From the IMG/VR virus record IMGVR_UViG_3300032435_000379, positions 1 to 58,134 of that record: a DNA stretch of 58,134 nt, one strand, 5' to 3'. The notes beneath the pieces were generated by a model, which saw only the letters and a program-made list of their open reading frames with translations, did not search any database and was not told where the DNA came from. The stretch comes from a virus. The position numbers were made by a program, and so were the translations under genes. Position 1 is the stretch's first letter. Each line of letters opens with the position of its first letter. This document shows positions 1-58,134 of this stretch, piece after piece.

Positions 1-1
1 A

Positions 2-778
2 CACGATGTAATGCACTTTCTAGGCACAAGCAAGCTAGAGTGGGCATGTTTGCTTACGGACGTACAGCGGGCTATACGCAAGTACTATAACCCCACTATG
101 ATGCTTACATTTGACTGTGCAAGTCCTTTCTTAGCAACTGCTAATGGACAGATTTACATTCAGAATGAAACTCCTGATAGAGGTAAGTGGACTTACCGAA
201 TGGTGCCTAGCATTGATGATAAGAAGTATTCAATCGATACTAGAACTTTTAAACAAGCAGTATTGCAAGATGGCATCTTTAAAAACTTTGAAGATAGTCC
301 TATTACAGCAGAAATGAAAGTCAGTGATGTATGCATTTACAAGCCGGGCGACTTAAATAAGATTGGCAAAGAAGGAAGAACATCTTGGGATAGTTTTTCA
401 TATGCCATTCAAATGGGTCATAATGTTTGGAGTCACATCAATGCAGTTCAAGAAGCCAATAGACAATACGATGCTGGAGTTGTACCGAGAATGCTTGTAC
501 AAGAGCAATTTGACAGGGTCTTTTTTAGAGACGTTGTTGAAACAATATTTGCAGCAACTACAAGAGAAGAAGCAAACGCCTTAATTGACAATAACTCTAA
601 GTTTTGGATGTCAATTCCGGGCACTCGCGGAGCCATTGGTAAAAAGACTGTAAACTCTAGTACTTACTTTGGAGCATTGTTTGATGTTGTTGAACCAGAA
701 GTAGAAGAACTAGAAGATGGTTGTTTTACTGAAGATCAAACACACTTGTTAGAGGACTTGGAAAATGGACAATTATGA
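2..778 (+). CDS. dpdA: DpdA-like DNA 7-deazaguanine transglycosylase, C-terminal part (5' truncated)
   Basis: The frame is open to the left edge, so the start lies outside the window; about 258 residues are visible. The segment HFLGTSK followed by TFDCASPF and a nearby A..NG resembles the part of tRNA-guanine transglycosylases that carries the nucleophilic Asp (the FDC..P motif). A later MGHNVWSHINAVQEANR stretch resembles the helix at the end of that barrel. I do not see the Cys3-His zinc site of tRNA enzymes, which fits phage DpdA better than bacterial Tgt. DpdA exchanges guanine in DNA for a 7-deazaguanine base. The folE, queE and QueD-like genes downstream would supply that base. The tail after residue about 230 is acidic. 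The gene overlaps the next one by 14 nt. Alternative: another TGT-superfamily member. Confidence 0.6.
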   Translation, partial: HDVMHFLGTSKLEWACLLTDVQRAIRKYYNPTMMLTFDCASPFLATANGQIYIQNETPDRGKWTYRMVPSIDDKKYSIDTRTFKQAVLQDGIFKNFEDSPITAEMKVSDVCIYKPGDLNKIGKEGRTSWDSFSYAIQMGHNVWSHINAVQEANRQYDAGVVPRMLVQEQFDRVFFRDVVETIFAATTREEANALIDNNSKFWMSIPGTRGAIGKKTVNSSTYFGALFDVVEPEVEELEDGCFTEDQTHLLEDLENGQL

Positions 779-974
779 AAATGACGAAGATAGACTCAAG
801 CAGCATTACGAAGAACTAAAAATTAGGCATAGAGAACTTGACAACGAAATAGAAGCAAGTTATACTGATGTTACAAAACAAGACGAAATTCGTAGAATGA
901 AAACTATGAAACTTTGGCTTAAAGATGAAATGTATCGTATTAATGCATATCTAATACAAAAGGATTTAGAATGA
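765..974 (+). CDS. DUF465/YdcH-like small coiled-coil protein
   Basis: A 69-residue, highly charged, helical protein. The arrangement HRELDNEIEAS, then a short linker, then RRMKTMKLWLKDEMYRI matches the DUF465/YdcH pattern (H..LD.EI...LK..KL.LKDE). Members are small helical hairpins of unknown function, common in proteobacteria and their phages. The ATG lies inside the end of the upstream gene and the stop overlaps the next ATG (ATGA), so it is translationally coupled on both sides. The family call is by pattern only. Confidence 0.6.
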   Translation: MDNYENDEDRLKQHYEELKIRHRELDNEIEASYTDVTKQDEIRRMKTMKLWLKDEMYRINAYLIQKDLE

Positions 975-1561
975 TGATAAAAGTAATATCACTTAATAGT
1001 GCAATAAACCCTGGAACAGTTATTCCAATGAAACAGTATAATGGTAATATTGGAAGATGGATTGAAAACGATCTTGAAGATAAAGGTTACAAAGTTAATC
1101 GAGGAAAAGGTATAGATCTTCCCGAGTATGGACTAGAAATTAAAAGCCGTTTGAGAAGTAGCACAAGCGGTCATACAGTAGGTGCTATGCTACCTGTAGA
1201 TATTATAAATACTCCTTGGGAATATAGTAATATTAGAAATAAGATTCAACGGCAATACCGTGTTGAATATGATGAAAATATACTTACTGGTGACAACATA
1301 GTTACTGAAGCAAAAGTTTATGATTTTACATGTAACGAAATACAATCTAAACTTAAAGAAGCATGGGAGTACGGACAATCTATGCTTAAATCTAGCAATC
1401 CAAAGAATATGCCTAAATACATTCGTTACGACAATCATTTGGGCTATTTTGAGAGGCAAACCAGTGGACAATACCAATATCGTATTACCGAAGGAGCAAT
1501 GACACATATAAAAAAACTTTCAACTAATACAAGCAACCGACTTTTTGAGTTCGGAGCGTAA
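971..1561 (+). CDS. putative PD-(D/E)XK-type endonuclease
   Basis: A 196-residue protein. Near the N-terminus, GNIGRWIENDL (E32) is followed by GKGIDL (D49) and LEIKSR (E56, K58). This is the layout of a PD-(D/E)XK nuclease core: an early acidic helix residue, an Asp, then E-x-K, as in MutH-like or restriction-type nucleases. The rest shows no recognised domain; it may bind DNA. The gene starts with an ATGA overlap. In a phage the role could be host DNA degradation, recombination or repair. Placed next to a DNA-modification gene it might also discriminate modified from unmodified DNA, but that is inference. Confidence 0.45.
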   Translation: MMIKVISLNSAINPGTVIPMKQYNGNIGRWIENDLEDKGYKVNRGKGIDLPEYGLEIKSRLRSSTSGHTVGAMLPVDIINTPWEYSNIRNKIQRQYRVEYDENILTGDNIVTEAKVYDFTCNEIQSKLKEAWEYGQSMLKSSNPKNMPKYIRYDNHLGYFERQTSGQYQYRITEGAMTHIKKLSTNTSNRLFEFGA

Positions 1562-1562
1562 T

Positions 1563-2096
1563 ATGAAGCGTGATTACGACACAGGCACAGCAGACAGTAT
1601 TACATTCTTTACAGGTGTAGAAGTTGAAAAGACTCCTGCATTTGGAATGAAGACATTGTTTGTTACTGGTATTCAAGACTACAATGAAGTTATGAAGTAC
1701 TACAAAGAAGAACAATGCGAGCATATCTTTTTTGGTGCTAATCACAGTTACAATCCTGTTGCAGCGGAAGACTTTGAAGCATGGGATAAATTAATTCAAC
1801 TGTTTTTAGATGAAGGTATCTTTTGTAGTCTAGATATTCCGAGCACTATTAACTTAGAATGGTTTATGGACGGCGGGCTGATTGAGAGCAATTATTTTAT
1901 TCCGCAGCTTCGTGTAGTTGTTCCTTACGTTAAACAATGGAACTACAACACAATGGTCAAGATTGACGACAAAGGGTTTCGTGCAACTAATCCGGGCGTT
2001 TGGTGCCATAGCCTGCATAATTTGATGGACCGTGATAAATTTACTGACTGGCGCGAATATGGCCTTGACAAAGTGTTAAAGTTAGCGTATAATTAA
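1563..2096 (+). CDS. conserved phage protein of unknown function
   Basis: 177 residues. The ATG at 1563 is preferred over an in-frame TTG 18 nt upstream because a GGAG ribosome-binding site ends 6 nt before it. Recognisable blocks are KTPAFGMKTLFVTGIQ, HIFFGANHSY, VKIDDKGF and ATNPGVW. I recall the same blocks in hypothetical proteins of marine T4-like phages, but no function is assigned. Acidic, with no signal peptide or membrane segment. It lies between the nuclease-like gene and the QueD-like gene, so a link to nucleotide or DNA modification is possible but not shown. Confidence 0.6.
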   Translation: MKRDYDTGTADSITFFTGVEVEKTPAFGMKTLFVTGIQDYNEVMKYYKEEQCEHIFFGANHSYNPVAAEDFEAWDKLIQLFLDEGIFCSLDIPSTINLEWFMDGGLIESNYFIPQLRVVVPYVKQWNYNTMVKIDDKGFRATNPGVWCHSLHNLMDRDKFTDWREYGLDKVLKLAYN

Positions 2097-2155
2097 TGTA
2101 TGAGCAAGAAAACTATCACAACTACATACTACGCAAAATAAGAGAAGAAAGAACT

Positions 2156-2554
2156 ATGACAGAACCTACTAAAAGTATTTGGGTTACATTCCGCAAAGAA
2201 GGGGTGCATCTGTACCCTGGTGCAGACACTAATCCTAAACTAGCAACAGGCGGATGGGATGATGTATCATTCCTTGGCGTTCCGCATCGCCATATTTTCC
2301 ATTTTAAAGTTCGCATCGAAGTGTTCCATAACGATCGCGATATTGAGTTTATCCAATTTAAACGTTGGATGGAACGGTTGTATGCTGAAGTAGATAGCTC
2401 TACATCTGTACTACAACTAAATCACAAGAGCTGCGAAATGATCGCAGATGACTTGTACAGAGAAATTTCTACAAAGTATCCCGGCCGATTTGTAGAGATT
2501 GATGTTGCCGAAGATGGCGAAAACGGCTGTTCAAACTTTTATCCTAAGAATTAA
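2156..2554 (+). CDS. T-fold protein resembling 6-carboxytetrahydropterin synthase (QueD/PTPS-like)
   Basis: 132 residues; the ATG at 2156 follows an AGAGAAGAAAG purine-rich site and gives a start consistent with the family length (~120-140). The block VPHRHIFHFKVRIEV resembles the zinc-binding HGHNY.V.V strand of QueD/PTPS. It is followed by DIEFIQFKRWM (dimer helix), SCEMIADDL (equivalent of PTaENLA) and EIDVAEDGENG (last strand with the substrate Glu). No Cys precedes the HRH motif, so the usual catalytic Cys is missing or lies elsewhere. If active, it would make carboxytetrahydropterin between FolE and QueE. If not, it may be a T-fold binding protein. Confidence 0.45.
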   Translation: MTEPTKSIWVTFRKEGVHLYPGADTNPKLATGGWDDVSFLGVPHRHIFHFKVRIEVFHNDRDIEFIQFKRWMERLYAEVDSSTSVLQLNHKSCEMIADDLYREISTKYPGRFVEIDVAEDGENGCSNFYPKN

Positions 2555-2567
2555 AAAGGTAAAAACT

Positions 2568-2813
2568 ATGTCAATTGAGAATCCTGTTATCCGCAAAGTA
2601 TTTGACGACTTGGATAAATTCCGTGACTACTGTCGCTTTGAAGCAAAAGTCTTTGATGAAAAAGACATGTATAGCAACGAGTCACCAACTTGGATTGCGT
2701 ACAACAAACACCAAGGTTGGCTGCGAGCAAAATCTCGTGCAGGCGCAAGCTACGATCCCAATCGTCGCACACGCCGTCCTAACCCAAGGTTTGAAAGCAA
2801 TCGAGGTAACTAA
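2568..2813 (+). CDS. small conserved hypothetical protein
   Basis: 81 residues from the ATG at 2568, which has an AAAGG site 8 nt upstream; an earlier in-frame start at 2499 would overlap the preceding gene by 56 nt and is not favoured. The N-terminal half is acidic and helical. The C-terminal 30 residues are Arg/Asn/Pro-rich (DPNRRTRRPNPRFESNRGN) and look disordered and nucleic-acid-friendly. No domain recognised. The stop codon abuts the start of the glycosyltransferase gene. Confidence 0.6.
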   Translation: MSIENPVIRKVFDDLDKFRDYCRFEAKVFDEKDMYSNESPTWIAYNKHQGWLRAKSRAGASYDPNRRTRRPNPRFESNRGN

Positions 2814-3911
2814 ATGACAATCTTCATAGTAGACATTGAAGCAGTAGATACCCGCTACACTAAACAGTGGAAAGAGTATTTGCCTAAGCAAATGCGGCAT
2901 GCTACTAATGAAGATGTTAAAGTTATTAGCGGCGGAAATACTCCTCAGGCAACTACGCCTGGGGCGTTTCTTAATTTTGGTGGTACTAATGTTTATAAGA
3001 GTAAGCAATTAGAAATCATTGGTGAAATGTTTTGCAAAGGTGAGGTAAAGAATGGAGACTATTTTCTATATACGGATGCTTGGAACCCAACTGTTATCCA
3101 GCTTCGTTACATGGCTGAGCTCTTGGGCGTTGATATCAGAATCGGTGGCTTATGGCATGCTGGTAGTTATGATCCTCATGATTTTCTTGGTAGGCTAATT
3201 GGCAATAAGCCCTGGGTAAGACATGCTGAGAAGAGTATGTATCATGTGTACGACAATAACTTCTTTGCTACAGAGTTCCATGTTCGGATGTTCTTTGATG
3301 AATTACTGCATGGCGGCATGATGGTAGAGAATCCTTGGTACGACGATGACTGGGAAGAAATCTACGACAGTGGTAAAATTGTTCGTGTAGGATGGCCTAT
3401 GGAGTATCTTAAAGATAGCTTAACACAATATAAAGGTATGGAGAAGCGAGACTTGATCTTGTTTCCACATCGTGTTGCTCCTGAGAAGCAAGTTGATATT
3501 TTTAGAGACTTGGCACAGCTCCTGCCACAATATGAGTTTGTTGTTTGTCAAGAGCAACAGCTTACAAAGAATGAATATCATAACTTGCTAGGGGAAGCTA
3601 AACTTGTGTTTAGTGCTAACCTACAAGAAACACTAGGTATTAGTTGGTATGAAGGTGCATTAGTAAATGCTATTCCTATGGTGCCGAATAGACTAAGCTA
3701 CAGTGAAATGGCTGTTCCAGAGTTCTTATACCCAAGCGAATGGACTGAAGACTATGACGCTTACTTGTATCACAAAGACAAAGTAATTGCACGTATTGTA
3801 GAGTACATGGAAAATTACGATGACTTTGCAGTTAGTCTAGCTAAACAAGTTACTAAACTAAACAAAGAATTTTTTAGTGGAGCAGCATTGTATGACACAA
3901 TTAAAGGATAA
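2814..3911 (+). CDS. GT-B fold glycosyltransferase
   Basis: 365 residues. The C-terminal half has the typical retaining GT-B (GT4-like) features: a strand-loop start FPHRVAPEKQ (217-226) and an E-x7-E motif in QETLGISWYEGA (E272 and E280) that contacts the nucleotide-sugar. The N-terminal half (1-190) would bind the acceptor. Substrate unknown: it could modify phage DNA bases, as T4 glucosyltransferases do, or a host or virion surface group. The place next to DNA-modification genes slightly favours DNA. The ATG follows the upstream stop directly (TAAATG). No membrane segment. Confidence 0.65.
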   Translation: MTIFIVDIEAVDTRYTKQWKEYLPKQMRHATNEDVKVISGGNTPQATTPGAFLNFGGTNVYKSKQLEIIGEMFCKGEVKNGDYFLYTDAWNPTVIQLRYMAELLGVDIRIGGLWHAGSYDPHDFLGRLIGNKPWVRHAEKSMYHVYDNNFFATEFHVRMFFDELLHGGMMVENPWYDDDWEEIYDSGKIVRVGWPMEYLKDSLTQYKGMEKRDLILFPHRVAPEKQVDIFRDLAQLLPQYEFVVCQEQQLTKNEYHNLLGEAKLVFSANLQETLGISWYEGALVNAIPMVPNRLSYSEMAVPEFLYPSEWTEDYDAYLYHKDKVIARIVEYMENYDDFAVSLAKQVTKLNKEFFSGAALYDTIKG

Positions 3912-4356
3912 TATATCTATTGGCACAATCTTTCTTAAACTGCTAGAACGTGTAGATCGCAAGCGTGTGATTATGGACCGTTACCACAACGAGCCGTACT
4001 TAACACGCTATTATCTTTTCTTAAAAGAGCGTACATGGTTTCCGTTTAATGTCTTTTTACATAACTTTCATAAAGGAGATTTAGATGACTTACATGATCA
4101 TCCTTGGCCTTACTTTACTTTTATTCTTAGCGGCGGGTATTGGGAACATACTCCAGCAGGTAAATTGTGGAGACGACCGGGGCATTTTAGGTTTAGCAGT
4201 CCTAAGTCTCTTCATAGCATTGAACTTGAGCCTGGTATTGAGCCTTGGACTTTGTTTGTACCTGGTCCTAAACTAAGAGAATGGGGCTTTGTCAAAGACG
4301 GTGCTTGGGTACAACATGAACAATACTTGAAGGAAAAATATGAGCTCGAACACTAA
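3892..4356 (+). CDS. cupin-fold protein
   Basis: 154 residues from the ATG at 3892, with a GGAG site 9 nt upstream; an in-frame GTG 15 nt earlier overlaps that site. It carries a clear cupin metal motif: H68-D-H70 in DDLHDHPWPYFTFILSGGY, E85 in YWEH, and H108 in SLHSIEL. That gives a probable Fe(II) or other divalent metal site. Phage members of this type have no assigned reaction. It overlaps the 3' end of the glycosyltransferase gene, so the two are co-translated and may act on the same product; sugar epimerase- or isomerase-like cupins are one option. Confidence 0.6.
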   Translation: MTQLKDNISIGTIFLKLLERVDRKRVIMDRYHNEPYLTRYYLFLKERTWFPFNVFLHNFHKGDLDDLHDHPWPYFTFILSGGYWEHTPAGKLWRRPGHFRFSSPKSLHSIELEPGIEPWTLFVPGPKLREWGFVKDGAWVQHEQYLKEKYELEH

Positions 4357-4723
4357 TTCCAGTTCTAACACCATTGGACTCTTGTCCGGATCAGCAGCAC
4401 AAAAAATGTCTGCTCTGAGCGGGTATATTAGTTGTACTGATACTGGTGTGTTAACCGGAACGTATAGTAGTGCTAGTGCTATTACTGGTAATCTGACTAT
4501 AAGAGACTCGTTAGATCCTAATACGATGCAGATTGATATTCCTCTTGTTGTTCAAGGCAGAGATGTTATGAAAGAACTTGACGAACTGCGTGACTCTGTG
4601 TTATTATTAAAGCGACACGTAGATATGGAAGCAAAGTATCCTAAGCTAAAAGAACTAAAAGATGCGTATGAGTCGCAACTTGCAAAGTATAAAACATTTG
4701 ATGCAATTAAGGAATCTAAATGA
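4340..4723 (+). CDS. conserved phage protein with C-terminal coiled coil
   Basis: 127 residues. The first 40 are Ser/Thr/Asn/Gly-rich and resemble a short structural or adhesin-like stretch. From about residue 75 it turns into a charged helix: GRDVMKELDELRDSVLLLKR, continuing to KYPKLKELKDAYESQLAKYKTF. A similar GRDVxxELDELRD helix occurs in small proteins of marine T4-like phages, of unknown function. An AAGGAAAAAT site precedes the ATG, and the stop overlaps the next start (ATGA). Confidence 0.5.
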   Translation: MSSNTNSSSNTIGLLSGSAAQKMSALSGYISCTDTGVLTGTYSSASAITGNLTIRDSLDPNTMQIDIPLVVQGRDVMKELDELRDSVLLLKRHVDMEAKYPKLKELKDAYESQLAKYKTFDAIKESK

Positions 4724-5019
4724 GATGGTTTAAAAAACTAGTAGCTAGCTGGGCAAGGCAAGGTAGCGATTATGAAGAAGAAAAATGCACAGTTGGTCGT
4801 GACACGGTAACATGTTCGCGTGATACTAAAGCAACTGTGTGCGATGCTGACCCTATACTAAACTTTAGAGTGTTTAGTGCAATAGGCGGACGTGTGGTAG
4901 AGTTTCGAACATATGATCGGGTAAAAGATCGTACTAATACAACTACTTACATTATTCACAAGGACGATGATTTTGGTGATAAGATTGCTAAAATTGCAAC
5001 ACTGGAGAGCATGAAATGA
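4720..5019 (+). CDS. small hypothetical protein
   Basis: 99 residues: a basic N-terminus (MRWFKKLVASWARQG), then a Cys-containing middle with CTVGRDTVTCSRDTKATVCD, then a charged C-terminal part. The three cysteines could bind a metal or be incidental. No family recognised. It is coupled by ATGA overlaps to both neighbours, so it belongs to the same transcript as the phosphoribosyltransferase. Confidence 0.5.
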   Translation: MRWFKKLVASWARQGSDYEEEKCTVGRDTVTCSRDTKATVCDADPILNFRVFSAIGGRVVEFRTYDRVKDRTNTTTYIIHKDDDFGDKIAKIATLESMK

Positions 5020-5573
5020 TTAAGAAACATTATTACAGTTGGCAAGACATTGAAAAGATGTGCGTACAGATTGTTACTAGCATGTATGCAGACAACTGGC
5101 GTCCTGATTATATTGTAGGAATTACTCGTGGCGGCAATATTCCTGCTACTATCATTAGTAACATGCTTAAAGTTCGCTGCGAAGCACTTAAAGTTAGTTT
5201 GCGCGATAGTGAATGCGGACCTGAGAGTAATCTTTGGATGAGCGAGGAAGCGTTTGGATATAATAATGCTGAAGAAACTGGCATTACTGGTGCAAGATGG
5301 GACCTGTCACTGCGTAAGAATATTCTTATTGTAGATGATATCAACAATAGCGGTGCTACATTCAATTGGATTAAAGAAGATTGGCAGAGCAGTTGTTTGC
5401 CCGATGAAGAAACTTGGAATACAGTTTGGCATAAGAATGTTCGCTTTGCTACACTTACAGATAATCTAGCAAGTGGGTTTAACGGCACCGTAGATTATAC
5501 TTGTCACGAAATTAACAAAGCAGAAGATGACGTTTGGTTAGTTTATCCTTGGGAAACTGTTAATGAATACTAA
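5016..5573 (+). CDS. phosphoribosyltransferase (type I PRTase fold)
   Basis: 185 residues. The PRPP-binding loop is plain: NILIVDDINNSGATF (about 103-116), the two acidic residues followed by the NSGAT loop. An early GITRGGNIPA (35-44) is the N-terminal PPi loop. These place it with purine or orotate-type PRTases that transfer ribose-5-phosphate to a base. Marine T4-like phages carry such genes. The base used cannot be read from sequence; guanine/xanthine salvage is plausible and would touch the same purine pool that FolE draws on. Start overlaps the upstream stop (ATGA). Confidence 0.8.
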   Translation: MIKKHYYSWQDIEKMCVQIVTSMYADNWRPDYIVGITRGGNIPATIISNMLKVRCEALKVSLRDSECGPESNLWMSEEAFGYNNAEETGITGARWDLSLRKNILIVDDINNSGATFNWIKEDWQSSCLPDEETWNTVWHKNVRFATLTDNLASGFNGTVDYTCHEINKAEDDVWLVYPWETVNEY

Positions 5574-5919
5574 ACCTTGGACTGAAGTATTAGTAGATAC
5601 AAAAGACTTTACAGTATATAAGGACGACTTTCCGGTAACAGAAGGTCACGTTCTTTTTGTTCCTAAAGTAGAAGATTGGCAACATCTTGTAAAATGCTGG
5701 GAAGCAGCATACAAGTGGGGATACGATTGGACAGAACGTGGATACTGTGAAGCGTTTAACATAGGACAGAATGTAGGCGAAGCAGCAGGACAAACTGTAG
5801 AATATGCTCATGTACATTTGATTCCACGACGCAAAGAGGACATGGCGGATCCTCGAGGTGGCGTAAGGCACGTAATTCCTGAAAAAGGAAATTATAAGAA
5901 ACTACTTGACAAAGCCTAA
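5563..5919 (+). CDS. HIT-family nucleotide hydrolase/transferase
   Basis: 118 residues, the usual size of a HIT protein. The C-terminal signature reads QTVEYAHVHLIPR. Compared with the HxHxHxx triad, the first His is Tyr (Y81), while the second (H83, the catalytic nucleophile in the family) and third (H85) are kept. The NIGQNVGEAAGQ segment before it is the conserved HIT helix region. Members cleave or transfer nucleotides from dinucleotides or nucleoside phosphoramidates. It overlaps the end of the PRTase gene and closes the first + strand operon; a new promoter follows inside and behind its 3' end. Confidence 0.75.
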   Translation: MNTKPWTEVLVDTKDFTVYKDDFPVTEGHVLFVPKVEDWQHLVKCWEAAYKWGYDWTERGYCEAFNIGQNVGEAAGQTVEYAHVHLIPRRKEDMADPRGGVRHVIPEKGNYKKLLDKA

Positions 5920-5934
5920 ATAACAGTGTATACT
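5906..5934 (+). promoter_or_regulatory. sigma70-type promoter before folE
   Basis: TTGACA at 5906-5911 and TATACT at 5929-5934 are separated by exactly 17 nt, with TG directly before the -10. This matches the bacterial housekeeping consensus closely. It would start the transcript carrying folE and queE, with a leader of about 35 nt containing the CGGAG site at 5966-5970. Confidence 0.75.
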
Positions 5935-5977
5935 TAATAGTATATAAGACATCCACGTCAATAACTCGGAGAAATAA

Positions 5978-6670
5978 ATGACAGAAAAAAACTTATCTCA
6001 AGTGCTTCGTGAGAAGATGCACTCAGAAAATAAACGCTTTTGGGCAGGCGATAACATCAGCGAATATATTTCCAATGATACAAAAGACATCCTTATCAAC
6101 GAAGCTGCACAAGCATTTGAAAGTGTACTTGACACACTGCTAATTGATCGTGAAAATGATCCTAACAGCAAAGGTACTGCAAAGCGCCTTGCTAAAATGT
6201 ACTACAATGAGATTATGAGCGGACGTTATGATCCTATGCCTAGTGCAACGGCGTTCCCAAATGACAGCGAGGATAGATATGAAGGCATGTTGGTTGTTCG
6301 CAGTGAGTTGCGTAGCATGTGCAGTCATCATCACCAGCCCGTTAGTGGCATTGCTTATATTGGCATTATTGCTTCTCAAAAGTTAATTGGTCTCAGCAAA
6401 TATACTCGTATTGCACAGTGGTGTGCTAGACGTGGTACATTACAAGAAGAACTGTGTAATGACATCGCACGTGAGATTAAAGCTGCTACAGGTACTAGTA
6501 ACTTAGGAGTGTATATTCAAGCAACACACGGATGCTGTGAGAATCGCGGCATCATGGCAAATAGTAGTCTTACACAAACTACTGTACTTGAAGGTAGCTT
6601 TAAACACGATGCTGGTACAAAGAAAGAATTCTTTGACAATATTAAACTGCAACAGGAGTTTGCACGATGA
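5978..6670 (+). CDS. folE: GTP cyclohydrolase I (FolE)
   Basis: 230 residues, typical FolE length. It converts GTP to 7,8-dihydroneopterin triphosphate, the first step toward folate and toward preQ0/7-deazaguanines. Zinc ligands are visible: C115 and H118 in MCSHHHQP, and C186 in THGCCENRG. The core VRSELRSMCSHHHQPVSGIAYIGI and the GLSKYTRIAQWCARRGTLQE helix are hallmark FolE blocks. Directly followed by queE with an ATGA overlap, which ties it to 7-deazaguanine synthesis rather than folate. Preceded by its own promoter and a CGGAG ribosome-binding site. Confidence 0.92.
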   Translation: MTEKNLSQVLREKMHSENKRFWAGDNISEYISNDTKDILINEAAQAFESVLDTLLIDRENDPNSKGTAKRLAKMYYNEIMSGRYDPMPSATAFPNDSEDRYEGMLVVRSELRSMCSHHHQPVSGIAYIGIIASQKLIGLSKYTRIAQWCARRGTLQEELCNDIAREIKAATGTSNLGVYIQATHGCCENRGIMANSSLTQTTVLEGSFKHDAGTKKEFFDNIKLQQEFAR

Positions 6671-7539
6671 AATTGAGATATAGCGAAGCCTTTTACAGTA
6701 TACAAGGCGAAGGTGCATATGTAGGTGTACCTAGTGTATTCCTACGTACATATGGTTGCAACTTCCGTTGTCAAAACTTTGGACTTCCTCGTGGTACTCC
6801 TAAAGCTAAATATAATCCAGAAGTTAAAAAACTTATTGACTCCGGTGTGCATCTAACTGCAAAAGTATTTGAAGACTTGCCGCTGGTGTTTACTGGCTGC
6901 GACACTTACGCAAGTATCTATCCTGAGTTCAAACATCTTGTAATGGACAAGACTATCGACGAAGTTGTAGAACATATACTGTCGCTTACTCCAGAAGGTA
7001 AGTGGACTATGGATAATGGACAGGATGTCCATTTGATTCTCACTGGCGGTGAACCGCTACTTGCTTGGCAGCGTTTGTATATTGAGTTGTTTGAGCATCC
7101 TAGAATGAAGGACTTAAAGAATGTTACATTTGAAACAAACACTACACAATTTTTACACACGGAGTTTGCCGATTACCTTAAGAATCAGGCAAGATTTAAA
7201 ACAACGTTTAGTTGTTCGCCCAAGCTCTCCGTATCTGGTGAATCTTGGACAGACGCTATTAAGCCTGCTGTTGCTGCCAATTACCGCTCTATACTTAATG
7301 CTGACATGTATTTTAAATTTGTTGTTGCTGACAGCGTTGACGTTGAAGAAGTTGATCGAGCTGTCGAGGCTTACAGAAAAATTGGGATCAATGTTCCGGT
7401 ATATCTTATGCCGATGGGCGGTCGTACAGAAGGTTATAACCTTACCGTACAAGAAGTTGCAAAACTTGCTATGGCAAAAGGATACCGATTCACTCCGAGA
7501 CTCCACATTAGCTTATTCGGAAATGCCTGGGGGACTTGA
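6667..7539 (+). CDS. queE: 7-carboxy-7-deazaguanine synthase, radical SAM (QueE), with insertion in the cluster-binding motif
   Basis: 290 residues. It converts carboxytetrahydropterin to 7-carboxy-7-deazaguanine. The family signatures are clear: YSIQGEG (10-16), LILTGGEPLL, and the C-terminal PRLHISLFGNAWG. The usual CX3CX2C site is altered: C31 and C35 are present (YGCNFRCQNFG) but the next position is Phe38. A GCDTY motif that normally follows at once lies 42 residues later, so C78 is the likely third ligand (CX3C-X42-C). The enzyme is therefore larger than cellular QueE (~220 aa). I recall similar GFG-type insertions in other phage QueE proteins, but have not checked. It has an AGGAG site and overlaps folE. 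Confidence 0.88.
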   Translation: MKLRYSEAFYSIQGEGAYVGVPSVFLRTYGCNFRCQNFGLPRGTPKAKYNPEVKKLIDSGVHLTAKVFEDLPLVFTGCDTYASIYPEFKHLVMDKTIDEVVEHILSLTPEGKWTMDNGQDVHLILTGGEPLLAWQRLYIELFEHPRMKDLKNVTFETNTTQFLHTEFADYLKNQARFKTTFSCSPKLSVSGESWTDAIKPAVAANYRSILNADMYFKFVVADSVDVEEVDRAVEAYRKIGINVPVYLMPMGGRTEGYNLTVQEVAKLAMAKGYRFTPRLHISLFGNAWGT

Positions 7540-7615
7540 TGACGATGCGCTTAACGCCCTTAGGCAGGGCGTACACAAAGATGAACAAATCGATAAACTA
7601 AGGAAACACATATGA
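7523..7615 (+). CDS. possible 30-aa peptide overlapping the end of queE
   Basis: A short frame from the ATG at 7523 to a TGA at 7613-7615, which overlaps the ATG of the next gene (ATGA). The peptide (MPGGLDDDALNALRQGVHKD...) has a protein-like acidic/helical composition, and the coupling to the next start supports translation. It has no good ribosome-binding site and begins inside queE. A competing start, ATG at 7539, gives a 20-residue peptide in another frame. Confidence 0.25.
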   Translation: MPGGLDDDALNALRQGVHKDEQIDKLRKHI

Positions 7616-8001
7616 AATGGCTCAATAAGCTACTAGGCAGAGAAGAAAAAGTACAACAAGAAATGCCTGTAGAATCTACTAATGAATATTTACGCAGAGC
7701 AATTCTTGCTAAAGAAAAAGAAGCTGCTACTGCTAAAGGCGAAGCATGGGTTGCTGTGTTAGATACACAAATTAATCCAAAGAATATTAAGAACGGTTTC
7801 TTTGAGCTTGATTGGAATAATCAGTTTATTGAAGAACTACTTGATGCTGGTTATAGCGGTGAGTCAAACGAACAGATTGTAGATGGATGGTTTCGAACTA
7901 TTGCTATGCAAGTGTTAGGCGAAGAAGGTCTTAACACAGCGCGAGAAATGGGGTACATTAACGTAGTGCCTATTAATAAAAGCAAAAGCGAAGTATCATG
8001 A
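7612..8001 (+). CDS. conserved phage hypothetical protein
   Basis: 129 residues. It starts with a basic amphipathic stretch (MKWLNKLLGREEKVQQE), then a core with KGEAWVAVLDTQI, NGFFELDWNNQFIEEL, IVDGWFRTIAMQVLGEEG and GYINVVP. I recall this core from small proteins of marine T4-like phages, without known function. AAGGAAACACAT precedes the ATG. It ends just upstream of the strong promoter driving the RNase H gene. Confidence 0.6.
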   Translation: MKWLNKLLGREEKVQQEMPVESTNEYLRRAILAKEKEAATAKGEAWVAVLDTQINPKNIKNGFFELDWNNQFIEELLDAGYSGESNEQIVDGWFRTIAMQVLGEEGLNTAREMGYINVVPINKSKSEVS

Positions 8002-8030
8002 TTGACATTCTATCAATCATATGCTATAAT
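8002..8030 (+). promoter_or_regulatory. consensus sigma70-type promoter with extended -10, before rnh
   Basis: TTGACA at 8002-8007 and TATAAT at 8025-8030, spacer 17 nt, plus TGC immediately before the -10 (extended -10). Both hexamers are perfect consensus, so this is probably one of the strongest early-type promoters in the window. It overlaps the last bases of the preceding gene. Confidence 0.85.
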
Positions 8031-8056
8031 GATAACACTAAAGGCACATATATAAT

Positions 8057-9046
8057 ATGAGTACATACATTCTGGTAGACACAGCAAATACGTTCTTTAG
8101 AGCTCGTCACGTAGTACGCGGCGATATCGACACAAAGGTAGGCATGGCACTACACATTACGCTAAACAGTGTAAAGAAAGCATGGACTGACTTTAAAGCA
8201 GATCACGTTGTGTTCTGTTTAGAAGGTCGTAGCTGGCGCAAGGACTTTTACGAGCCCTACAAGCGCAACAGGCAAGTTGCCCGCGGCAAACTATCTGTAA
8301 CAGAAGCAGAAGAAGATACTGCATTCTGGGGTATCTTTGACGAGTTTAAAAACTTCGTTACTGAAAAGACTAATTGTACTGTTATGCAACACAAGCAACT
8401 AGAAGCAGATGATCTTATTGCAGGTTGGGTACAAATGCACCCGAATGACACTCATATTATTATTAGTACAGATGGCGACTTTGCACAACTTATTGCACCT
8501 AATGTACAGCAGTACAACGGTGTGAGTAATACAATTATTACACACAAAGGATACTTTGACGATAAGAAGCGTGAGCCTATTATTGACAAGAAGACCAAAG
8601 AAGTAAAACCTGCTCCTAATCCTAAGTGGCAAATTTTTGAAAAGTGTATGCGTGGCGACACTAATGATAATGTGTTTAGTGCATATCCCGGTGTGCGTAC
8701 AAAAGGCACTAAGAACAAAGTTGGCCTTACAGAAGCGTTTGAAGATAAAGTTACAAAAGGCTTTAACTGGAATAACATGATGCTACAGCGTTGGACTGAT
8801 CATGAAGGTGTCGAACATCGTGTGCTAGATGATTATCAGCGTAATGTAGTACTGTGTGACTTAACTGCACAACCCGAACACATTAAAGAACTAATTACTA
8901 CTACAATTAAAGAGCATGCTGTGCCTAAGACAGTAGATCAAGTAGGCATGCGTCTTATGAAATTCTGTGCTAAGTGGGATATGCAACGTATTGCAGATCA
9001 AGCTACTTATTATGCAGAGCCATTAAATGCGAGGTATCCGGTATGA
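8057..9046 (+). CDS. rnh: T4 RNase H-like 5'-3' exonuclease (FEN/PIN fold)
   Basis: 329 residues, close to T4 RNase H. The acidic FEN-family sites are visible: YILVDTANTFFRAR at the N-terminus (first Asp), EPYKRNR (basic helical arch), KQLEADDLIAGW (acidic cluster), IIISTDGDFAQL (metal site), and GDTNDNVFSAYPG (the H3TH region, GD..DN..G). It would remove RNA primers and flaps from lagging strands during phage DNA replication. It has its own strong promoter and an AAAGG site 9 nt upstream of the ATG. Stop overlaps the next ATG (ATGA). Confidence 0.88.
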   Translation: MSTYILVDTANTFFRARHVVRGDIDTKVGMALHITLNSVKKAWTDFKADHVVFCLEGRSWRKDFYEPYKRNRQVARGKLSVTEAEEDTAFWGIFDEFKNFVTEKTNCTVMQHKQLEADDLIAGWVQMHPNDTHIIISTDGDFAQLIAPNVQQYNGVSNTIITHKGYFDDKKREPIIDKKTKEVKPAPNPKWQIFEKCMRGDTNDNVFSAYPGVRTKGTKNKVGLTEAFEDKVTKGFNWNNMMLQRWTDHEGVEHRVLDDYQRNVVLCDLTAQPEHIKELITTTIKEHAVPKTVDQVGMRLMKFCAKWDMQRIADQATYYAEPLNARYPV

Positions 9047-9501
9047 ATGCAAAAGAAATTATTAAAAATAAGTTTTGGATTGTTGAAGACAAAGGTGTTA
9101 AATTTGGCACTATTAGTTTAAATGAGGATCAGTATATTTTAAGTACTCCGACAGGTACTAAATTTTATCATACTGAAAACCAACTTACTAAAGCATTAGA
9201 TCAAAAACTAAGTTGGACTGAGTTAGCAATAACTGAAATCAGTACAAAAGAAGTACACGGTTATGCAACTAACTCAACTCCTTTTAACCCTATGTTTGAC
9301 GTAAAACGTAAACTTCCTTTGTTTACTAAAAGCGATAAGAGCAAGAGTTTGTACTGTGCAGGATACTATATTATTCAGTTTGAAAAAGGTTGGGTTAAGA
9401 GCTTTTGTCCTAAACTTATTACAGTAGAACGTTACACTACTAAAGGTCCATTCAAAAGTGAAATTGAGATGCGTCAGGAGTTAAGCTGTGTCAACCGTTG
9501 A
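9043..9501 (+). CDS. conserved phage hypothetical protein
   Basis: 152 residues from the ATG at 9043, which overlaps the rnh stop (ATGA) and has GAGGTA 5 nt upstream. Basic, with blocks KFWIVEDKGVKFGTISLNEDQY, FNPMFDVKRKLPLFTKS and GYYIIQFEKGWVKSFCPKL. I recall similar proteins in cyanophages adjacent to replication genes. No catalytic motif is evident; the small beta-rich profile would fit a nucleic-acid- or protein-binding role. Confidence 0.6.
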   Translation: MNAKEIIKNKFWIVEDKGVKFGTISLNEDQYILSTPTGTKFYHTENQLTKALDQKLSWTELAITEISTKEVHGYATNSTPFNPMFDVKRKLPLFTKSDKSKSLYCAGYYIIQFEKGWVKSFCPKLITVERYTTKGPFKSEIEMRQELSCVNR

Positions 9502-9730
9502 ACCTTTAAACACTAATCCTATTCAGCAGTTTATTAGTCAAGTTAAGGGCGCTGATGCATCTAACCAAAAAGAGCTGAAGATGAATATTGATCAAGCTCG
9601 ACGCCTTGCATTTACTCTAGGCGAAGTTATGGCAAGATTAAACGGCGACCTTGAGCAGTTGCTTGCACGTAAGAATAGCGGTGCGGACGATGTGATTCAA
9701 ATTAATATGGATGGCGGAAGCAAGTGGTAA
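9488..9730 (+). CDS. small conserved helical phage protein, GTG start
   Basis: 80 residues starting with GTG at 9488; the AGGAG at 9477-9481 sits 6 nt upstream and decides the start, overlapping the preceding gene by 14 nt. The sequence is helical (IQQFISQVKGADASNQKELKMNIDQARRLAFTLGEVMARLNGDLEQLL) and resembles a conserved small protein of marine T4-like phages. Function unknown. Confidence 0.6.
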   Translation: MSTVEPLNTNPIQQFISQVKGADASNQKELKMNIDQARRLAFTLGEVMARLNGDLEQLLARKNSGADDVIQINMDGGSKW

Positions 9731-9746
9731 ATCTACTCTAAAAAGA

Positions 9747-9754
9747 GATAAATA
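9747..9754 (+). promoter_or_regulatory. T4-late-type promoter box (GATAAATA)
   Basis: GATAAATA differs from the T4 late consensus TATAAATA only at the first base. It lies 30 nt before the ATG of the next gene, in a 53-nt gap, with AAAGGA as the ribosome-binding site. The same box precedes several virion genes in this window. Confidence 0.55.
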
Positions 9755-9783
9755 TATGCGTAGTTAACTAAAGGACAACGTAT

Positions 9784-10071
9784 ATGAGCAGACCCAAGCC
9801 TACCATATTAAAAGAACATGTAAATAAAAAGACTTATAAAACTGAACAAGTCTTACATTCTGATGCCATTTGGGCTGTGTTTTTCCAAAATCAGCCTTTT
9901 AATCTTAAAAGTGCAAATATGCTTACTAGCTATCCAGGACCTAAGTATAAAAAGACCAGCTTCTCAAATCCTGGGCATGCATTTAATCTAGCCAAAAAAT
10001 TAAACAATTTGTTTAATAGTGACGAATTTTCTGTGGTTAAACTTACCACAGGCGAAACGATCTTCGAATGA
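9784..10071 (+). CDS. conserved phage hypothetical protein
   Basis: 95 basic residues, with blocks RPKPTILKEHVNKKTYKTEQVL, IWAVFFQNQPFNLK and SYPGPKYKKTSFSNPGHAFNLAKKLN. The pattern of a short beta-rich protein with a conserved SNPGHA loop recurs in marine T4-like phages in my memory, but has no function assigned. Preceded by AAAGGA and a late-type promoter. Stop overlaps the next start (ATGA). Confidence 0.6.
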   Translation: MSRPKPTILKEHVNKKTYKTEQVLHSDAIWAVFFQNQPFNLKSANMLTSYPGPKYKKTSFSNPGHAFNLAKKLNNLFNSDEFSVVKLTTGETIFE

Positions 10072-10475
10072 ACTGGAAAGAAACATACACTAAAATATTC
10101 CTTAAGGCTGCTGACAAAAGTATCGGTGAGTCTGCTGTAAAGGAGTATTTTCCGGTGTGGTGGAAGAACACACGAGCAAAAGATACAGGCGGGCTGCGTC
10201 TTACTGATGAAGGCTTTCGCTTTATTACAGAAGATATAGAACTTACTACCTATGAAGTTCCGTATCCTAGAGATTTTGAGCTTACTACTAATGTAATAAT
10301 TTGGATGGACAACTTTATCGACTGTCCGTATTACTTAGGTAGGCATGGCATTATTGTTACAAACGAGAAAAAAGCCATGGAATTACACCTGTTTAGCGGC
10401 GATATACGCAAGTATGGCCTAACAAAGGCCCTAAACAGACATAAAAAAGACGATTTAGACTCCAATAGTGGTTGA
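10068..10475 (+). CDS. conserved phage hypothetical protein
   Basis: 135 residues. Blocks: GGLRLTDEGFRFI, FELTTNVIIWMDNFIDCPYYL and KAMELHLFSGDIRKYGL. The GGLRLT..GF opening resembles a winged-helix-like fragment; the later part is a compact alpha/beta segment. Conserved in marine T4-like phages by recollection, function unknown. Last gene of the 9784 unit; a new promoter overlaps its stop codon. Confidence 0.6.
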   Translation: MNWKETYTKIFLKAADKSIGESAVKEYFPVWWKNTRAKDTGGLRLTDEGFRFITEDIELTTYEVPYPRDFELTTNVIIWMDNFIDCPYYLGRHGIIVTNEKKAMELHLFSGDIRKYGLTKALNRHKKDDLDSNSG

Positions 10476-10500
10476 CCTTTGCTGTTATCAGTGTTATTAT
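10472..10500 (+). promoter_or_regulatory. sigma70-like promoter before the MoxR gene
   Basis: TTGACC at 10472-10477 and TATTAT at 10495-10500 with a 17-nt spacer. Each hexamer is one mismatch from consensus. It would give a leader of about 40 nt carrying AAGGAAC before the ATG at 10549. Confidence 0.5.
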
Positions 10501-10548
10501 ATATACATAGTTAGACACAAGCACTTATAACCCTTTAAGGAACACAAA

Positions 10549-11634
10549 ATGGAAATCTCCACACTTCGTACCGTTACTCCTAACAGCGCAAAGAAAAGCA
10601 TTGTACGTGCTTTTAAGAAAAAGCGTCCGTTGTTCCTTTGGGGTCCTCCAGGTATTGGTAAATCAGATATTGTTCATCAGATTGGTGAACAAATGGAAGC
10701 CAAAGTTATTGATATTCGTTTGAGCCTTTGGGAACCTACAGACATCAAAGGTATTCCGTACTTTGATCCAAATCAGCACAAAATGGTTTGGGGTGCTCCT
10801 AGCGAGTTGCCAGATGCTGAAATGGCATCTAAATATAAATTCATTATTCTTTTCCTAGACGAAATGAACTCAGCGGCTCCTAGTGTACAAGCGGCAGCAT
10901 ATCAGTTGATTTTGAATCGCAAAGTTGGACAGTATACATTACCAGATAATGTTCTTATTATTGCCGCTGGTAACCGTGAAGCTGATAAGGGCGTTACGTA
11001 CCGTATGCCTGCTCCGTTGGCTAACCGCTTTGTACACTTAGAACTTGCAGTATCATTTGATGACTGGTTCCAGTGGGCAGTTGATAACAAAGTACACCGC
11101 GATGTTGTAGGTTACTTGACATTTGCAAAGAAAGACTTGTACGACTTTGATCCTAAGAGCCCAAGTCGTTCGTTTGCTACTCCTCGTTCATGGACGTTTG
11201 TTAGTGAATTGCTTGAAGATGATGACGATGACACCACTACTACTGATTTAGTTAGTGGCGCAGTAGGCGAAGGTCTTGCTGTAAAATTTATGGCACATCG
11301 TCAAGTGTCGGCAACAATGCCTAATCCTACTGATATTTTAGAGGGCAAAGTTAAAGAGATGAAGTCAAAAGAAATTAGTGCTATGTACTCTTTAACTGTG
11401 TCTTTGTGCTATGAGCTTAAAGAAGCATGCGACAAGAACGATAAAAAGTTTGATGCCAAAGTAAATAACTTCCTGCGCTTTGCAATGGATAACTTTGAGA
11501 CTGAGCTAGTTGTTATGGGTATTAAACTTGCTCTTACACAGTATGCTTTGCCTATTGACCCAGATGAAACTGAGTGCTTTGACGAGTTTCATACACGTTA
11601 TGGTAAGTATATTACTGCCGCTCAACAAGCGTAA
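10549..11634 (+). CDS. MoxR-family AAA+ ATPase
   Basis: 361 residues. Walker A is GPPGIGKS (32-39) and Walker B LFLDE (101-105); a sensor-1-like AAGNREADKG and the LANRF arginine-finger region follow. Closest in style to the CbbQ/MoxR group, which act as remodelling chaperones with a VWA partner. The next gene is exactly such a partner. T4-like marine phages carry this pair; the target is unknown. It contains an acidic run DDDDDTTTTD around residue 225. A hairpin with a T-run after the stop may end the transcript. Confidence 0.85.
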   Translation: MEISTLRTVTPNSAKKSIVRAFKKKRPLFLWGPPGIGKSDIVHQIGEQMEAKVIDIRLSLWEPTDIKGIPYFDPNQHKMVWGAPSELPDAEMASKYKFIILFLDEMNSAAPSVQAAAYQLILNRKVGQYTLPDNVLIIAAGNREADKGVTYRMPAPLANRFVHLELAVSFDDWFQWAVDNKVHRDVVGYLTFAKKDLYDFDPKSPSRSFATPRSWTFVSELLEDDDDDTTTTDLVSGAVGEGLAVKFMAHRQVSATMPNPTDILEGKVKEMKSKEISAMYSLTVSLCYELKEACDKNDKKFDAKVNNFLRFAMDNFETELVVMGIKLALTQYALPIDPDETECFDEFHTRYGKYITAAQQA

Positions 11635-11648
11635 CCATAAAAGAGTTT

Positions 11649-11676
11649 GGGCGTTCTCAATAAAAACGTCCATTTT
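11649..11676 (+). terminator. possible rho-independent terminator after the MoxR gene
   Basis: GGGCGTT (11649-11655) can pair with AACGTCC (11665-11671), one G-U pair included, around a 9-nt loop, followed by ATTTT. A promoter for the next gene begins 4 nt later, so the two genes seem to be separate units. Confidence 0.45.
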
Positions 11677-11679
11677 CAC

Positions 11680-11708
11680 TTGACTTTTCCTGTAAAGTAA
11701 TATATAAT
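11680..11708 (+). promoter_or_regulatory. sigma70-type promoter before the VWA gene
   Basis: TTGACT at 11680-11685 and TATAAT at 11703-11708, spacer 17 nt. One mismatch in the -35, perfect -10. The leader of about 25 nt carries AAAAAGGAA before the ATG at 11739. Confidence 0.75.
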
Positions 11709-11738
11709 ACATACATAACAGTTAAAAAGGAATGCAAA

Positions 11739-13019
11739 ATGAGCGTCACAGGCAAGAAAAATTGGCAACCTAAAGAGCTTACTGAAGAACAACTTAGATT
11801 GATGCGAGTTGATGTACTTGATCGTATCATTGTAGCTCGTGTTGGATTGCTGTTACGTCATCCATTTTTTGGTAATATGGCAACTCGTTTGCAGATCAAA
11901 AGTGCAGATGATTGGTTAGGTACTGCTGCCGTAGACGGACGTAACTTGTATTTTAATACTCAATTCTTTAATGCAATGTCAAACAAAGAAATTGAGTTTG
12001 TTATTGCACACGAGATTCTACACTGCGTCTTTGACCACTTAACTCGTAGACAAGACCGTATTCCAAAAATTTATAATATTGCCGCAGACTATATTGTAAA
12101 TAATTTGCTTGTGCGAGATCGTATTGGTACTAAGCCAACATTTATTGACTGCTACCAAGACTTTAAATACGACAAATGGTCTTCAGAAGACGTATATGAC
12201 GACATCTTTGAAGACGCTAAGAATAAAGGTGAAGAGTTTCTTAAACAACTTGGCGAACTACTAGACGAGCATATCGACTGGGAAGGTGAAGACGGCAATC
12301 CTGGCGGTAGCGGAGCCGACGGTAAAGAAAGCAAAAGCCGTCCTACATATTCTAAAGAAGAACTGAAAAAGATCAAAGACGAGATCAAAGAAAACATGAT
12401 TTCGGCGGCGCAATCATCAGGTGCAGGTAATACACCAGGCGAAGTACAGCGTATGATCAAAGAGCTTACTGAGCCTAAGATGAACTGGCGCGAAATACTG
12501 CGTCAACAAATCCAAAGTACTATACGCAACGATTACACCTTTAGCCGGCCAAGCCGTAAAGGACAAATGACTGGTGCCATTTTGCCAGGAATGAACTTTG
12601 ATGAAACTATTGATATTTGTATTGCACTTGATATGAGTGGCTCAATCGGTAACGATCAAGCAAAGGACTTCCTAAGCGAAATTAAAGGCATTATGGACGA
12701 ATACAAAGACTACAACATTAAATTGTGGTGCTTTGATACTAAGGTCTATAACGAGCAAGACTTTAGTGCAGACGGCGGCGATGATTTGTCATCCTACGAA
12801 ATTATTGGCGGCGGCGGTACTGATTTTGATGCTAACTGGGAGTACATGAAATATAATGATATTCAACCTAAGAAGTTCATTATGTTTACAGATGGATATC
12901 CTTGGAATAGCTGGGGTGATGAATCGTATTGCGATACTATCTTTATTATCCATAGTCATAGTGATAAGAACTTGCAGGCACCGTTTGGACTAACAGCACA
13001 TTACGAGGAAACGGCTTGA
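11739..13019 (+). CDS. VWA-like metallopeptidase-type protein, MoxR partner
   Basis: 426 residues. The N-terminal domain has a zinc-peptidase signature HEILHCVFDH (91-100) in a DUF2201-like context. An acidic Gly/Lys-rich linker spans about 165-230. The C-terminal von Willebrand factor A domain has the metal-ion adhesion site DMSGS (298-302), a GGGGTDF (Thr of the site) and MFTDGYPW (third Asp). MoxR ATPases and VWA proteins act together to insert metals or remodel complexes; here an extra HExxH domain is fused. Soluble, no signal peptide. It has its own promoter and AAAGGAA site. Confidence 0.82.
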   Translation: MSVTGKKNWQPKELTEEQLRLMRVDVLDRIIVARVGLLLRHPFFGNMATRLQIKSADDWLGTAAVDGRNLYFNTQFFNAMSNKEIEFVIAHEILHCVFDHLTRRQDRIPKIYNIAADYIVNNLLVRDRIGTKPTFIDCYQDFKYDKWSSEDVYDDIFEDAKNKGEEFLKQLGELLDEHIDWEGEDGNPGGSGADGKESKSRPTYSKEELKKIKDEIKENMISAAQSSGAGNTPGEVQRMIKELTEPKMNWREILRQQIQSTIRNDYTFSRPSRKGQMTGAILPGMNFDETIDICIALDMSGSIGNDQAKDFLSEIKGIMDEYKDYNIKLWCFDTKVYNEQDFSADGGDDLSSYEIIGGGGTDFDANWEYMKYNDIQPKKFIMFTDGYPWNSWGDESYCDTIFIIHSHSDKNLQAPFGLTAHYEETA

Positions 13020-13294
13020 AACTAAAAGAAGTCAATGCATTAAACTTTTTTGAAATACGGAGAGCAAATTTACCTGCTCCGCATTTTGAATACATTCTTT
13101 TGCCTACAAGATACAACTTAGACCAAAGTCTAGTTAAATGGATAGAACAACATCTTAAAGGTAGATTTTATGTAGGCAAGGCTGTTGCAGTATCTAGTAG
13201 CAACAGTATTGAGAACATGACTAAAGTTGGATTTGAGGAAGCTAAAGAAATTTCTTATTTCACTTTGGCGTGTCCGTATTTGAAATACAATTAA
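13016..13294 (+). CDS. small hypothetical protein, TTG start
   Basis: 92 residues starting with TTG at 13016, overlapping the VWA stop; a GAGGAA site 6 nt upstream supports this start. Contains FEIRRANLPAPHFEYILLPTRYNLDQSLVKWIEQHLKGRFYVGKAV. No recognised domain. It is probably translated with the VWA gene. Confidence 0.5.
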   Translation: MKLKEVNALNFFEIRRANLPAPHFEYILLPTRYNLDQSLVKWIEQHLKGRFYVGKAVAVSSSNSIENMTKVGFEEAKEISYFTLACPYLKYN

Positions 13295-13327
13295 ATATAA
13301 TATAAATTACATAACAGGAGAAAAATT

Positions 13328-13555
13328 ATGTCCGAAGAAGTTAAAGAAGCAGCAGCTACCCCCTTAAAAGAAGCAGCAGCTACCCCAGAGCTAACAGTTA
13401 ATGACTTAACTACAATTAAACAAGTTATTGACGTAGCAAGTCAGCGCGGTGCATTTAAGACAAGCGAAATGGTAGCAGTTGGCACCATTTACAATAAACT
13501 AGAATCATTCTTGGCAGCAGTTGCGGCACAACAAGAAGCACCTAAAGGAGAATAA
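13328..13555 (+). CDS. small conserved phage protein with an internal duplication
   Basis: 75 residues. Near the N-terminus KEAAATP occurs twice, from a 24-nt tandem repeat, giving a flexible Ala-rich arm. The core LTVNDLTTIKQVIDVASQRGAFKTSEMVAVGTIYNKLESFL is a helical domain I recall from many marine T4-like phages, function unknown. AGGAG precedes the ATG. Confidence 0.65.
   Translation: MSEEVKEAAATPLKEAAATPELTVNDLTTIKQVIDVASQRGAFKTSEMVAVGTIYNKLESFLAAVAAQQEAPKGE
13343..13386 (+). repeat. 24-nt tandem duplication in a coding region
   Basis: AAAGAAGCAGCAGCTACCCC occurs at 13343-13362 and again at 13367-13386, an exact 20-nt match at a period of 24 nt, so the frame is kept (8 residues per unit). 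The near-perfect DNA identity suggests a recent slip-strand event. Confidence 0.9.
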
Positions 13556-13557
13556 CA

Positions 13558-14187
13558 ATGGCTGATACAAAACACGTAGGTCGTATTGCTAAAACTAGAA
13601 AAAAATGCGGCGTAGTATATCGAGTAGTACCCGGTGAACCAGAAAACTGTGTCATAGTATTGACTGAAAGTTTAGAAGCAGCTGATCATGACTCGCTTAT
13701 TAATTTAATTAATTCAGCTACTGCACAAGATGCATACGAACTTGGCGAAGCAATGGCAAGATCACAATTGTCCGATGGTAGTAATATGCTTGCCCGTTTC
13801 CACACCACAGGTAGAATGCAAAAAGTTGCTACTAACTTGGTAGAAATGACCCCTAATAACAATGCATCTATTAACTTAGCAGAACTTAATAACATTATTG
13901 CCCAACAAAAAGGTGTAACTGTTGCAGATCTTGCACTAGGTGGTGCTAAACCACAAGTAGCAAATACGGGTGTAGCTAATGCAGCTGATGCATATGTTAC
14001 ACCAAGTATGGCAGCAATGGACGAAGCGGTTACAACTAATGATGGTATTTTGGATGACGAAAGTTTAGCTAAACAACTACGCTCGCAAGCTGATGCAATG
14101 TTTAAAGAGGCACAGCGGTTACGCAGCGAAGCAGAAGAACTTGCTCCTACCAAAAAAACAACTAAGAAAACTGCCGAGAGTGCCTAA
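13558..14187 (+). CDS. conserved phage protein of unknown function
   Basis: 209 residues. The N-terminal domain (KHVGRIAKTRKKCGVVYRVVPGEPENCVIVLTESL) looks beta-rich, followed by helices and a low-complexity Ala/Asn tail ending in a Lys-rich segment TKKTTKKTAESA. The N-terminal KHVGRI...VPGE...V block recurs in proteins of marine T4-like phages. AAAGGAGAATAACA provides the ribosome-binding site, and the gene follows its upstream neighbour with 2 nt between. Function unknown; the tail suggests nucleic-acid or protein contact. Confidence 0.6.
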   Translation: MADTKHVGRIAKTRKKCGVVYRVVPGEPENCVIVLTESLEAADHDSLINLINSATAQDAYELGEAMARSQLSDGSNMLARFHTTGRMQKVATNLVEMTPNNNASINLAELNNIIAQQKGVTVADLALGGAKPQVANTGVANAADAYVTPSMAAMDEAVTTNDGILDDESLAKQLRSQADAMFKEAQRLRSEAEELAPTKKTTKKTAESA

Positions 14188-14491
14188 GGGTAAGAAACTT
14201 CCACCAGGTGTTGTTGATACATGGCCTGAGGTTTTTAGCGAAATTAATGTTGATGTTGTACCAATTGAATATTTGCACAGCATTAATGTCAAGTTTAAAG
14301 ATGGAAAGATCTGGGAAATTGATGTTAAAAGATCTCGCGAAAAAAAGAACGTAGACATCGAATTGGCTCTAGAAGAACTATTCGAGCAATACGAAGATGT
14401 TATCGATAGTATTGATTTTAGACTAGATACTGAGAAAGTTAAGTACGATATTAAAAAGCGTACAGCATTATTTATGAAGAAGCGTAAGTAA
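14180..14491 (+). CDS. conserved phage protein, GTG start
   Basis: 103 residues from GTG at 14180, overlapping the preceding stop by 8 nt; this start gives MPKGKKLPPGVVDTWPEVF, the N-terminus I remember for homologous cyanophage proteins. It continues INVKFKDGKIWEIDVKR and ALEELFEQYEDVIDSIDFRLD, ending in a Lys-rich tail. In T4-like marine phages this type of gene lies near the end of a structural or assembly block; function unknown. Confidence 0.6.
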   Translation: MPKGKKLPPGVVDTWPEVFSEINVDVVPIEYLHSINVKFKDGKIWEIDVKRSREKKNVDIELALEELFEQYEDVIDSIDFRLDTEKVKYDIKKRTALFMKKRK

Positions 14492-14506
14492 TCTTTCAGT
14501 CAAAGG

Positions 14507-14514
14507 CATAAATA
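14507..14514 (+). promoter_or_regulatory. T4-late-type promoter box (CATAAATA)
   Basis: CATAAATA followed by C, 30 nt before the tail-fibre-like gene, with CAGGAG as its ribosome-binding site. Same box and distance as for virion genes further on. Confidence 0.6.
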
Positions 14515-14544
14515 CTAGTAACAATATTATCCAGGAGTTAATAG

Positions 14545-15849
14545 ATGGCCTTACAAGTAAGACGCGGTACTAATACAGAAAGATTAGGAATCACCCCCTT
14601 AGCAGGTGAATTAGTATATACAACAGACACAAAACAGCTATACGTAGGTGACGGTTCTACTGCTGGAGGTATTACTAGCATTTCAGGAACAATTGATTCT
14701 GTATTAGCTGATACTACTCCGCAACTAGGTGGTGACTTAGATCTAAACAGTCATAACATTACAGGTACTGGTAATATTAACATTACAGGTACAATTACTG
14801 CTACAGGAAATATTAACCTAGGTGACGGTATTGGTAGTGATATTGTTGTGTTTGGTGGAGCAATACAAGGACATCTTGTACCAGATACTGACATTACTTG
14901 GAATTTAGGGTCTCCTACAAAACAATTTAATGAAGTATGGATTAGTCAACTTAATGTTGAAAATCAACTAACTGTAGGTCGCATTATGGGCAACTTAATT
15001 GCAGACGATAGTACTGTAGTTTTTGATGCAACTGCCGGAACATTGCTTGCAAGCACATTAACTGGCTCTGCTACAATTAACGTAACAGGCGACTTAACTG
15101 GTAGCGTATTTGGTGATGACAGTACACTAATAGTCGACGGTATAAACAAGACTGTACTTGTTGATGTTAGTAATATTACTACTACAAGTTCAACATATAC
15201 ACAAGGCGCAAATATTCGTGTCGGCGGGACAGGCGATGGAAACCTAATATTGCTTCAAGACAACTTATCTTCTGCAACATTAATTATAACAACCGAAGAT
15301 ACTGCTGGCGTAGTAGTAATTCCTAGACCTGTACAAATAGGAAGTTCATCTTCACTTATTCCTAACATTACTATTACTGTTCCTCACGGTACACCAAACA
15401 GTCCAGGATTAACAATTGCTGGCTCATTTGATACTGCTGGTTCCGCTTTTGCATCGGTTAGTAGATCAAGAGGAACTAAGGCTGCGCCAACAGCAGTACA
15501 AACCGGCGATAGTCTAGGTGCGTTTTTATTAACAGGTTATAACGGTGTTGCTTATAGACTTGCAGGTGGTATTAGATCTATCGCTGCTGGCGCACCGCAA
15601 GCAACATATATACCAGCAAACGTTGAATTATTTGTTGCCGGAGATGATGGCGCAGGCGAAGCTGCTCTTAGAGTAAGACGTGATCAGAAGGTTACTGAAC
15701 TATTAGGCCCAATGAAACTTGTGCCGTTTACTACCGCAGAAAGAAATGCACTAACTCCAGAAGAAGGTATGGTTATATTTAATACTGACACAACAATAGC
15801 ACAAGTATATGCTAATAGTGCATGGCGTGATATGAACGTAGCAGCTTAA
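14545..15849 (+). CDS. tail-fibre-like structural protein
   Basis: 434 residues, almost free of Cys and rich in Thr, Gly, Asn, Ile and Val. The N-terminal ~35 residues (ALQVRRGTNTERLGITPLAGELVYTTDTKQLYVGDG) match the short module that begins many phage fibre and tropism proteins. A beta-repeat region follows, with repeated TITG/NIT.TGNI motifs, and the C-terminus EGMVIFNTDTTIAQVYANSAWRDM is a common fibre end (a tag for trimer tips). It would form part of a trimeric fibre for host binding. A late promoter precedes it and a hairpin terminator follows. Confidence 0.75.
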   Translation: MALQVRRGTNTERLGITPLAGELVYTTDTKQLYVGDGSTAGGITSISGTIDSVLADTTPQLGGDLDLNSHNITGTGNINITGTITATGNINLGDGIGSDIVVFGGAIQGHLVPDTDITWNLGSPTKQFNEVWISQLNVENQLTVGRIMGNLIADDSTVVFDATAGTLLASTLTGSATINVTGDLTGSVFGDDSTLIVDGINKTVLVDVSNITTTSSTYTQGANIRVGGTGDGNLILLQDNLSSATLIITTEDTAGVVVIPRPVQIGSSSSLIPNITITVPHGTPNSPGLTIAGSFDTAGSAFASVSRSRGTKAAPTAVQTGDSLGAFLLTGYNGVAYRLAGGIRSIAAGAPQATYIPANVELFVAGDDGAGEAALRVRRDQKVTELLGPMKLVPFTTAERNALTPEEGMVIFNTDTTIAQVYANSAWRDMNVAA

Positions 15850-15872
15850 TAGTAGTTATAGTACTTTAACCA

Positions 15873-15899
15873 AATAGAGCTTATGGGCTCTATTCTTTT
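15873..15899 (+). terminator. rho-independent terminator after the tail-fibre-like gene
   Basis: AATAGAGC (15873-15880) and GCTCTATT (15887-15894) form a perfect 8-bp stem with a TTATGG loop, followed by CTTTT. It separates the virion gene from the accessory island. Confidence 0.8.
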
Positions 15900-15913
15900 G
15901 ACTAAGTAATTGT

Positions 15914-16339
15914 ATGATAATATTAAAACAAGAAATTACAGAACACAATAGAAATGCTACTTCAGTAGACGATTTTTATTATAGAGGAACTGAATTTGAG
16001 CACAGCGGTGGCACAGGTATCCGTTCATTAGCTATGCAGTATCTTCGAGACAGGAAAATTATAGATAGAAGACTTATCTTAAAGAACAATGGCAATACCC
16101 TAGAAATTACAACTATGTTCGTAAACAAACAGTATTACTTAGAATTTTTACAAGATGATTTACAAAAAGAAGCAATGCAATTTTTTACACAGCGTCAATG
16201 GGAAACAAAGACTGAAACTTACGAGGCACAAGACGAACTTAGTATACTAGCAAATGCACATAGAAACATTATTGATAGTTTTAAAAATATGTCTTTAGAA
16301 CAAATAGTAGAACGAATTAAACAACTACAAGGCAAATAA
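15914..16339 (+). CDS. hypothetical protein
   Basis: 141 residues, charged, no Cys. Blocks: NRNATSVDDFYYRGTEFEHSGGTGIRSLAMQYLRD in the N-terminal half, a beta pair LILKNNGNTLEITTMFVNKQYYLEFL, then helices. No domain recognised. It is the first gene of the accessory island and lies 1 nt from the sulfotransferase gene. No clear ribosome-binding site upstream. Confidence 0.5.
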   Translation: MIILKQEITEHNRNATSVDDFYYRGTEFEHSGGTGIRSLAMQYLRDRKIIDRRLILKNNGNTLEITTMFVNKQYYLEFLQDDLQKEAMQFFTQRQWETKTETYEAQDELSILANAHRNIIDSFKNMSLEQIVERIKQLQGK

Positions 16340-16340
16340 A

Positions 16341-17087
16341 ATGAATAAATTTCTTATAACTGGTATACCGCGAAGTGGAACAACTATAATTGTCAAGACA
16401 TTAGCTAAATTAAATGATGTCGAAGTATACAATGACCAGGATGGTTTTGGAGAACCGTTTAAAATAGTTAACAAAAAATTAGATTTAAATCCATATTTAC
16501 GTCTAACAGCAGTTGAAGATAAATGTAATTCAAAATATTTTGGATTTAAATGTTTCCCCGGCGACTTATTAGATATTAATCAATTAAATGAACAACGTAA
16601 TTATAAAACATTTGCAATTATAAGAAAAGATATTTGGAAGGCTTTATTCAGTTATTGTGTTGCTAAAACAAAATTTGTCAGAGATAGTACAGACATATTT
16701 AAACATAGTTCAACATTACACACACAGCGTCCTTTACAAATTTATATCGATGACTGGCAAAGTCCACTAAATCAAATGATAAGACATTCTTATTTTTGGA
16801 GAGTAAAATCGTGTTATGAATTTGAAACACAGTGGAAAAATACAGATATAATTTATTTTGAAGATTTAATCAAACCAAATGCAAGCTTCGAGTGTTTAAA
16901 TGAGTACTTTGGACAAGAAATAATTTTCAATTTAGATTACGACGATAGTCATGACACCGAGTCGTATTACGCTAACTTTAGTCCAGAAGTTTTATCTAAA
17001 TTGTCTAAACATATGTTAAGTACGATAGTTCTTCCATATGACTGTCCTGACTATATTAAACAGTCTATATATAAATTTATAAAATAA
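16341..17087 (+). CDS. sulfotransferase-family protein
   Basis: 248 residues. The N-terminal P-loop-like GIPRSGTT (8-15) is the 5'-phosphosulfate-binding motif of PAPS-dependent sulfotransferases. Downstream, FAIIRKDIWKALFSYC (about 96-111) resembles the 3'-phosphate-binding RDP..S segment, with Lys/Asp instead of Asp/Pro. It would move sulfate from PAPS to a hydroxyl or amine of a glycan, lipid or peptide. No PAPS-making gene is seen, so the donor would come from the host. The first such activity in the island, next to desaturase and glycosyltransferase genes, suggests modification of a surface or lipid product. Confidence 0.75.
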   Translation: MNKFLITGIPRSGTTIIVKTLAKLNDVEVYNDQDGFGEPFKIVNKKLDLNPYLRLTAVEDKCNSKYFGFKCFPGDLLDINQLNEQRNYKTFAIIRKDIWKALFSYCVAKTKFVRDSTDIFKHSSTLHTQRPLQIYIDDWQSPLNQMIRHSYFWRVKSCYEFETQWKNTDIIYFEDLIKPNASFECLNEYFGQEIIFNLDYDDSHDTESYYANFSPEVLSKLSKHMLSTIVLPYDCPDYIKQSIYKFIK

Positions 17088-17090
17088 TAC

Positions 17091-17119
17091 TTGACAATAT
17101 ATTGCAGATCAAGTATAAT
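17091..17119 (+). promoter_or_regulatory. perfect sigma70-type promoter before panD, implying a leaderless mRNA
   Basis: TTGACA at 17091-17096 and TATAAT at 17114-17119, spacer 17 nt: both hexamers consensus. The ATG of panD starts at 17126, just 6 nt after the -10, where transcription itself should begin. There is no Shine-Dalgarno sequence, so the mRNA is likely leaderless. Confidence 0.8.
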
Positions 17120-17125
17120 AAATGT

Positions 17126-17476
17126 ATGAAAGAATACATACACGGTAAAATACATAATATAAGCGTAACTGCTAAATCAATTAACTATCATGGTAGCGTA
17201 ACTGTTTGCTCGTATCTGTTAGAACAAGCAGGTATAGACCACTATCAAAAAGTAGATATTGTAAATCTACATAATGGACTTAGATGGACTACATATACTG
17301 TCCCAGGTCCTTTAGGATCATTTGAACTAAATGGTGGTGGCGCTAGGTTAGGTGAAATTGGCGATAAATGTGTAGTTATCGCATACGAGATGAAAGAGCA
17401 ATTCGTTGGTTCAAAGGTAATTTTTTGTACTACCTACAACGGAGTAGAAGAAGTTATTGACTACCCTTTGCTTTAA
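17126..17476 (+). CDS. panD: aspartate 1-decarboxylase (pyruvoyl enzyme PanD)
   Basis: 116 residues, near the family's ~125. It matches PanD through most of its length: KIHNISVTAKSINYHGSVTV contains the Gly23-Ser24 pair where the proenzyme cuts itself to form the pyruvoyl group. Lys8, TY at 56-57 (catalytic Tyr), and LNGGGARLGEIGDKCVVIAY (the NGAAA..GD motif) follow. PanD makes beta-alanine from aspartate, feeding pantothenate/CoA, or here possibly a beta-alanine unit in the product of the island. Its 3' end overlaps the convergent desaturase gene by 23 nt. It has a strong private promoter. Confidence 0.85.
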   Translation: MKEYIHGKIHNISVTAKSINYHGSVTVCSYLLEQAGIDHYQKVDIVNLHNGLRWTTYTVPGPLGSFELNGGGARLGEIGDKCVVIAYEMKEQFVGSKVIFCTTYNGVEEVIDYPLL

Positions 17477-18212
17477 TAAACGGTAAAAAGATTACACTAG
17501 GGTCAAATTCGTTTTTTGAAGCAAAACTATAATTGCTAGGAGTGTTGTGATGATTATTATGTAATGCTTGTCCCCATGTAAGCAATCCTAATAGTTTAAG
17601 ATTATAAGAATTATCTGTAGTTTCATGACTTCTATAACCAAACCACCCACTGTGGCAACTAATATTAACAATTGCTTCTTGATGGAAACTCCATGCTGCT
17701 GGTACTATCCAAAACCATAAAGTAAAGGTAGGAACAGTTAACAGTCCTACTACTAATACGCTCCAAATAATAAAAATATAATATTTGTTTAAGAATAGAT
17801 GAAATGAATTTTTATATATGTCTTTGACATGTCTAGGATTTATGTTATCTATACTTTTAGAATGAAGCCATCCAATGTACGCATGAAACAATCCGTCTTT
17901 GGGACTATGCGGATCGCCCTTAGCGTCTGCATGTTTGTGATGCATGCCTCTATGAACACCCGCCCACCATATTGGTGTTCCTTGAGCACATAATGTTGCT
18001 AATACTAATAAAGGTTTTTCTAACCAAGGTTTTAGTTCTATTGATTTGTGAGATACGTACCTATGTAATATAGTTGCGGATCCTAATCCGCAAAATGTAA
18101 TCCATCCTAGTAGTAAGTAAATCCAGTTAATTTCTGTAAAAAATATTGCAAATAGTGCAACTAACTGCACGACATAAAATACAAAAAATAAACTACTATT
18201 TTTCTTTGACAT
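17454..18212 (-). CDS. membrane fatty-acid desaturase (acyl-CoA delta-9 type)
   Basis: 252 residues with the three His boxes of the di-iron desaturases: H50RYVSH55 (HX4H), H87RGMHH92 (HX3HH), and a C-terminal HNNHH. GDPHSPKDG after box two is a family hallmark. Four hydrophobic segments fit the membrane topology. It would insert a double bond into an acyl chain in the host inner membrane. The start overlaps the stop of the radical SAM gene (TAATG), so the two are co-translated. The end overlaps panD on the other strand. A second desaturase lies at 26323-27075. Confidence 0.85.
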   Translation of the reverse strand: MSKKNSSLFFVFYVVQLVALFAIFFTEINWIYLLLGWITFCGLGSATILHRYVSHKSIELKPWLEKPLLVLATLCAQGTPIWWAGVHRGMHHKHADAKGDPHSPKDGLFHAYIGWLHSKSIDNINPRHVKDIYKNSFHLFLNKYYIFIIWSVLVVGLLTVPTFTLWFWIVPAAWSFHQEAIVNISCHSGWFGYRSHETTDNSYNLKLLGLLTWGQALHNNHHNTPSNYSFASKNEFDPSVIFLPFIKAKGSQ

Positions 18213-19039
18213 TAGTATCCACCTTCGTTGTCTTTGATGTGTTGTAAAAACGGAACAACGTCAAATTGTTCAGTCATTCTTCCTCTTATAGAATTAGTGT
18301 CTTCGTCGAACCCGTCAGACACTCCGTTCCAATTAGTTAAATTTATTCTAAATCCTTTATGCTTTATAGCATAACTATATTGGTTATCTTCTAAAGTTCT
18401 AATATTTTCAATTTTTAATTTTTCACAAACTAAGTTCTTAAGTTCTGTAAATTTATAAGTATCGTTGGTCATGTACCGACCAACCTGTCCAATGTTCCTA
18501 TATTCTATACTTGTACCAGACTTTACATTTCTCTCTTTTAAATAATTAAATATTTTTTCTATTAGATGTTCGTTAAGACCTTTAACAATAATACAACCAA
18601 TTGACAATCTTAAATTTAGATCAATTACATTATTAAGTGCTTTCATTTTTCCTTTAGCACATTTAGCAAGATCAGTTATTTCATATACACTGTCTTCGTC
18701 AAACCCAGTCATACTTAAATAAACAGTTTTTAATCCTGCATCTTTTAATAGATTTAGATATGCTTTGCTTGCTATTTTTAATCCGTTTGTCGCAATACTA
18801 GTACGATGTCCTTTTTCAACAGCATAAGCAATAATTTTATCCAAGTCGGGATGAAGTGTAGGTTCACCGCCTATAAATCTAAATTCAGTTGGATAATCAA
18901 ATTTATCAATAAAGGAAAACATTTTTTCTTTATCTATATCTGGATAAAGTCTATTGGGAAGATAACAGTTAGCACATTCCATATTACATCTATGAACAAT
19001 ATCGCAGTATACTGATCTATATTTTAAATTAGTTATCAA
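18212..19039 (-). CDS. radical SAM protein, TTG start
   Basis: 275 residues. The cluster motif is C18-NME-C22-AN-C25, followed by FRFIGGEPTLHPDL (the GGEP SAM-contact motif) and SIATNGLKI. The start is TTG at 19039, chosen because AAAGGTG lies 6 nt upstream and no ATG fits. No C-terminal Cys cluster, so it has only the SAM [4Fe-4S] site, unlike SPASM enzymes. The reaction is unknown. It is co-translated with a desaturase and lies directly behind a 20-residue open frame with its own -10 box, which could be a substrate peptide. Confidence 0.8.
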   Translation of the reverse strand: MITNLKYRSVYCDIVHRCNMECANCYLPNRLYPDIDKEKMFSFIDKFDYPTEFRFIGGEPTLHPDLDKIIAYAVEKGHRTSIATNGLKIASKAYLNLLKDAGLKTVYLSMTGFDEDSVYEITDLAKCAKGKMKALNNVIDLNLRLSIGCIIVKGLNEHLIEKIFNYLKERNVKSGTSIEYRNIGQVGRYMTNDTYKFTELKNLVCEKLKIENIRTLEDNQYSYAIKHKGFRINLTNWNGVSDGFDEDTNSIRGRMTEQFDVVPFLQHIKDNEGGY

Positions 19040-19048
19040 TTTGCACCT

Positions 19049-19111
19049 TTAATAATTTAACTGATCTTTATCATCATATCTTAGTTCTGGAATTTCAAAA
19101 AAAGTTTCCAT
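19049..19111 (-). CDS. possible 20-aa peptide upstream of a radical SAM gene
   Basis: A short frame METFFEIPELRYDDKDQLNY that ends 9 nt before the TTG of the radical SAM gene. A perfect -10 (TATAAT) lies exactly 6 nt before its ATG, the layout seen at panD and at the 32183 radical SAM gene. The frame is also open for about 9 codons upstream without a start, so it may instead be the leftover tail of a deleted gene. It is acidic and aromatic. No homologue known to me. Confidence 0.35.
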   Translation of the reverse strand: METFFEIPELRYDDKDQLNY

Positions 19112-19117
19112 AGGATC

Positions 19118-19123
19118 ATTATA
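19118..19123 (-). promoter_or_regulatory. possible -10 element (TATAAT) for the 18212-19111 unit
   Basis: TATAAT on the minus strand, 6 nt before the ATG of the 20-aa frame. The hexamer at the proper -35 distance (CATAAC) is poor, so promoter strength is uncertain. It falls within the short frame that continues upstream, so a chance match is possible. Confidence 0.35.
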
Positions 19124-19185
19124 CGCCTTTTTGATTATATGTTATGATAAGTATTTAGTAATCATGAAAAGAGGTGTTAGCAGTT

Positions 19186-20430
19186 ATGAAACAAAAAATA
19201 CTAGTTCCGAATCAAGGCATGCCTAATCAATTTTTTTTAAAAAGTTGTAGAGATCGCGGCATAGAATTAGATATTATTGTTGATTTAAGTTACGTGCTCC
19301 TTACTGACGATGTGTTAAAACACGAACAAGTACTAGGTAATAAAATTGTTTTAAATGAAAAATTAAACAAACTTGTTATAACAGATAAAATTAAAGAACA
19401 CTATCAAGACACACAGTTAGATTATATCTACCCTAGTTGGTTTGATTTTCGAATTATGGCTATGGCGCACATAAACGAAAAACTAAACATACCGGGACTA
19501 GGCCTTGATGCTGCGTTAAAGATTTTTGACAAATTAACGTATCAAACTATTCTAGAAAAAGAAGGAATAACGCTACCTAAAATTATTTCATGCTTAGATC
19601 CATATAGTGAGCAATATTTTTACAACAATGCCGTGTTTCCTCTAATTGCCAAACCAGTAAAAGGTACAGGTAGTTTAGGTGTAAAAGTATTACAAAGTAC
19701 TAAAGAAGCAACTGACTTTTTTAAAGATTACGATACTCCGTTTAACTCTTTTTGCGAGAAAGGACAAACCGGATACAAGCACTACGACTATCATTGTTTA
19801 GGTAGTTGCTATATACTACAGGAATATATAGACGGTGATCTAGTGAGCGTGTCAGGGCATGTAATAAACAACAAAGTAAATGTAGACCTAGTTTATGATA
19901 TAAAAAGTTCAGAGCTTCCGTATCGAGCGGAAATAGGATTTACGTATCCAAGCAAACACAATAAAGAAAAATTAACTACTATTATTAAAAAAATAATAAA
20001 AACGTTGGAGATAGATAACAGTCCCTTTATGATGGATTTTATTTACAAAGATACTACATTTTATTTGATAGACTTTTCTGCGAGGTTTAGTACTAGTACA
20101 CAATATATTATGAACTATTTAGGCGAAAAAGATTATGCGTTTAACGTTGTAAATAAAATTTTAAACAATGTAGATTTTGATATTGATTTGCAAAACTGTA
20201 TCAGTATAAGACACTTGCCTATTGAAAAAGGTAAAATCAAGTATATTAACATAGATACTACCGAATGTGTAACAGCACAGTTGCCAAAAACGGGATCCCA
20301 GCACTATAGTTCAAGGATAGATGCTTACGCAGGAAACAAAGGATTTATAGTTGCAGAATCTAACGACTTATTGTCTTTAGAAGAAAAAGTTAATAGGATA
20401 CTAAAAACATTGGAGGTAGAGTATGTTTAA
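19186..20430 (+). CDS. ATP-grasp ligase
   Basis: 414 residues from the ATG at 19186, with AGAGGTG 9 nt upstream. The ATP-grasp fold shows in FPLIAKPVKGTGSLGVKVL (K156 and the Gly-rich lid, about 151-169), LQEYIDGDLVSVSGHV (purine-facing E and strand), and MMDFIYKDTTFYLIDFSARF (metal-binding acidic/Asn-equivalent strand). Such enzymes join a carboxylate to an amine via acyl phosphate, for example in dipeptides or amino-sugar linkages. Together with the overlapping GNAT-like gene it suggests amide bond formation on a small metabolite. The substrate is not readable. Confidence 0.75.
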   Translation: MKQKILVPNQGMPNQFFLKSCRDRGIELDIIVDLSYVLLTDDVLKHEQVLGNKIVLNEKLNKLVITDKIKEHYQDTQLDYIYPSWFDFRIMAMAHINEKLNIPGLGLDAALKIFDKLTYQTILEKEGITLPKIISCLDPYSEQYFYNNAVFPLIAKPVKGTGSLGVKVLQSTKEATDFFKDYDTPFNSFCEKGQTGYKHYDYHCLGSCYILQEYIDGDLVSVSGHVINNKVNVDLVYDIKSSELPYRAEIGFTYPSKHNKEKLTTIIKKIIKTLEIDNSPFMMDFIYKDTTFYLIDFSARFSTSTQYIMNYLGEKDYAFNVVNKILNNVDFDIDLQNCISIRHLPIEKGKIKYINIDTTECVTAQLPKTGSQHYSSRIDAYAGNKGFIVAESNDLLSLEEKVNRILKTLEVEYV

Positions 20431-20992
20431 GTTAAAAGTGTTAGACAAGTCGCATTTACTCGACATATTAAAATTAAACAACGATAGTAAAAAAGTGTAT
20501 GGTAGTACTAAAACTTCCTTGTACAATCGCGAATACGAAAACTGGATAATCGAAATTCTAAATTTTAATAATAAAGAGTCTGAGATACTAGGAATATTTA
20601 ATGAAGGAAACGAATTAATACAGTATGCGTTATATTATCACATAAGTACATGGCCTGCTGTTGTAGTAGACCATTGGCGTAGCTCAACTGCTCACAAACA
20701 TAAAGGTGTATTAGCAGCAACAGAATGGACTAAAATGTTTGCTGAATACATAGCAAAAAAAGACATATTTGTTTGGTACATTGTTGTTGAAAAAGATATG
20801 TGGGATAGATACACTACGCTACAAAAAGATCGATTCAACAAAGAACCTCCAAATTATAGATTTTTATTAGAAGAAGTTCCGGCAGGTGAAAGAAGCAAGT
20901 TTTTATCGTTTAATACATACTTATTAAAAAATCAAACATATGATAAAGCCATGTATGTATTTCAAATGGTAAATAAAGATAAATATTACTAG
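20423..20992 (+). CDS. GNAT-like protein (uncertain)
   Basis: 189 residues, overlapping the ATP-grasp gene by 8 nt. It begins like a GNAT acyltransferase (FKLKVLDKSHLLDILKLNND) and has a strand IQYALYYHISTWPAVVVDHW followed by a helix, which is where the acetyl-CoA loop would lie. The Q/RxxGxG/A motif is not clear (STAHKHKGVLAA). Coupled to the ATP-grasp gene, it probably acts in the same step or the next one. Alternative: a GNAT fold without acyl transfer. Confidence 0.4.
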   Translation: MFKLKVLDKSHLLDILKLNNDSKKVYGSTKTSLYNREYENWIIEILNFNNKESEILGIFNEGNELIQYALYYHISTWPAVVVDHWRSSTAHKHKGVLAATEWTKMFAEYIAKKDIFVWYIVVEKDMWDRYTTLQKDRFNKEPPNYRFLLEEVPAGERSKFLSFNTYLLKNQTYDKAMYVFQMVNKDKYY

Positions 20993-21001
20993 GAGATAAT
21001 T

Positions 21002-21412
21002 ATGCAAAAACATACTATAAAAGTTGAAATACCGACAACAGTAACTACCCACTTACAATGTCAGATCGCAGTATTAGACATGCTAGGCGAACAAGGCGGT
21101 AAAGACTTCACTAATCTTATTATTAAATATAAACACAATGGAGATATTTGGTTCTATAACTTAGATATCCAAGCCGAAGGTGATCAAAAATTTATGTATG
21201 CAACACGAGTCTTTGATTCAGCAAAAGCTAAAGAATCCTTTGTCACCGAAGCTGCTGAGTATTTTAGCGGTATTGGTGCAACAGTAGTAAGTGACGAAGC
21301 AATAACGTTCGAAGCGTTTGCCGCATATGCTGCTGACAAAAATGAATCTATAGGTATTCCGGCTAAGTTTGCGCCGCCTGGTACGGAGCCACATCCAGAG
21401 GAATTGGAGTAA
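21002..21412 (+). CDS. hypothetical protein
   Basis: 136 residues, acidic, with one Cys. A beta-rich first half (HTIKVEIPTTVTTHLQCQIAV...GDIWFYNLDIQAEGDQKFMYATRVF), then an Ala-rich helix and a loose tail ending PPGTEPHPEELE. AGGAGATAATT precedes the ATG. Its last 50 nt overlap the 3' end of the convergent PhyH gene. No family recognised. Confidence 0.5.
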   Translation: MQKHTIKVEIPTTVTTHLQCQIAVLDMLGEQGGKDFTNLIIKYKHNGDIWFYNLDIQAEGDQKFMYATRVFDSAKAKESFVTEAAEYFSGIGATVVSDEAITFEAFAAYAADKNESIGIPAKFAPPGTEPHPEELE

Positions 21413-22112
21413 GAACAATATAGTTGGGCCTAGTAGGCTGTGTGATTGCGTTATTTGTTTTATTATAACAAACGAATAATACATTCCTATCTACTTCACT
21501 AGTATTACGCCCGCTGTAGTGCAATGTATTTGCATGCATACATATTACGTCTCCTGCCTTGCCAGTCAACTGTATCGCACTACAATTAGTCTTAGACACC
21601 ATATCGTCGTCAAGTATTCCTTGCGATTCATCAGCACTATGCTTTATGGTCCACTTAGAGTCGTTAATTTTTGGTACCGGTAAGTTTTGACTTTTTTCTA
21701 AAACAGTTAACGGACCATTGTTTTTTGTCATATCATCAAGTAAAAACAATACGCTGATAGCATCAGGATTGTTCATTCCATCAAAATTTTTCCAATATGT
21801 GTAGTCACTATGCCAAGCATATTCGCCGCCAGTTTGTGCTTTTTTATAATTAATATGACATTGGTGAATGTATATGTCTTGTCCTAATATTTCTTTAACA
21901 AAATCAATTACATTGTTATTATAGATAAACTCATTTATTGTCTTGCTCTTCCAATGCGGCGCAAATAAACTTCTAATTGTATTGTTGTCTTCTATAATGT
22001 AAGTTTCATCTAATGGTTCGTTTTCTAAACGGATAGCTTCTTTTTTTAATTCCGTTGCATCAAATACCTCTTTCAAAATTAAATATCCGGTTTGTAAATA
22101 TCCGTTGATCAT
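21363..22112 (-). CDS. phytanoyl-CoA dioxygenase (PhyH)-type 2OG/Fe(II) oxygenase
   Basis: 249 residues. The metal site is H101-S-D103 in YAWHSDYTYW, with the distal His in MHANTLHYSGRN and an Arg in RNTSEVDRNVLFV. The pattern GYLILKEVFD at the start and W.SD.TYW...D.VSVLFLLDDMTKNNGPL place it in the PhyH/ectoine hydroxylase group. It would hydroxylate a substrate with O2 and 2-oxoglutarate. Overlaps the PP-loop gene start by 4 nt (ATGA), so the two form a unit; it may hydroxylate the product of that ligase. Confidence 0.82.
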   Translation of the reverse strand: MINGYLQTGYLILKEVFDATELKKEAIRLENEPLDETYIIEDNNTIRSLFAPHWKSKTINEFIYNNNVIDFVKEILGQDIYIHQCHINYKKAQTGGEYAWHSDYTYWKNFDGMNNPDAISVLFLLDDMTKNNGPLTVLEKSQNLPVPKINDSKWTIKHSADESQGILDDDMVSKTNCSAIQLTGKAGDVICMHANTLHYSGRNTSEVDRNVLFVCYNKTNNAITQPTRPNYIVLTPIPLDVAPYQAAQT

Positions 22113-22975
22113 TTTTCTACCTCTAATAGTTTTGTTAATTTGTGTGCTTCTAATGTAAAGACACCATTATGATATTTTTTCAAGTCATCAAATTTTTTAA
22201 GAACTTCATTCATTAACGGTGTTTTCTCAATTTCTTCCCATCCTGTATATTTTGGACGATCATTAAATGTATAATGTTTTGAATATATTATAGGCTTACT
22301 AGTTCGTGTACTTAGCTTGCCCGGGTGCTTATTGGCTATAAGTTCCCGCACTCTAGGCTCTTGTAAAAAGCTCAATGTCATTTCAGGAGTGTATCTTAAA
22401 AAATCTGGAGTACCGTCTATGCTTTCATTAGCATACCATTTCATGTAGCTATTTACTCGTTCAGTTTCTTCATACGTCCATATTGAATCAAAGTTTTTAA
22501 GGTAAGGCTCGCCATTTGCCATAACAATAGTCCCATCTAATTGTAAAATTCCATACATGATGCTAGGTATTTGGTATGCGCAACACTTTACACTATTAGC
22601 AATGTCGAATATTTTTTTAGAACTTATAAATTTTTCAATATCAACATTAACTACTATAGGTGTAATATTGTGTAATTTACAATAATCAAACGCAAATGCA
22701 GTATCGTGTGCGTTATAATGTCCGTAACTTATTATGGCAGTCTTAAAAGGAACTTTTGCTGTCTTAAAAACATTTAACATAAATTCACTGTCAAGTCCTC
22801 CACTAAACATTAATGTTATAGGAGAAGACGAATTTTCATAGAGTATTTGAGCTGCAAAAACAGCTTCGTCATGAAAGTTTTTTATATCACTACGGGTACA
22901 TTTTTTAATGTTTACTGACCAACTATCACCTGTTCCGCTAGTTGTAAAATAATCATTATACGTTGTTGCTGTCAT
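22109..22975 (-). CDS. PP-loop ATPase, asparagine synthetase C-terminal domain-like
   Basis: 288 residues. The PP-loop SGGLDS (58-63) lies in SPITLMFSGGLDSEFMLNVF, typical of ATP pyrophosphatases that adenylate a carboxylate or carbonyl. Its context (AAQILYENSS before it, and a two-helix insertion after it) resembles the synthetase domain of asparagine synthetase, with no glutaminase half. The nitrogen donor would be free ammonia or a partner. An SD, GAGGTAAG, precedes the ATG. It opens the divergent pair with the + strand oxygenase at 22996. Confidence 0.75.
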   Translation of the reverse strand: MTATTYNDYFTTSGTGDSWSVNIKKCTRSDIKNFHDEAVFAAQILYENSSSPITLMFSGGLDSEFMLNVFKTAKVPFKTAIISYGHYNAHDTAFAFDYCKLHNITPIVVNVDIEKFISSKKIFDIANSVKCCAYQIPSIMYGILQLDGTIVMANGEPYLKNFDSIWTYEETERVNSYMKWYANESIDGTPDFLRYTPEMTLSFLQEPRVRELIANKHPGKLSTRTSKPIIYSKHYTFNDRPKYTGWEEIEKTPLMNEVLKKFDDLKKYHNGVFTLEAHKLTKLLEVEK

Positions 22976-22983
22976 ACTTACCT

Positions 22984-22991
22984 CATAAATA
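22984..22991 (+). promoter_or_regulatory. T4-late-type promoter box (CATAAATA) in a 20-nt divergent gap
   Basis: CATAAATA ends 4 nt before the ATG at 22996, so initiation would be at or within the start codon and the mRNA would lack a leader. The whole gap between two divergent genes is only 20 nt. Confidence 0.45.
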
Positions 22992-22995
22992 CGTT

Positions 22996-23667
22996 ATGAA
23001 TCATTTTAAACCTATCAATTTTGATTTTGACCAAGAACAAATCTATAACGATCTTGTAAACATGGATATCTTTGATAAAAGTTTTCTTGCTACAGTTATT
23101 TACAACAATGGTCGTAGCAAGTACGACCAAGATGGCTTTTTTAACGAGTACAACGACGTTGTACACTATAACGAAAATAAAGAAATAGTTAACGGAAAAT
23201 TTAATACATTTGTGACTTATAACTTTACACACTTACCCGGAATTGAAGAAACTAACAACAATAGTTTTATAGATACTCCTGAAGGAAGACGGCCTATATG
23301 GCAAGTGTATGATACAGCATGGGAGTGGAAAAAGGATACTCCAAAATCACTTAAGGCTGTAGTAGAACAATTAAATTTAAAATATATAAGCTGTGTGAGA
23401 TTAGTAGGACAAACTCCTCCTAGTAAAGGAATTGTACATGTAGATTCAGGAATAAAAGATAATTTAAAATATTATCGAAACGGAGGTGTAAGTATTACAC
23501 TAAACGTATCTGACGGAGGAGGTAATTTACAATTTAAGTCTCCTGGAGGATTAGAAACTGTAGACGAAAGTAAACATAAAGCATGGCACTTTAATGATGC
23601 GTTGCCGCACTGTACAACTGAAATTACTAGTCCTAGAATACAAGTAAGAGTGTTTGGAAAACAATGA
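22996..23667 (+). CDS. 2OG/Fe(II)-oxygenase-fold protein
   Basis: 223 residues from the ATG at 22996; an in-frame TTG 33 nt upstream would overlap the divergent gene. Metal-site pattern H148-V-D150 in KGIVHVDSG, distal H205 in FNDALPHCTTEIT, and R214/R218 for 2-oxoglutarate. The strands VSITLNVSDGGGNLQF and RIQVRVFGK resemble aspartyl/asparaginyl-hydroxylase-like folds. No ribosome-binding site is visible. Overlaps the next oxygenase-like gene by 4 nt, so two related enzymes are made together. Confidence 0.65.
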   Translation: MNHFKPINFDFDQEQIYNDLVNMDIFDKSFLATVIYNNGRSKYDQDGFFNEYNDVVHYNENKEIVNGKFNTFVTYNFTHLPGIEETNNNSFIDTPEGRRPIWQVYDTAWEWKKDTPKSLKAVVEQLNLKYISCVRLVGQTPPSKGIVHVDSGIKDNLKYYRNGGVSITLNVSDGGGNLQFKSPGGLETVDESKHKAWHFNDALPHCTTEITSPRIQVRVFGKQ

Positions 23668-24278
23668 CAGTATTATACACACCTTTAGACTTACCTACAC
23701 TAGACTTTAATAGAGAAGAATTTATAAAGTGGCACGAAGAAAAGCGTCATAAGAATAGAGATAATATCAATTACGATAAAAAAAACTTCATTGCTCCGTG
23801 GCTAGTTAGCCTTGCATATCACGTCGACTACGGCTGGTGTAATAGATTTTTAAAAGTTATTCCTAATTTTCAAGACATACTGTATAATCATTTACCATAT
23901 ACTGATATTACATATGTTAACTTCTTAGAACAAAAGATTCCTTGTCAGTTACACCAAGATGTAGGATCAAGACCAGATAGAGAAAACGAGCCAGGTGCGT
24001 ATAAAGCATTTATAGTATATGATGCTCCGTTAATGTATTTTCAAGAAGGTAAAACTAAAGATACAATTAAAGAAGAAAAGTTATATATTAATCATCCAAC
24101 TCACTTAACAAAGTGGTTTGCAATTAACAATTACGATGCATATCATGCAGCTGATTTACCGCAAGAAGGACAGCGTAAGATTATCATGACAATACTTGGT
24201 AAATTAGATAAAGAAAAACATGCAACTATACTGGAGCGCAGTTTATCCAAATACAAAGATTACATAATAGAAATTTAA
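23664..24278 (+). CDS. 2OG/Fe(II)-oxygenase-fold protein
   Basis: 204 residues. H97-Q-D99 in CQLHQDVGSR, distal His in NNYDAYHAADLPQEGQRKIIMTI with the Arg that would hold 2-oxoglutarate. It resembles the preceding gene product in layout only, not in sequence. Starts with an ATGA overlap, and its end overlaps the convergent 24275 gene by 4 nt. A cupin-type oxygenase is likely; the substrate is unknown. Confidence 0.6.
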   Translation: MTVLYTPLDLPTLDFNREEFIKWHEEKRHKNRDNINYDKKNFIAPWLVSLAYHVDYGWCNRFLKVIPNFQDILYNHLPYTDITYVNFLEQKIPCQLHQDVGSRPDRENEPGAYKAFIVYDAPLMYFQEGKTKDTIKEEKLYINHPTHLTKWFAINNYDAYHAADLPQEGQRKIIMTILGKLDKEKHATILERSLSKYKDYIIEI

Positions 24279-24844
24279 ACTAACAACTCGCCCGCAGTGT
24301 ACATATCATAAATTTTTTCAAATGTCCATGCTTCTTTAAAACTTATTGTTAAAATGTATCTATCTTCTAATGACGTATTAGTAACACCGTGAATTTCTTG
24401 TGTATTAAAACAAATAGGAACATTATAACTAACTTGATAATCTAATTCAGCGTCAGGATAAACCATGCCGCCACCGCGATGTTCTTCATTGTCATTTAGG
24501 GCAACTGCCGGAACACCAATAGAAGGTTTGTAAAAATCTAGATAACTATGTTTAAAGTCTCCTTTTAAAGGAACATTAATTGTTACATACCTATGATGAT
24601 CAGTATGCGGCATAACAACACCCATTTTCCCTACCTTGTTAAGTTCCATCTTAAAGAACAAGTCTTTAGGATTTTTAAATTTCTTTGCTAACGGTAATAT
24701 AAGTTCTCTATTAGGAAGAAGACCAATGTATAATTTGAATCTGCCCCTTCCGTAAGAAGACCAACTATCTGTATTTACAGCATAGTCTATTAGCTCTTTA
24801 GTCTCTTCTTTTATTATAAAGTCCGTTAATAGAAAATGTTTCAT
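24275..24844 (-). CDS. 2OG/Fe(II)-oxygenase-fold protein
   Basis: 189 residues. The signature is MPHTDHHRYVTINVPL (H80-T-D82), then NTQEIHGVTNTSLEDRYILTIS with the distal His and Arg. The H.D...V.INVPL pattern recurs in small oxygenase-like proteins of marine phages. It is the last gene of the long minus-strand run; a CTAAATA box lies 5 nt before its ATG, so it may also be transcribed alone late in infection. Confidence 0.62.
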   Translation of the reverse strand: MKHFLLTDFIIKEETKELIDYAVNTDSWSSYGRGRFKLYIGLLPNRELILPLAKKFKNPKDLFFKMELNKVGKMGVVMPHTDHHRYVTINVPLKGDFKHSYLDFYKPSIGVPAVALNDNEEHRGGGMVYPDAELDYQVSYNVPICFNTQEIHGVTNTSLEDRYILTISFKEAWTFEKIYDMYTAGELLV

Positions 24845-24849
24845 GAAAA

Positions 24850-24856
24850 TATTTAG
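24850..24856 (-). promoter_or_regulatory. possible late-type box (CTAAATA) before the 24275 gene
   Basis: CTAAATA on the minus strand, ending 5 nt from the ATG. It overlaps the stop of the B12 radical SAM gene. Weak because the octamer has two changes from TATAAATA. Confidence 0.3.
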
Positions 24857-26322
24857 TACAAATTATTTTTAATATATGTTGTTATAAGTTCTTGTTTTTT
24901 TTCTCTTAACATTTTAGCAGGCAGTTTATTTCGCAATCCTTGATGCTTAGAATAATGATCATCTAAGTCTAATCCTAAGCTAGTAACGCCGCCACAACTC
25001 CATCCAGCAACTTTCTGATATTCGTCGTCCATGTTACGTAAATCTTCAGCAAGTCTTCCTGCACCAATTGCATTCATTTGATCGTTTTTCCAAACAGTCA
25101 TCCAAGCATTTGTTTTACGAGCAATCGTTGTTTTTAATAAACGCTTTTCATGATGGACTTTATAACCAAATTTTTCAGGATTTCTATCAATAGGTGAATG
25201 ATACTCGTGGTGTTCTTTTGAATGTATTAGCAACGGATACCAATACCACAAATCAATGTTAGGATCTGCTACTACTCGCTCTCTACTCGCTCTAATATTT
25301 TCTTCACTTTGATGTGGAAGTCCAACAATAAGATTAATTTGTATTTTTACTCGATCTTTGCTTTTTTGTTTCATAGAAGCAATAGCATCAAGTACTTTGT
25401 CTATATCTGCACCTTTTTGAATTGCTTGTCTAGTTTCTTTATTATAACTTTCTACACCAAAACTTGCGCCACGGAGTCCGCTTTCAATAAGTAAATCTAT
25501 TTGATCGGGCCATCGCACTAATAGCTCAGGTTTAATATAAGTGTCAAAGTTAATTTTAAAAGGTAGGCTTGTAATTACTTCATGCATTAATTCTAGTTTA
25601 ACCATACTATCATTATATGTGTCATCCATGAACCAATAATTAGTTGTACCAAATTGTTCATAGTTACGCATAAACTCCGCATACATATCTTCTTTAGCAC
25701 GAATATAATCAAATTTGTTTTTATTGTTTAATGGGAAATTGCAAAAGGCACAATTAAAAATACAGCCCCTTGCAATTTCCATAGGTAAACTTTGCTGTGC
25801 GGTGATGCCGTCTTCAGGCTTCCATATTACTGGAATGTTGCTAATGTCTTTTTTATCGTAATTATGATTGCTGTCAACAATCTTTTTGCCGTTAAAATCT
25901 TTAAAGATCAAATTAGTATCTTTTCCTGCAAGGTAATTTGTAATAGCAACAGTTGCATCATCTGCGTATCCAGTAACAAATATATCAGCAAAATCTAAAA
26001 ATTCAACCATTCCTTTGGCACCGCCTATAACAAATGGAACATTAAAGCGGTTTCTCAAATTAGTGTAAAACTTATTGTTATCTTGCAATAGCTCACTAGT
26101 GTTAAAAAATGTAGTACTAAATCCTACCCAAAGCGTTTCTTTGCTTACATACTTTTCAAATGCAAGTTCGATATCTTCTTCTGTTAAACTTTGAAAATAA
26201 TCAATAACTTTTACTGAATATCCTTGCTGTTCTAGTTCTGTTCTAATGCGATAAGCACCAATGGATCTAAAATAAGTAGTTGAGCCTAAGTCAATGCCTG
26301 TAAATATTATTGCATGATACAT
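24853..26322 (-). CDS. B12-binding-type radical SAM protein
   Basis: 489 residues. The N-terminal ~130 residues look like a cobalamin-binding Rossmann domain (strands LWVGFSTTFF, FVIGG.KG and IFVTGYADDA). The radical SAM core has C187-IFN-C191-AF-C194 in EIARGCIFNCAFCNF. The region RGASFGVESYNKETRQAIQKG is the conserved core of B12 radical SAM enzymes. There is no DXHXXG motif, as usual for this class. These enzymes often methylate unreactive carbons or rearrange rings. The host must supply cobalamin. It abuts the desaturase gene with no spacing. Confidence 0.85.
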   Translation of the reverse strand: MYHAIIFTGIDLGSTTYFRSIGAYRIRTELEQQGYSVKVIDYFQSLTEEDIELAFEKYVSKETLWVGFSTTFFNTSELLQDNNKFYTNLRNRFNVPFVIGGAKGMVEFLDFADIFVTGYADDATVAITNYLAGKDTNLIFKDFNGKKIVDSNHNYDKKDISNIPVIWKPEDGITAQQSLPMEIARGCIFNCAFCNFPLNNKNKFDYIRAKEDMYAEFMRNYEQFGTTNYWFMDDTYNDSMVKLELMHEVITSLPFKINFDTYIKPELLVRWPDQIDLLIESGLRGASFGVESYNKETRQAIQKGADIDKVLDAIASMKQKSKDRVKIQINLIVGLPHQSEENIRASRERVVADPNIDLWYWYPLLIHSKEHHEYHSPIDRNPEKFGYKVHHEKRLLKTTIARKTNAWMTVWKNDQMNAIGAGRLAEDLRNMDDEYQKVAGWSCGGVTSLGLDLDDHYSKHQGLRNKLPAKMLREKKQELITTYIKNNLY

Positions 26323-27075
26323 TTATAGTTTTACCAGCTTGATTACCCATGCACTAGGATCAAGCTCCCACCAACGATGTTGAAAATTCCAGCGACCGGG
26401 TTTTGCGTGATGATTGTTATGCCATCCTTCTCCCCAAGTAATTACTGCTAGCCACCATGTGTTTCGACTATCTTCTTTTGTTACAAAGTTTTTGTATCCC
26501 CACATATGATTACCATAGTTACTTAGTACACTTGCCCATATTTGTATTCCCATAGGAATAATTCCGCCAAATATTAACACATTAACTCCGCCTAACACAA
26601 ACAATACTGCACACCATATTAATAATATCAAGTAATAATAGTTATGCAACACCAAATGGAACCTGTCTGTAATTAATCTACGCACTGCCCATTTGTTCAT
26701 TTCAAAATTGTACTTGGGTATTAGTACATTCCATAGTCCTAGGTGAGGACCGTGCGGATCACCTTCTTTGTCGCTGTGCGTATGATGCTGATTATGCACT
26801 GCGACCCATCCGATACTACTTCCAGTGCCGCCGATTGCTCCAAAGAATGTAAACAAATACTCCATCCATTTATAACAAAACTTAAAACTGTTATGTGTAA
26901 GGTAGCGATGAAATGTTATTGTGATCCCTAAACACCCTGTTAAGAAATATACGGCCAAACTAAGTAACCACCAGTGTGTAGATGGGGCAAAAAATACCAT
27001 ATACACAATCATTGCTGTTGCAACTGCTTGAATGTATGGAAAATACGACGTGTTTGCTCTAAATAAGTTCTTCAT
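26323..27075 (-). CDS. membrane fatty-acid desaturase (second copy)
   Basis: 250 residues with H56RYLTH61, H94NQHH98 and HNNHH His boxes, and GDPHGPH after box two. Several hydrophobic segments (about 15-30, 38-55, 75-90, 140-175). It differs clearly from the first desaturase at 17454, so the two are not a recent duplicate. Acyl-chain desaturation in the inner membrane is the likely role. Located between a B12 radical SAM enzyme and oxygenase genes, so it may act on the lipid part of a modified product. Confidence 0.87.
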   Translation of the reverse strand: MKNLFRANTSYFPYIQAVATAMIVYMVFFAPSTHWWLLSLAVYFLTGCLGITITFHRYLTHNSFKFCYKWMEYLFTFFGAIGGTGSSIGWVAVHNQHHTHSDKEGDPHGPHLGLWNVLIPKYNFEMNKWAVRRLITDRFHLVLHNYYYLILLIWCAVLFVLGGVNVLIFGGIIPMGIQIWASVLSNYGNHMWGYKNFVTKEDSRNTWWLAVITWGEGWHNNHHAKPGRWNFQHRWWELDPSAWVIKLVKL

Positions 27076-27078
27076 ACT

Positions 27079-27930
27079 CTATTTATCAACCTCTATATTG
27101 CCTATAAATTCTTTTGATAATATATCACCGTCTAACAACATGTCGAACGGATGTTTTTTTCCAAAAAACTCATTTTTCACCCAAGCATTTTCTTCAGGAA
27201 TATAATCTAACCAAGGACTACATCCTATTATTAAATTTGTTCTTGTATTTTCTGTGCGATCATTTGCAAATACTCTATGTGCAATATTAGTGTCCCAACT
27301 GTATATATTTCCTAACTCAAGATTATAAGGTTGTACATTATCCATTTCAAAGTAAAATTCTTTACTTGTAGTAATAGGAATATTAAGTCTTAAGTTTACA
27401 AATATTTCTTCATCTCTGTGCCAACCAGCCTTAGGATCGTTAGGTTGCTCACTTGCTATAATAGTGCTTATCCTGCTTCTTACTACTGTACGCTTAATAT
27501 TTGATAAGAATTTACCAAGTTCGCCTTCTAAACTACATGCAGTTGGTTTTATAAATCCGTAGGTGTCGTAATAACTGTCTTTTAAGTAAGAATAATTGTG
27601 AGTTTGATTATAAAAGAACTCACCTGGAATATTCTTCGGAGTGCCAACACTACTATAATTTTCATCCAAGTTATCTTGATGGTTAGGATTGTATCGCAAG
27701 CTAAGACTTTTATAATAACTTGTATTTTGAGTTTTAGTTTGCCAACCTATTGGCTTGTATTTTTCTAATACATCTGCAACAGATAGTTGTAATGATTCTA
27801 AATTATAGTTTAATTTTACACTAACATTTTTTACGTCAGTATTTATTAAATTGCTGTTCATTCTTGTAACTCTGTACAACCATTCATGTACTGTAGAACT
27901 GTCGGGACACAATGACACTGGATATATCAT
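27079..27930 (-). CDS. 2OG/Fe(II)-oxygenase-fold protein (Asp/Asn hydroxylase-like)
   Basis: 283 residues. H171-R-D173 in AGWHRDEEIFVNLRLNIPI, then YSWDTNIAHRVFANDRTENTRTNLIIG with distal His and Arg: the layout of aspartyl/asparaginyl beta-hydroxylases, whose motif is also H.D..H..R..IPL. The N-terminal 130 residues have no match I can name. Overlaps the GNAT-like gene start (ATGA), 3 nt from the desaturase. Confidence 0.68.
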   Translation of the reverse strand: MIYPVSLCPDSSTVHEWLYRVTRMNSNLINTDVKNVSVKLNYNLESLQLSVADVLEKYKPIGWQTKTQNTSYYKSLSLRYNPNHQDNLDENYSSVGTPKNIPGEFFYNQTHNYSYLKDSYYDTYGFIKPTACSLEGELGKFLSNIKRTVVRSRISTIIASEQPNDPKAGWHRDEEIFVNLRLNIPITTSKEFYFEMDNVQPYNLELGNIYSWDTNIAHRVFANDRTENTRTNLIIGCSPWLDYIPEENAWVKNEFFGKKHPFDMLLDGDILSKEFIGNIEVDK

Positions 27931-28502
27931 TGTTTGCTCCGCTTATATAATGCTATATCGAGTTCTGCAACTAGTTGTCTAGTGTATTGTATTTCTTTAG
28001 GCTCGTCGTACCATTTTAAATTTTGGTAAATTTCTCTCGGGCCGCCAAATGTGCTTGCACGACCTTGGCTCATGCGTTTTAGAAAATTTACAAGTTTATG
28101 ATTGTATGTATTAAACGTTAGCCATACTTTACTATACCCTTGATTTTCTGCCCAGTCTATTTGCTTAGGGAATATAGTCCTTGCCTGGCACCAATGGCCA
28201 CCACCGCGATAGTCAGGGTGTGTAAAGGCACGTACTCCTATAATAGGAATATCATTGTATACATATGCTCCGCTCATTGCAATCGGTCTATCTTTGTCAC
28301 TGACAATATTAAATATTTCAAATCGTTTTTTAATATAAAATAAACGTAACAACGTGTGCGGTTTATTTTGCCAATCACTTATGTCATAATTGGCGTAAGC
28401 AGGTTCCTGCAGGTAATAAGCATCCTCACAAAGTTTTATTAGTTTGATATGCTGTTCTTCTGTAATAGTATCAGGTGTAAAAGTATCAACGTAATAGTTC
28501 AT
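27927..28502 (-). CDS. GNAT-family N-acyltransferase
   Basis: 191 residues from the ATG at 28502; GGAGTG 7 nt upstream. The acetyl-CoA strand and loop read IIGVRAFTHPDYRGGGHWCQAR, close to the GNAT V.P.yRg.G.G..L pattern, and YSKVWLTFNTYNHKLVNFLKR provides the later strand and helix. A longer frame (start 28553) exists but has no ribosome-binding site. It would acylate an amine of a substrate; the overlap with oxygenase genes puts it in the same pathway. Confidence 0.65.
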   Translation of the reverse strand: MNYYVDTFTPDTITEEQHIKLIKLCEDAYYLQEPAYANYDISDWQNKPHTLLRLFYIKKRFEIFNIVSDKDRPIAMSGAYVYNDIPIIGVRAFTHPDYRGGGHWCQARTIFPKQIDWAENQGYSKVWLTFNTYNHKLVNFLKRMSQGRASTFGGPREIYQNLKWYDEPKEIQYTRQLVAELDIALYKRSKQ

Positions 28503-28522
28503 TTTTTGCACTCCTATAGTCA

Positions 28523-28579
28523 TTAATGGTCTGCATTTGTTAATCGCGGCCAAGGTAGTTCTACAAAATATTCAGGCAT
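28523..28579 (-). CDS. possible 18-aa peptide between an oxygenase-like gene and a GNAT gene
   Basis: The ATG at 28579 overlaps the stop of the upstream gene (ATGCCTGA), and the frame reads MPEYFVELPWPRLTNADH to TAA. It fills most of the only open gap in this stretch of otherwise overlapping genes. A GAAGG sequence lies 11 nt upstream. It shares the loose pattern of aromatic-aromatic then E-[IL]-P with the 20-aa frame at 19049. Translation is not proven. Confidence 0.35.
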   Translation of the reverse strand: MPEYFVELPWPRLTNADH

Positions 28580-29153
28580 ATTTTTTCATACCTTCGTATG
28601 TAACTGGTTCTTTTCCTCTAATATGTACCGTATACCTAAAATCGCATACAGTTTCTTTCCATTTATAATGCCAAGAAGGGTCTGTAGGCACCATAAAGGC
28701 TTGACCTTTTGGAACTAATTTATGATACTCATCATTTAGCGTATCATATGCTTCTAGGGGAGATTCAACAAATCCTCCTTGGATAGGAACTATAATGTCA
28801 TATGTTCTAACGATACCGTTTGGACCATCTATTTCTGGATGTTGCATCAATGGACGCCATTCTGACTGGTATCCATTTCTACTACGTTTTATGTTTAATG
28901 TATACCATAACTTTTTAGGTCCTAACGAAAGCCCTTCGACAAGGTCCTTTATAGCATCACACTGTAATAGATCATAATCATTTTGTAACAGTGTCCAAAA
29001 ACACCAGGCATCTTTTCTATTAGGATTTATCTCTTTAGTAGTATATTCTTGAAACCCTTGCCCTCGCCAATATTCTTCAGGCACAGACTCAATAAACTCT
29101 TTGATAGATTCTGCTTGTATTTTAATTTTAGGAAAATAATAAAACGGATACAT
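28572..29153 (-). CDS. 2OG/Fe(II)-oxygenase-like cupin-fold protein
   Basis: 193 residues from the ATG at 29153, which overlaps the upstream stop (TAATG) and has GTAGGAG 9 nt upstream. The possible site is H105-P-E107 in LMQHPEIDG with H162 in SWHYKW; a Glu in place of Asp is uncommon but known. GIVRTYDIIVPIQGGF is the core strand. It fits the same fold family as its neighbours, though activity is less sure. It is one of three consecutive genes with this fold (28572, 29153, 29647). Confidence 0.5.
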   Translation of the reverse strand: MYPFYYFPKIKIQAESIKEFIESVPEEYWRGQGFQEYTTKEINPNRKDAWCFWTLLQNDYDLLQCDAIKDLVEGLSLGPKKLWYTLNIKRSRNGYQSEWRPLMQHPEIDGPNGIVRTYDIIVPIQGGFVESPLEAYDTLNDEYHKLVPKGQAFMVPTDPSWHYKWKETVCDFRYTVHIRGKEPVTYEGMKKYA

Positions 29154-29647
29154 TAAAATGCTCCTACAGAAATTAATTTTTGAAACGTGTAAGGATACTT
29201 GCATTGTAGCATAAAAGCACTTCTCCATCCATCTGTATTATTTTCATAACCATGCATAACACTACAATCAAACGCTGTAGGACAGTCTGTAAGAACACTG
29301 TCTGCTTTTTCTCTATCTATGTAAAAGTCCAAAGGAGTATTATAGTTATCTAAAGGAAATAGAATATTTACAGTCCTTCTAATAGTTCCTGCTGCACTAT
29401 CTTCGTGTGCTCCTACTACGCTGTGTGCTTCGGTCCTTATAAAACTACACGAATAAAAAATCTTAGGCATAACAAATTGGTCTAATATATTTTTTATTAA
29501 AAGATTGTCCATGTTGAAAGCTGAATGTACTTGCTGTGGTACTTTTCTGCCTAATTCTGCATAACCATCCGAGTAATTTAGACTGTTTGCAACATCTAAT
29601 AAATCTTGTCTTGCATAATTTATATTTTCTAATTTTTTATAAATCAT
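29153..29647 (-). CDS. 2OG/Fe(II)-oxygenase-fold protein
   Basis: 164 residues, small. H81-E-D83 in VVGAHEDSAAGTIRRTVNILFPL and distal His in SVMHGYENNTDGWRSAFML. The IRRTVNILFPLDNYNTPLDFYID block is the typical jelly-roll middle. Coupled by single-base overlap to the genes on both sides. Substrate unknown. Confidence 0.6.
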   Translation of the reverse strand: MIYKKLENINYARQDLLDVANSLNYSDGYAELGRKVPQQVHSAFNMDNLLIKNILDQFVMPKIFYSCSFIRTEAHSVVGAHEDSAAGTIRRTVNILFPLDNYNTPLDFYIDREKADSVLTDCPTAFDCSVMHGYENNTDGWRSAFMLQCKYPYTFQKLISVGAF

Positions 29648-30381
29648 TAGCTTTCCCCAGCGTCTAACACATCTAATATGCGTAATACATTATCGTAAGT
29701 CTTTGGAATATTCATTACCAAATGTATACTATCTTGTGTATAACTATGTGTACGATGTGTTTTACGTGTATCAATGTAATATGCCCGGCCTTCGTCTATT
29801 TGTCTAATACGATGATCATGCTCCCATTCATACGCTGTATGATTTGTATTTGTTAAAAATATAACTATTCTAAATGTTCTTCTTTGCAGTAATATACCGT
29901 CTCGATGTTTCGGAAACCATGCTCCTGTGTTTAGTTTAACTAAACTGCAACGACCTAACTTAGGGAAATAGTCTACAATATGCTGTAAACTAGGAAGGTC
30001 TTTGTATAATTGTGTAGGAGTATCAAAGTCAAGTTCAGACAATTTGCGACCTGTTCGTCTCATTGCTTCAGGCATACTTAAACTATCTGTAGGAGTATCA
30101 CCAGGCAGGCCTACTAAATTTAAACCTTGTCTATCATTTAGCAATCCTTCTCTATGCAAATAAGGTATCCACATATTATCATACTGTTTAATCTCTTTTC
30201 TAAACTCGTTTAGATCAACTTTAAACTTCAATGGAACAAAATCACCAATAGCATCTAGCTGCAATTCGCATGCAATGTCCATAATTTTAGGGTTTGTAAT
30301 AACTCCATCATTGTATAATTGAGTATAGTTTACTTTTAGTTTTGCTTGCTCTTCAGCAGTAACAATATGACTATTATCCAT
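29647..30381 (-). CDS. 2OG/Fe(II)-oxygenase-fold protein (Asp/Asn hydroxylase-like)
   Basis: 244 residues. H159-R-D161 in FPKHRDGILLQRRTFRIVIFL and distal H/R in YYIDTRKTHRTHSYTQDSIHLVMNI. The H.D......R..I.L pattern fits aspartyl/asparaginyl-hydroxylase-like proteins. The first 130 residues are helical and have no clear match. Overlaps the 30374 gene by 8 nt. Confidence 0.65.
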   Translation of the reverse strand: MDNSHIVTAEEQAKLKVNYTQLYNDGVITNPKIMDIACELQLDAIGDFVPLKFKVDLNEFRKEIKQYDNMWIPYLHREGLLNDRQGLNLVGLPGDTPTDSLSMPEAMRRTGRKLSELDFDTPTQLYKDLPSLQHIVDYFPKLGRCSLVKLNTGAWFPKHRDGILLQRRTFRIVIFLTNTNHTAYEWEHDHRIRQIDEGRAYYIDTRKTHRTHSYTQDSIHLVMNIPKTYDNVLRILDVLDAGES

Positions 30382-31075
30382 TATAAATCTCCGTAAAAAT
30401 ACTTAGTCCAATTTTTTGTTTTATTCCAGCGGCCTTGAAATTACTAGAACAGTGAATTCTTAAACTATCAAATGCTATTATCGATCCAATAGTCCAAGGA
30501 AAATAAGAATGTACGCTAAGACATTCAAGCCATGTAGATTTTAAATGGCCAAGCATTTTAGTTTTTATATTTTTAGGAATACCGGTGTCAACTAAATTTT
30601 CAACATCAGTATATTCATAAAGGTGCTTATTGTAAAAAATAACTTCTTTATCAAATACTTCATCTTTAAAAAACTTTACAGGGCCGCCGTAATAGAATTG
30701 ATCAAACATAACTAGTTTAATCTTATTGCAGTCACCGCTTTCTACCCATAACGGAATAGTAAATGCTTTGTAGGTGTTTGGATAATCGTAACTATCATCT
30801 ATGTGCAGTATGTGAGGAGTATCTACATCAAAAAAATGGCAAGCCCGAACTTTAAAGTTGCCAAATTGTTTACGCAAAGGAATTAGTATGTCGTCAATTA
30901 TACCCGTTCCTTCTTTTACATAAACTACTTTTGGACCTGTGTTTTTTTCTATTTTGTCTTGACTGTGATAGTAGTCTAATAGAAATTTAATCTTAGTTTT
31001 ATCCAATGCGTTAACTATTTGCACAGGATCAGAATGTGTTTTTTTAATTTCTTCTATTTGTGTACTACTACGCAT
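30374..31075 (-). CDS. 2OG/Fe(II)-oxygenase-fold protein
   Basis: 233 residues from the ATG at 31075, inside the last codons of the radical SAM gene; an upstream in-frame start would overlap that gene by about 100 nt. H91-I-D93 in HILHIDDSYDYPNTYKAFTIPL and distal His in AFDSLRIHCSSNFKAAGIKQKIGLSIF. Acidic N-terminal half of unknown fold. First of four neighbouring genes of this fold read from the 32215 promoter. Confidence 0.62.
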   Translation of the reverse strand: MRSSTQIEEIKKTHSDPVQIVNALDKTKIKFLLDYYHSQDKIEKNTGPKVVYVKEGTGIIDDILIPLRKQFGNFKVRACHFFDVDTPHILHIDDSYDYPNTYKAFTIPLWVESGDCNKIKLVMFDQFYYGGPVKFFKDEVFDKEVIFYNKHLYEYTDVENLVDTGIPKNIKTKMLGHLKSTWLECLSVHSYFPWTIGSIIAFDSLRIHCSSNFKAAGIKQKIGLSIFTEIYNG

Positions 31076-32183
31076 GTTTTCTCTTAGGTATCTTACTATC
31101 AGCACTTGATACACAACTCTTAGTAATACACGTCTTAGGTGTCTTAAACAGTGTAAAACCTGTTTCGATGTTACCAAGGGGTGCGTCGTGACAACTATAG
31201 CTTCTTTTTACACTACCGTCTGGCTCCCGTATTATAATGCCACTGTAACCGGCATTGCAAGCCCATCCTTCAAAATTGTTGAAATTAAAGGCATTAAAGC
31301 GTTCTGCTTGGTCCATGTACCACGTTTCGCCTTTTGAGTCTTTTAATTCTACTTGCATATGCCACGGAACGCTGGCATCATTCTTGCCCATAATATCTCT
31401 AGGCACTTGAAAGTTTGGTTTAGGTCGACATTCCCACTTACGCTTGCTTTCTGTGTACGCACGTTGCGGCATACCGTTGTGTAAACGCTTTAGATTGTCT
31501 GCTGTATACCCATCTACTACTCGGCTTGCTGTAGGGTCGCTTTGAGGCTTTAGCGTTACGTTTATACCTTGTTCGTGAAAAAACAATGCGTTCTCCCAAT
31601 CACGTTCAAACCAATCCGGCACCATAACCATGTTGATTGTAACTTGTACATCATGCTCTTGACAGAAGATTAGCTTGTCGGCAAAGTCCTGCATCTTCTC
31701 AATACTGTTTACGTGCTCTGTATGCAAACTTGCAGTTATACTAGCACGATGAAACGGCTTAACTGCTTCTACATATTCTTCATGCCACTTCATATTACGT
31801 GACATGTTTGTTGTCATGTGTACACTAGTATAATTAGTGTTATTAACGTCATTAGCAAGATGAGAAAGAATATCAAGATACCCAGGGTGGAATGTTGGCT
31901 CACCACCACTAAGACTAAAGTGAAAACTGTTAAAACCGTTATCACGTGCCTGTCTTTTTATTTCGTCAATTGTTTTGAGACATAGCTCGGTAGGCCTGTG
32001 GTCTTTTTTATCGCTTCTTGCATAAGGCCAGCAGTAGCTACACTTGTAGTTACAAAATCGTCCAAGTAACCAGCTGACCGTGAAGAGGTCTCGATATAAG
32101 AGAGTTCGTTGACCCACACTGACGATATCGTCGAATGGTATCTTAGTGAAGTCATAATTACTCCATTTTAAATCTTCAGTCAT
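31068..32183 (-). CDS. radical SAM protein with C-terminal cysteine cluster
   Basis: 371 residues. C44-NYK-C48-SY-C51 in LLGRFCNYKCSYCWPYARS, then FHFSLSGGEPTFHPGYL. Late Cys residues in GWACNAGYSG, YSCHDAPLG and TCITKSC suggest at least one auxiliary iron-sulfur cluster, as in SPASM/twitch enzymes that often act on peptides. Its ATG stands 6 nt after a perfect TATAAT, with no ribosome-binding site, so it is likely read from a leaderless mRNA. It begins the second minus-strand operon. The oxygenase-fold gene at 30374 is coupled to it. Confidence 0.82.
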   Translation of the reverse strand: MTEDLKWSNYDFTKIPFDDIVSVGQRTLLYRDLFTVSWLLGRFCNYKCSYCWPYARSDKKDHRPTELCLKTIDEIKRQARDNGFNSFHFSLSGGEPTFHPGYLDILSHLANDVNNTNYTSVHMTTNMSRNMKWHEEYVEAVKPFHRASITASLHTEHVNSIEKMQDFADKLIFCQEHDVQVTINMVMVPDWFERDWENALFFHEQGINVTLKPQSDPTASRVVDGYTADNLKRLHNGMPQRAYTESKRKWECRPKPNFQVPRDIMGKNDASVPWHMQVELKDSKGETWYMDQAERFNAFNFNNFEGWACNAGYSGIIIREPDGSVKRSYSCHDAPLGNIETGFTLFKTPKTCITKSCVSSADSKIPKRKHA

Positions 32184-32189
32184 ATTTTT

Positions 32190-32218
32190 ATTATACTACA
32201 TTTTTTAAGTTTAGTCAA
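32190..32218 (-). promoter_or_regulatory. sigma70-type promoter for the 31068-24275 operon
   Basis: On the minus strand: TTGACT (32213-32218), 17-nt spacer, TATAAT (32190-32195). Only one mismatch. The radical SAM ATG begins 6 nt after the -10, where transcription should start. Probably drives eleven genes down to 24275. Confidence 0.8.
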
Positions 32219-32340
32219 GATATTTTGCTAAGTTAGGAATATAATTATTAATTCTAATATTTTGAGCAGTATCTGTTTTTTTAATATATTCTTTCAACTG
32301 TTATACATGCATGATTTTCTAAAAAATAACACTTAGGCAT
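32211..32340 (-). pseudogene. possible small peptide gene split by a frameshift, between two radical SAM genes
   Basis: The ATG at 32340 overlaps the stop of the 32333 gene and reads MPKCYFLENHACITVERIY to a TAA at 32281-32283. In the next frame a protein-like stretch starting KEYIKKTDTAQNIRINNY runs to a TAA at 32211. Removing one A from an AAA run near 32292-32295 would join the two into about 42 residues. It lies just before the 32215 promoter. It could be a small peptide gene with an inactivating or sequencing slip, a programmed frameshift, or gene remnants. Confidence 0.3.
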
Positions 32341-33490
32341 CTTTAAACTCCTGTACAAGATCAAATAAGTTTTCACCTCTGCTTGCATCTAGCGCAGCAG
32401 TGTACGACAAGAACTTATCGTACTTAGCGGTCCAATCCTCAGCATACATATAATCAATAATACCTTGCACTTTATCTAAATGCAAGTAAGGTTGCAACTG
32501 TGCAGCGGCTTGATCTTTTAAATGTTTAGGTAATACTCTAATGTTTAATTCTTCTGGATGATTGAGAATGTTGAAGTATATTCTATGTCCATACGGATTA
32601 GCCCAGTCTATTAGTTCAGGCAGTCTTAGTATATTGTACATTTGTACTGTGCAGTGTATTTCAATGCCTGCGTTAGGCAGTTGCCTAACCTTTTCAAAGT
32701 TCTTTACAATCGTATCCCATTTACTAGGATGTCTAATATAATGATCTAATGCACCTGTTGCATCTATTGAACAATTAAGTTGTACTCGCTTAAAGTGAAT
32801 CCATCGTTCAAGTAACCAAGGCGGTAGTTTAACTAGATTAGTATTGTACTTTAGACGTATATCCTTTGCAGTACCGTTGTCAATAAAGTAATCTAATAAT
32901 TTCTGCTGTTCTTTAATAACTGTAGGTTCGCCGCCAGTTAAGTATATTTCGTCAACAGTGTGTGCAATACTAAACAAGTTTTCCCAAGTCTTTTCGTGCT
33001 CCGGCCAGTCCATACTACTAAGTCGCTTGTATTCGCTTTCACTTAGTGCAGTTTCAACTAGGTTCCATTCTTTAACCCACATGTTACTTGCATACGGATT
33101 ACACATGCGACATTTTAAATTACACAAGTTTCCTAACCGTAGGTCAACATACTTTATGTTAAAGGGAGCATCAACAGTGTACTCTTTCTCTTCTTTCCAC
33201 TTGTTGTTCCAACTTTGTCTAGCACTTTTAATGCCAACATCTTCTTCTCTAAAACAACGTGTACACATTTCAGGACGTTCGCCAGCAAGTAACTGCTTAC
33301 GAATAGTAGTATATACTTCACTATTCCATGCTTCTTGTAAGTCGTCTCGTTGTAGTTTATAAGGGGTGCCGTCTTTTTTAGTGATAAAGTTTTTACCCGG
33401 AGTGCTGTTGCAGCACACACGAAGATTGCCGCTTGCATTAGTAGCAAGATGCATCCACGGTAATGCGCAGAATGTTTTAGATTGAGTCAT
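32333..33490 (-). CDS. twitch-type radical SAM protein (paralogue A)
   Basis: 385 residues from the ATG at 33490. An N-terminal Cys domain (C8; C26-C27 in NLRVCC; C76-x2-C79 in MCTRCFREED) precedes the SAM cluster C123-NLK-C127-RM-C130. GGEPT (about 200) and YIRHPSKW follow. The auxiliary Cys set being before the core marks the 'twitch domain' radical SAM group. I know such genes from marine phages but not their reaction. Shares blocks LPW.HL, LLAGERP and GNLCNLKCRMCN with the next three paralogues. Last gene of the operon from 45430. Confidence 0.82.
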   Translation of the reverse strand: MTQSKTFCALPWMHLATNASGNLRVCCNSTPGKNFITKKDGTPYKLQRDDLQEAWNSEVYTTIRKQLLAGERPEMCTRCFREEDVGIKSARQSWNNKWKEEKEYTVDAPFNIKYVDLRLGNLCNLKCRMCNPYASNMWVKEWNLVETALSESEYKRLSSMDWPEHEKTWENLFSIAHTVDEIYLTGGEPTVIKEQQKLLDYFIDNGTAKDIRLKYNTNLVKLPPWLLERWIHFKRVQLNCSIDATGALDHYIRHPSKWDTIVKNFEKVRQLPNAGIEIHCTVQMYNILRLPELIDWANPYGHRIYFNILNHPEELNIRVLPKHLKDQAAAQLQPYLHLDKVQGIIDYMYAEDWTAKYDKFLSYTAALDASRGENLFDLVQEFKDA

Positions 33491-34664
33491 AATACTTCGA
33501 TATCTCCATTGTGGCAAAACTTTGTTTTTTATATGTGTCTTTTAATTTAGTTACTTCTATAAATTGTTTACTGTTATCTTCGTTAGTCGGTTGATTAATT
33601 TTATTTTTTACGTCTTTAAGAAACTTACTAAACTTTTTATTGTCTAACTCACTTAAAGTATTAATTTGTCTTAATGCTTCATCTTTAAGATCCTGCGGAA
33701 CATTTCGCACATCTAAGTACGCAGGTGCATCCAATGGAATAACATTAATATGGAAATTATATTGTTTAGCTAACTCTACTATATTTTTAATTTCAAGAAT
33801 GTTATATGCTTGTAGTGTAAATGTAGTTGAAGTTACCAACTGTTCAGTCTGCACTTTAGACAACTTTTGCAACTTACTGTTGACATCATTCCAATTTGCA
33901 GGATGTCTTATATATTCGAAAGTATCGCCTATACCGTCTATACTACAAATAATGTTCACAAATTTAAATGCTTTAAATAGGCCAATCCATTCGTCATTTA
34001 TTAGTGTTACATTTGTTATTATCATTAGATTAATGTTTTTAGCAAAATCGTTATCAACACAATAGTCAATTAGTTTCTTTACGCTGGGAACCATTAGAGG
34101 TTCCCCGCCTGTAAATTTTAAATGACGCAACCCATTTGCAATCATGTCTTTTATCGAATCTACAAACTCTTCTTGGAGATACCATTTGTTTTGAACAAAG
34201 GTTTTTTCGTGCTCGTCTAGTCCTAGATCAACACCAGTTTCTTTAAGTATTTTTTGAAATTCATTTGCAACACCGCTACTACTATAACTATTGCACATTC
34301 TACAACTTAGGTTACAATAATTTCCTAATTTTAGATCAAGTTCTACTGGATATTTTTTTGTTGTAGGAATGTCATCTACAAATTTATCCCAGATACCTTG
34401 ATTCTTATAATTTTTAACAAACTGATCTCGTAAACTAGATATTCCAGATTCTTCTTTTTTCCAACAACTTTTACAAATCTCTGGACGGTTGCCGGCCAAC
34501 ATTTCTTTCTTAACACCATCTCTTAGATCATTCCAGTGCTTGTCGAGATTGCCGATAAATTTATCTTTGTCCTGTGTAACAGCATTACAACATAAACGAT
34601 TTTTCCCCATTGTGTTTACGCATAGGTGATCCCATACAGCAGGACAAACGGTATCTAAATTCAT
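33477..34664 (-). CDS. twitch-type radical SAM protein (paralogue B)
   Basis: 395 residues. N-terminal Cys: C7, C15, C25-C26 (KNRLCC), C64-x2-C67 (ICKSCWKKEESG). SAM cluster C117-NLS-C121-RM-C124 in LGNYCNLSCRMCNSYS; FTGGEPLM; SIDGIGDTFEYIRHPANW. Close in layout to the 32333 protein, but clearly diverged, so the duplication is old. It overlaps both neighbours (ATGA upstream with the oxygenase gene, 14 nt with 32333). Confidence 0.82.
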   Translation of the reverse strand: MNLDTVCPAVWDHLCVNTMGKNRLCCNAVTQDKDKFIGNLDKHWNDLRDGVKKEMLAGNRPEICKSCWKKEESGISSLRDQFVKNYKNQGIWDKFVDDIPTTKKYPVELDLKLGNYCNLSCRMCNSYSSSGVANEFQKILKETGVDLGLDEHEKTFVQNKWYLQEEFVDSIKDMIANGLRHLKFTGGEPLMVPSVKKLIDYCVDNDFAKNINLMIITNVTLINDEWIGLFKAFKFVNIICSIDGIGDTFEYIRHPANWNDVNSKLQKLSKVQTEQLVTSTTFTLQAYNILEIKNIVELAKQYNFHINVIPLDAPAYLDVRNVPQDLKDEALRQINTLSELDNKKFSKFLKDVKNKINQPTNEDNSKQFIEVTKLKDTYKKQSFATMEISKYYDSI

Positions 34665-35539
34665 TTTATCTCTCTGAGAAACGTTAGTAACAGTCCCATT
34701 TTAGTTGTCCAATGATTATTCGGACGACCTTTATTTGTTGCATGCAATTGCACAGCATCAAACACAATAGGAGCACGAGGTTTCCACTCGCAAGTTAGTT
34801 CAGGTGTTAATCCTGTTAAGCGTTTGTAAGGAGTGTAGTACAAATATTCATCGTAATGTTCTTTGTTATAGTTTATAAGATTTGATGTTTTATCTTGTAC
34901 TGTGCCATCTAACAAATAAAAATTAATGTCAACATGATTATCTACAATGGGATATGTTGTTGCAACAGTTTGTTCTGGTTTTTTACCGTGATGGTATACA
35001 TGGGCAAAATCAACATGGCGCTGATCAAAAAACACAGCATGGCTTTCTATGTTAGCAGGTGCAGTAAACAATGGAATAATAATATTACGCCAGGGTACAT
35101 ATTTGCGGCCCTTGTGATCTATAGGAGTTTTAGTTAAACTATTTTTCCAATCTGATTCTCTAGTACTATCGTTGTGTAACCCATACTGACTAGGCGTAAT
35201 AAAGAAATTGCCTCCGACAACAGGTGATGTTTCTGCACCCGGTACCATTTGATTAATACGATCTGCAAACTTTTCGTATACTCCCTGTAGGTTACCGCTT
35301 ATAAACATTGTACCGTTATCGTTGTGTCTTACTGTATTGCAACGACTAAATGCATATCCGTACATCCAACTAATTTCTTCTTCAGTAAATGCTTCATCAA
35401 ATACTTCTGCTTTTTGAAAATGTTCTGCTATGTTTTGTTGTACGCTTGATTCCTTTAGATTAGCAAGCCAATGTTCATACTCAAGTTTATAACTTTTATG
35501 ATTTGCAATGTCTTCTGCTCTATTAATATTCGCTAACAT
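34661..35539 (-). CDS. 2OG/Fe(II)-oxygenase-fold protein between two radical SAM genes
   Basis: 292 residues. H122-N-D124 in YGLHNDSTRESD, then RNIIIPLFTAP and a distal His in IVFDAVQLHATNKGRPNNHWTTKMGLLLTF. The N-terminal 70 residues are helical. It is sandwiched between two twitch radical SAM genes with overlapping ends, so a role on the same substrate is likely; hydroxylation after radical chemistry is one idea. Confidence 0.65.
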   Translation of the reverse strand: MLANINRAEDIANHKSYKLEYEHWLANLKESSVQQNIAEHFQKAEVFDEAFTEEEISWMYGYAFSRCNTVRHNDNGTMFISGNLQGVYEKFADRINQMVPGAETSPVVGGNFFITPSQYGLHNDSTRESDWKNSLTKTPIDHKGRKYVPWRNIIIPLFTAPANIESHAVFFDQRHVDFAHVYHHGKKPEQTVATTYPIVDNHVDINFYLLDGTVQDKTSNLINYNKEHYDEYLYYTPYKRLTGLTPELTCEWKPRAPIVFDAVQLHATNKGRPNNHWTTKMGLLLTFLREIK

Positions 35540-36938
35540 TAAAAATATCTTTCATTTCAGGAAATGTTTCTGCAAAAGTATTTCCACGCTGATTATCACA
35601 TAGTCCTAAAAACTCCTGCATCTCAGGCAAGCGTTGGCTCCAGTCTTCGCTCTCCATAAAGCTAAGTATGCCGTCAAGGCGTTTAATGCCATATTCTGCA
35701 CTGCGGAATTTTTCATAATCTACTTTACCTTTGTGCCATTCTGGAATGCCTAACTCCCAGTTTGCTTCCCACCAAGGATACCATGCTTCGTATTTTACTC
35801 TACACTTAGCTTTAAAATCTGCAGGCAAACTTTTAACATTTAAATGTGCAGGCCAATATACAAAGTGCTGACTAATTCCGCCTGCACCAAATGGCCACAT
35901 GTTAACTTTCTTAAACTTCTGCTCTAGCTTCCATTGAATAAAGTCTGGCAAGTAATATACATTTAGTGCTTGTACTGCACATGCAATAGTAACTTCGACA
36001 TTGTCACTAGTTTGTGTATCTAACAAATGGAATACTTCTTCTTGACGACTCCACTTACTAGGATAACGAATGTAGTCATTCATTTCTTTGATACTGTCTA
36101 TGCTGTAATGGAAACGTACTAACTTAAATTCTTTCCACAAGTCAAACAAATCATCCCGCCACTCAACACCGTTTGAATTGTAACGAAGTTCTAGATCTTT
36201 TGCATAACCCATTTTAATAGCGTATTCGAGTATCTCGTAGTGTTCTTCAATAATGAGACTTTCGCCGCCAGCAAAGTAAATCTGTTGCATACTAGGCATT
36301 TGCTCGTAAAACTGTTTCCAAAATGTAGGATTCTGTTTGTGCCAGTTATAACTACTGCCGTTAGTACTACCTTTATCCTGCCACTGCATAATTTCTTTAA
36401 GTGATTCATTTTTTACACTAGGAAAGATTGCTTTATAATCTTTAATCCATCCACTACTGTCATGTGGGCTACACATAATACATGCAAGTTGACACTTTGT
36501 CCCAAACCGCAAATCAATGTATGCTAAGTTGGGCGGTACTTCGCCGTCGGGCTGTGTATCAGAAAGTATTTTATCAAGATCAACACGTTGACTCCAATAG
36601 TGTGTTTCCCACTGTCGCTTACTACGGTGCCCGGCTGCTTCTTCTTTATAACATTTTAAACAGCTAGGTGGCTTTTCGCCTGCAAGCATTTGTTTGCGTA
36701 CATTTTTCATGTATTTGCTGTTCCATGCTGTTTCAAAGTCACTAACGTTTAAGTTGTTGGGTTTGCCGTCGTCTGTTTTAAGGATGCCCACTTGGCCACC
36801 ATGTTCTTTGTCATTAGTAGCACCGACACTACTAGCGTTAGCAGTGCAGCATACTCGCATACTACCATCAGGTCTCGTACTAAGGTGTACCCACGGTAGA
36901 AGGCAAAACGTCTTTGAAGGATACTTTTTATCTGTCAT
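35523..36938 (-). CDS. twitch-type radical SAM protein (paralogue C)
   Basis: 471 residues, the longest of the four. N-terminal Cys: C12 (FCLLPWVHLS), C30-C31 (SMRVCC), C93-x2-C96 (SCLKCYKEEAAG). SAM cluster C149-QLA-C153-IM-C156; FAGGESLI (GGES instead of GGEP); SIDSIKEMNDYIRYPSKW. The GGES variant and the wider C-terminal part set it apart. Overlaps the oxygenase gene by 17 nt and starts 8 nt after the stop of the 36947 gene. Confidence 0.82.
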   Translation of the reverse strand: MTDKKYPSKTFCLLPWVHLSTRPDGSMRVCCTANASSVGATNDKEHGGQVGILKTDDGKPNNLNVSDFETAWNSKYMKNVRKQMLAGEKPPSCLKCYKEEAAGHRSKRQWETHYWSQRVDLDKILSDTQPDGEVPPNLAYIDLRFGTKCQLACIMCSPHDSSGWIKDYKAIFPSVKNESLKEIMQWQDKGSTNGSSYNWHKQNPTFWKQFYEQMPSMQQIYFAGGESLIIEEHYEILEYAIKMGYAKDLELRYNSNGVEWRDDLFDLWKEFKLVRFHYSIDSIKEMNDYIRYPSKWSRQEEVFHLLDTQTSDNVEVTIACAVQALNVYYLPDFIQWKLEQKFKKVNMWPFGAGGISQHFVYWPAHLNVKSLPADFKAKCRVKYEAWYPWWEANWELGIPEWHKGKVDYEKFRSAEYGIKRLDGILSFMESEDWSQRLPEMQEFLGLCDNQRGNTFAETFPEMKDIFNVSEY

Positions 36939-36946
36939 GTAAGTAC

Positions 36947-38014
36947 TTATTTGAACTGTTCTGCAAAAGGATCAAACTCGGATCCGCATTTCATAGCACA
37001 TACTTTTAGTTTGCCGTCTGCACAACTAGACTTGCTCCAACTGCTTTGTATACTATCAAATATACCTGTGTCAAATACTGCTGCTAATCCGTTACGTGCA
37101 TCTAACGCACCCTTATTAGGAATAAAGTCCCATATCTGTTCTACCTTAGGATCTTTGTGCCACCATTTGTACATTCGCCCGGCTGTCCAACAACAAGGCA
37201 ATGCTAGACCTTCTGCTGTAATGAACAAGCTATTGTCTTTCTTTACTTTACAAATAATAGGAGCTCTATCATAGTATGCATCCATACTATTATATTTCTT
37301 TTCTACTTTTTCTTGAGTCTTTAATGCATTATTTTGGTATTTAATATCAGGTTTTTTTAATTCTGCCGCCACTTTTCCTTTTTTGTCAACTGCTTGGTGC
37401 GATTCTTTTTTCTTTGAATCTTGTGTAATAAAACGGCCTGTCTTTTTCTTCATAAACTTTTCGCAGCCCCACGCATTAGCAAGTGTTTCTGCTTCTTCAA
37501 CTTGATGTTGGTTGTGTTCAAATATTAAAAAGTCCCAACGAGCTCTGCCGCCTGCACTAATAAACGCCTTCATGTTACGCTCTACATTGTCCCATACAAC
37601 GCCTTGACGATAGATATGGTTAGTATCGCGTAAGCCGTCAACACTAAAAATAACGGCTCCTGTCCTTCCAAAAACTCCTGCAAGTTCTTTCCACCATTGT
37701 TCATTCTTTGCTCCTGCATTTGTATTCATGCTCAGCCACATGTTAGTATTGTGTTCACGGAAGTACTTGAATATTTCTAAGGTATCACGAGCAACAATAG
37801 GATCACCTAAGTTTCCACACATATACATTGTGTTAAGCTGTGCAATAAACTCTGGCAAGAATATTTTTTTGCAATCTTCTAATGAAAGTTCATCTAAGTT
37901 GATATGAGGGTTTATACCTTTGCCATTCATATTGCGGTCGCACATAGGACAACTAGCTTGACAATTTTGAGTTACTTCAAGATGAATTGCTTTTATATCT
38001 TCATACTTATACAT
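36947..38014 (-). CDS. radical SAM/SPASM protein
   Basis: 355 residues. SAM cluster C18-QAS-C22-PM-C25 in EVTQNCQASCPMCDRN; CGNLGDP replaces GGEP (as in some SPASM enzymes). C-terminal Cys set: ICKVKKD, LPCCWTAG, SSCADGKLKVCAMKC, which would bind auxiliary clusters. A Lys-rich stretch with MKKKTGRFITQDSKKK lies in the middle, where substrate binding may occur. SPASM enzymes often modify ribosomal peptides, but sugars and alcohols are also used. Coupled to the nitroreductase-like gene (8-nt overlap). Confidence 0.82.
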   Translation of the reverse strand: MYKYEDIKAIHLEVTQNCQASCPMCDRNMNGKGINPHINLDELSLEDCKKIFLPEFIAQLNTMYMCGNLGDPIVARDTLEIFKYFREHNTNMWLSMNTNAGAKNEQWWKELAGVFGRTGAVIFSVDGLRDTNHIYRQGVVWDNVERNMKAFISAGGRARWDFLIFEHNQHQVEEAETLANAWGCEKFMKKKTGRFITQDSKKKESHQAVDKKGKVAAELKKPDIKYQNNALKTQEKVEKKYNSMDAYYDRAPIICKVKKDNSLFITAEGLALPCCWTAGRMYKWWHKDPKVEQIWDFIPNKGALDARNGLAAVFDTGIFDSIQSSWSKSSCADGKLKVCAMKCGSEFDPFAEQFK

Positions 38015-38957
38015 ATTTTATGTATTCTTCTATAGGAGGTTTTTTATAATCATTGCTATCTGGTATGCCAGCTTCGGCGTTATATACCGGGCAATGATAT
38101 GTAAGAGCCTCAGATTTATAACCAATTCCTAAATATAATTGAGGATGTATTCCAATATCCTCGACCATGTCGTTATCATTTTGTATACAAGCACAAAATC
38201 CAACAGCCAATCCAACAGCAGGAGCAGCAAGACTAACATACATTGCTGCAAGCCCTATTTCAACTCCTGCTTCATAGAGATAGTAATTTTTATCAACTCC
38301 GTCTTGCGGAGTTCCTCTAATGCCAAAGGCAAGAACATAAGGTGCAAGTACCTGAGGATTATATCTTGATTTTGGATTACCCGGATCTGCTTCAGTGCCT
38401 TTATACATCTTTTGTTGTAACTCAGGCAGCGTATGTGTAGGAATAATACGCAAGTCATATCTAACTCGGCGTTGTTTACTTGGCACGTAGTTGTGTATAC
38501 CTCTTACAATATCATCTATTAAATGCTGTTCAGGTATTTGATCTGTCCAATTATATGTATTGATTCTATTATTTGCGAGATATTCAAAAGACCCTAATTC
38601 ATAAATTGGTTTATTTAAAATATTGTTTATTGTAATAGATACTAAGCTATCAACTTCAACAGACGGACAAATTTCGTTTATCAAAGTATTAATTATTTTA
38701 TAAGTTTTTACTTCAACATCAGTTGTTCTTAACTGAGACTTTCCTCTGTTCCAAAATCTACTGGTAATATTCTGTGTTCTAGCAGTATTAGTATTTTCTA
38801 AATCATATATCCATGCATCATACACATAACCAATATCTCTATAGCACTTTTCAAATTCAGTAGTACGATTAGGATAAGATTTTTTAATCCATTCTACTGA
38901 TTGCTCAATTATAGATTTTTTATTTTCTTTTAAAATTTTAATTATGTTCATTGTCAT
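38007..38957 (-). CDS. nitroreductase-like FMN protein (probable)
   Basis: 316 residues. The second half reads like a nitroreductase: AGVEIGLAAMYVSLAAPAVGLAVGFC is the long helix of the dimer core, and LGIGYKSEAL...KKPPIEEY is the usual end (GYP.....KP..E). The conserved Arg pair for FMN phosphate (RYDLRIIP) comes earlier. Related enzymes oxidise azolines in peptide products or reduce nitro/quinone groups. Overlap with the SPASM radical SAM gene suggests a shared substrate. Family call is moderate. Confidence 0.5.
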   Translation of the reverse strand: MTMNIIKILKENKKSIIEQSVEWIKKSYPNRTTEFEKCYRDIGYVYDAWIYDLENTNTARTQNITSRFWNRGKSQLRTTDVEVKTYKIINTLINEICPSVEVDSLVSITINNILNKPIYELGSFEYLANNRINTYNWTDQIPEQHLIDDIVRGIHNYVPSKQRRVRYDLRIIPTHTLPELQQKMYKGTEADPGNPKSRYNPQVLAPYVLAFGIRGTPQDGVDKNYYLYEAGVEIGLAAMYVSLAAPAVGLAVGFCACIQNDNDMVEDIGIHPQLYLGIGYKSEALTYHCPVYNAEAGIPDSNDYKKPPIEEYIKYV

Positions 38958-39175
38958 TCCAGTACTAACACTACATCTTTGCCTGGACCTACTTTGCTAG
39001 GTAAGTCTCCATATTGCTCTACATACCATTTAATAACCGCGGTGTACCAATTTTGACTATTATGATGTGCTTGTTTATTAAACTGATATATGTTATTGTT
39101 TGTAGCTTCCATAGTACTTATCGCACGGGCACTTTCGGTCTGGAGCTGTCTGAGTGTAAGATTACTTATATCCAA
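38954..39175 (-). CDS. small hypothetical protein, TTG start
   Basis: 73 residues starting with TTG at 39175 (TAGG about 10 nt upstream), overlapping the end of the methyltransferase gene. Helical N-terminus with LTLRQLQTESARAISTMEATNNN, then YTAVIKWYVEQYG and a C-terminal PSKVGPGKDVVLVLE. Overlaps the nitroreductase-like gene by 4 nt. A small partner protein or substrate peptide is possible; no family recognised. Confidence 0.45.
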   Translation of the reverse strand: MDISNLTLRQLQTESARAISTMEATNNNIYQFNKQAHHNSQNWYTAVIKWYVEQYGDLPSKVGPGKDVVLVLE

Positions 39176-39923
39176 TTTTCATAAACCTAGTATAGTTGGA
39201 AAGAAATAATTCACCTTCAAATTTAACATCTGACATAGGAGCTGACTTACTAAATGTATCTAAGTCAGCACTACAATTTATATGATCTTCTATTTCAAAG
39301 TAATTGTTGCTTTGTAATACTACTAATTTGCCATCCGGAATCTTTGAATACCATTCTTCGAAATTTTCTATGTGTTCGCAACTTGTGTTAATAATAGTAT
39401 CAGGCGTATCAGCTAAAGGACACGTTGTTCCGTCAGCTCTAATTACTTCGTAGTTTTCGAACTCATAATTAATATCCATGATATCTTTTGTAGATGATTT
39501 AAATTGCCAGTTATCCTTAACCCACGGGTTATTAAATGTTTCAGCAATACTTCGGCAACTAGGATCAATGTCAAAACTTCTAACTTTATTTACTTTAATG
39601 TTACTTTCAAATAACATTGTAGCAAGTGTAGCATACCATCCTGCACACAAGAATACTGTGCCTAAATCAACTTTAAGTTCACTAAGTTCTTTTACTAACC
39701 ATAGTTTGCTTTCTAGTTGTCCTCGGCTAAAACAGTCTGCATTAAAACTGTCATCGTCCTTATACTTACGCATACCTTCAATTAATTGACTGCCTGTTAA
39801 TCCTTGTATAATTCTAAACAATGCAAACTTATCTTGACTTAATAAGGTTTTTCTAAGATCACTAAAGATAGAGTTATCCGGGTATAGTAATTCTAATCTA
39901 TCTAGTATTTCAGCAATCTGCAT
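39162..39923 (-). CDS. class I SAM-dependent methyltransferase-like protein
   Basis: 253 residues. Motif I-like TVFLCAGWYATL (89-100) followed by VRSFDIDPSCRSIAETF (D118, D120, the ribose-binding acidic residue). Then TIINTSCEHIENFEEWYSKIP and KLVVLQSNNYFEIEDHIN, which recalls methyltransferases with a CEH...W motif. It might also be a nucleoside-binding Rossmann enzyme. Overlaps the glycosyltransferase-like gene by 14 nt; it may methylate a sugar or peptide. Confidence 0.6.
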   Translation of the reverse strand: MQIAEILDRLELLYPDNSIFSDLRKTLLSQDKFALFRIIQGLTGSQLIEGMRKYKDDDSFNADCFSRGQLESKLWLVKELSELKVDLGTVFLCAGWYATLATMLFESNIKVNKVRSFDIDPSCRSIAETFNNPWVKDNWQFKSSTKDIMDINYEFENYEVIRADGTTCPLADTPDTIINTSCEHIENFEEWYSKIPDGKLVVLQSNNYFEIEDHINCSADLDTFSKSAPMSDVKFEGELFLSNYTRFMKIGYK

Positions 39924-40581
39924 TGTATTTCTCCTTAAGCCAGTTAAAGTCGTTTATCAACCCAAGATCAGCCCCGCTAGAAAGCCCGTACTTCCTGCCA
40001 GCACAAGCACCTTTAATAGCATATTCGCCGAAGGGAGCATCTCCTCCCACTGTTGTCCATATTTTGAGTCTTTCATTTGTTTCTTCCTCGTTTTGTCTAT
40101 CTATTATTTTACTTGCAAGTTTAGTACATTCTCTAAATGCACTACGCCATGTACTAAATTCATCTACATTAAATGCAGTGATATTACTAACTTGCTCCAT
40201 AGGAATAAATTTAGTACTGATGCTTGTGGTCATATCTGGTTTACTAGTGTCCATGTGTAATGTTGCTATTCTAGGAAGCAATTTTACACCACCGTATCCG
40301 TATTCTAGATCATTAATAGGATTGCGGCTACGCCATACATGTACAGCATCTTTATTAGTTCGGTTTGGAACATAAGAAAAATCAAAGTCATCTACAATAA
40401 GTGCATCGGCGTCAACAATCCATACCATATAAGTAAATGCTTTTTTTGCTGCTTCAATATGTGCTTGATGTATTCCTTTAACTCCGTGAACACGCATAGC
40501 CCACGGCACTTGTGCTTTTAGGTTGTTCCAGTTTACATCAGCTTGGATTTCGTTATAACTTATAAAAATTACATCATACAT
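39910..40581 (-). CDS. GT-A-like glycosyltransferase (paralogue of 41923 product)
   Basis: 223 residues from the ATG at 40581, which overlaps the radical SAM stop. DAD motif (57-59) in MVWIVDADALIVDDF would bind the metal and nucleotide-sugar. Opening YDVIFISYNEIQADVNWNNL and PWAMRVHGVKGIHQAH match the 41923 protein (YDIIYLSYDEPNAEKNY; PWAKRVHGVEGSDAAH), so the two are paralogues. Both also share a WR..FRE segment. Acceptor unknown. Confidence 0.65.
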   Translation of the reverse strand: MYDVIFISYNEIQADVNWNNLKAQVPWAMRVHGVKGIHQAHIEAAKKAFTYMVWIVDADALIVDDFDFSYVPNRTNKDAVHVWRSRNPINDLEYGYGGVKLLPRIATLHMDTSKPDMTTSISTKFIPMEQVSNITAFNVDEFSTWRSAFRECTKLASKIIDRQNEEETNERLKIWTTVGGDAPFGEYAIKGACAGRKYGLSSGADLGLINDFNWLKEKYNADC

Positions 40582-41926
40582 TGCTGTTCTCACATAGCTT
40601 GTAAAATTCTTTGTACTCTGGAAATACTTCTAAAAAGTTTTTATTTCTACGACGATCGTACTCATTTACAAATTGCACAAATCCAAATCTGTCTGCACTT
40701 ACATTAATTTTCTTTTTGAAACGAGCAAGGCAATCGTTGTATATTCTTTCTAATTTAAAAATCTCATCCATTTTAAATCGCTTGTTCTTTTTTCTTCGTT
40801 CGATCATAAAATCTATAGTAGTCTTTAGATATGTTTCAATCATTTCCTCAGTTGCAATTTTAATGTCAAGGAACTCTGGGTGCCTAACATATGCAAAATC
40901 CATAACTACTCGTTCGCCAAAGTCTCGTTTTAATTTTTCTATATGACAAACAAACTTGTGGATTGTGGGCAAACTTAAAATATTAAATGCACTCATAAAA
41001 CAAACCTTAATATCAGTAGTTTGTTCCAAAAAGTATTTAATATTTGAATCAAATAATTTCCAATCCATTCCGTCTCTGCTGTATTCGGCTTGTCCTTTAA
41101 CACTTTCTGCACTTGTATATAAACTAAATGATTTAATAGATTTTGAAACTTCTAATTCTTTTATAGAATTAACAAATTCTTTCCATAATAATTTTGGAGG
41201 ACATGCATTACTGTTTATAGCAAAATCTAAATTAGGCTGAGGATTGTTAATTAAATATTGAATAACCCGTTTAGTGTGTTTACTTAATAACGGTTCGCCG
41301 CCTGTAATTCTGAATACGTGCATATGCTGTACTGCTTCAGGAAACCATTTCCAGAATGCTTCAATATACGGATTTTCTTCTCTTTCAAGAATAGGAATTT
41401 CTGTTTCCTTAATACTATTATAATGGTTGTTTTTTAATATGTAAGCACCATTTGCTTTTATTTCATCAGTCCATTTGCTACTAAATGCCGGGCCGCAGTA
41501 TGTACATTTAAAATTACAAACGTTTGAGAAACTAACTTCTACATATCTTGGATATATATTTTCGTCTCCTGTTGACGTGATTATTTTCTTTTTATCAGTC
41601 TGGCTCCATGTTTCAGAACTTTTAGTAATTCTATCACTAAAGTTATTAGTATTATCTTCAATTCGCCAACAATAATCACATTCGGCAGGACGCTTGCCTG
41701 CAAGCATTTCTTTTCTAATTTCTTTTTTAAAATTAGTGTTATGTAATGCACTCGGATTAACTGCAAGTTCATCTAATGGAATTTTATGGGCACCTACATG
41801 ATGACAACTATGTGTTATGCCAGATCCAAGATGCATAGTTACTTGTGTCCATTTAGCCAGGCAAAATCCACAGCCAACAGCATCTAATTCTTTTTTAACT
41901 TGTGGTAAGGAATCTAAATTAATCAT
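40574..41926 (-). CDS. twitch-type radical SAM protein (paralogue D)
   Basis: 450 residues. N-terminal Cys: C19-x2-C22 (GCGFCLAKW), C41 (THSCHHVG, where the others have CC), C83-x2-C86 (ECDYCWRIED). SAM cluster C137-NFK-C141-TY-C144 in FSNVCNFKCTYCGPA; RITGGEPLL. It keeps LAGKRPAEC..C and SSKW but has only one Cys in the middle pair, so the auxiliary cluster may bind differently. Sits between the two paralogous glycosyltransferase genes. Confidence 0.8.
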   Translation of the reverse strand: MINLDSLPQVKKELDAVGCGFCLAKWTQVTMHLGSGITHSCHHVGAHKIPLDELAVNPSALHNTNFKKEIRKEMLAGKRPAECDYCWRIEDNTNNFSDRITKSSETWSQTDKKKIITSTGDENIYPRYVEVSFSNVCNFKCTYCGPAFSSKWTDEIKANGAYILKNNHYNSIKETEIPILEREENPYIEAFWKWFPEAVQHMHVFRITGGEPLLSKHTKRVIQYLINNPQPNLDFAINSNACPPKLLWKEFVNSIKELEVSKSIKSFSLYTSAESVKGQAEYSRDGMDWKLFDSNIKYFLEQTTDIKVCFMSAFNILSLPTIHKFVCHIEKLKRDFGERVVMDFAYVRHPEFLDIKIATEEMIETYLKTTIDFMIERRKKNKRFKMDEIFKLERIYNDCLARFKKKINVSADRFGFVQFVNEYDRRRNKNFLEVFPEYKEFYKLCENSNV

Positions 41927-42834
41927 TCTGGATCAATTACAAATTGTTGTGCAGGATTTCTACTAGGATTTTGATATACTATTTTAAAGAATTTACTTTG
42001 TTGAGCACTTAATGGAGTTTCAGCAATTGGTATTTTTAACTCATTAATAAGTTTAATACCATACGTGTCTGTTTTGTGTTTAATATCTTCGATGCCTGCA
42101 AAGGAAGTAGTCCATAAGTCATTTAAATATTTAAAGTCTCTAACTTGAACAAAGTCCCAATCTGTACACATTGTCATATACAGACCCGCTCTTGCTCCTA
42201 ATATAGCCCAGTCACCGTTTTGTACATCTGCACCTATCATTAACCAAATCCAAAGTCGGTGTAAGTTTTTCCAATGACCTTTTAATAACTGTTCTTTTGT
42301 AGGCTTTGCTCCTTGATCGAGTGCCATTTTAACACCTTCGCGGAATCCAGCACGCCATGCTTGTTGTGCTGTAGTGTTGTTATGTACATCAGAGTAACAA
42401 CTATTTTGTTGAATGTACTGTAAGTCCCAACAGAAGTCTACTTGAGCTGCTATATTATCAGCATCTGCATTTTCGTGTGTACGCATGTTAAGAACATATT
42501 CTTTGGGCCAGCATTTGAGACCGCCGTTGCCGTACATCAATCCGTTAATTTCGTTTTTGCCACACCAACTAATAACACTAGATTCTAAATCACTGCCCTG
42601 CGGAATATCTAATATTTGTTCTAAAAAGCCAGGGCGTACAATATTGTCACCATCAACAGTAATAAAACGATCTGTTTCGCTTAATTCTGCACATGCTTTG
42701 TGTGCAGCATCTGAACCTTCTACACCGTGTACACGTTTTGCCCACGGTGCTTTAGTAAGCAAGTCAGCATAGTTTTTTTCTGCATTGGGTTCGTCATATG
42801 ACAGATAGATAATATCGTAATCAATAATTCTCAT
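41923..42834 (-). CDS. GT-A-like glycosyltransferase
   Basis: 303 residues. DGD motif (61-63) in RFITVDGDNIVRPGF. A second segment ILGARAGLYMTMC resembles the catalytic helix region. Paralogue of the 39910 product in the first half, but 80 residues longer. Overlaps radical SAM D (ATGA). A sugar-transfer role is likely, with the acceptor unknown. Confidence 0.65.
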   Translation of the reverse strand: MRIIDYDIIYLSYDEPNAEKNYADLLTKAPWAKRVHGVEGSDAAHKACAELSETDRFITVDGDNIVRPGFLEQILDIPQGSDLESSVISWCGKNEINGLMYGNGGLKCWPKEYVLNMRTHENADADNIAAQVDFCWDLQYIQQNSCYSDVHNNTTAQQAWRAGFREGVKMALDQGAKPTKEQLLKGHWKNLHRLWIWLMIGADVQNGDWAILGARAGLYMTMCTDWDFVQVRDFKYLNDLWTTSFAGIEDIKHKTDTYGIKLINELKIPIAETPLSAQQSKFFKIVYQNPSRNPAQQFVIDPE

Positions 42835-43392
42835 TTATTGCTCCTGTACATTATGTATGTGTTTTACATGATGCTCGCTACACAAAAGGCTTACACGCTG
42901 TTTACACACTTCTACATTATAATTTTTTAATGTAACCGTATCGCATAATGCAAGTGTTTTTAAATTAACTTGCAATGTATCTAATAGTATAAATCGATTG
43001 CTAGGATCAACTACATAGTACTCCTTAATATAATTTTCTCCTTGTGCAAACATTGCACATACTATATCATCCATTGTACTTGTAGCTGTCCAAGTACAGT
43101 TAAACAAGTCTTGATTTAAAATAATTGCATTATGATCTATTACTTGCTTAACAATAATACCCCTAGACTGTGCTCGGTCTTCTGCCTTGTCAATGTGTTT
43201 GAGTACAATGTGTATCTTACCTTTTATTTTTGCATTTTCAATTACAATGTAATCTAATATTTGCTTGATGCCGTTTGAAAAGTCAGTATATGTTTGTAAA
43301 TCAACTTCAATATAATATTCGCCAAAAGAATCGTCTGTTATATTAGCAACTGCTGTGATGTTACCGTCGTCGTTATAATAAATGTAATACAT
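42835..43392 (-). CDS. hypothetical protein
   Basis: 185 residues, beta-rich and acidic. Opening MYYIYYNDDGNITAVANITDD; a VKQVIDHNAIIL and IVCAMFAQGENYIKEYYVV in the middle; C-terminal VEVCKQRVSLLCSEHHVKHIH. No family recognised. Stop and start overlap the genes on either side (TAATG), so it is expressed with the glycosyltransferases. Confidence 0.5.
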   Translation of the reverse strand: MYYIYYNDDGNITAVANITDDSFGEYYIEVDLQTYTDFSNGIKQILDYIVIENAKIKGKIHIVLKHIDKAEDRAQSRGIIVKQVIDHNAIILNQDLFNCTWTATSTMDDIVCAMFAQGENYIKEYYVVDPSNRFILLDTLQVNLKTLALCDTVTLKNYNVEVCKQRVSLLCSEHHVKHIHNVQEQ

Positions 43393-44198
43393 TACACACG
43401 CTCCTCAAGCCATCCTAACATGTCTACTGTTAAAAATTCATCTTCAACATAATGCAATACGCCTGATTGTTTATATCCACCTATATAAAGTGTATCATTG
43501 CCAAAATCTATAGGTAACACATCAGTCCATTTACTCGGTACATGACTCCAATTTTGTACTTGAGCTTTCATATGAGTAAATGTTAGATTATTATTAATTT
43601 TAGAGTCTAAAATCGTTAGTGCAACTGCGGCACTGAGATCTACACTATTCCAATTTTGCATGTCTTTAGGAGCATATTGTTGATAAAATACTTTCCAGTT
43701 TGTCATTATTACATCTAATAATTTAAAAAAATTATGAGCTTCGTCGCATTTTGAAAATTTATACATGCCGGTGTATATATTAGGTAAATTGTTTGAATCA
43801 AATGTTTTTCTATAGTATCTATTAGTTACTAATTCGTTTCTATATGTAGTTACTTTATTTGTAAAAATAATAGGATCAATATTTTCCCATATTGGAGTAA
43901 TATTATCTAATATTAACATATCAGCATCAAATACTAGGGTATTTCTATAAGGAGTTAAATGGTAGATTTTCCAACGATTATCTATTTTCCAATCAGAGTT
44001 TTTTGCTAAATCGCCCCAAGGTATAGAAATAACTTGATCAAATACATCTTTATATGCTGTTGGAATTACTTCATCAGTTATAATACTAATATTTGTGCCA
44101 GGTGCGGTTGCAAGAATACTTAATGCCAATGCATATGCTTGTTGTACATAATCTGTTTTACTATTATTTTGTGCAAGTACACATACACCATTACTCAT
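43392..44198 (-). CDS. GT8-like glycosyltransferase
   Basis: 268 residues from the ATG at 44198 (AAGGAG 8 nt upstream, ATG overlaps the previous stop). DAD motif D91-A-D93 in RNTLVFDADMLILDNI. The layout VCVLAQNN.....QAYALALSIL....ISIITDE is typical of GT8-type enzymes, which use UDP-sugars. It shares the opening and the DxD context with the 44191 product, so the two are paralogues in tandem. Confidence 0.62.
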   Translation of the reverse strand: MSNGVCVLAQNNSKTDYVQQAYALALSILATAPGTNISIITDEVIPTAYKDVFDQVISIPWGDLAKNSDWKIDNRWKIYHLTPYRNTLVFDADMLILDNITPIWENIDPIIFTNKVTTYRNELVTNRYYRKTFDSNNLPNIYTGMYKFSKCDEAHNFFKLLDVIMTNWKVFYQQYAPKDMQNWNSVDLSAAVALTILDSKINNNLTFTHMKAQVQNWSHVPSKWTDVLPIDFGNDTLYIGGYKQSGVLHYVEDEFLTVDMLGWLEERV

Positions 44199-45039
44199 TT
44201 GCAAACTCCTTGTCAATAAACGAGTTTAAGCTAAACTTATTCATAATGTGAACAGTTGCATCTGTAAATTTTACTGGAAGATAATCATATGACTTATGTG
44301 CAAGTAATTTAATAACGTTATTATTAACATCTATTAAAATATCGTTATCCGTTGATACCCACATATCACTAGGTAATTGTTTAGGCCACTCGGTGCTATT
44401 TTCAAATCCACGCATCATATGCATTGTAATACTGAATGCAAAATCGTTTCTAAATTTAGATTCAGTAATATCATATACTGTTCTATAATAATTGTAATTT
44501 TCTTTAATATGTTCTACTAAGTCAAATACTGTTTTTGCAGTATTGCTTTTTGTAAAATATAATATAGTAGCCCAATACATTGGAATAGTTTTATCACTTA
44601 CTCTATCAAAACTTAGCTCTGTGCCTTGATTAACTAAATTGTAATGATTTGCAATCATAAAATCTTCATTAGTATCAAAACATGCTAGTAACTTATCATT
44701 TGATACTAATAAATCAGTATCAATTACAATTGTTTTATCAAATACGCTTAACTCGTATACACTATTGCGAGAAGAGTTTTTCCATTCTAATTTTTTACTT
44801 GCATATAATCCGTCATTAAATGTTTTAACAGAATTATTAATAGGTGCAGCAATGTGTGATACAACATCAATATAATTTTTATAAAACGGGTATTCTGATT
44901 CAAGGTAATCAACTGTATCTGTAATCAGTTGTACAGGTAAGTTTAAATACTGTTTTACTCGCTTTGCACAATATACTGCTTGCTTTACATAATCAATACT
45001 GCTGTTGTTAAATGCAAAAAGTACAACACCTTGCTTCAT
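44191..45039 (-). CDS. GT8-like glycosyltransferase
   Basis: 282 residues. DTD motif D107-T-D109 in FDKTIVIDTDLLVSNDK. Opening GVVLFAFNNSSIDYVKQAVYCAKRVKQ...VQLITD matches the 43392 protein. No membrane segment, so it acts in the cytoplasm. It overlaps the 45036 gene (ATGA). Confidence 0.62.
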   Translation of the reverse strand: MKQGVVLFAFNNSSIDYVKQAVYCAKRVKQYLNLPVQLITDTVDYLESEYPFYKNYIDVVSHIAAPINNSVKTFNDGLYASKKLEWKNSSRNSVYELSVFDKTIVIDTDLLVSNDKLLACFDTNEDFMIANHYNLVNQGTELSFDRVSDKTIPMYWATILYFTKSNTAKTVFDLVEHIKENYNYYRTVYDITESKFRNDFAFSITMHMMRGFENSTEWPKQLPSDMWVSTDNDILIDVNNNVIKLLAHKSYDYLPVKFTDATVHIMNKFSLNSFIDKEFANE

Positions 45040-45383
45040 AAATCAACCAATCCTTGTACTGATCTATTTTTTTTAATTGTTTCGTAGTCAACGGCATATT
45101 TACGTGATGCAACTGCATAGACTCCTATTAGTTCTTTTGCAAATTCGTTAACATCAGGAATCATAAAAGGAATACTGTTATCATCTAGTACAACTGCACC
45201 ATCTGGAATTGTTTTTGACAACGTATAGACAAAATTAATTAGTTCTTGTGTAACAGTAAACTTATGGCCGTGAATATAATGCACAAGGTTTTCTTTATAC
45301 TGTGCAAGAAAAATACGTTTTTGGTTGTTTTGCGTTGCTAAAAAATTAGAAAACTCTAATGCTTTACTTAATCTTTCGTCCAT
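45036..45383 (-). CDS. small hypothetical protein, first gene of the long operon
   Basis: 115 residues, helical with blocks MDERLSKALEFSNFLATQNNQKRIFLAQYKENLVHYIHGHKF and VTQELINFVYTLSKTIPDGAVVLDDNSIPFMIPDVNEFAKELIGVYAVA. No recognised motif. GAGGAG about 9 nt upstream of the ATG. As promoter-proximal gene it may be a partner of the two glycosyltransferases after it. Confidence 0.55.
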   Translation of the reverse strand: MDERLSKALEFSNFLATQNNQKRIFLAQYKENLVHYIHGHKFTVTQELINFVYTLSKTIPDGAVVLDDNSIPFMIPDVNEFAKELIGVYAVASRKYAVDYETIKKNRSVQGLVDL

Positions 45384-45405
45384 TGATGACTCCTCATATA
45401 GTATT

Positions 45406-45434
45406 AGTATATACTATAATTTGAAACCTGTCAA
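45406..45434 (-). promoter_or_regulatory. sigma70-type promoter for the 45383-32333 operon
   Basis: On the minus strand: TTGACA (45429-45434), 17-nt spacer, TATACT (45406-45411). Perfect -35, one mismatch in the -10. It lies in the 57-nt gap just after the tail gene, so it would start about fourteen overlapping genes. Confidence 0.8.
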
Positions 45435-45440
45435 GTAAAA

Positions 45441-46346
45441 TTAGAAAGTATTTGTTACGCCTAATGCAATTGTAGGAGCATCAACTTGAACATTTGAACC
45501 AGTTGGACGAATGTAGCTCATTGCACTAGTTAATGTACCTTGCACGTTTTCGTCAACTGCTGGACCTGTACCAGTTTGGTCGCCAACGTCATTATCTTGA
45601 TATTGCATACGGATTCTTACTCCGTTAGTAATTGCACTTGCAAAGATTTTATAACGATTTTCTGAGTACGGATTTGCACCGTTACGATTCATGATTTCTA
45701 CTTCCCCAGCTAAATCATAATATCCGCTGCTATTAGTAATCGTGCCGCCGGCTCCTGATTTGGTCACATCAACATAATTCACTGTAATAGTACCCGGGTC
45801 CATCATTGTTTGCCAGTCTAATGTTTTCGCTTCGCCACCTCCATACGATAAAGTTGACGTAAGTGTAAGTTTGCCGCCAGCATTAAAAAAGGCCTTGGCA
45901 GCGTTTGCTGATGACCACGTAAATGTTACATCGTGTGTTTGTGTGCCGTTCCAATTTGTTTTAGTTCTACTGCTAGCAGATACTGTAGTAGACTGTCCAG
46001 CACCTAATGTAAATCTATTTCCTGCATCTTTTACAAAATTAACTACATTTTCAAGTGCGTCATGAATGGCTTTAGTGATGCCGCTATCAGTGTTTACAGT
46101 AGTAAGTGCCGGACTAGGAGTTGAACCAACTTGGTGTGTATATGCTTTATCAACATCTGTTTTGAGTGCATTCCAGGCAGCAGCAGTAACTTTATCGCCA
46201 GGAACAACTGCTGGAGCAGTTGTTGCTTGATTATATCCAGCTGCACCTGTACCTGTACCAGTAGGAGTTCCCATAACAAGATTAATACCCGATCTTAATG
46301 TCGTATATTCTGCTTCGCCAATTGTTTGACCGACTGTTACTGCCAT
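45441..46346 (-). CDS. tail-fibre/tail-tip-like structural protein
   Basis: 301 residues, Thr/Gly/Ala-rich, no Cys. Begins MAVTVGQTIGEAEYTTLRSGINLVMG and has a beta-rich body with TFTWSSANAAKAFFNAGGKL and TLTSAMSYIRP. I recall proteins like this as the short fibre or tip components of marine T4-like phages. Preceded by a consensus late promoter. It is the last virion gene of the block on this strand. Confidence 0.65.
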   Translation of the reverse strand: MAVTVGQTIGEAEYTTLRSGINLVMGTPTGTGTGAAGYNQATTAPAVVPGDKVTAAAWNALKTDVDKAYTHQVGSTPSPALTTVNTDSGITKAIHDALENVVNFVKDAGNRFTLGAGQSTTVSASSRTKTNWNGTQTHDVTFTWSSANAAKAFFNAGGKLTLTSTLSYGGGEAKTLDWQTMMDPGTITVNYVDVTKSGAGGTITNSSGYYDLAGEVEIMNRNGANPYSENRYKIFASAITNGVRIRMQYQDNDVGDQTGTGPAVDENVQGTLTSAMSYIRPTGSNVQVDAPTIALGVTNTF

Positions 46347-46372
46347 GTTTATTCCTCTTTAACTATGTACTT

Positions 46373-46380
46373 TATTTATA
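46373..46380 (-). promoter_or_regulatory. T4-late promoter box (TATAAATA)
   Basis: Perfect TATAAATA on the minus strand, 26 nt before the ATG, with AGAGGA as the ribosome-binding site. It overlaps the end of the next gene. Confidence 0.75.
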
Positions 46381-47887
46381 CTTTTAACACGCACTCAACT
46401 AGTTTCTCTGATTCGTCTGTGTTTGATTCTAGAGAAATACCTACTAACGCAGTTGTCGCAATAGTTGTACATACTCCATCGGCCATTGCATAAACTGCTT
46501 GACCTTTTTTAACAGCACCTTTAACACGCACAGGAAGACGACCTTTTAGACCAATATATTGTCCTTCACTATCACTGTTCATCATGTACGCCGGAGCTGT
46601 TGATACTACACCAATACAATGATCACTTGCTTTTGCAGGTTCTACATCGTGGTCCTCGCAAGCACATACTGCTACTGCGGTACCTGGTGCTAGTTCTTCT
46701 GCTGTTGAATATTTTTCTGCTAAGTCAGCATATCGAGCACTTGTTGCTGTACCTTGGAACAGTACTGCATTTAAGTTACCTGAGCCATCACGCACTGCAA
46801 CACTGCTACTAGTACCTGTACCAATTGTGTCAACTGCGCCAACTCGTGCAGTGCCCCCAACTATAAGCGCACTTGCTTTTTCTGAAGTTCCGTATATATT
46901 AGTTGCGTATACTGCTGCAAACTGATTACTAATATCGCCTAGCGTAACTGATTCAGCTGCGGTTCCGGCAGCATTAAGGCCAGGTTTAACTACACCTGGT
47001 GTAAATACAATAATATTTTTAGATAGGCCGCCGCTTTGTTTAGTTCTAAAACGAATTTCGTCACCTTGCGCATTTTGTATAACACCCTGGTTGTCGTTTT
47101 CAATAAAGATTTTTAAATCTAGTCCTGCGCCGATAGCAATACCTGCATCGGTTTGGAAGTTAGTGATCTCAGTAAATACACTCGGTTGTCCAGGTGATGC
47201 AGTAACATAATTAGCAGCTGATATGCCGTTTAGTTTGTCAGCGTTAGTAGCTGTACCGTGGAATCGTTGTGTTCCGCTAGTAATACCAGCTGTTGCGTTG
47301 AGTGTATTTTTAAGGGTTACTCCTGCACGTACTACATCAAATCCAGAAATAGCATTTTCAGCATCGGCACTATCAATTGTAAATTCTACAGGACTAATAA
47401 TAAACATTACTTCGTCGTTAATTGTTGCTGCAATAATACTCTTACTAACTGCAAGATCATCACGAACTGATCTACTCTGCATTTGCGTAATACCAGAGCC
47501 AGCATCCTGCGGTCCAATCAGTACAAAATCTGTGCCGTTATATGAATATAGCTGTTCGTTAACAGTGTCCCACCAAAAATCGCCAGTTGCTAACCCTGCA
47601 GGGGCCGTAGCACTGATTTCGGCACCTCCTGTCGTGCGCCATTTAGCACTATCATAGAACTTTAGTTTGCTGTTTGCAGTATCAAACCAAAGTTGCCCTG
47701 TAACTGCTCTCGGTGGTTGATTGGCCCCAGCAAAGTTTTCTAGCAAAAATACAAAGTTTTCGTTTTGTATTTCACCGTAACCTGCATAGTTTTTACCAAC
47801 TAGCTTGATATCAGTTGTTTGATCCAACGTACCATCTTGTACGATGGTTAACTGATTTGTGTTGTATTTGTTAATTGTATACGCCAT
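46376..47887 (-). CDS. tail-fibre protein with shared N-terminal module and G2-like C-terminal domain
   Basis: 503 residues. The first ~130 residues (DIKLVGKNYAGYGE, NENFVFLLENFAG, GQLWFDTANSKLKFYDS, GDFWWDTVNEQLYSYNG, VLIGPQ) occur also in the two next proteins. The end, from about residue 385 (ARYADLAEKYSTAEELAPGTAVAVC), including LKGRLPVRVKGAVKKGQAVYA, resembles the C-terminal domain of phage tail spikes that guides folding (peptidase G2-like). Expected to be a trimeric fibre. Late promoter upstream. Confidence 0.72.
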   Translation of the reverse strand: MAYTINKYNTNQLTIVQDGTLDQTTDIKLVGKNYAGYGEIQNENFVFLLENFAGANQPPRAVTGQLWFDTANSKLKFYDSAKWRTTGGAEISATAPAGLATGDFWWDTVNEQLYSYNGTDFVLIGPQDAGSGITQMQSRSVRDDLAVSKSIIAATINDEVMFIISPVEFTIDSADAENAISGFDVVRAGVTLKNTLNATAGITSGTQRFHGTATNADKLNGISAANYVTASPGQPSVFTEITNFQTDAGIAIGAGLDLKIFIENDNQGVIQNAQGDEIRFRTKQSGGLSKNIIVFTPGVVKPGLNAAGTAAESVTLGDISNQFAAVYATNIYGTSEKASALIVGGTARVGAVDTIGTGTSSSVAVRDGSGNLNAVLFQGTATSARYADLAEKYSTAEELAPGTAVAVCACEDHDVEPAKASDHCIGVVSTAPAYMMNSDSEGQYIGLKGRLPVRVKGAVKKGQAVYAMADGVCTTIATTALVGISLESNTDESEKLVECVLKV

Positions 47888-47911
47888 ATTTAAATAACCC
47901 CTTGCTGTTAG

Positions 47912-47919
47912 TATTTATC
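47912..47919 (-). promoter_or_regulatory. T4-late-type promoter box (GATAAATA)
   Basis: GATAAATA on the minus strand, 24 nt before the ATG at 47887, in a 37-nt gap. AAGGGG lies between as a possible ribosome-binding site. Confidence 0.6.
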
Positions 47920-47924
47920 GCAAG

Positions 47925-49817
47925 TTAAGGATAAACGCCTGTGCTGGTAAATGTCCAGGTAGCGCCCGTAACTGTAAATATCATTGTGTGGCGTGACGGA
48001 GTTAAAACTACCGTACCCGATGCCGGATTTGCTGCTGTAATATCTTGTATTACTGATTCGTTTTGAGTGCCGGCACTGTCAACTGCAATTGTAGATTTTT
48101 GTAATACCCCAGTGCCATTAGTGGTCACAGTTATGTTAATACCAGTAACTGTGGCACCAGCGTAGCTAGTACAATGAATAGTAGCAACTGTGCCTTCTCT
48201 CGCACTATTTGCAGGGCTAATACTTTCTAATATACTTCTAACATCTACAATCGGGCCGTTGCCTGTTCCTGCGGGATTAGGACTAGTTAGTCCTGTAATG
48301 TCTAAAGCAAATGCAATTGGAATTGTAGCGACTGATGTATCAACATATGCTTTATTTGTTACATCTGTTGCAGTAGTAGGCGTAGCTACTCCTGTAATTT
48401 TTTGACTGTTAAGTGTAATTGTGCCGCCAGTTGTGATGCTTAATGCGCCTGGCGTCGATATACTACCTAATGTAACATTGCCAGTGACACTTAAACTTCC
48501 TAATGTACCTACTGTAGTTAGTCCGGCGGCAATTGTAACCGTGTCACCAAGTCGTGTTTTAGAAAGTACTTGTGTATTTTCAATTCTATATTCTTTGCCA
48601 GCAATTAAATCTATGTTTTGATTAAATGTCCAGTTTCCTGTTGACTGAACCCAATTAATAGTTTTATCGGTTGCGCCTTTTAGTGTGATGCCACCTTGAT
48701 TTGCGGTTGTGTCTGTAGGAGTGTCTACTTTTCCTAATTCAATGTTAGGATCTTCCACTGTCATTGTTGCAGTGTTAACAGTAACAGTGTCGCCTTCGAT
48801 TATTAGGTCACCTCCAACTGTAAGATTTCCAGTAAAGTTGCCGGCTCCAGTAACATCAAGTGCAACTGTCGGAGTATCTTGGTAGATACCTATACGACCT
48901 GTACTTGTGTCAAGAGTGAATGCTTCAATAAAGTCATTGCCTAGAGGCACTCTAATTGAAAAATCATAATTTAATTGTTTAAGTTCTATAGATGTTGTAG
49001 TTCCACTATCAACTGTTTTAAACGATGCATATTGTGTATCGCCATATCCTACAGTAACACCAGTATCGCCCTTAACAAACAATGCGCCTTCCATTTGTTG
49101 ATCGACTACTGCATTTGAATTATCACGTTCGTTAGTTCGTATAAAATCAGTAGCAGAAAACGTATTTCCTTGAGCATCAATTAACAATTCTGCAGATAAT
49201 GCAGTACCTTGATGTTTAAAATCTGAAACTACAGTTGGATTAAATCCAACTTTGATTGATCTGCCTGGTGTATAAGGAAGTATATTATAATCTACTCCTG
49301 GCGTAAATTCAAATCTACTATATATTCCAGCAAGTACGCCGCCTATATACATCGCTAACACAGTTTTAATCTGATTACTAGTATCTACCATAGTAACTGC
49401 TTCAAGACCTGTTTTGCCCTGAGTTGCGTTATATTGTGGTCCAACTAATACTAAATCACTTCCGTCCCAAAAATATAATTTATTTTCAGCGTTATCGATC
49501 CACAAATCTCCTGATACAAGGTTAGTAGGTTGGCTACTACTTACCGTCGGCGAACCTGCTGTTCTAAAACTAATACCATCATAAATTTTTAATCTATTTT
49601 CGCTGTTATCATACCAAAGTTGGCCCTTTAGTGGATTACTAGGAGCACTAGTTGATGCAAAATTTTCAACTATTTTAACAAAATTTTCATTAAATGCTTC
49701 GCCAAAACCTTTGTAATTACGTCCAACTAAAGTTATGTCTGTAGATGCAGTATCAATTATGCCATCAGTAAGTTCTACTAACAGATCACCATTGGTCTTG
49801 TTTATTTTATAGCTCAT
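47925..49817 (-). CDS. tail-fibre protein sharing the N-terminal module
   Basis: 630 residues. The N-terminal module repeats the 46376 pattern: DITLVGRNYKGFGEAFNENF, KGQLWYDNSENRLKIYDG, GDLWIDNAENKLYFWDG, LVLVGPQ. A middle fibre region contains TGAGNFTGNLTVGGDLIIEGDT; the last 120 residues are a separate beta domain (TGLTSPNPAGTGNGPIVDV...). Thr/Gly/Asn-rich, no Cys except one late. Overlaps the 49814 gene start (ATGA). Confidence 0.72.
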   Translation of the reverse strand: MSYKINKTNGDLLVELTDGIIDTASTDITLVGRNYKGFGEAFNENFVKIVENFASTSAPSNPLKGQLWYDNSENRLKIYDGISFRTAGSPTVSSSQPTNLVSGDLWIDNAENKLYFWDGSDLVLVGPQYNATQGKTGLEAVTMVDTSNQIKTVLAMYIGGVLAGIYSRFEFTPGVDYNILPYTPGRSIKVGFNPTVVSDFKHQGTALSAELLIDAQGNTFSATDFIRTNERDNSNAVVDQQMEGALFVKGDTGVTVGYGDTQYASFKTVDSGTTTSIELKQLNYDFSIRVPLGNDFIEAFTLDTSTGRIGIYQDTPTVALDVTGAGNFTGNLTVGGDLIIEGDTVTVNTATMTVEDPNIELGKVDTPTDTTANQGGITLKGATDKTINWVQSTGNWTFNQNIDLIAGKEYRIENTQVLSKTRLGDTVTIAAGLTTVGTLGSLSVTGNVTLGSISTPGALSITTGGTITLNSQKITGVATPTTATDVTNKAYVDTSVATIPIAFALDITGLTSPNPAGTGNGPIVDVRSILESISPANSAREGTVATIHCTSYAGATVTGINITVTTNGTGVLQKSTIAVDSAGTQNESVIQDITAANPASGTVVLTPSRHTMIFTVTGATWTFTSTGVYP

Positions 49818-51919
49818 GCAGTAACTCCTGTGTAGATAATATAATTAATAGTTTGGAATGGATTCATAATATCAATTGCTGCACCCACATTACTAAACCC
49901 ACTGCCAGCAGGTACAAGTACATCACCACTATTTGGCAGTCGTTGAGATAAATCTTCTGCGCCGGTTTGTAAACTAGATCCTTCTGAACCTGTCGGCAAG
50001 TTGCTTCGGCCGTCAACTTCTCTATGTACATAAAATTGTTGTCCGCCGGACGACTTTAAATTATGTTGGTGTTCTGGTAGATTTTCTAATCCTATAGTAG
50101 TTGTATCTGTTCCGTCTACTGCTCCTACTACACTTGCATTTGATCCTCTATTTCTAATGTCTGGATCGTCAACAGATGGACTTGTACCTCCCATTGATAA
50201 GTTACCTAGTGGGAACCTACCTCTTAGATCAGGTATATTAAAATATCCCGAACTTGGAGTTGGTCCATAATTATTTCCAACTAGCTGAAATAATTGATTA
50301 TATACACCAGTTGCTAGTTCTTGGCCGTTGCAAAATTTCCATCCTGATGGTTCAGCAAGTCCTGCATACGGCATAATACTTCCGATAGGAGTTAACCCTG
50401 TAATACTATTAAATAATGTTGCCCTAGTTATACGTTTCAATCCTGTGGCTACGCCGCTTATTCTATCAATTAAAAATTCATCGCTTGATAAACTGTTAGA
50501 TACTTGTTCTTTAGCACTAATAACAGTATTTTTTAATGTTAGTGCAAATGTTTTTACGCCGCCGCCGGTTTGTCCGTCAAATACATTTTCAACAGTTTCA
50601 ACATCGCCGGTCATTCTAAAAGTTGTTGAACTTGTTAGTTTATCAGCACTACCTGATTTACCACTTACGTTGCCACTTACCTGTCCTTCTAAATTTCCCA
50701 AGAAGGTAGTTGCATATATTTTTTTCCAGCGCAAAGTTGCACTACCGATGTTTCTAGCGTTGTTAAGATCCGGTAGTACTAGATCACTTGCTGCGGTATC
50801 AACTACTAGATCGTTATTGCCTAATGTTATACCCTTTTGTACCATTATTGAATCACCAACATTTAATGCTTTAGCAACGCCAGCGCCACCTTTAACAATT
50901 AATGCACCATTACTAATAGTAGTACTTTGGACAGTGTTAGTTGTTGTAATAATTCCATTAGTTTTAATATTGCCAGTAACATCTAATGCTTCATCCGGAG
51001 CTTCGTTGTTAATACCAACTCGTAAACTTGAATCTATTCTTAAAACAGTATTACTATCTCCGGAATTTCTAACTCTAAAGTCAATATTTGAGCCTTCAAT
51101 ATTATGTTGAATAATTCCTGCACTGCCTTCAATACCGATATTAAGCTCTGCATTGATACCGTATGCAATGCCGCTATTGTTTTGAACATTTAACGGAAAT
51201 GATGTTGTCGATTCTATATCGCCTCTTAGAAAGTTAGCCGCAGGAATTGCTAAATTACTAACAATTAGACTTTCTGCTTTTTCAGCAGTACCATAAAACT
51301 TAACATCGTTAATGCCATCGGCATTTGTGTCTCGGTTTGCTAGGTTAATACCTGGACGAATTTGTACACCACTAAATCCGTTAATTGTTGCTTTAGGAGT
51401 AAATGTATTAAATGCAATAATGGCAACAATATTGGCATTAACTTGAATTTCAATAACTGTATATTCTGCGTTATCTTGACCAATAATAGTATTAGGTGTT
51501 GCTCCAGTTGTTAGGCCCTGACTAAAATTTGGACCAACTAAAATCCAATTAGATCCTGTAAACAAATATAATTGTTGGTTATCAGTATCGGCCCATAAAT
51601 CGCCAGTAAGTGCTTGGGTAGTGTCTGGCTCTGTGGAACTCTTTTTAAGTCCACTTGCAGATAGCCAAACAGTACCGTCATAAATTAATAATTGTCCGCT
51701 GTTATTATTATACCACAACTGGCCTTCGATAGCATTATTAGGTTCAGTAGGACTTGCAAAGTTTTCTAATAAATGTAGCAAGTCTTCAGCAATAGCAGCG
51801 CCATAACCGGTACTATTCCTACCTGGTAATTTTATACTTGTAGTTGTGTTGATTGTTTGATCTTCAATTACTATTGGATCTTTATCAGCACTATCAGTAA
51901 ATTGTATTGTATATGCCAT
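49814..51919 (-). CDS. tail-fibre protein with phage tail-collar domain
   Basis: 701 residues. N-terminal module as in the two paralogues (SIKLPGRNSTGYGAAIAEDL, GQLWYNNNSGQLLIYDG, GDLWADTDNQQLYLFTG). At about residue 520-590 a tail-collar domain is evident: PIGSIMPYAGLAEPSGWKFCNGQ, then PDLRGRFPLGN. The end NIMNPFQTINYIIYTG is the usual collar-type C-terminus. Collar domains attach or fold short tail fibres. It precedes the two paralogues in one transcript. Confidence 0.82.
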   Translation of the reverse strand: MAYTIQFTDSADKDPIVIEDQTINTTTSIKLPGRNSTGYGAAIAEDLLHLLENFASPTEPNNAIEGQLWYNNNSGQLLIYDGTVWLSASGLKKSSTEPDTTQALTGDLWADTDNQQLYLFTGSNWILVGPNFSQGLTTGATPNTIIGQDNAEYTVIEIQVNANIVAIIAFNTFTPKATINGFSGVQIRPGINLANRDTNADGINDVKFYGTAEKAESLIVSNLAIPAANFLRGDIESTTSFPLNVQNNSGIAYGINAELNIGIEGSAGIIQHNIEGSNIDFRVRNSGDSNTVLRIDSSLRVGINNEAPDEALDVTGNIKTNGIITTTNTVQSTTISNGALIVKGGAGVAKALNVGDSIMVQKGITLGNNDLVVDTAASDLVLPDLNNARNIGSATLRWKKIYATTFLGNLEGQVSGNVSGKSGSADKLTSSTTFRMTGDVETVENVFDGQTGGGVKTFALTLKNTVISAKEQVSNSLSSDEFLIDRISGVATGLKRITRATLFNSITGLTPIGSIMPYAGLAEPSGWKFCNGQELATGVYNQLFQLVGNNYGPTPSSGYFNIPDLRGRFPLGNLSMGGTSPSVDDPDIRNRGSNASVVGAVDGTDTTTIGLENLPEHQHNLKSSGGQQFYVHREVDGRSNLPTGSEGSSLQTGAEDLSQRLPNSGDVLVPAGSGFSNVGAAIDIMNPFQTINYIIYTGVTA

Positions 51920-51924
51920 TTAAA

Positions 51925-52539
51925 TTATCCCTCGTTAAAGCCAGATAAACTTTGTACTCTAACTGTATAATCAATTTGAATTAGTCTATTAAGTGATTTT
52001 TGTACAGGATGAAAAATAACATGTGTTAAAAGTCTACCATTGCCGCCTGCACTGTATGCTCTTAGTCCTAGTTCGTCAAATACATAAAGACTATCCGGAC
52101 TTGTTGCAGTGTCAAATGCATCTTGGCCGTTTGGCTCGCCATAATCTAACAAACAAGTTACTAAAATATCAGTATAATTTGTACCACTCACATGGCGTGT
52201 TTCAATCTTGTTACGAGCAGGATCAAGATTGTTTACACTTCTATCATCTACTACTTTAGTAAATGTTTCGTTGTATAAACTAGCATTTGTGCCTGTGCTG
52301 TTTGGCGTCAAGTATGTAATAATACCTGTAGGGTCAACACTAGTGCCACCGTTGCCAAATCCCATTTGATAAATCCAGCCTGTGCCTGCATTGCCTAAAC
52401 TTTCTGCAAGACTAATACTCATATTTTCATAATGAATAGCGTTGCGTTTGTCTACAATAACCTCTCCAGTCTCTGGATTGTGTATTTTAATGTGTCCTTG
52501 AAGTAACACACCACTTTGTTCATTTAATTTATCTGTCAT
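51925..52539 (-). CDS. baseplate or tail-fibre-associated structural protein (hypothetical)
   Basis: 204 residues from the ATG at 52539, preferred because AGGAT sits before it, and the GATAAATA box lies 22 nt upstream; the longer frame (start 52626) would overlap the giant gene. Blocks: LQGHIKIHNPETGEVIVDKRNAIHYENMSISLAESL, GWIYQMGFGNGG and LNRLIQIDYTVRVQSL. The HY.NM...LA..L and G.GG pattern recurs in tail proteins of T4-like marine phages. Function probably in the baseplate; not confirmed. Confidence 0.6.
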   Translation of the reverse strand: MTDKLNEQSGVLLQGHIKIHNPETGEVIVDKRNAIHYENMSISLAESLGNAGTGWIYQMGFGNGGTSVDPTGIITYLTPNSTGTNASLYNETFTKVVDDRSVNNLDPARNKIETRHVSGTNYTDILVTCLLDYGEPNGQDAFDTATSPDSLYVFDELGLRAYSAGGNGRLLTHVIFHPVQKSLNRLIQIDYTVRVQSLSGFNEG

Positions 52540-52561
52540 TTGTTTTATATCCTGCTTATTG

Positions 52562-52569
52562 TATTTATC
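52562..52569 (-). promoter_or_regulatory. T4-late-type promoter box (GATAAATA)
   Basis: GATAAATA followed by C on the minus strand, overlapping the stop of the giant gene and 22 nt before the ATG at 52539. Confidence 0.62.
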
Positions 52570-55500
52570 GCGGCAAGTCAACTGTTGCTGCACGTAAGAA
52601 TCTACTAATGTCTGTATCTGATTCACCTAGAGGTGTCCCAAGTGCATTCCATACTATTCCGGTGTGTCTGACAATTGTTACTTTAACGTTTTCAATTGGT
52701 GTTTCCAATAATGTTAGTGCAGAACCGCTTATACTAAATTCTGCCGGCAAAGTTACATCGCCCTCTGGACTATCTTGTGCTGTCGGATTTGGCATTACAT
52801 AAGAACTAATTGTATTTTTACGTAAACGTCTGCCTCCTACAAATACTTCAAATTCATTAACACTATTTGGAACAAAGTCTAACGGATATGTTGCCGTAGT
52901 GCCATCCGCTAAAAATTGCGAAGTTAGAGTTTCGTCTTTGTATGGCATAGTTGCAGTTGGTCCTTGGTTATAAACATTTTCTCCTTCGAGATAAACTGTC
53001 TTAACACCAGTACCTAATGTACCTCTGCGTAGTTGACTTAGTACGTTACCATTTCTTACAAAGTATTCAATGCGTTCACCGTCTATAAACAATATTCCAG
53101 GAACACTGCTTGTTGGTGATGGTTCAGGTAAGGAAGATCCGTCTGTTACTGTAATACTCTGATCGTACCATTTTAGATCAGCGGCTAACATTACACCGTT
53201 TCTATCGTCAAGACGTTTGTAATGCGTTCTGTTGAGCATATCTTTAAATTGGCTCCATCCATATTTGTTAACTAATACAGGATCTGCAAAATGTAGTAAT
53301 TCAACTACATCATTTGCAGTGATTTCTACATTAATTTTAACATAACGCTTATTATTAGTTACATAATAATGTACACTAGGAATTAGCAAATCACCGTTAA
53401 GAGTTACCCAAACATATTGTGCATCTAATGCACGTCTTGATAATTCAATTAATCCAGCAGTTAAGTGATTGTACTGATACCAATCAGCTGTTCCTACAGT
53501 TAACGAAATTCTATCTACAATATCATATTGCTGTCTATCAAACCCTTGCGAATCATGGTTACTAAATTGATATACTGTAATAACATCGCCTTCGTTATAT
53601 GCACTGTCAATATACAATGTACTCGGAGTTGAGACAAATTCATTGCTCGAATCAAAATATCCATATCTATATTGACCATCACTAGTAATATAAACATTTA
53701 GTATATCACCGTCTTGTTGTTTAACTCGTGTTTTTAATCTAACAATACTTCCGTTACCAGTGTAAGTCCAATCGAGATTATATGCTAATTCTACATTATT
53801 TAAGAACACTTTCATCTCTTTGTTGCTAATAGCCCCCACCGGAACTTGGAATTCTTCTAGTCGGTATTCACGGCTTGCGGCTGTTGTAATAAAGCGGCGT
53901 GTATATCCTGCATTTAGAATTTTATTATTAACCTTTACAATACTAAACCAAGCACTTGGCTCATTATTAAACGGAGTCTGATTTAACTCAAATGCTACTG
54001 TACTTCCGTCTGCTGTAAATGTATCAATAGACACTTCACTAAAGTTTTGTGTTGCACCACTAAAGAAAGCATAACTTATAACGCTTCCTGCTGCTGGTGG
54101 CGTAGCAAACGATATAACAACGTTGTTTGGATACTCGTAGGTGTTATCACTTTCTTGGATTACGTTAGATAATGTTTCGCCATTTAGTGTAACAAAGTAC
54201 TGAAGATTTTCTACAAATCTTACATTAGTTAAGAATTTACTTGTAATTCCATCTGCAACAAAATTATCAATGTCTAATATATCTGTACCACTTACTCCTA
54301 GTACTGCTAAATGTATTTTAGCATTTAGTGCAGGTGCAGTATTAAACGTCACTAACTTGTTAGCATAGTTAATAGTGTAATCTTCTGCTAATACAATATT
54401 ATATTCTACTTTTACAAATAAGCTGTTTGCTTGCAACGGTGCTATATCTAGACTGAACGTCGTAGTTACTCCATCGCCTGTATAATTTCTTGAAGTAATT
54501 TGACTACTGCCGTTTTTTGGTCTTTCATATACTTTAATATCAACTGTATCAAGCAATTGTCCTGGAACTAATTCTTCTGGACCGCTGCTTGTAGTAGCAG
54601 TTACAAATCCGTCACCGTCAATAGTAATATCTTCTGCTCTTAACCCAGTGGCAGTCGAATAATTAAGATTTCCACCAGTAAGTATAGTGTCATAACTATT
54701 AGGCTCTGGAAGGTATGTGCCGTCACTAGTTGTTTTTCTAATAATGATAATATCGCCTGCTTGGTTAGCAAGATCAAGTCCATCATTATCAAGGAATACA
54801 ACAGTAGTAGTTCCGTCTCCTGTAATACTTTGACATATTGCATTTGGATTAGTTACTGGGGTTGCAGTGCCGTAGTTGACGTCATCAACTCTTACACCGT
54901 TTTTATAAATGTTATAAACAACACCGCTTGCTAATGGTGCAGCAAGATCAAGACTTATAGTCGAACCATCAAGTTCAAAAATTTCATCTTCAAATGTAGT
55001 GTCATAACTATCCCACGTGTCTTCGTACCATCCATCTGCATCCCATCCACGGCCGGGGCCGAAGCCAAAGCTCTTAACTTCAACACCGCCGTAATCTAAC
55101 CCAGTCATAAGTTGATTTAGATCCTTGCCTGTCATTCCAACTGTTGGAGTATAATAATTATTAATTCTGTCTTGTGCTTGCATTAAGCTAACAGTTTTTT
55201 TATACTCAACTCTTATTGATTTGCCGTTAGCCTGAGCTTCAGTAAACGAGATTTGTCCGTAATATCGATCATACCCTTTAGTAGTATCAAGTAAATTACT
55301 ATAGGTATATTCACTGTTTAATGCTTCTTGAGTATTAACGTATACATTTATAGTCGACCTTGATAAGTCCATTGGCCATACTAAGTTAAACTCATACTTG
55401 TTGCCACTTGCTGTAAATGTTTCTGTTTGACTTATTATTGTATAAACATATGTTCCTGTAGTTCTATCAAACTTAACAGTAGAATGTATTCCTCTAACTA

Positions 55501-58134
55501 GTCCATTGCCTATTTGTACACTATATGTTGCTTCTTCTCCGCCATCGACGATATTGTTTAGTGCTGACACTGTAGGAGCACTGTAGTATCCGCTACCTGC
55601 ATTAACTACATCAACTTTAGTTACTTTGCCGTTGGTTCCGATGTGTGCTTTTAACACGGCGCCTCCGCTGCCGCTTAATGTTAATTCAGGCGAACTTCTA
55701 TATCCGCTACCCTGGTTTACTACTTTAACACTTGTAATTTTGTAACCGTTGTTATCTAACCAATTTTTATTTGGATAAGTTTCAACGTCAGCGTTGACAC
55801 CAATTAATACACCATCTTGCACTTTAATGGACTGCGGAACAATGTTACCTTCAACTACATTGTATGACGGTGGCAAGTCAAAGTCAGTAACAACTGTACT
55901 TGTATTATCAAGACCTTCGTATGCACTTAGATATTCTCTAATTTTAGTACCGAACGGTTTAACTTCTTTAATATAGGCTTCATAACTTGGAAGGTTATCG
56001 TTATTAAAAGTAATATCTTCTCTTAACATTCCAACATTATGTTTTGCTTTAATAAAGCTAGTTTTGAATGCCCAATCGATATATGTTTGTTCACTAAATG
56101 CATATCTTAGACCTGCAAAGAATAATGCATTAAAACTAACTAATAGTTCGTCAATAAACAAATCATCTTTAATTGATGTTAATATAGTTCTAAGTTCAAT
56201 TACCGGTTCACTATCATAAATTTTAGTATCAAAACTTATAGTATCAAAACCTGTAGAAGATTCAACAGTATCATATAGTGTAGATTTAAACTGTATTGTA
56301 CCGTCTTGTCTACCAACAGTGTTGTAATTAACAGTGTAATCGCTAGTATTTTGATCATCTACTTTTTCTAATAATAACCAACCCCCTGTACCAACTGTTG
56401 ATATCTTTACAACATCGCCAATGGTATCGTCTAATGCAGTCAATTCATAGCTATTGTCAATTAGATAATCAATCTCAGTTAATGCACTGTAACTAGTTGC
56501 ATACCAATCTGCATAATCCCAATACAGTCTTACATTATAACTTTGACTTTGAATTCTATTCCAAGTTCTAGTTTCACTAATTCTTTCGTATAGTGCCCAT
56601 TTACCTTGTATAGCACTATCGCTATTAACTAAAACTGTAAATCTTCTTACAGTTAGTGTAGGATTAGTATTATAGTATTCACCTGGTTCTACAACCGTAA
56701 CTTCAGTAATTCTACCTAGGGCATCAATTGTAGTCTGGAACTCTGCTCCTGTACCGGCGCCTGCAACTGTTACAGTTGGAGGCACTCTATAACCCCTACC
56801 CGGATTTACAATATCTACTCTTACAATCTTACCGTCTACAACTACAGGAGACACTATAGCTTGTGTTGCTTTTGCAACACCTATAAATGCTAAATCATCT
56901 ATTGTATCTACAGTTGCATCCCATATGTTAGTTACTTTTCCCGGTGCTGGATCCGCATTAAACAATGTAGTAAAGATCTTATCATCTACAATTAAGTTTT
57001 CTTTAAGGATAAGATTAGTGCGTTCAATGAATTGTTTTAAAGCTTCATAACGATTTGCAAACCAACTCTGTCTTGGTCTATTTAAAGAACCGTATTTTTG
57101 TTTTAGGCTTAACGTCGGATCAGGGACTACACGATTTTGTTCATCGTATCCAACTAAGCTGTCGTACCATTTTCTAATAATATCTCTGTTAGGTTGACTT
57201 GTTTCAAGGCCTTCAGATATAATTTGATATTGTGTATGAACATTTTGATCTTGATTTTGAATTGTCCAGAATTGCGTACTTAATGCTACGTCAGTACCTT
57301 TGATATATCCTTCTACATTATAGAGTACAAAACTGCTTGGACTAATTAATCCAGCAAATGTATATCCTTTAGCAACAGGGTCAGCAATGTAATCTGCTAC
57401 ATCGCTAATGTTAATTTTTCTAAATTCTACATCGGGTGTAATCTTTTTGTTAGCTACCCAGAAATAATAAGTTGTTTTAAACGTACCTGCTATACTGTCG
57501 TATTTGCGCTTAGTGCTGTATGCACTGTCACTGTGTAGACTAGTTCCGCTATAGCCTTTTGCAAATCCGTTTTCAGTATCTGCTGCTGCATCCCACACAC
57601 TAGGTAATACATCAGACTCTACCCATTCGTATACATCAATAGTGCTACCTTGAAATACTTTAGTCCAATTTTGTGTGCTATAAATCACATTACCTTGATA
57701 CGGATTATAGAATTTAGCATTAGTTAAATTCCACCATACTTCGCCAATATGGTCACTACCCCAGCTATTAGTTACATCAACAGTAGTTCCTCCAATTAGC
57801 GAAGTATCATATAATGCAGGATCATAATAAGTTTTAAATGTCAACTCTTGTTCAGCAACACCTGCTACTTTTCCTTGAATTGGATCAATATAATCGATAT
57901 ATGTTAATAATTCATTTTCCTTTGTATTGTAAAGGAACATCTTTTTAATCTTGTTAATATCAACTGTAGGTTTGGCAGCTCTATGAGTTGTCCACATAGT
58001 TGATAACTTGCTATTAGAAAAGTCTATTACTTGGCCAGTATAAATGCCAGAAACTTTGGTTGGTAACCCAACATACAAGTGATTGTTTTTAGCAAGAATA
58101 TTTCTACCAAAGTAGTTTACATCACTATCTGGTA
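52565..58134 (-). CDS. giant structural (tail/baseplate) protein, 5' end outside the window
   Basis: At least 1855 residues; the frame is open to the right edge with no start, so the N-terminus is missing. It is built of repeats: GxGY modules (VDIVNPGRGYRVPPTVTV; VKVVNQGSGYRSSPELTL; VDVVNAGSGYYSAPTV) in the N-terminal two-thirds, then several DGxTxxFxL modules (GDGVTTTFSL, ADGSTVAFEL, ADGITSKFL, ADGTTATYPL). The last ~150 residues end with VKVTIVRHTG and RFLRAATVDLPR. Almost no Cys. Size and position match the large structural proteins found beside tail fibres in marine T4-like phages. Role probably in tail or fibre architecture. Confidence 0.75.
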   Translation of the reverse strand, partial: PDSDVNYFGRNILAKNNHLYVGLPTKVSGIYTGQVIDFSNSKLSTMWTTHRAAKPTVDINKIKKMFLYNTKENELLTYIDYIDPIQGKVAGVAEQELTFKTYYDPALYDTSLIGGTTVDVTNSWGSDHIGEVWWNLTNAKFYNPYQGNVIYSTQNWTKVFQGSTIDVYEWVESDVLPSVWDAAADTENGFAKGYSGTSLHSDSAYSTKRKYDSIAGTFKTTYYFWVANKKITPDVEFRKINISDVADYIADPVAKGYTFAGLISPSSFVLYNVEGYIKGTDVALSTQFWTIQNQDQNVHTQYQIISEGLETSQPNRDIIRKWYDSLVGYDEQNRVVPDPTLSLKQKYGSLNRPRQSWFANRYEALKQFIERTNLILKENLIVDDKIFTTLFNADPAPGKVTNIWDATVDTIDDLAFIGVAKATQAIVSPVVVDGKIVRVDIVNPGRGYRVPPTVTVAGAGTGAEFQTTIDALGRITEVTVVEPGEYYNTNPTLTVRRFTVLVNSDSAIQGKWALYERISETRTWNRIQSQSYNVRLYWDYADWYATSYSALTEIDYLIDNSYELTALDDTIGDVVKISTVGTGGWLLLEKVDDQNTSDYTVNYNTVGRQDGTIQFKSTLYDTVESSTGFDTISFDTKIYDSEPVIELRTILTSIKDDLFIDELLVSFNALFFAGLRYAFSEQTYIDWAFKTSFIKAKHNVGMLREDITFNNDNLPSYEAYIKEVKPFGTKIREYLSAYEGLDNTSTVVTDFDLPPSYNVVEGNIVPQSIKVQDGVLIGVNADVETYPNKNWLDNNGYKITSVKVVNQGSGYRSSPELTLSGSGGAVLKAHIGTNGKVTKVDVVNAGSGYYSAPTVSALNNIVDGGEEATYSVQIGNGLVRGIHSTVKFDRTTGTYVYTIISQTETFTASGNKYEFNLVWPMDLSRSTINVYVNTQEALNSEYTYSNLLDTTKGYDRYYGQISFTEAQANGKSIRVEYKKTVSLMQAQDRINNYYTPTVGMTGKDLNQLMTGLDYGGVEVKSFGFGPGRGWDADGWYEDTWDSYDTTFEDEIFELDGSTISLDLAAPLASGVVYNIYKNGVRVDDVNYGTATPVTNPNAICQSITGDGTTTVVFLDNDGLDLANQAGDIIIIRKTTSDGTYLPEPNSYDTILTGGNLNYSTATGLRAEDITIDGDGFVTATTSSGPEELVPGQLLDTVDIKVYERPKNGSSQITSRNYTGDGVTTTFSLDIAPLQANSLFVKVEYNIVLAEDYTINYANKLVTFNTAPALNAKIHLAVLGVSGTDILDIDNFVADGITSKFLTNVRFVENLQYFVTLNGETLSNVIQESDNTYEYPNNVVISFATPPAAGSVISYAFFSGATQNFSEVSIDTFTADGSTVAFELNQTPFNNEPSAWFSIVKVNNKILNAGYTRRFITTAASREYRLEEFQVPVGAISNKEMKVFLNNVELAYNLDWTYTGNGSIVRLKTRVKQQDGDILNVYITSDGQYRYGYFDSSNEFVSTPSTLYIDSAYNEGDVITVYQFSNHDSQGFDRQQYDIVDRISLTVGTADWYQYNHLTAGLIELSRRALDAQYVWVTLNGDLLIPSVHYYVTNNKRYVKINVEITANDVVELLHFADPVLVNKYGWSQFKDMLNRTHYKRLDDRNGVMLAADLKWYDQSITVTDGSSLPEPSPTSSVPGILFIDGERIEYFVRNGNVLSQLRRGTLGTGVKTVYLEGENVYNQGPTATMPYKDETLTSQFLADGTTATYPLDFVPNSVNEFEVFVGGRRLRKNTISSYVMPNPTAQDSPEGDVTLPAEFSISGSALTLLETPIENVKVTIVRHTGIVWNALGTPLGESDTDISRFLRAATVDLPR

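What the first reader, a model, noticed from the sequence alone, without database searches (positions are those of the whole stretch)
15914..45383. A 29-kb biosynthesis-like island inside phage virion genes
Between two virion regions lies a block with eight radical SAM enzymes, about ten 2OG/Fe(II)-fold proteins, two desaturases, PanD, ATP-grasp, PP-loop ATPase, sulfotransferase, two GNAT-like proteins, a nitroreductase-like protein, a methyltransferase and four glycosyltransferases (seen by motif). Such density of iron enzymes is known for natural-product clusters, not for phages. The overlapping gene ends suggest one coordinated pathway. Inference: the phage makes or remodels a modified peptide, glycan or lipid, perhaps on the virion or the infected host's surface.
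Basis: partly seen in the sequence, partly recalled or inferred. Interest (0 to 1): 0.92.

Follow-up and report, generated by a model that had tools for sequence, protein, structure and literature searches.

The report
Phage radical-SAM glycan-building gene island
A giant-phage DNA fragment carries a dense, intact set of unusual iron-dependent enzymes whose core recurs in a fixed gene order in many uncultured viruses and partly in Bdellovibrio-type bacterial chromosomes, and it most likely builds or decorates a surface sugar structure that is still unknown.

Summary
The enzyme island is real. Eight radical SAM (rSAM) proteins are confirmed, four of them NCBIfam N_Twi_rSAM, with PanD, two desaturases, ATP-grasp, four glycosyltransferases (two GT-A fold, two GT8-like), a methyltransferase and at least six 2OG-like proteins. 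No nitroreductase or second GNAT was found, and the left flank is mostly not virion.

A conserved 73-aa ORF (P, 38954-39175) had been missed. The core recurs in order: GT-A (G), methyltransferase (M), P, rSAM B, N-twitch rSAM A, [2OG], rSAM C. Of 80 viral loci selected on P, 80 carry M, 80 G and 76 rSAM; of 88 random viral loci 0, 0 and 1. A-B-C also sits in Bdellovibrionota contigs, beside polysaccharide genes in 2 of 5 such loci sampled. The left third (PanD, ATP-grasp, PP-loop) is variable cargo.

Best reading: a host-recognition-type cluster that builds and tailors a surface glycoconjugate. Whether on cell or virion, and whether P is a substrate, is unresolved. rSAM arrays and glycosyltransferases in marine phages were reported before; I found no report of this module.

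The parts
45441..58132 (-). Tail/fibre-type region (46376, 47925, 49814 share N-terminal sequence; Collar domain in 49814; 52565 large virion-type protein; 45441 and 51925 without a named family), upstream of the core in the same orientation
45036..45383 (-). 115-aa protein 't', found with the GT8 pair in relatives
   Evidence: (10 of 80 viral loci); no Pfam match above cut-off
43392..45039 (-). GT pair B (43392-44216, 44191-45039): GT8/glycogenin-like, DxD
   Evidence: Paralogs; profile vs glycogenin E=3.6e-6; D97, D99, D193 invariant in 25 sequences
41923..42834 (-). g: GT-A glycosyltransferase, paralog of 39910
   Evidence: AlphaFold pLDDT 91, VIA Z 10.9 to GT-A enzymes; DxD invariant
40574..41926 (-). 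F: N-twitch radical SAM
   Evidence: NF033640 E=7e-93
39910..40593 (-). G: GT-A glycosyltransferase (core)
39162..39923 (-). M: class I SAM-dependent methyltransferase fold (core)
   Evidence: Model pLDDT 95; NodS Z 16.8
38954..39175 (-). P: conserved 73-aa ORF (TTG start), missed before; follows M
   Evidence: no Pfam match
38007..38957 (-). x: 316-aa protein of unknown family, present in all four relatives
36947..38014 (-). B: radical SAM with C-terminal Cys cluster (core)
   Evidence: 94-98% identical in relatives G002-G004
35523..36938 (-). A: N-twitch radical SAM (core)
   Evidence: NF033640 E=8e-127; tree
34661..35539 (-). 2OG-like protein with invariant HxD...H, between A and E
   Evidence: H122, D124, H266, K280 invariant in 12 sequences
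32333..34664 (-). E (33477-34664) and D (32333-33517): N-twitch radical SAMs
   Evidence: NF033640 E=2e-89 and 2e-120
31068..32183 (-). C: radical SAM (core, also in bacteria)
29647..31177 (-). Two 2OG-like proteins (30374-31177; 29647-30381, the latter proline-hydroxylase-like)
27079..29647 (-). Accessory run: 2OG-like 29153-29647, motif-only 2OG 28572-29228, GNAT 27927-28553, 2OG-like 27079-27930
24853..27075 (-). Desaturase 26323-27075 and B12-binding radical SAM 24853-26322
22963..24844 (.). 2OG-like: 24275-24844 (-), 23664-24278 (+), motif-only 22963-23667 (+)
17102..22975 (.). Variable cargo: PanD 17102-17476 (+), desaturase 17454-18212 (-), radical SAM 18212-19039 (-), ATP-grasp 19174-20430 (+), unknown 20423-20992 and 21002-21412 (+), PhyH 21363-22112 (-), PP-loop-like 22109-22975 (-)
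   Evidence: variable or rearranged in G003 and G004
16341..17087 (+). Possible sulfotransferase (motif; below cut-off); no match in G003 or G004
14545..15849 (+). Fibre-type protein with Mtd (major tropism determinant) N-terminal domain; left border of the island
   Evidence: PF18454 E=3e-11

Best explanation
This is a host-recognition-type island of a giant myophage. It encodes a real pathway that assembles and then heavily tailors a surface glycoconjugate. Read on the minus strand, it runs from tail-fibre-type genes into glycosyltransferases (GT8 pair, then GT-A pair), a methyltransferase (M), a small protein (P) and three core radical SAM enzymes (B, A, C), interleaved with 2OG-like oxygenases. 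Inferred working: the GTs build a short glycan on a carrier; M methylates it; A, B and C carry out radical C-H chemistry (such as epimerisation, dehydrogenation or C-C/C-S bond formation) on the sugars or on an attached group; the 2OG proteins hydroxylate. The variable cargo (PanD giving beta-alanine, ATP-grasp, GNAT, B12-rSAM methylation, desaturases, perhaps sulfation) supplies lineage-specific substituents. The product is most likely shown on the infected cell's envelope, changing the receptor and excluding competing phages. Shown here: the enzyme families, the fixed recurring core, constraint on sequence, adjacency to tail-type genes in the window, and a shared A-B-C core in Bdellovibrionota contigs. 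Inferred: that the product is a glycan, each chemical step, and the place of display.
For: Core linkage. P-selected viral loci: M 80/80, G 80/80, rSAM 76/80. M-selected: G 78/80, P 60/80, with P directly after M in 54 of these 60, rSAM 79/80; 11 of the 80 M-selected contigs are also in the A-selected set (my reading). Random viral loci: 0/88 for M, G and P, 1/88 for rSAM. A-selected: order M..B..A in 47 of 60 loci with at least 6 kb upstream of A. Two GT-A domains fused to M in 5 ORFs.
Folds. The methyltransferase's best-scoring structure is NodS (acts on a chitooligosaccharide, recalled), but other methyltransferases lie within one Z unit.
Tail-type genes on both sides in the window.
Bacterial relatives: in 9 of 12 loci listed, A, B and C lie within a few kb (L105 and L106 are near-copies), and 9 of 12 have G or M nearby. 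L107 has GT2 and FAD amine-oxidase genes and a sub-cut-off aminotransferase; L125 has Epimerase and Polysacc_synt_2; an N-twitch array without a close A (L121) has UDPGP.
Function kept: dN/dS 0.016-0.364 in the 42 of 43 comparisons that gave a value (pairs of at least 60% identity).
Precedent: GTs and rSAM cassettes in the pelagimyophage host-recognition cluster, read there as O-chain change (PMC7029224, passages).
Against: No carrier-loading enzyme, flippase, polymerase or nucleotide-sugar synthesis gene was identified in the island. Polysaccharide genes were seen at 2 of 5 A-B-C loci and 1 of 3 other N-twitch arrays, with only 1 to 8 neighbours scanned per locus; L106 (MoxR/DUF58, SppA), L127/128, L131, L123 and L129 showed none. 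Tail families of the window lie near A in a minority of A-selected loci (45441 family 8 of 80, 't' 10 of 80, GT8 13 of 80), though many loci are short. M is only 31-32% identical in G002 and G003 while A and B are 86-98%, so M and the GTs may act on varying acceptors. N-twitch profiles hit peptide-modifying SkfB slightly better than sugar-acting BlsE, both weakly, and 29647 resembles an amino-acid hydroxylase. P is unexplained. No product is known.
Confidence: 0.45

Rival explanations
1. P is a ribosomal precursor: B and A (SPASM/twitch-type rSAMs) cross-link or otherwise rework the 73-aa protein P, M methylates it and the GTs glycosylate it, giving a glycosylated RiPP. It would work like mycofactocin, where a small peptide, an rSAM, a glycosyltransferase and a methyltransferase make a glycosylated cofactor.
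For: Of 33 P hits outside the window and its near-copy, 29 have M just upstream and 30 have B within 1.5 kb downstream; P follows M in 54 of 60 M-selected loci that hold P. P carries conserved aromatic pairs (NWY, WY). B has weak NCBIfam matches to peptide-maturing rSAMs, including the mycofactocin family, far below cut-off. Mycofactocin is oligo-glycosylated by MftF (PMC7491314, title and start of abstract in the listing); its methyltransferase is recalled.
Against: P is conserved along its whole length with no leader/core split. It was not found in the chromosomal Bdellovibrionota A-B-C loci (the one hit in that set, L118, is probably a phage contig). No RRE or PqqD-type Pfam match. P is in only 29 of 80 A-selected loci.
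Confidence: 0.2
2. The pathway decorates the virion itself: tail fibres or capsid are glycosylated and further modified, as in chlorovirus capsid glycosylation.
For: In the window and its relatives the core follows tail-type genes on the same strand. The best Foldseek PDB row for the GT is the PBCV-1 capsid glycosyltransferase, E=7e-4.
Against: That row is weak and other GT-A enzymes score higher with VIA. The Bdellovibrionota A-B-C loci show no hit to the window's tail profiles (L116, which does, looks like a phage contig).
Confidence: 0.17
3. It makes a diffusible secondary metabolite (toxin, siderophore or signal), as proposed for some jumbo cyanophage clusters.
For: PanD, ATP-grasp ligase, GNAT, B12-rSAM, desaturases and 2OG enzymes are typical natural-product tools. 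A parallel cyanophage prediction exists (PMC7824862, passages).
Against: Most of these sit in the variable part. No exporter, NRPS or PKS was identified in the island by Pfam. The recurring part is GT + methyltransferase + rSAM.
Confidence: 0.12
4. DNA or RNA hypermodification, with glycosyltransferases acting on modified bases.
For: Phage GTs and oxygenases can act on DNA (recalled); QueE and GTP cyclohydrolase I lie about 8 kb to the left.
Against: The A-B-C core, often with a GT, is found in Bdellovibrionota contigs, in places beside polysaccharide genes. Whether the deazaguanine genes go with the island cannot be told: the contigs of G002-G004 end before that region.
Confidence: 0.05

Closest known systems
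Host recognition cluster of pelagimyophages (PMC7029224, passages read)
   Same: Large variable region next to tail fibres with several glycosyltransferases (GT8 among them) and radical SAM cassettes
   Different: Here a fixed G-M-P-B-A-C module is defined, with N-twitch rSAMs, a conserved 73-aa P and Bdellovibrionota relatives; the window phage resembles RaK2/PA5oct/Atu_ph07-type jumbo phages. I did not compare sequences with that paper's genomes
T4-like marine viral genome with 12 rSAM genes (TARA_ERS488813_N000010; PMC5332604, passages read)
   Same: High density of radical SAM genes in one marine phage
   Different: Discussed there as part of Fe-S cluster metabolism; the passages seen give no gene-order module with GT and methyltransferase
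Predicted 2OG/halogenase metabolite cluster of jumbo cyanophages such as S-SSM6a (PMC7824862, passages read)
   Same: Multi-gene biosynthetic cluster with 2OG oxygenases and methyltransferases in jumbo phages, proposed for capsule decoration or a metabolite
   Different: That core is carbamoyltransferase and halogenase; the term 'radical SAM' does not occur in that text (count 0 in the listing)
Mycofactocin cluster (mft)
   Same: Small protein + rSAM + glycosyltransferase + methyltransferase (partly recalled; PMC7491314 seen in a listing only)
   Different: P does not show a leader/core pattern, and the rSAM matches are far below cut-off
NCBIfam NF033640 N-twitch radical SAM family
   Same: A, D, E and F score 300-424 bits against a cut-off of 170
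   Different: No function is attached to the family in what I saw

Membership tests
NF033640 N-twitch radical SAM (A, D, E, F) | Whole-protein score over curated cut-off of 170 bits | tested here: met
   402.6 (D), 300.3 (E), 423.7 (A) and 311.8 (F) bits
NF033640 N-twitch radical SAM (A, D, E, F) | CxxxCxxC plus N-terminal Cys cluster | tested here: met
Class I SAM methyltransferase (M) | Rossmann methyltransferase fold | tested here: met
   VIA Z 16.8, 169 residues, rmsd 2.6; predicted model
GT-A glycosyltransferase (G, g) | GT-A fold and DxD | tested here: met
   Model of 41923: Z 10.9, 140 residues, rmsd 3.0; DxD invariant in 34 sequences including 39910
GT8 (43392, 44191) | Profile similarity to GT8 enzymes and DxD | tested here: met
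   Glycogenin E=3.6e-6 over profile positions 5-106; D97 and D99 invariant
2OG/Fe(II) oxygenases (ten proteins) | HxD/E...H triad with family-level similarity | tested here: inconclusive
   Six of ten supported at profile level, two by invariant triad, two by motif only; PDB profiles A11 and A12 gave no hit
Phage host recognition cluster | Variable region beside tail fibres with GTs | tested here: met
   In the window and relatives:
Phage host recognition cluster | Product changes the host O-chain or receptor | not testable with these tools
   No product known
RiPP cluster | Precursor with leader/core and a recognition element | tested here: inconclusive
   P found next to B, but conserved throughout; no Pfam match
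Single 29-kb operon | One strand, one recurring set | tested here: not met
   Strand changes in 15.9-24.3 kb; cargo varies between relatives

The most novel reading that the evidence does not exclude
Phages and Bdellovibrionota share an undescribed biosynthetic system (GT-A, methyltransferase, rSAMs B, A and C, plus the phage-specific small protein P) that makes a new class of radical-SAM-built glycoconjugate, in the phages possibly with P as a ribosomally made, glycosylated scaffold; phages moved it from Bdellovibrionota-like chromosomes and expanded it.
Probability: 0.25. Interest if true: 0.9.

Novelty: new variant of a known kind. Interest (0 to 1): 0.7.

Why it matters
Among 50,697 deposited phage records, A finds only two Vibrio phages, at 27% identity over half its length, E three records and the GT none. 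If the module remakes the cell surface by radical chemistry, it is a new way for a virus to control who else can infect its host, and a source of unexplored carbohydrate- or peptide-modifying radical enzymes. The link to Bdellovibrionota (N-twitch rSAM over the cut-off in 41 of 144 genomes drawn from that phylum, 37 of 140 without the seeds, against 2 of 299 in the phylum of G014, 1 of 298 without its seed) is a testable lead on origin or host.

Tried and rejected
Considered and rejected: one 29-kb operon (strand changes, variable left third). PanD as part of the recurring core (0 of 80 loci; close-relative scan found only G001 and G004). A nitroreductase (no Pfam match in 36 island proteins). 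Sequence-only identification of G or M in the PDB (no hits), replaced by fold prediction. PDB profiles of two further 2OG-like families gave nothing. The viral-structure search for the GT gave two uncharacterised uncultured-phage proteins as clear hits. Vibrio phage K566 as a carrier of the core: several rSAMs but no G or M match in the stretch examined, so only a distant relative. Literature searches: rSAM with jumbo phage and glycosyltransferase (0 papers), Bdellovibrio with rSAM and glycosyltransferase (1 paper, on Bacillus pumilus), host recognition cluster with rSAM, viral glycan terms, phage-encoded/LPS terms (only the listing seen apart from PMC7029224), 'twitch domain-containing radical SAM' (none on phages by title). 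They cover open-licence PMC only. First counts of M and G with iterated profiles could drift because of fused ORFs; I redid them with profiles from curated alignments and quote those for M, G and P. rSAM counts are from iterated rSAM profiles.

Limits: the window is a linear fragment. Viral loci are the best 80 per scan, so near relatives are over-represented. The random set is 88 of the 128 stretches found (40 were not printed), with shorter loci (762 kb in all). At E<=1e-3 the N-twitch family also rings in all 14 control genomes, none over its cut-off; copy numbers are lower bounds. The tree is a quick one, midpoint-rooted, with a long-branch warning. PHROGs was run on 20 of 36 island proteins.

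Full report
What the window is. The window is a whole IMG/VR virus record, linear, 58,134 bases. The large protein at 52565-58132 (about a third covered, 30% identity) and the HNH/VWA-type protein at 11739-13019 have their best deposited matches in jumbo myophages such as PA5oct, RaK2 and Atu_ph07. It is therefore most likely a fragment of a large myophage genome. A near-identical longer contig (G001, 87 kb) and three diverged relatives (G002, G003, G004) exist. The contig of G002 ends inside the core; those of G003 and G004 reach past the left border of the island, to genes matching about 11.7 and 9.8 kb of the window, but not to the far left flank.

The observation. All eight radical SAM proteins are real: Pfam matches (36947 just under the cut-off there), all over the family cut-off, each with CxxxCxxC. 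A ninth, QueE, lies outside the island (6667-7539). Four of the eight (32333, 33477, 35523, 40574) are paralogs and belong to NCBIfam NF033640, N-twitch radical SAM, at E 2e-89 to 8e-127. 24853 is a B12-binding radical SAM. PanD, two desaturases, ATP-grasp, one GNAT and PhyH are confirmed by Pfam. The GT, methyltransferase and several 2OG calls needed more. 41923 models as GT-A (pLDDT 91, best Z 10.9 over 140 residues) and 39910 is its paralog. Pair 43392/44191 matches glycogenin. 39162 models as a class I methyltransferase (pLDDT 95, Z 16.8). Of ten 2OG claims, six are supported at profile level, two share a family with an invariant triad, and two rest on a motif. In the profile-profile test nine control proteins scored at most 1.9% against three reference 2OG profiles; the Pfam-confirmed PhyH protein scored 5% or less against the others, so the test misses distant subfamilies. 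The sulfotransferase and PP-loop calls stay below cut-offs; a nitroreductase and a second GNAT were not found.

Flanks. Right: 46376, 47925 and 49814 share N-terminal sequence, 49814 has a tail Collar domain, 52565 matches virion proteins; 45441 has no family, 51925 was not scanned. Left: 11 of 25 ORFs were scanned; named families are GTP cyclohydrolase I, QueE, 5'-3' exonuclease, an ATPase family and an HNH/VWA-type family; only 14545-15849, with an Mtd N-terminal domain, is fibre-like. The island thus lies between two receptor-binding-type loci rather than between two virion blocks.

Genes are intact and under constraint. The island is 98% coding, and 19 of 30 same-strand junctions overlap. 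dN/dS lies between 0.016 and 0.364 in the 42 of 43 comparisons that gave a value (pairs of at least 60% identity; 26 with G004 and 17 with G003, three of the 43 being tail-type genes; several dS values are near saturation).

Two parts. In the stretch from about 29.6 to 45.4 kb, the rSAMs A, B, C, D and E, x, 34661 and 29647 are 79-100% identical in whichever of G002-G004 cover them, whereas M is 31-32% and the GT8 pair 39-48% in G002 and G003, the GT-A pair 59-76%, and F has no close counterpart there (25%). Most tail-type genes beyond fall to 30-60% in G002 and G003 (51925: 77-82%). The left part (15.9-29.6 kb) is partly shared, rearranged or replaced: 15914, 16341, 20423 and 21002 have no match in G003 or G004, and ATP-grasp only 30-31%.

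A missed gene. Between M (39162) and x (38007) lies a 73-aa ORF, 38954-39175 minus, TTG start, here called P. A profile finds it in 29 of 80 A-selected viral loci and in the window and its four relatives. Of the 33 hits outside the window and G001, 29 have M just upstream and 30 have B within 1.5 kb downstream. It has no Pfam match.

The recurring module. Across these 80, best-match counts were B 75, M 64, C 62, D 59, GT-A 52, any of the window's 2OG families 30, GT8 13 in all (13 and 11 for its two members), 't' 10, tail family 45441 8, and PanD 0. The order G-M-(P)-B-A-(2OG)-C is visible along many loci, and in five ORFs the two GT-A domains and M are fused. Of 60 loci with at least 6 kb upstream of A, 55 have B upstream on the same strand, 50 have M, and 47 have M..B..A in order; ten lack B or M. 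Selecting instead on M: G in 78 of 80 and P in 60 of 80, any rSAM in 79 of 80. Selecting on P: M 80 of 80, G 80 of 80, rSAM 76 of 80. In 88 random viral loci (762 kb): M, G and P 0, one rSAM ORF.

Bacterial relatives. A scan of one genome for each of 84,980 species gave 74 stretches, 18 confirmed loci, 11 of them titled as Bdellovibrionota. By my count of the listed rows, N-twitch matches over the cut-off number 4 to 19 in seven seed Bdellovibrionota genomes and 10 to 14 in three large viral records; the 14 control genomes have none over it. In a phylum draw, 41 of 144 genomes (37 of 140 without the seeds) have strong matches, against 2 of 299 in the phylum of G014 (1 of 298 without its seed). 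In 9 of 12 loci listed A, B (over 330 bits) and C lie within a few kb, L105 and L106 being near-copies; L108, L115 and L125 lack a strong B or C. 9 of the 12 have G or M nearby. Some lie on contigs of 0.49 to 1.6 Mb. Selected neighbours (1 to 8 per locus) were scanned at eight loci. Of five A-B-C loci, two have sugar or polysaccharide genes: L107 (GT2, FAD amine oxidase, aminotransferase below cut-off) and L125 (Epimerase, Polysacc_synt_2); L106, L127/128 and L131 showed none. Of three N-twitch arrays without a close A, L121/122 has UDPGP and an Asp/Asn-hydroxylase-type 2OG gene, L123 and L129 showed none. In a quick, midpoint-rooted tree of 106 A-type proteins most Bdellovibrionota rows form a grade outside a main clade of 65 rows with full support, 60 of them viral; a second viral clade of 24 rows lies apart on a long branch. 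The bacterial-labelled rows inside the main clade (L103, L112, L114, L116, L118) may be phage contigs binned with bacteria; L116 carries tail-family relatives and L118 carries P.

Mechanism. What is shown: glycosyltransferases, a methyltransferase and three or more radical SAM enzymes occur as a linked unit, in the window next to fibre-type genes, under constraint. What is inferred: that the product is a surface glycoconjugate. The GTs would build it, M would methylate it, A, B and C would do radical chemistry, and the cargo would add substituents. Twitch and SPASM radical SAMs act on both sugars and peptides (recalled), and the weak PDB matches of the A/D profile include both kinds (SkfB, BlsE), so the substrate class is not settled by homology. 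The mycofactocin-like peptide reading stays open because of P.

What is known. Passages of PMC7029224 describe a host-recognition cluster with tail fibres, GTs and rSAM cassettes in pelagimyophages and suggest O-chain change. PMC5332604 notes 12 rSAM genes in one T4-like virus. PMC7824862 predicts a metabolite or capsule cluster in jumbo cyanophages. PMC7150976 reports rSAM and GT genes enriched in Tasman Sea viral contigs (passages). My searches found no description of the fixed module or of P; only open-licence PMC papers are covered, and most papers were seen as listings. I therefore rate it as a new variant of a known kind: phage surface-glycan islands, with an undescribed radical-SAM core.

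Noticed in passing
window 5978-6670 and 6667-7539 (+): GTP cyclohydrolase I next to QueE: part of a 7-deazaguanine pathway, perhaps for DNA or tRNA modification.
   Followed up: no
L116, L118, L112, L114, L103: Contigs filed as Bdellovibrionales, Gammaproteobacteria, Chloroflexi, Acidimicrobiaceae and Planctomycetota whose A protein falls inside the main viral clade; L116 holds tail-family relatives and L118 holds P, so at least these two are probably phage contigs binned into bacterial genomes.
   Followed up: partly
L121, L122 (G006:C1:738001-778000): A Bdellovibrionota contig with a run of about 13 genes labelled N-twitch radical SAM by profile, plus 2OG genes, one of Asp/Asn-hydroxylase type; function unknown.
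   Followed up: partly
L022 (Vibrio phage K566, 144829-185944): Several adjacent radical SAM genes about 6 kb from a gene annotated as PagP-like lipid A acylation protein, in a deposited Vibrio phage; a possible laboratory relative.
   Followed up: partly
window 38007-38957 (-): 316-aa protein x, 89-98% identical in G002-G004, with no known family; sits between P and B in the window and its relatives.
   Followed up: no
window 16001-24000: Lower G+C (0.30-0.34) than the left flank (0.37-0.41), matching the variable, perhaps more recently gained cargo.
   Followed up: no
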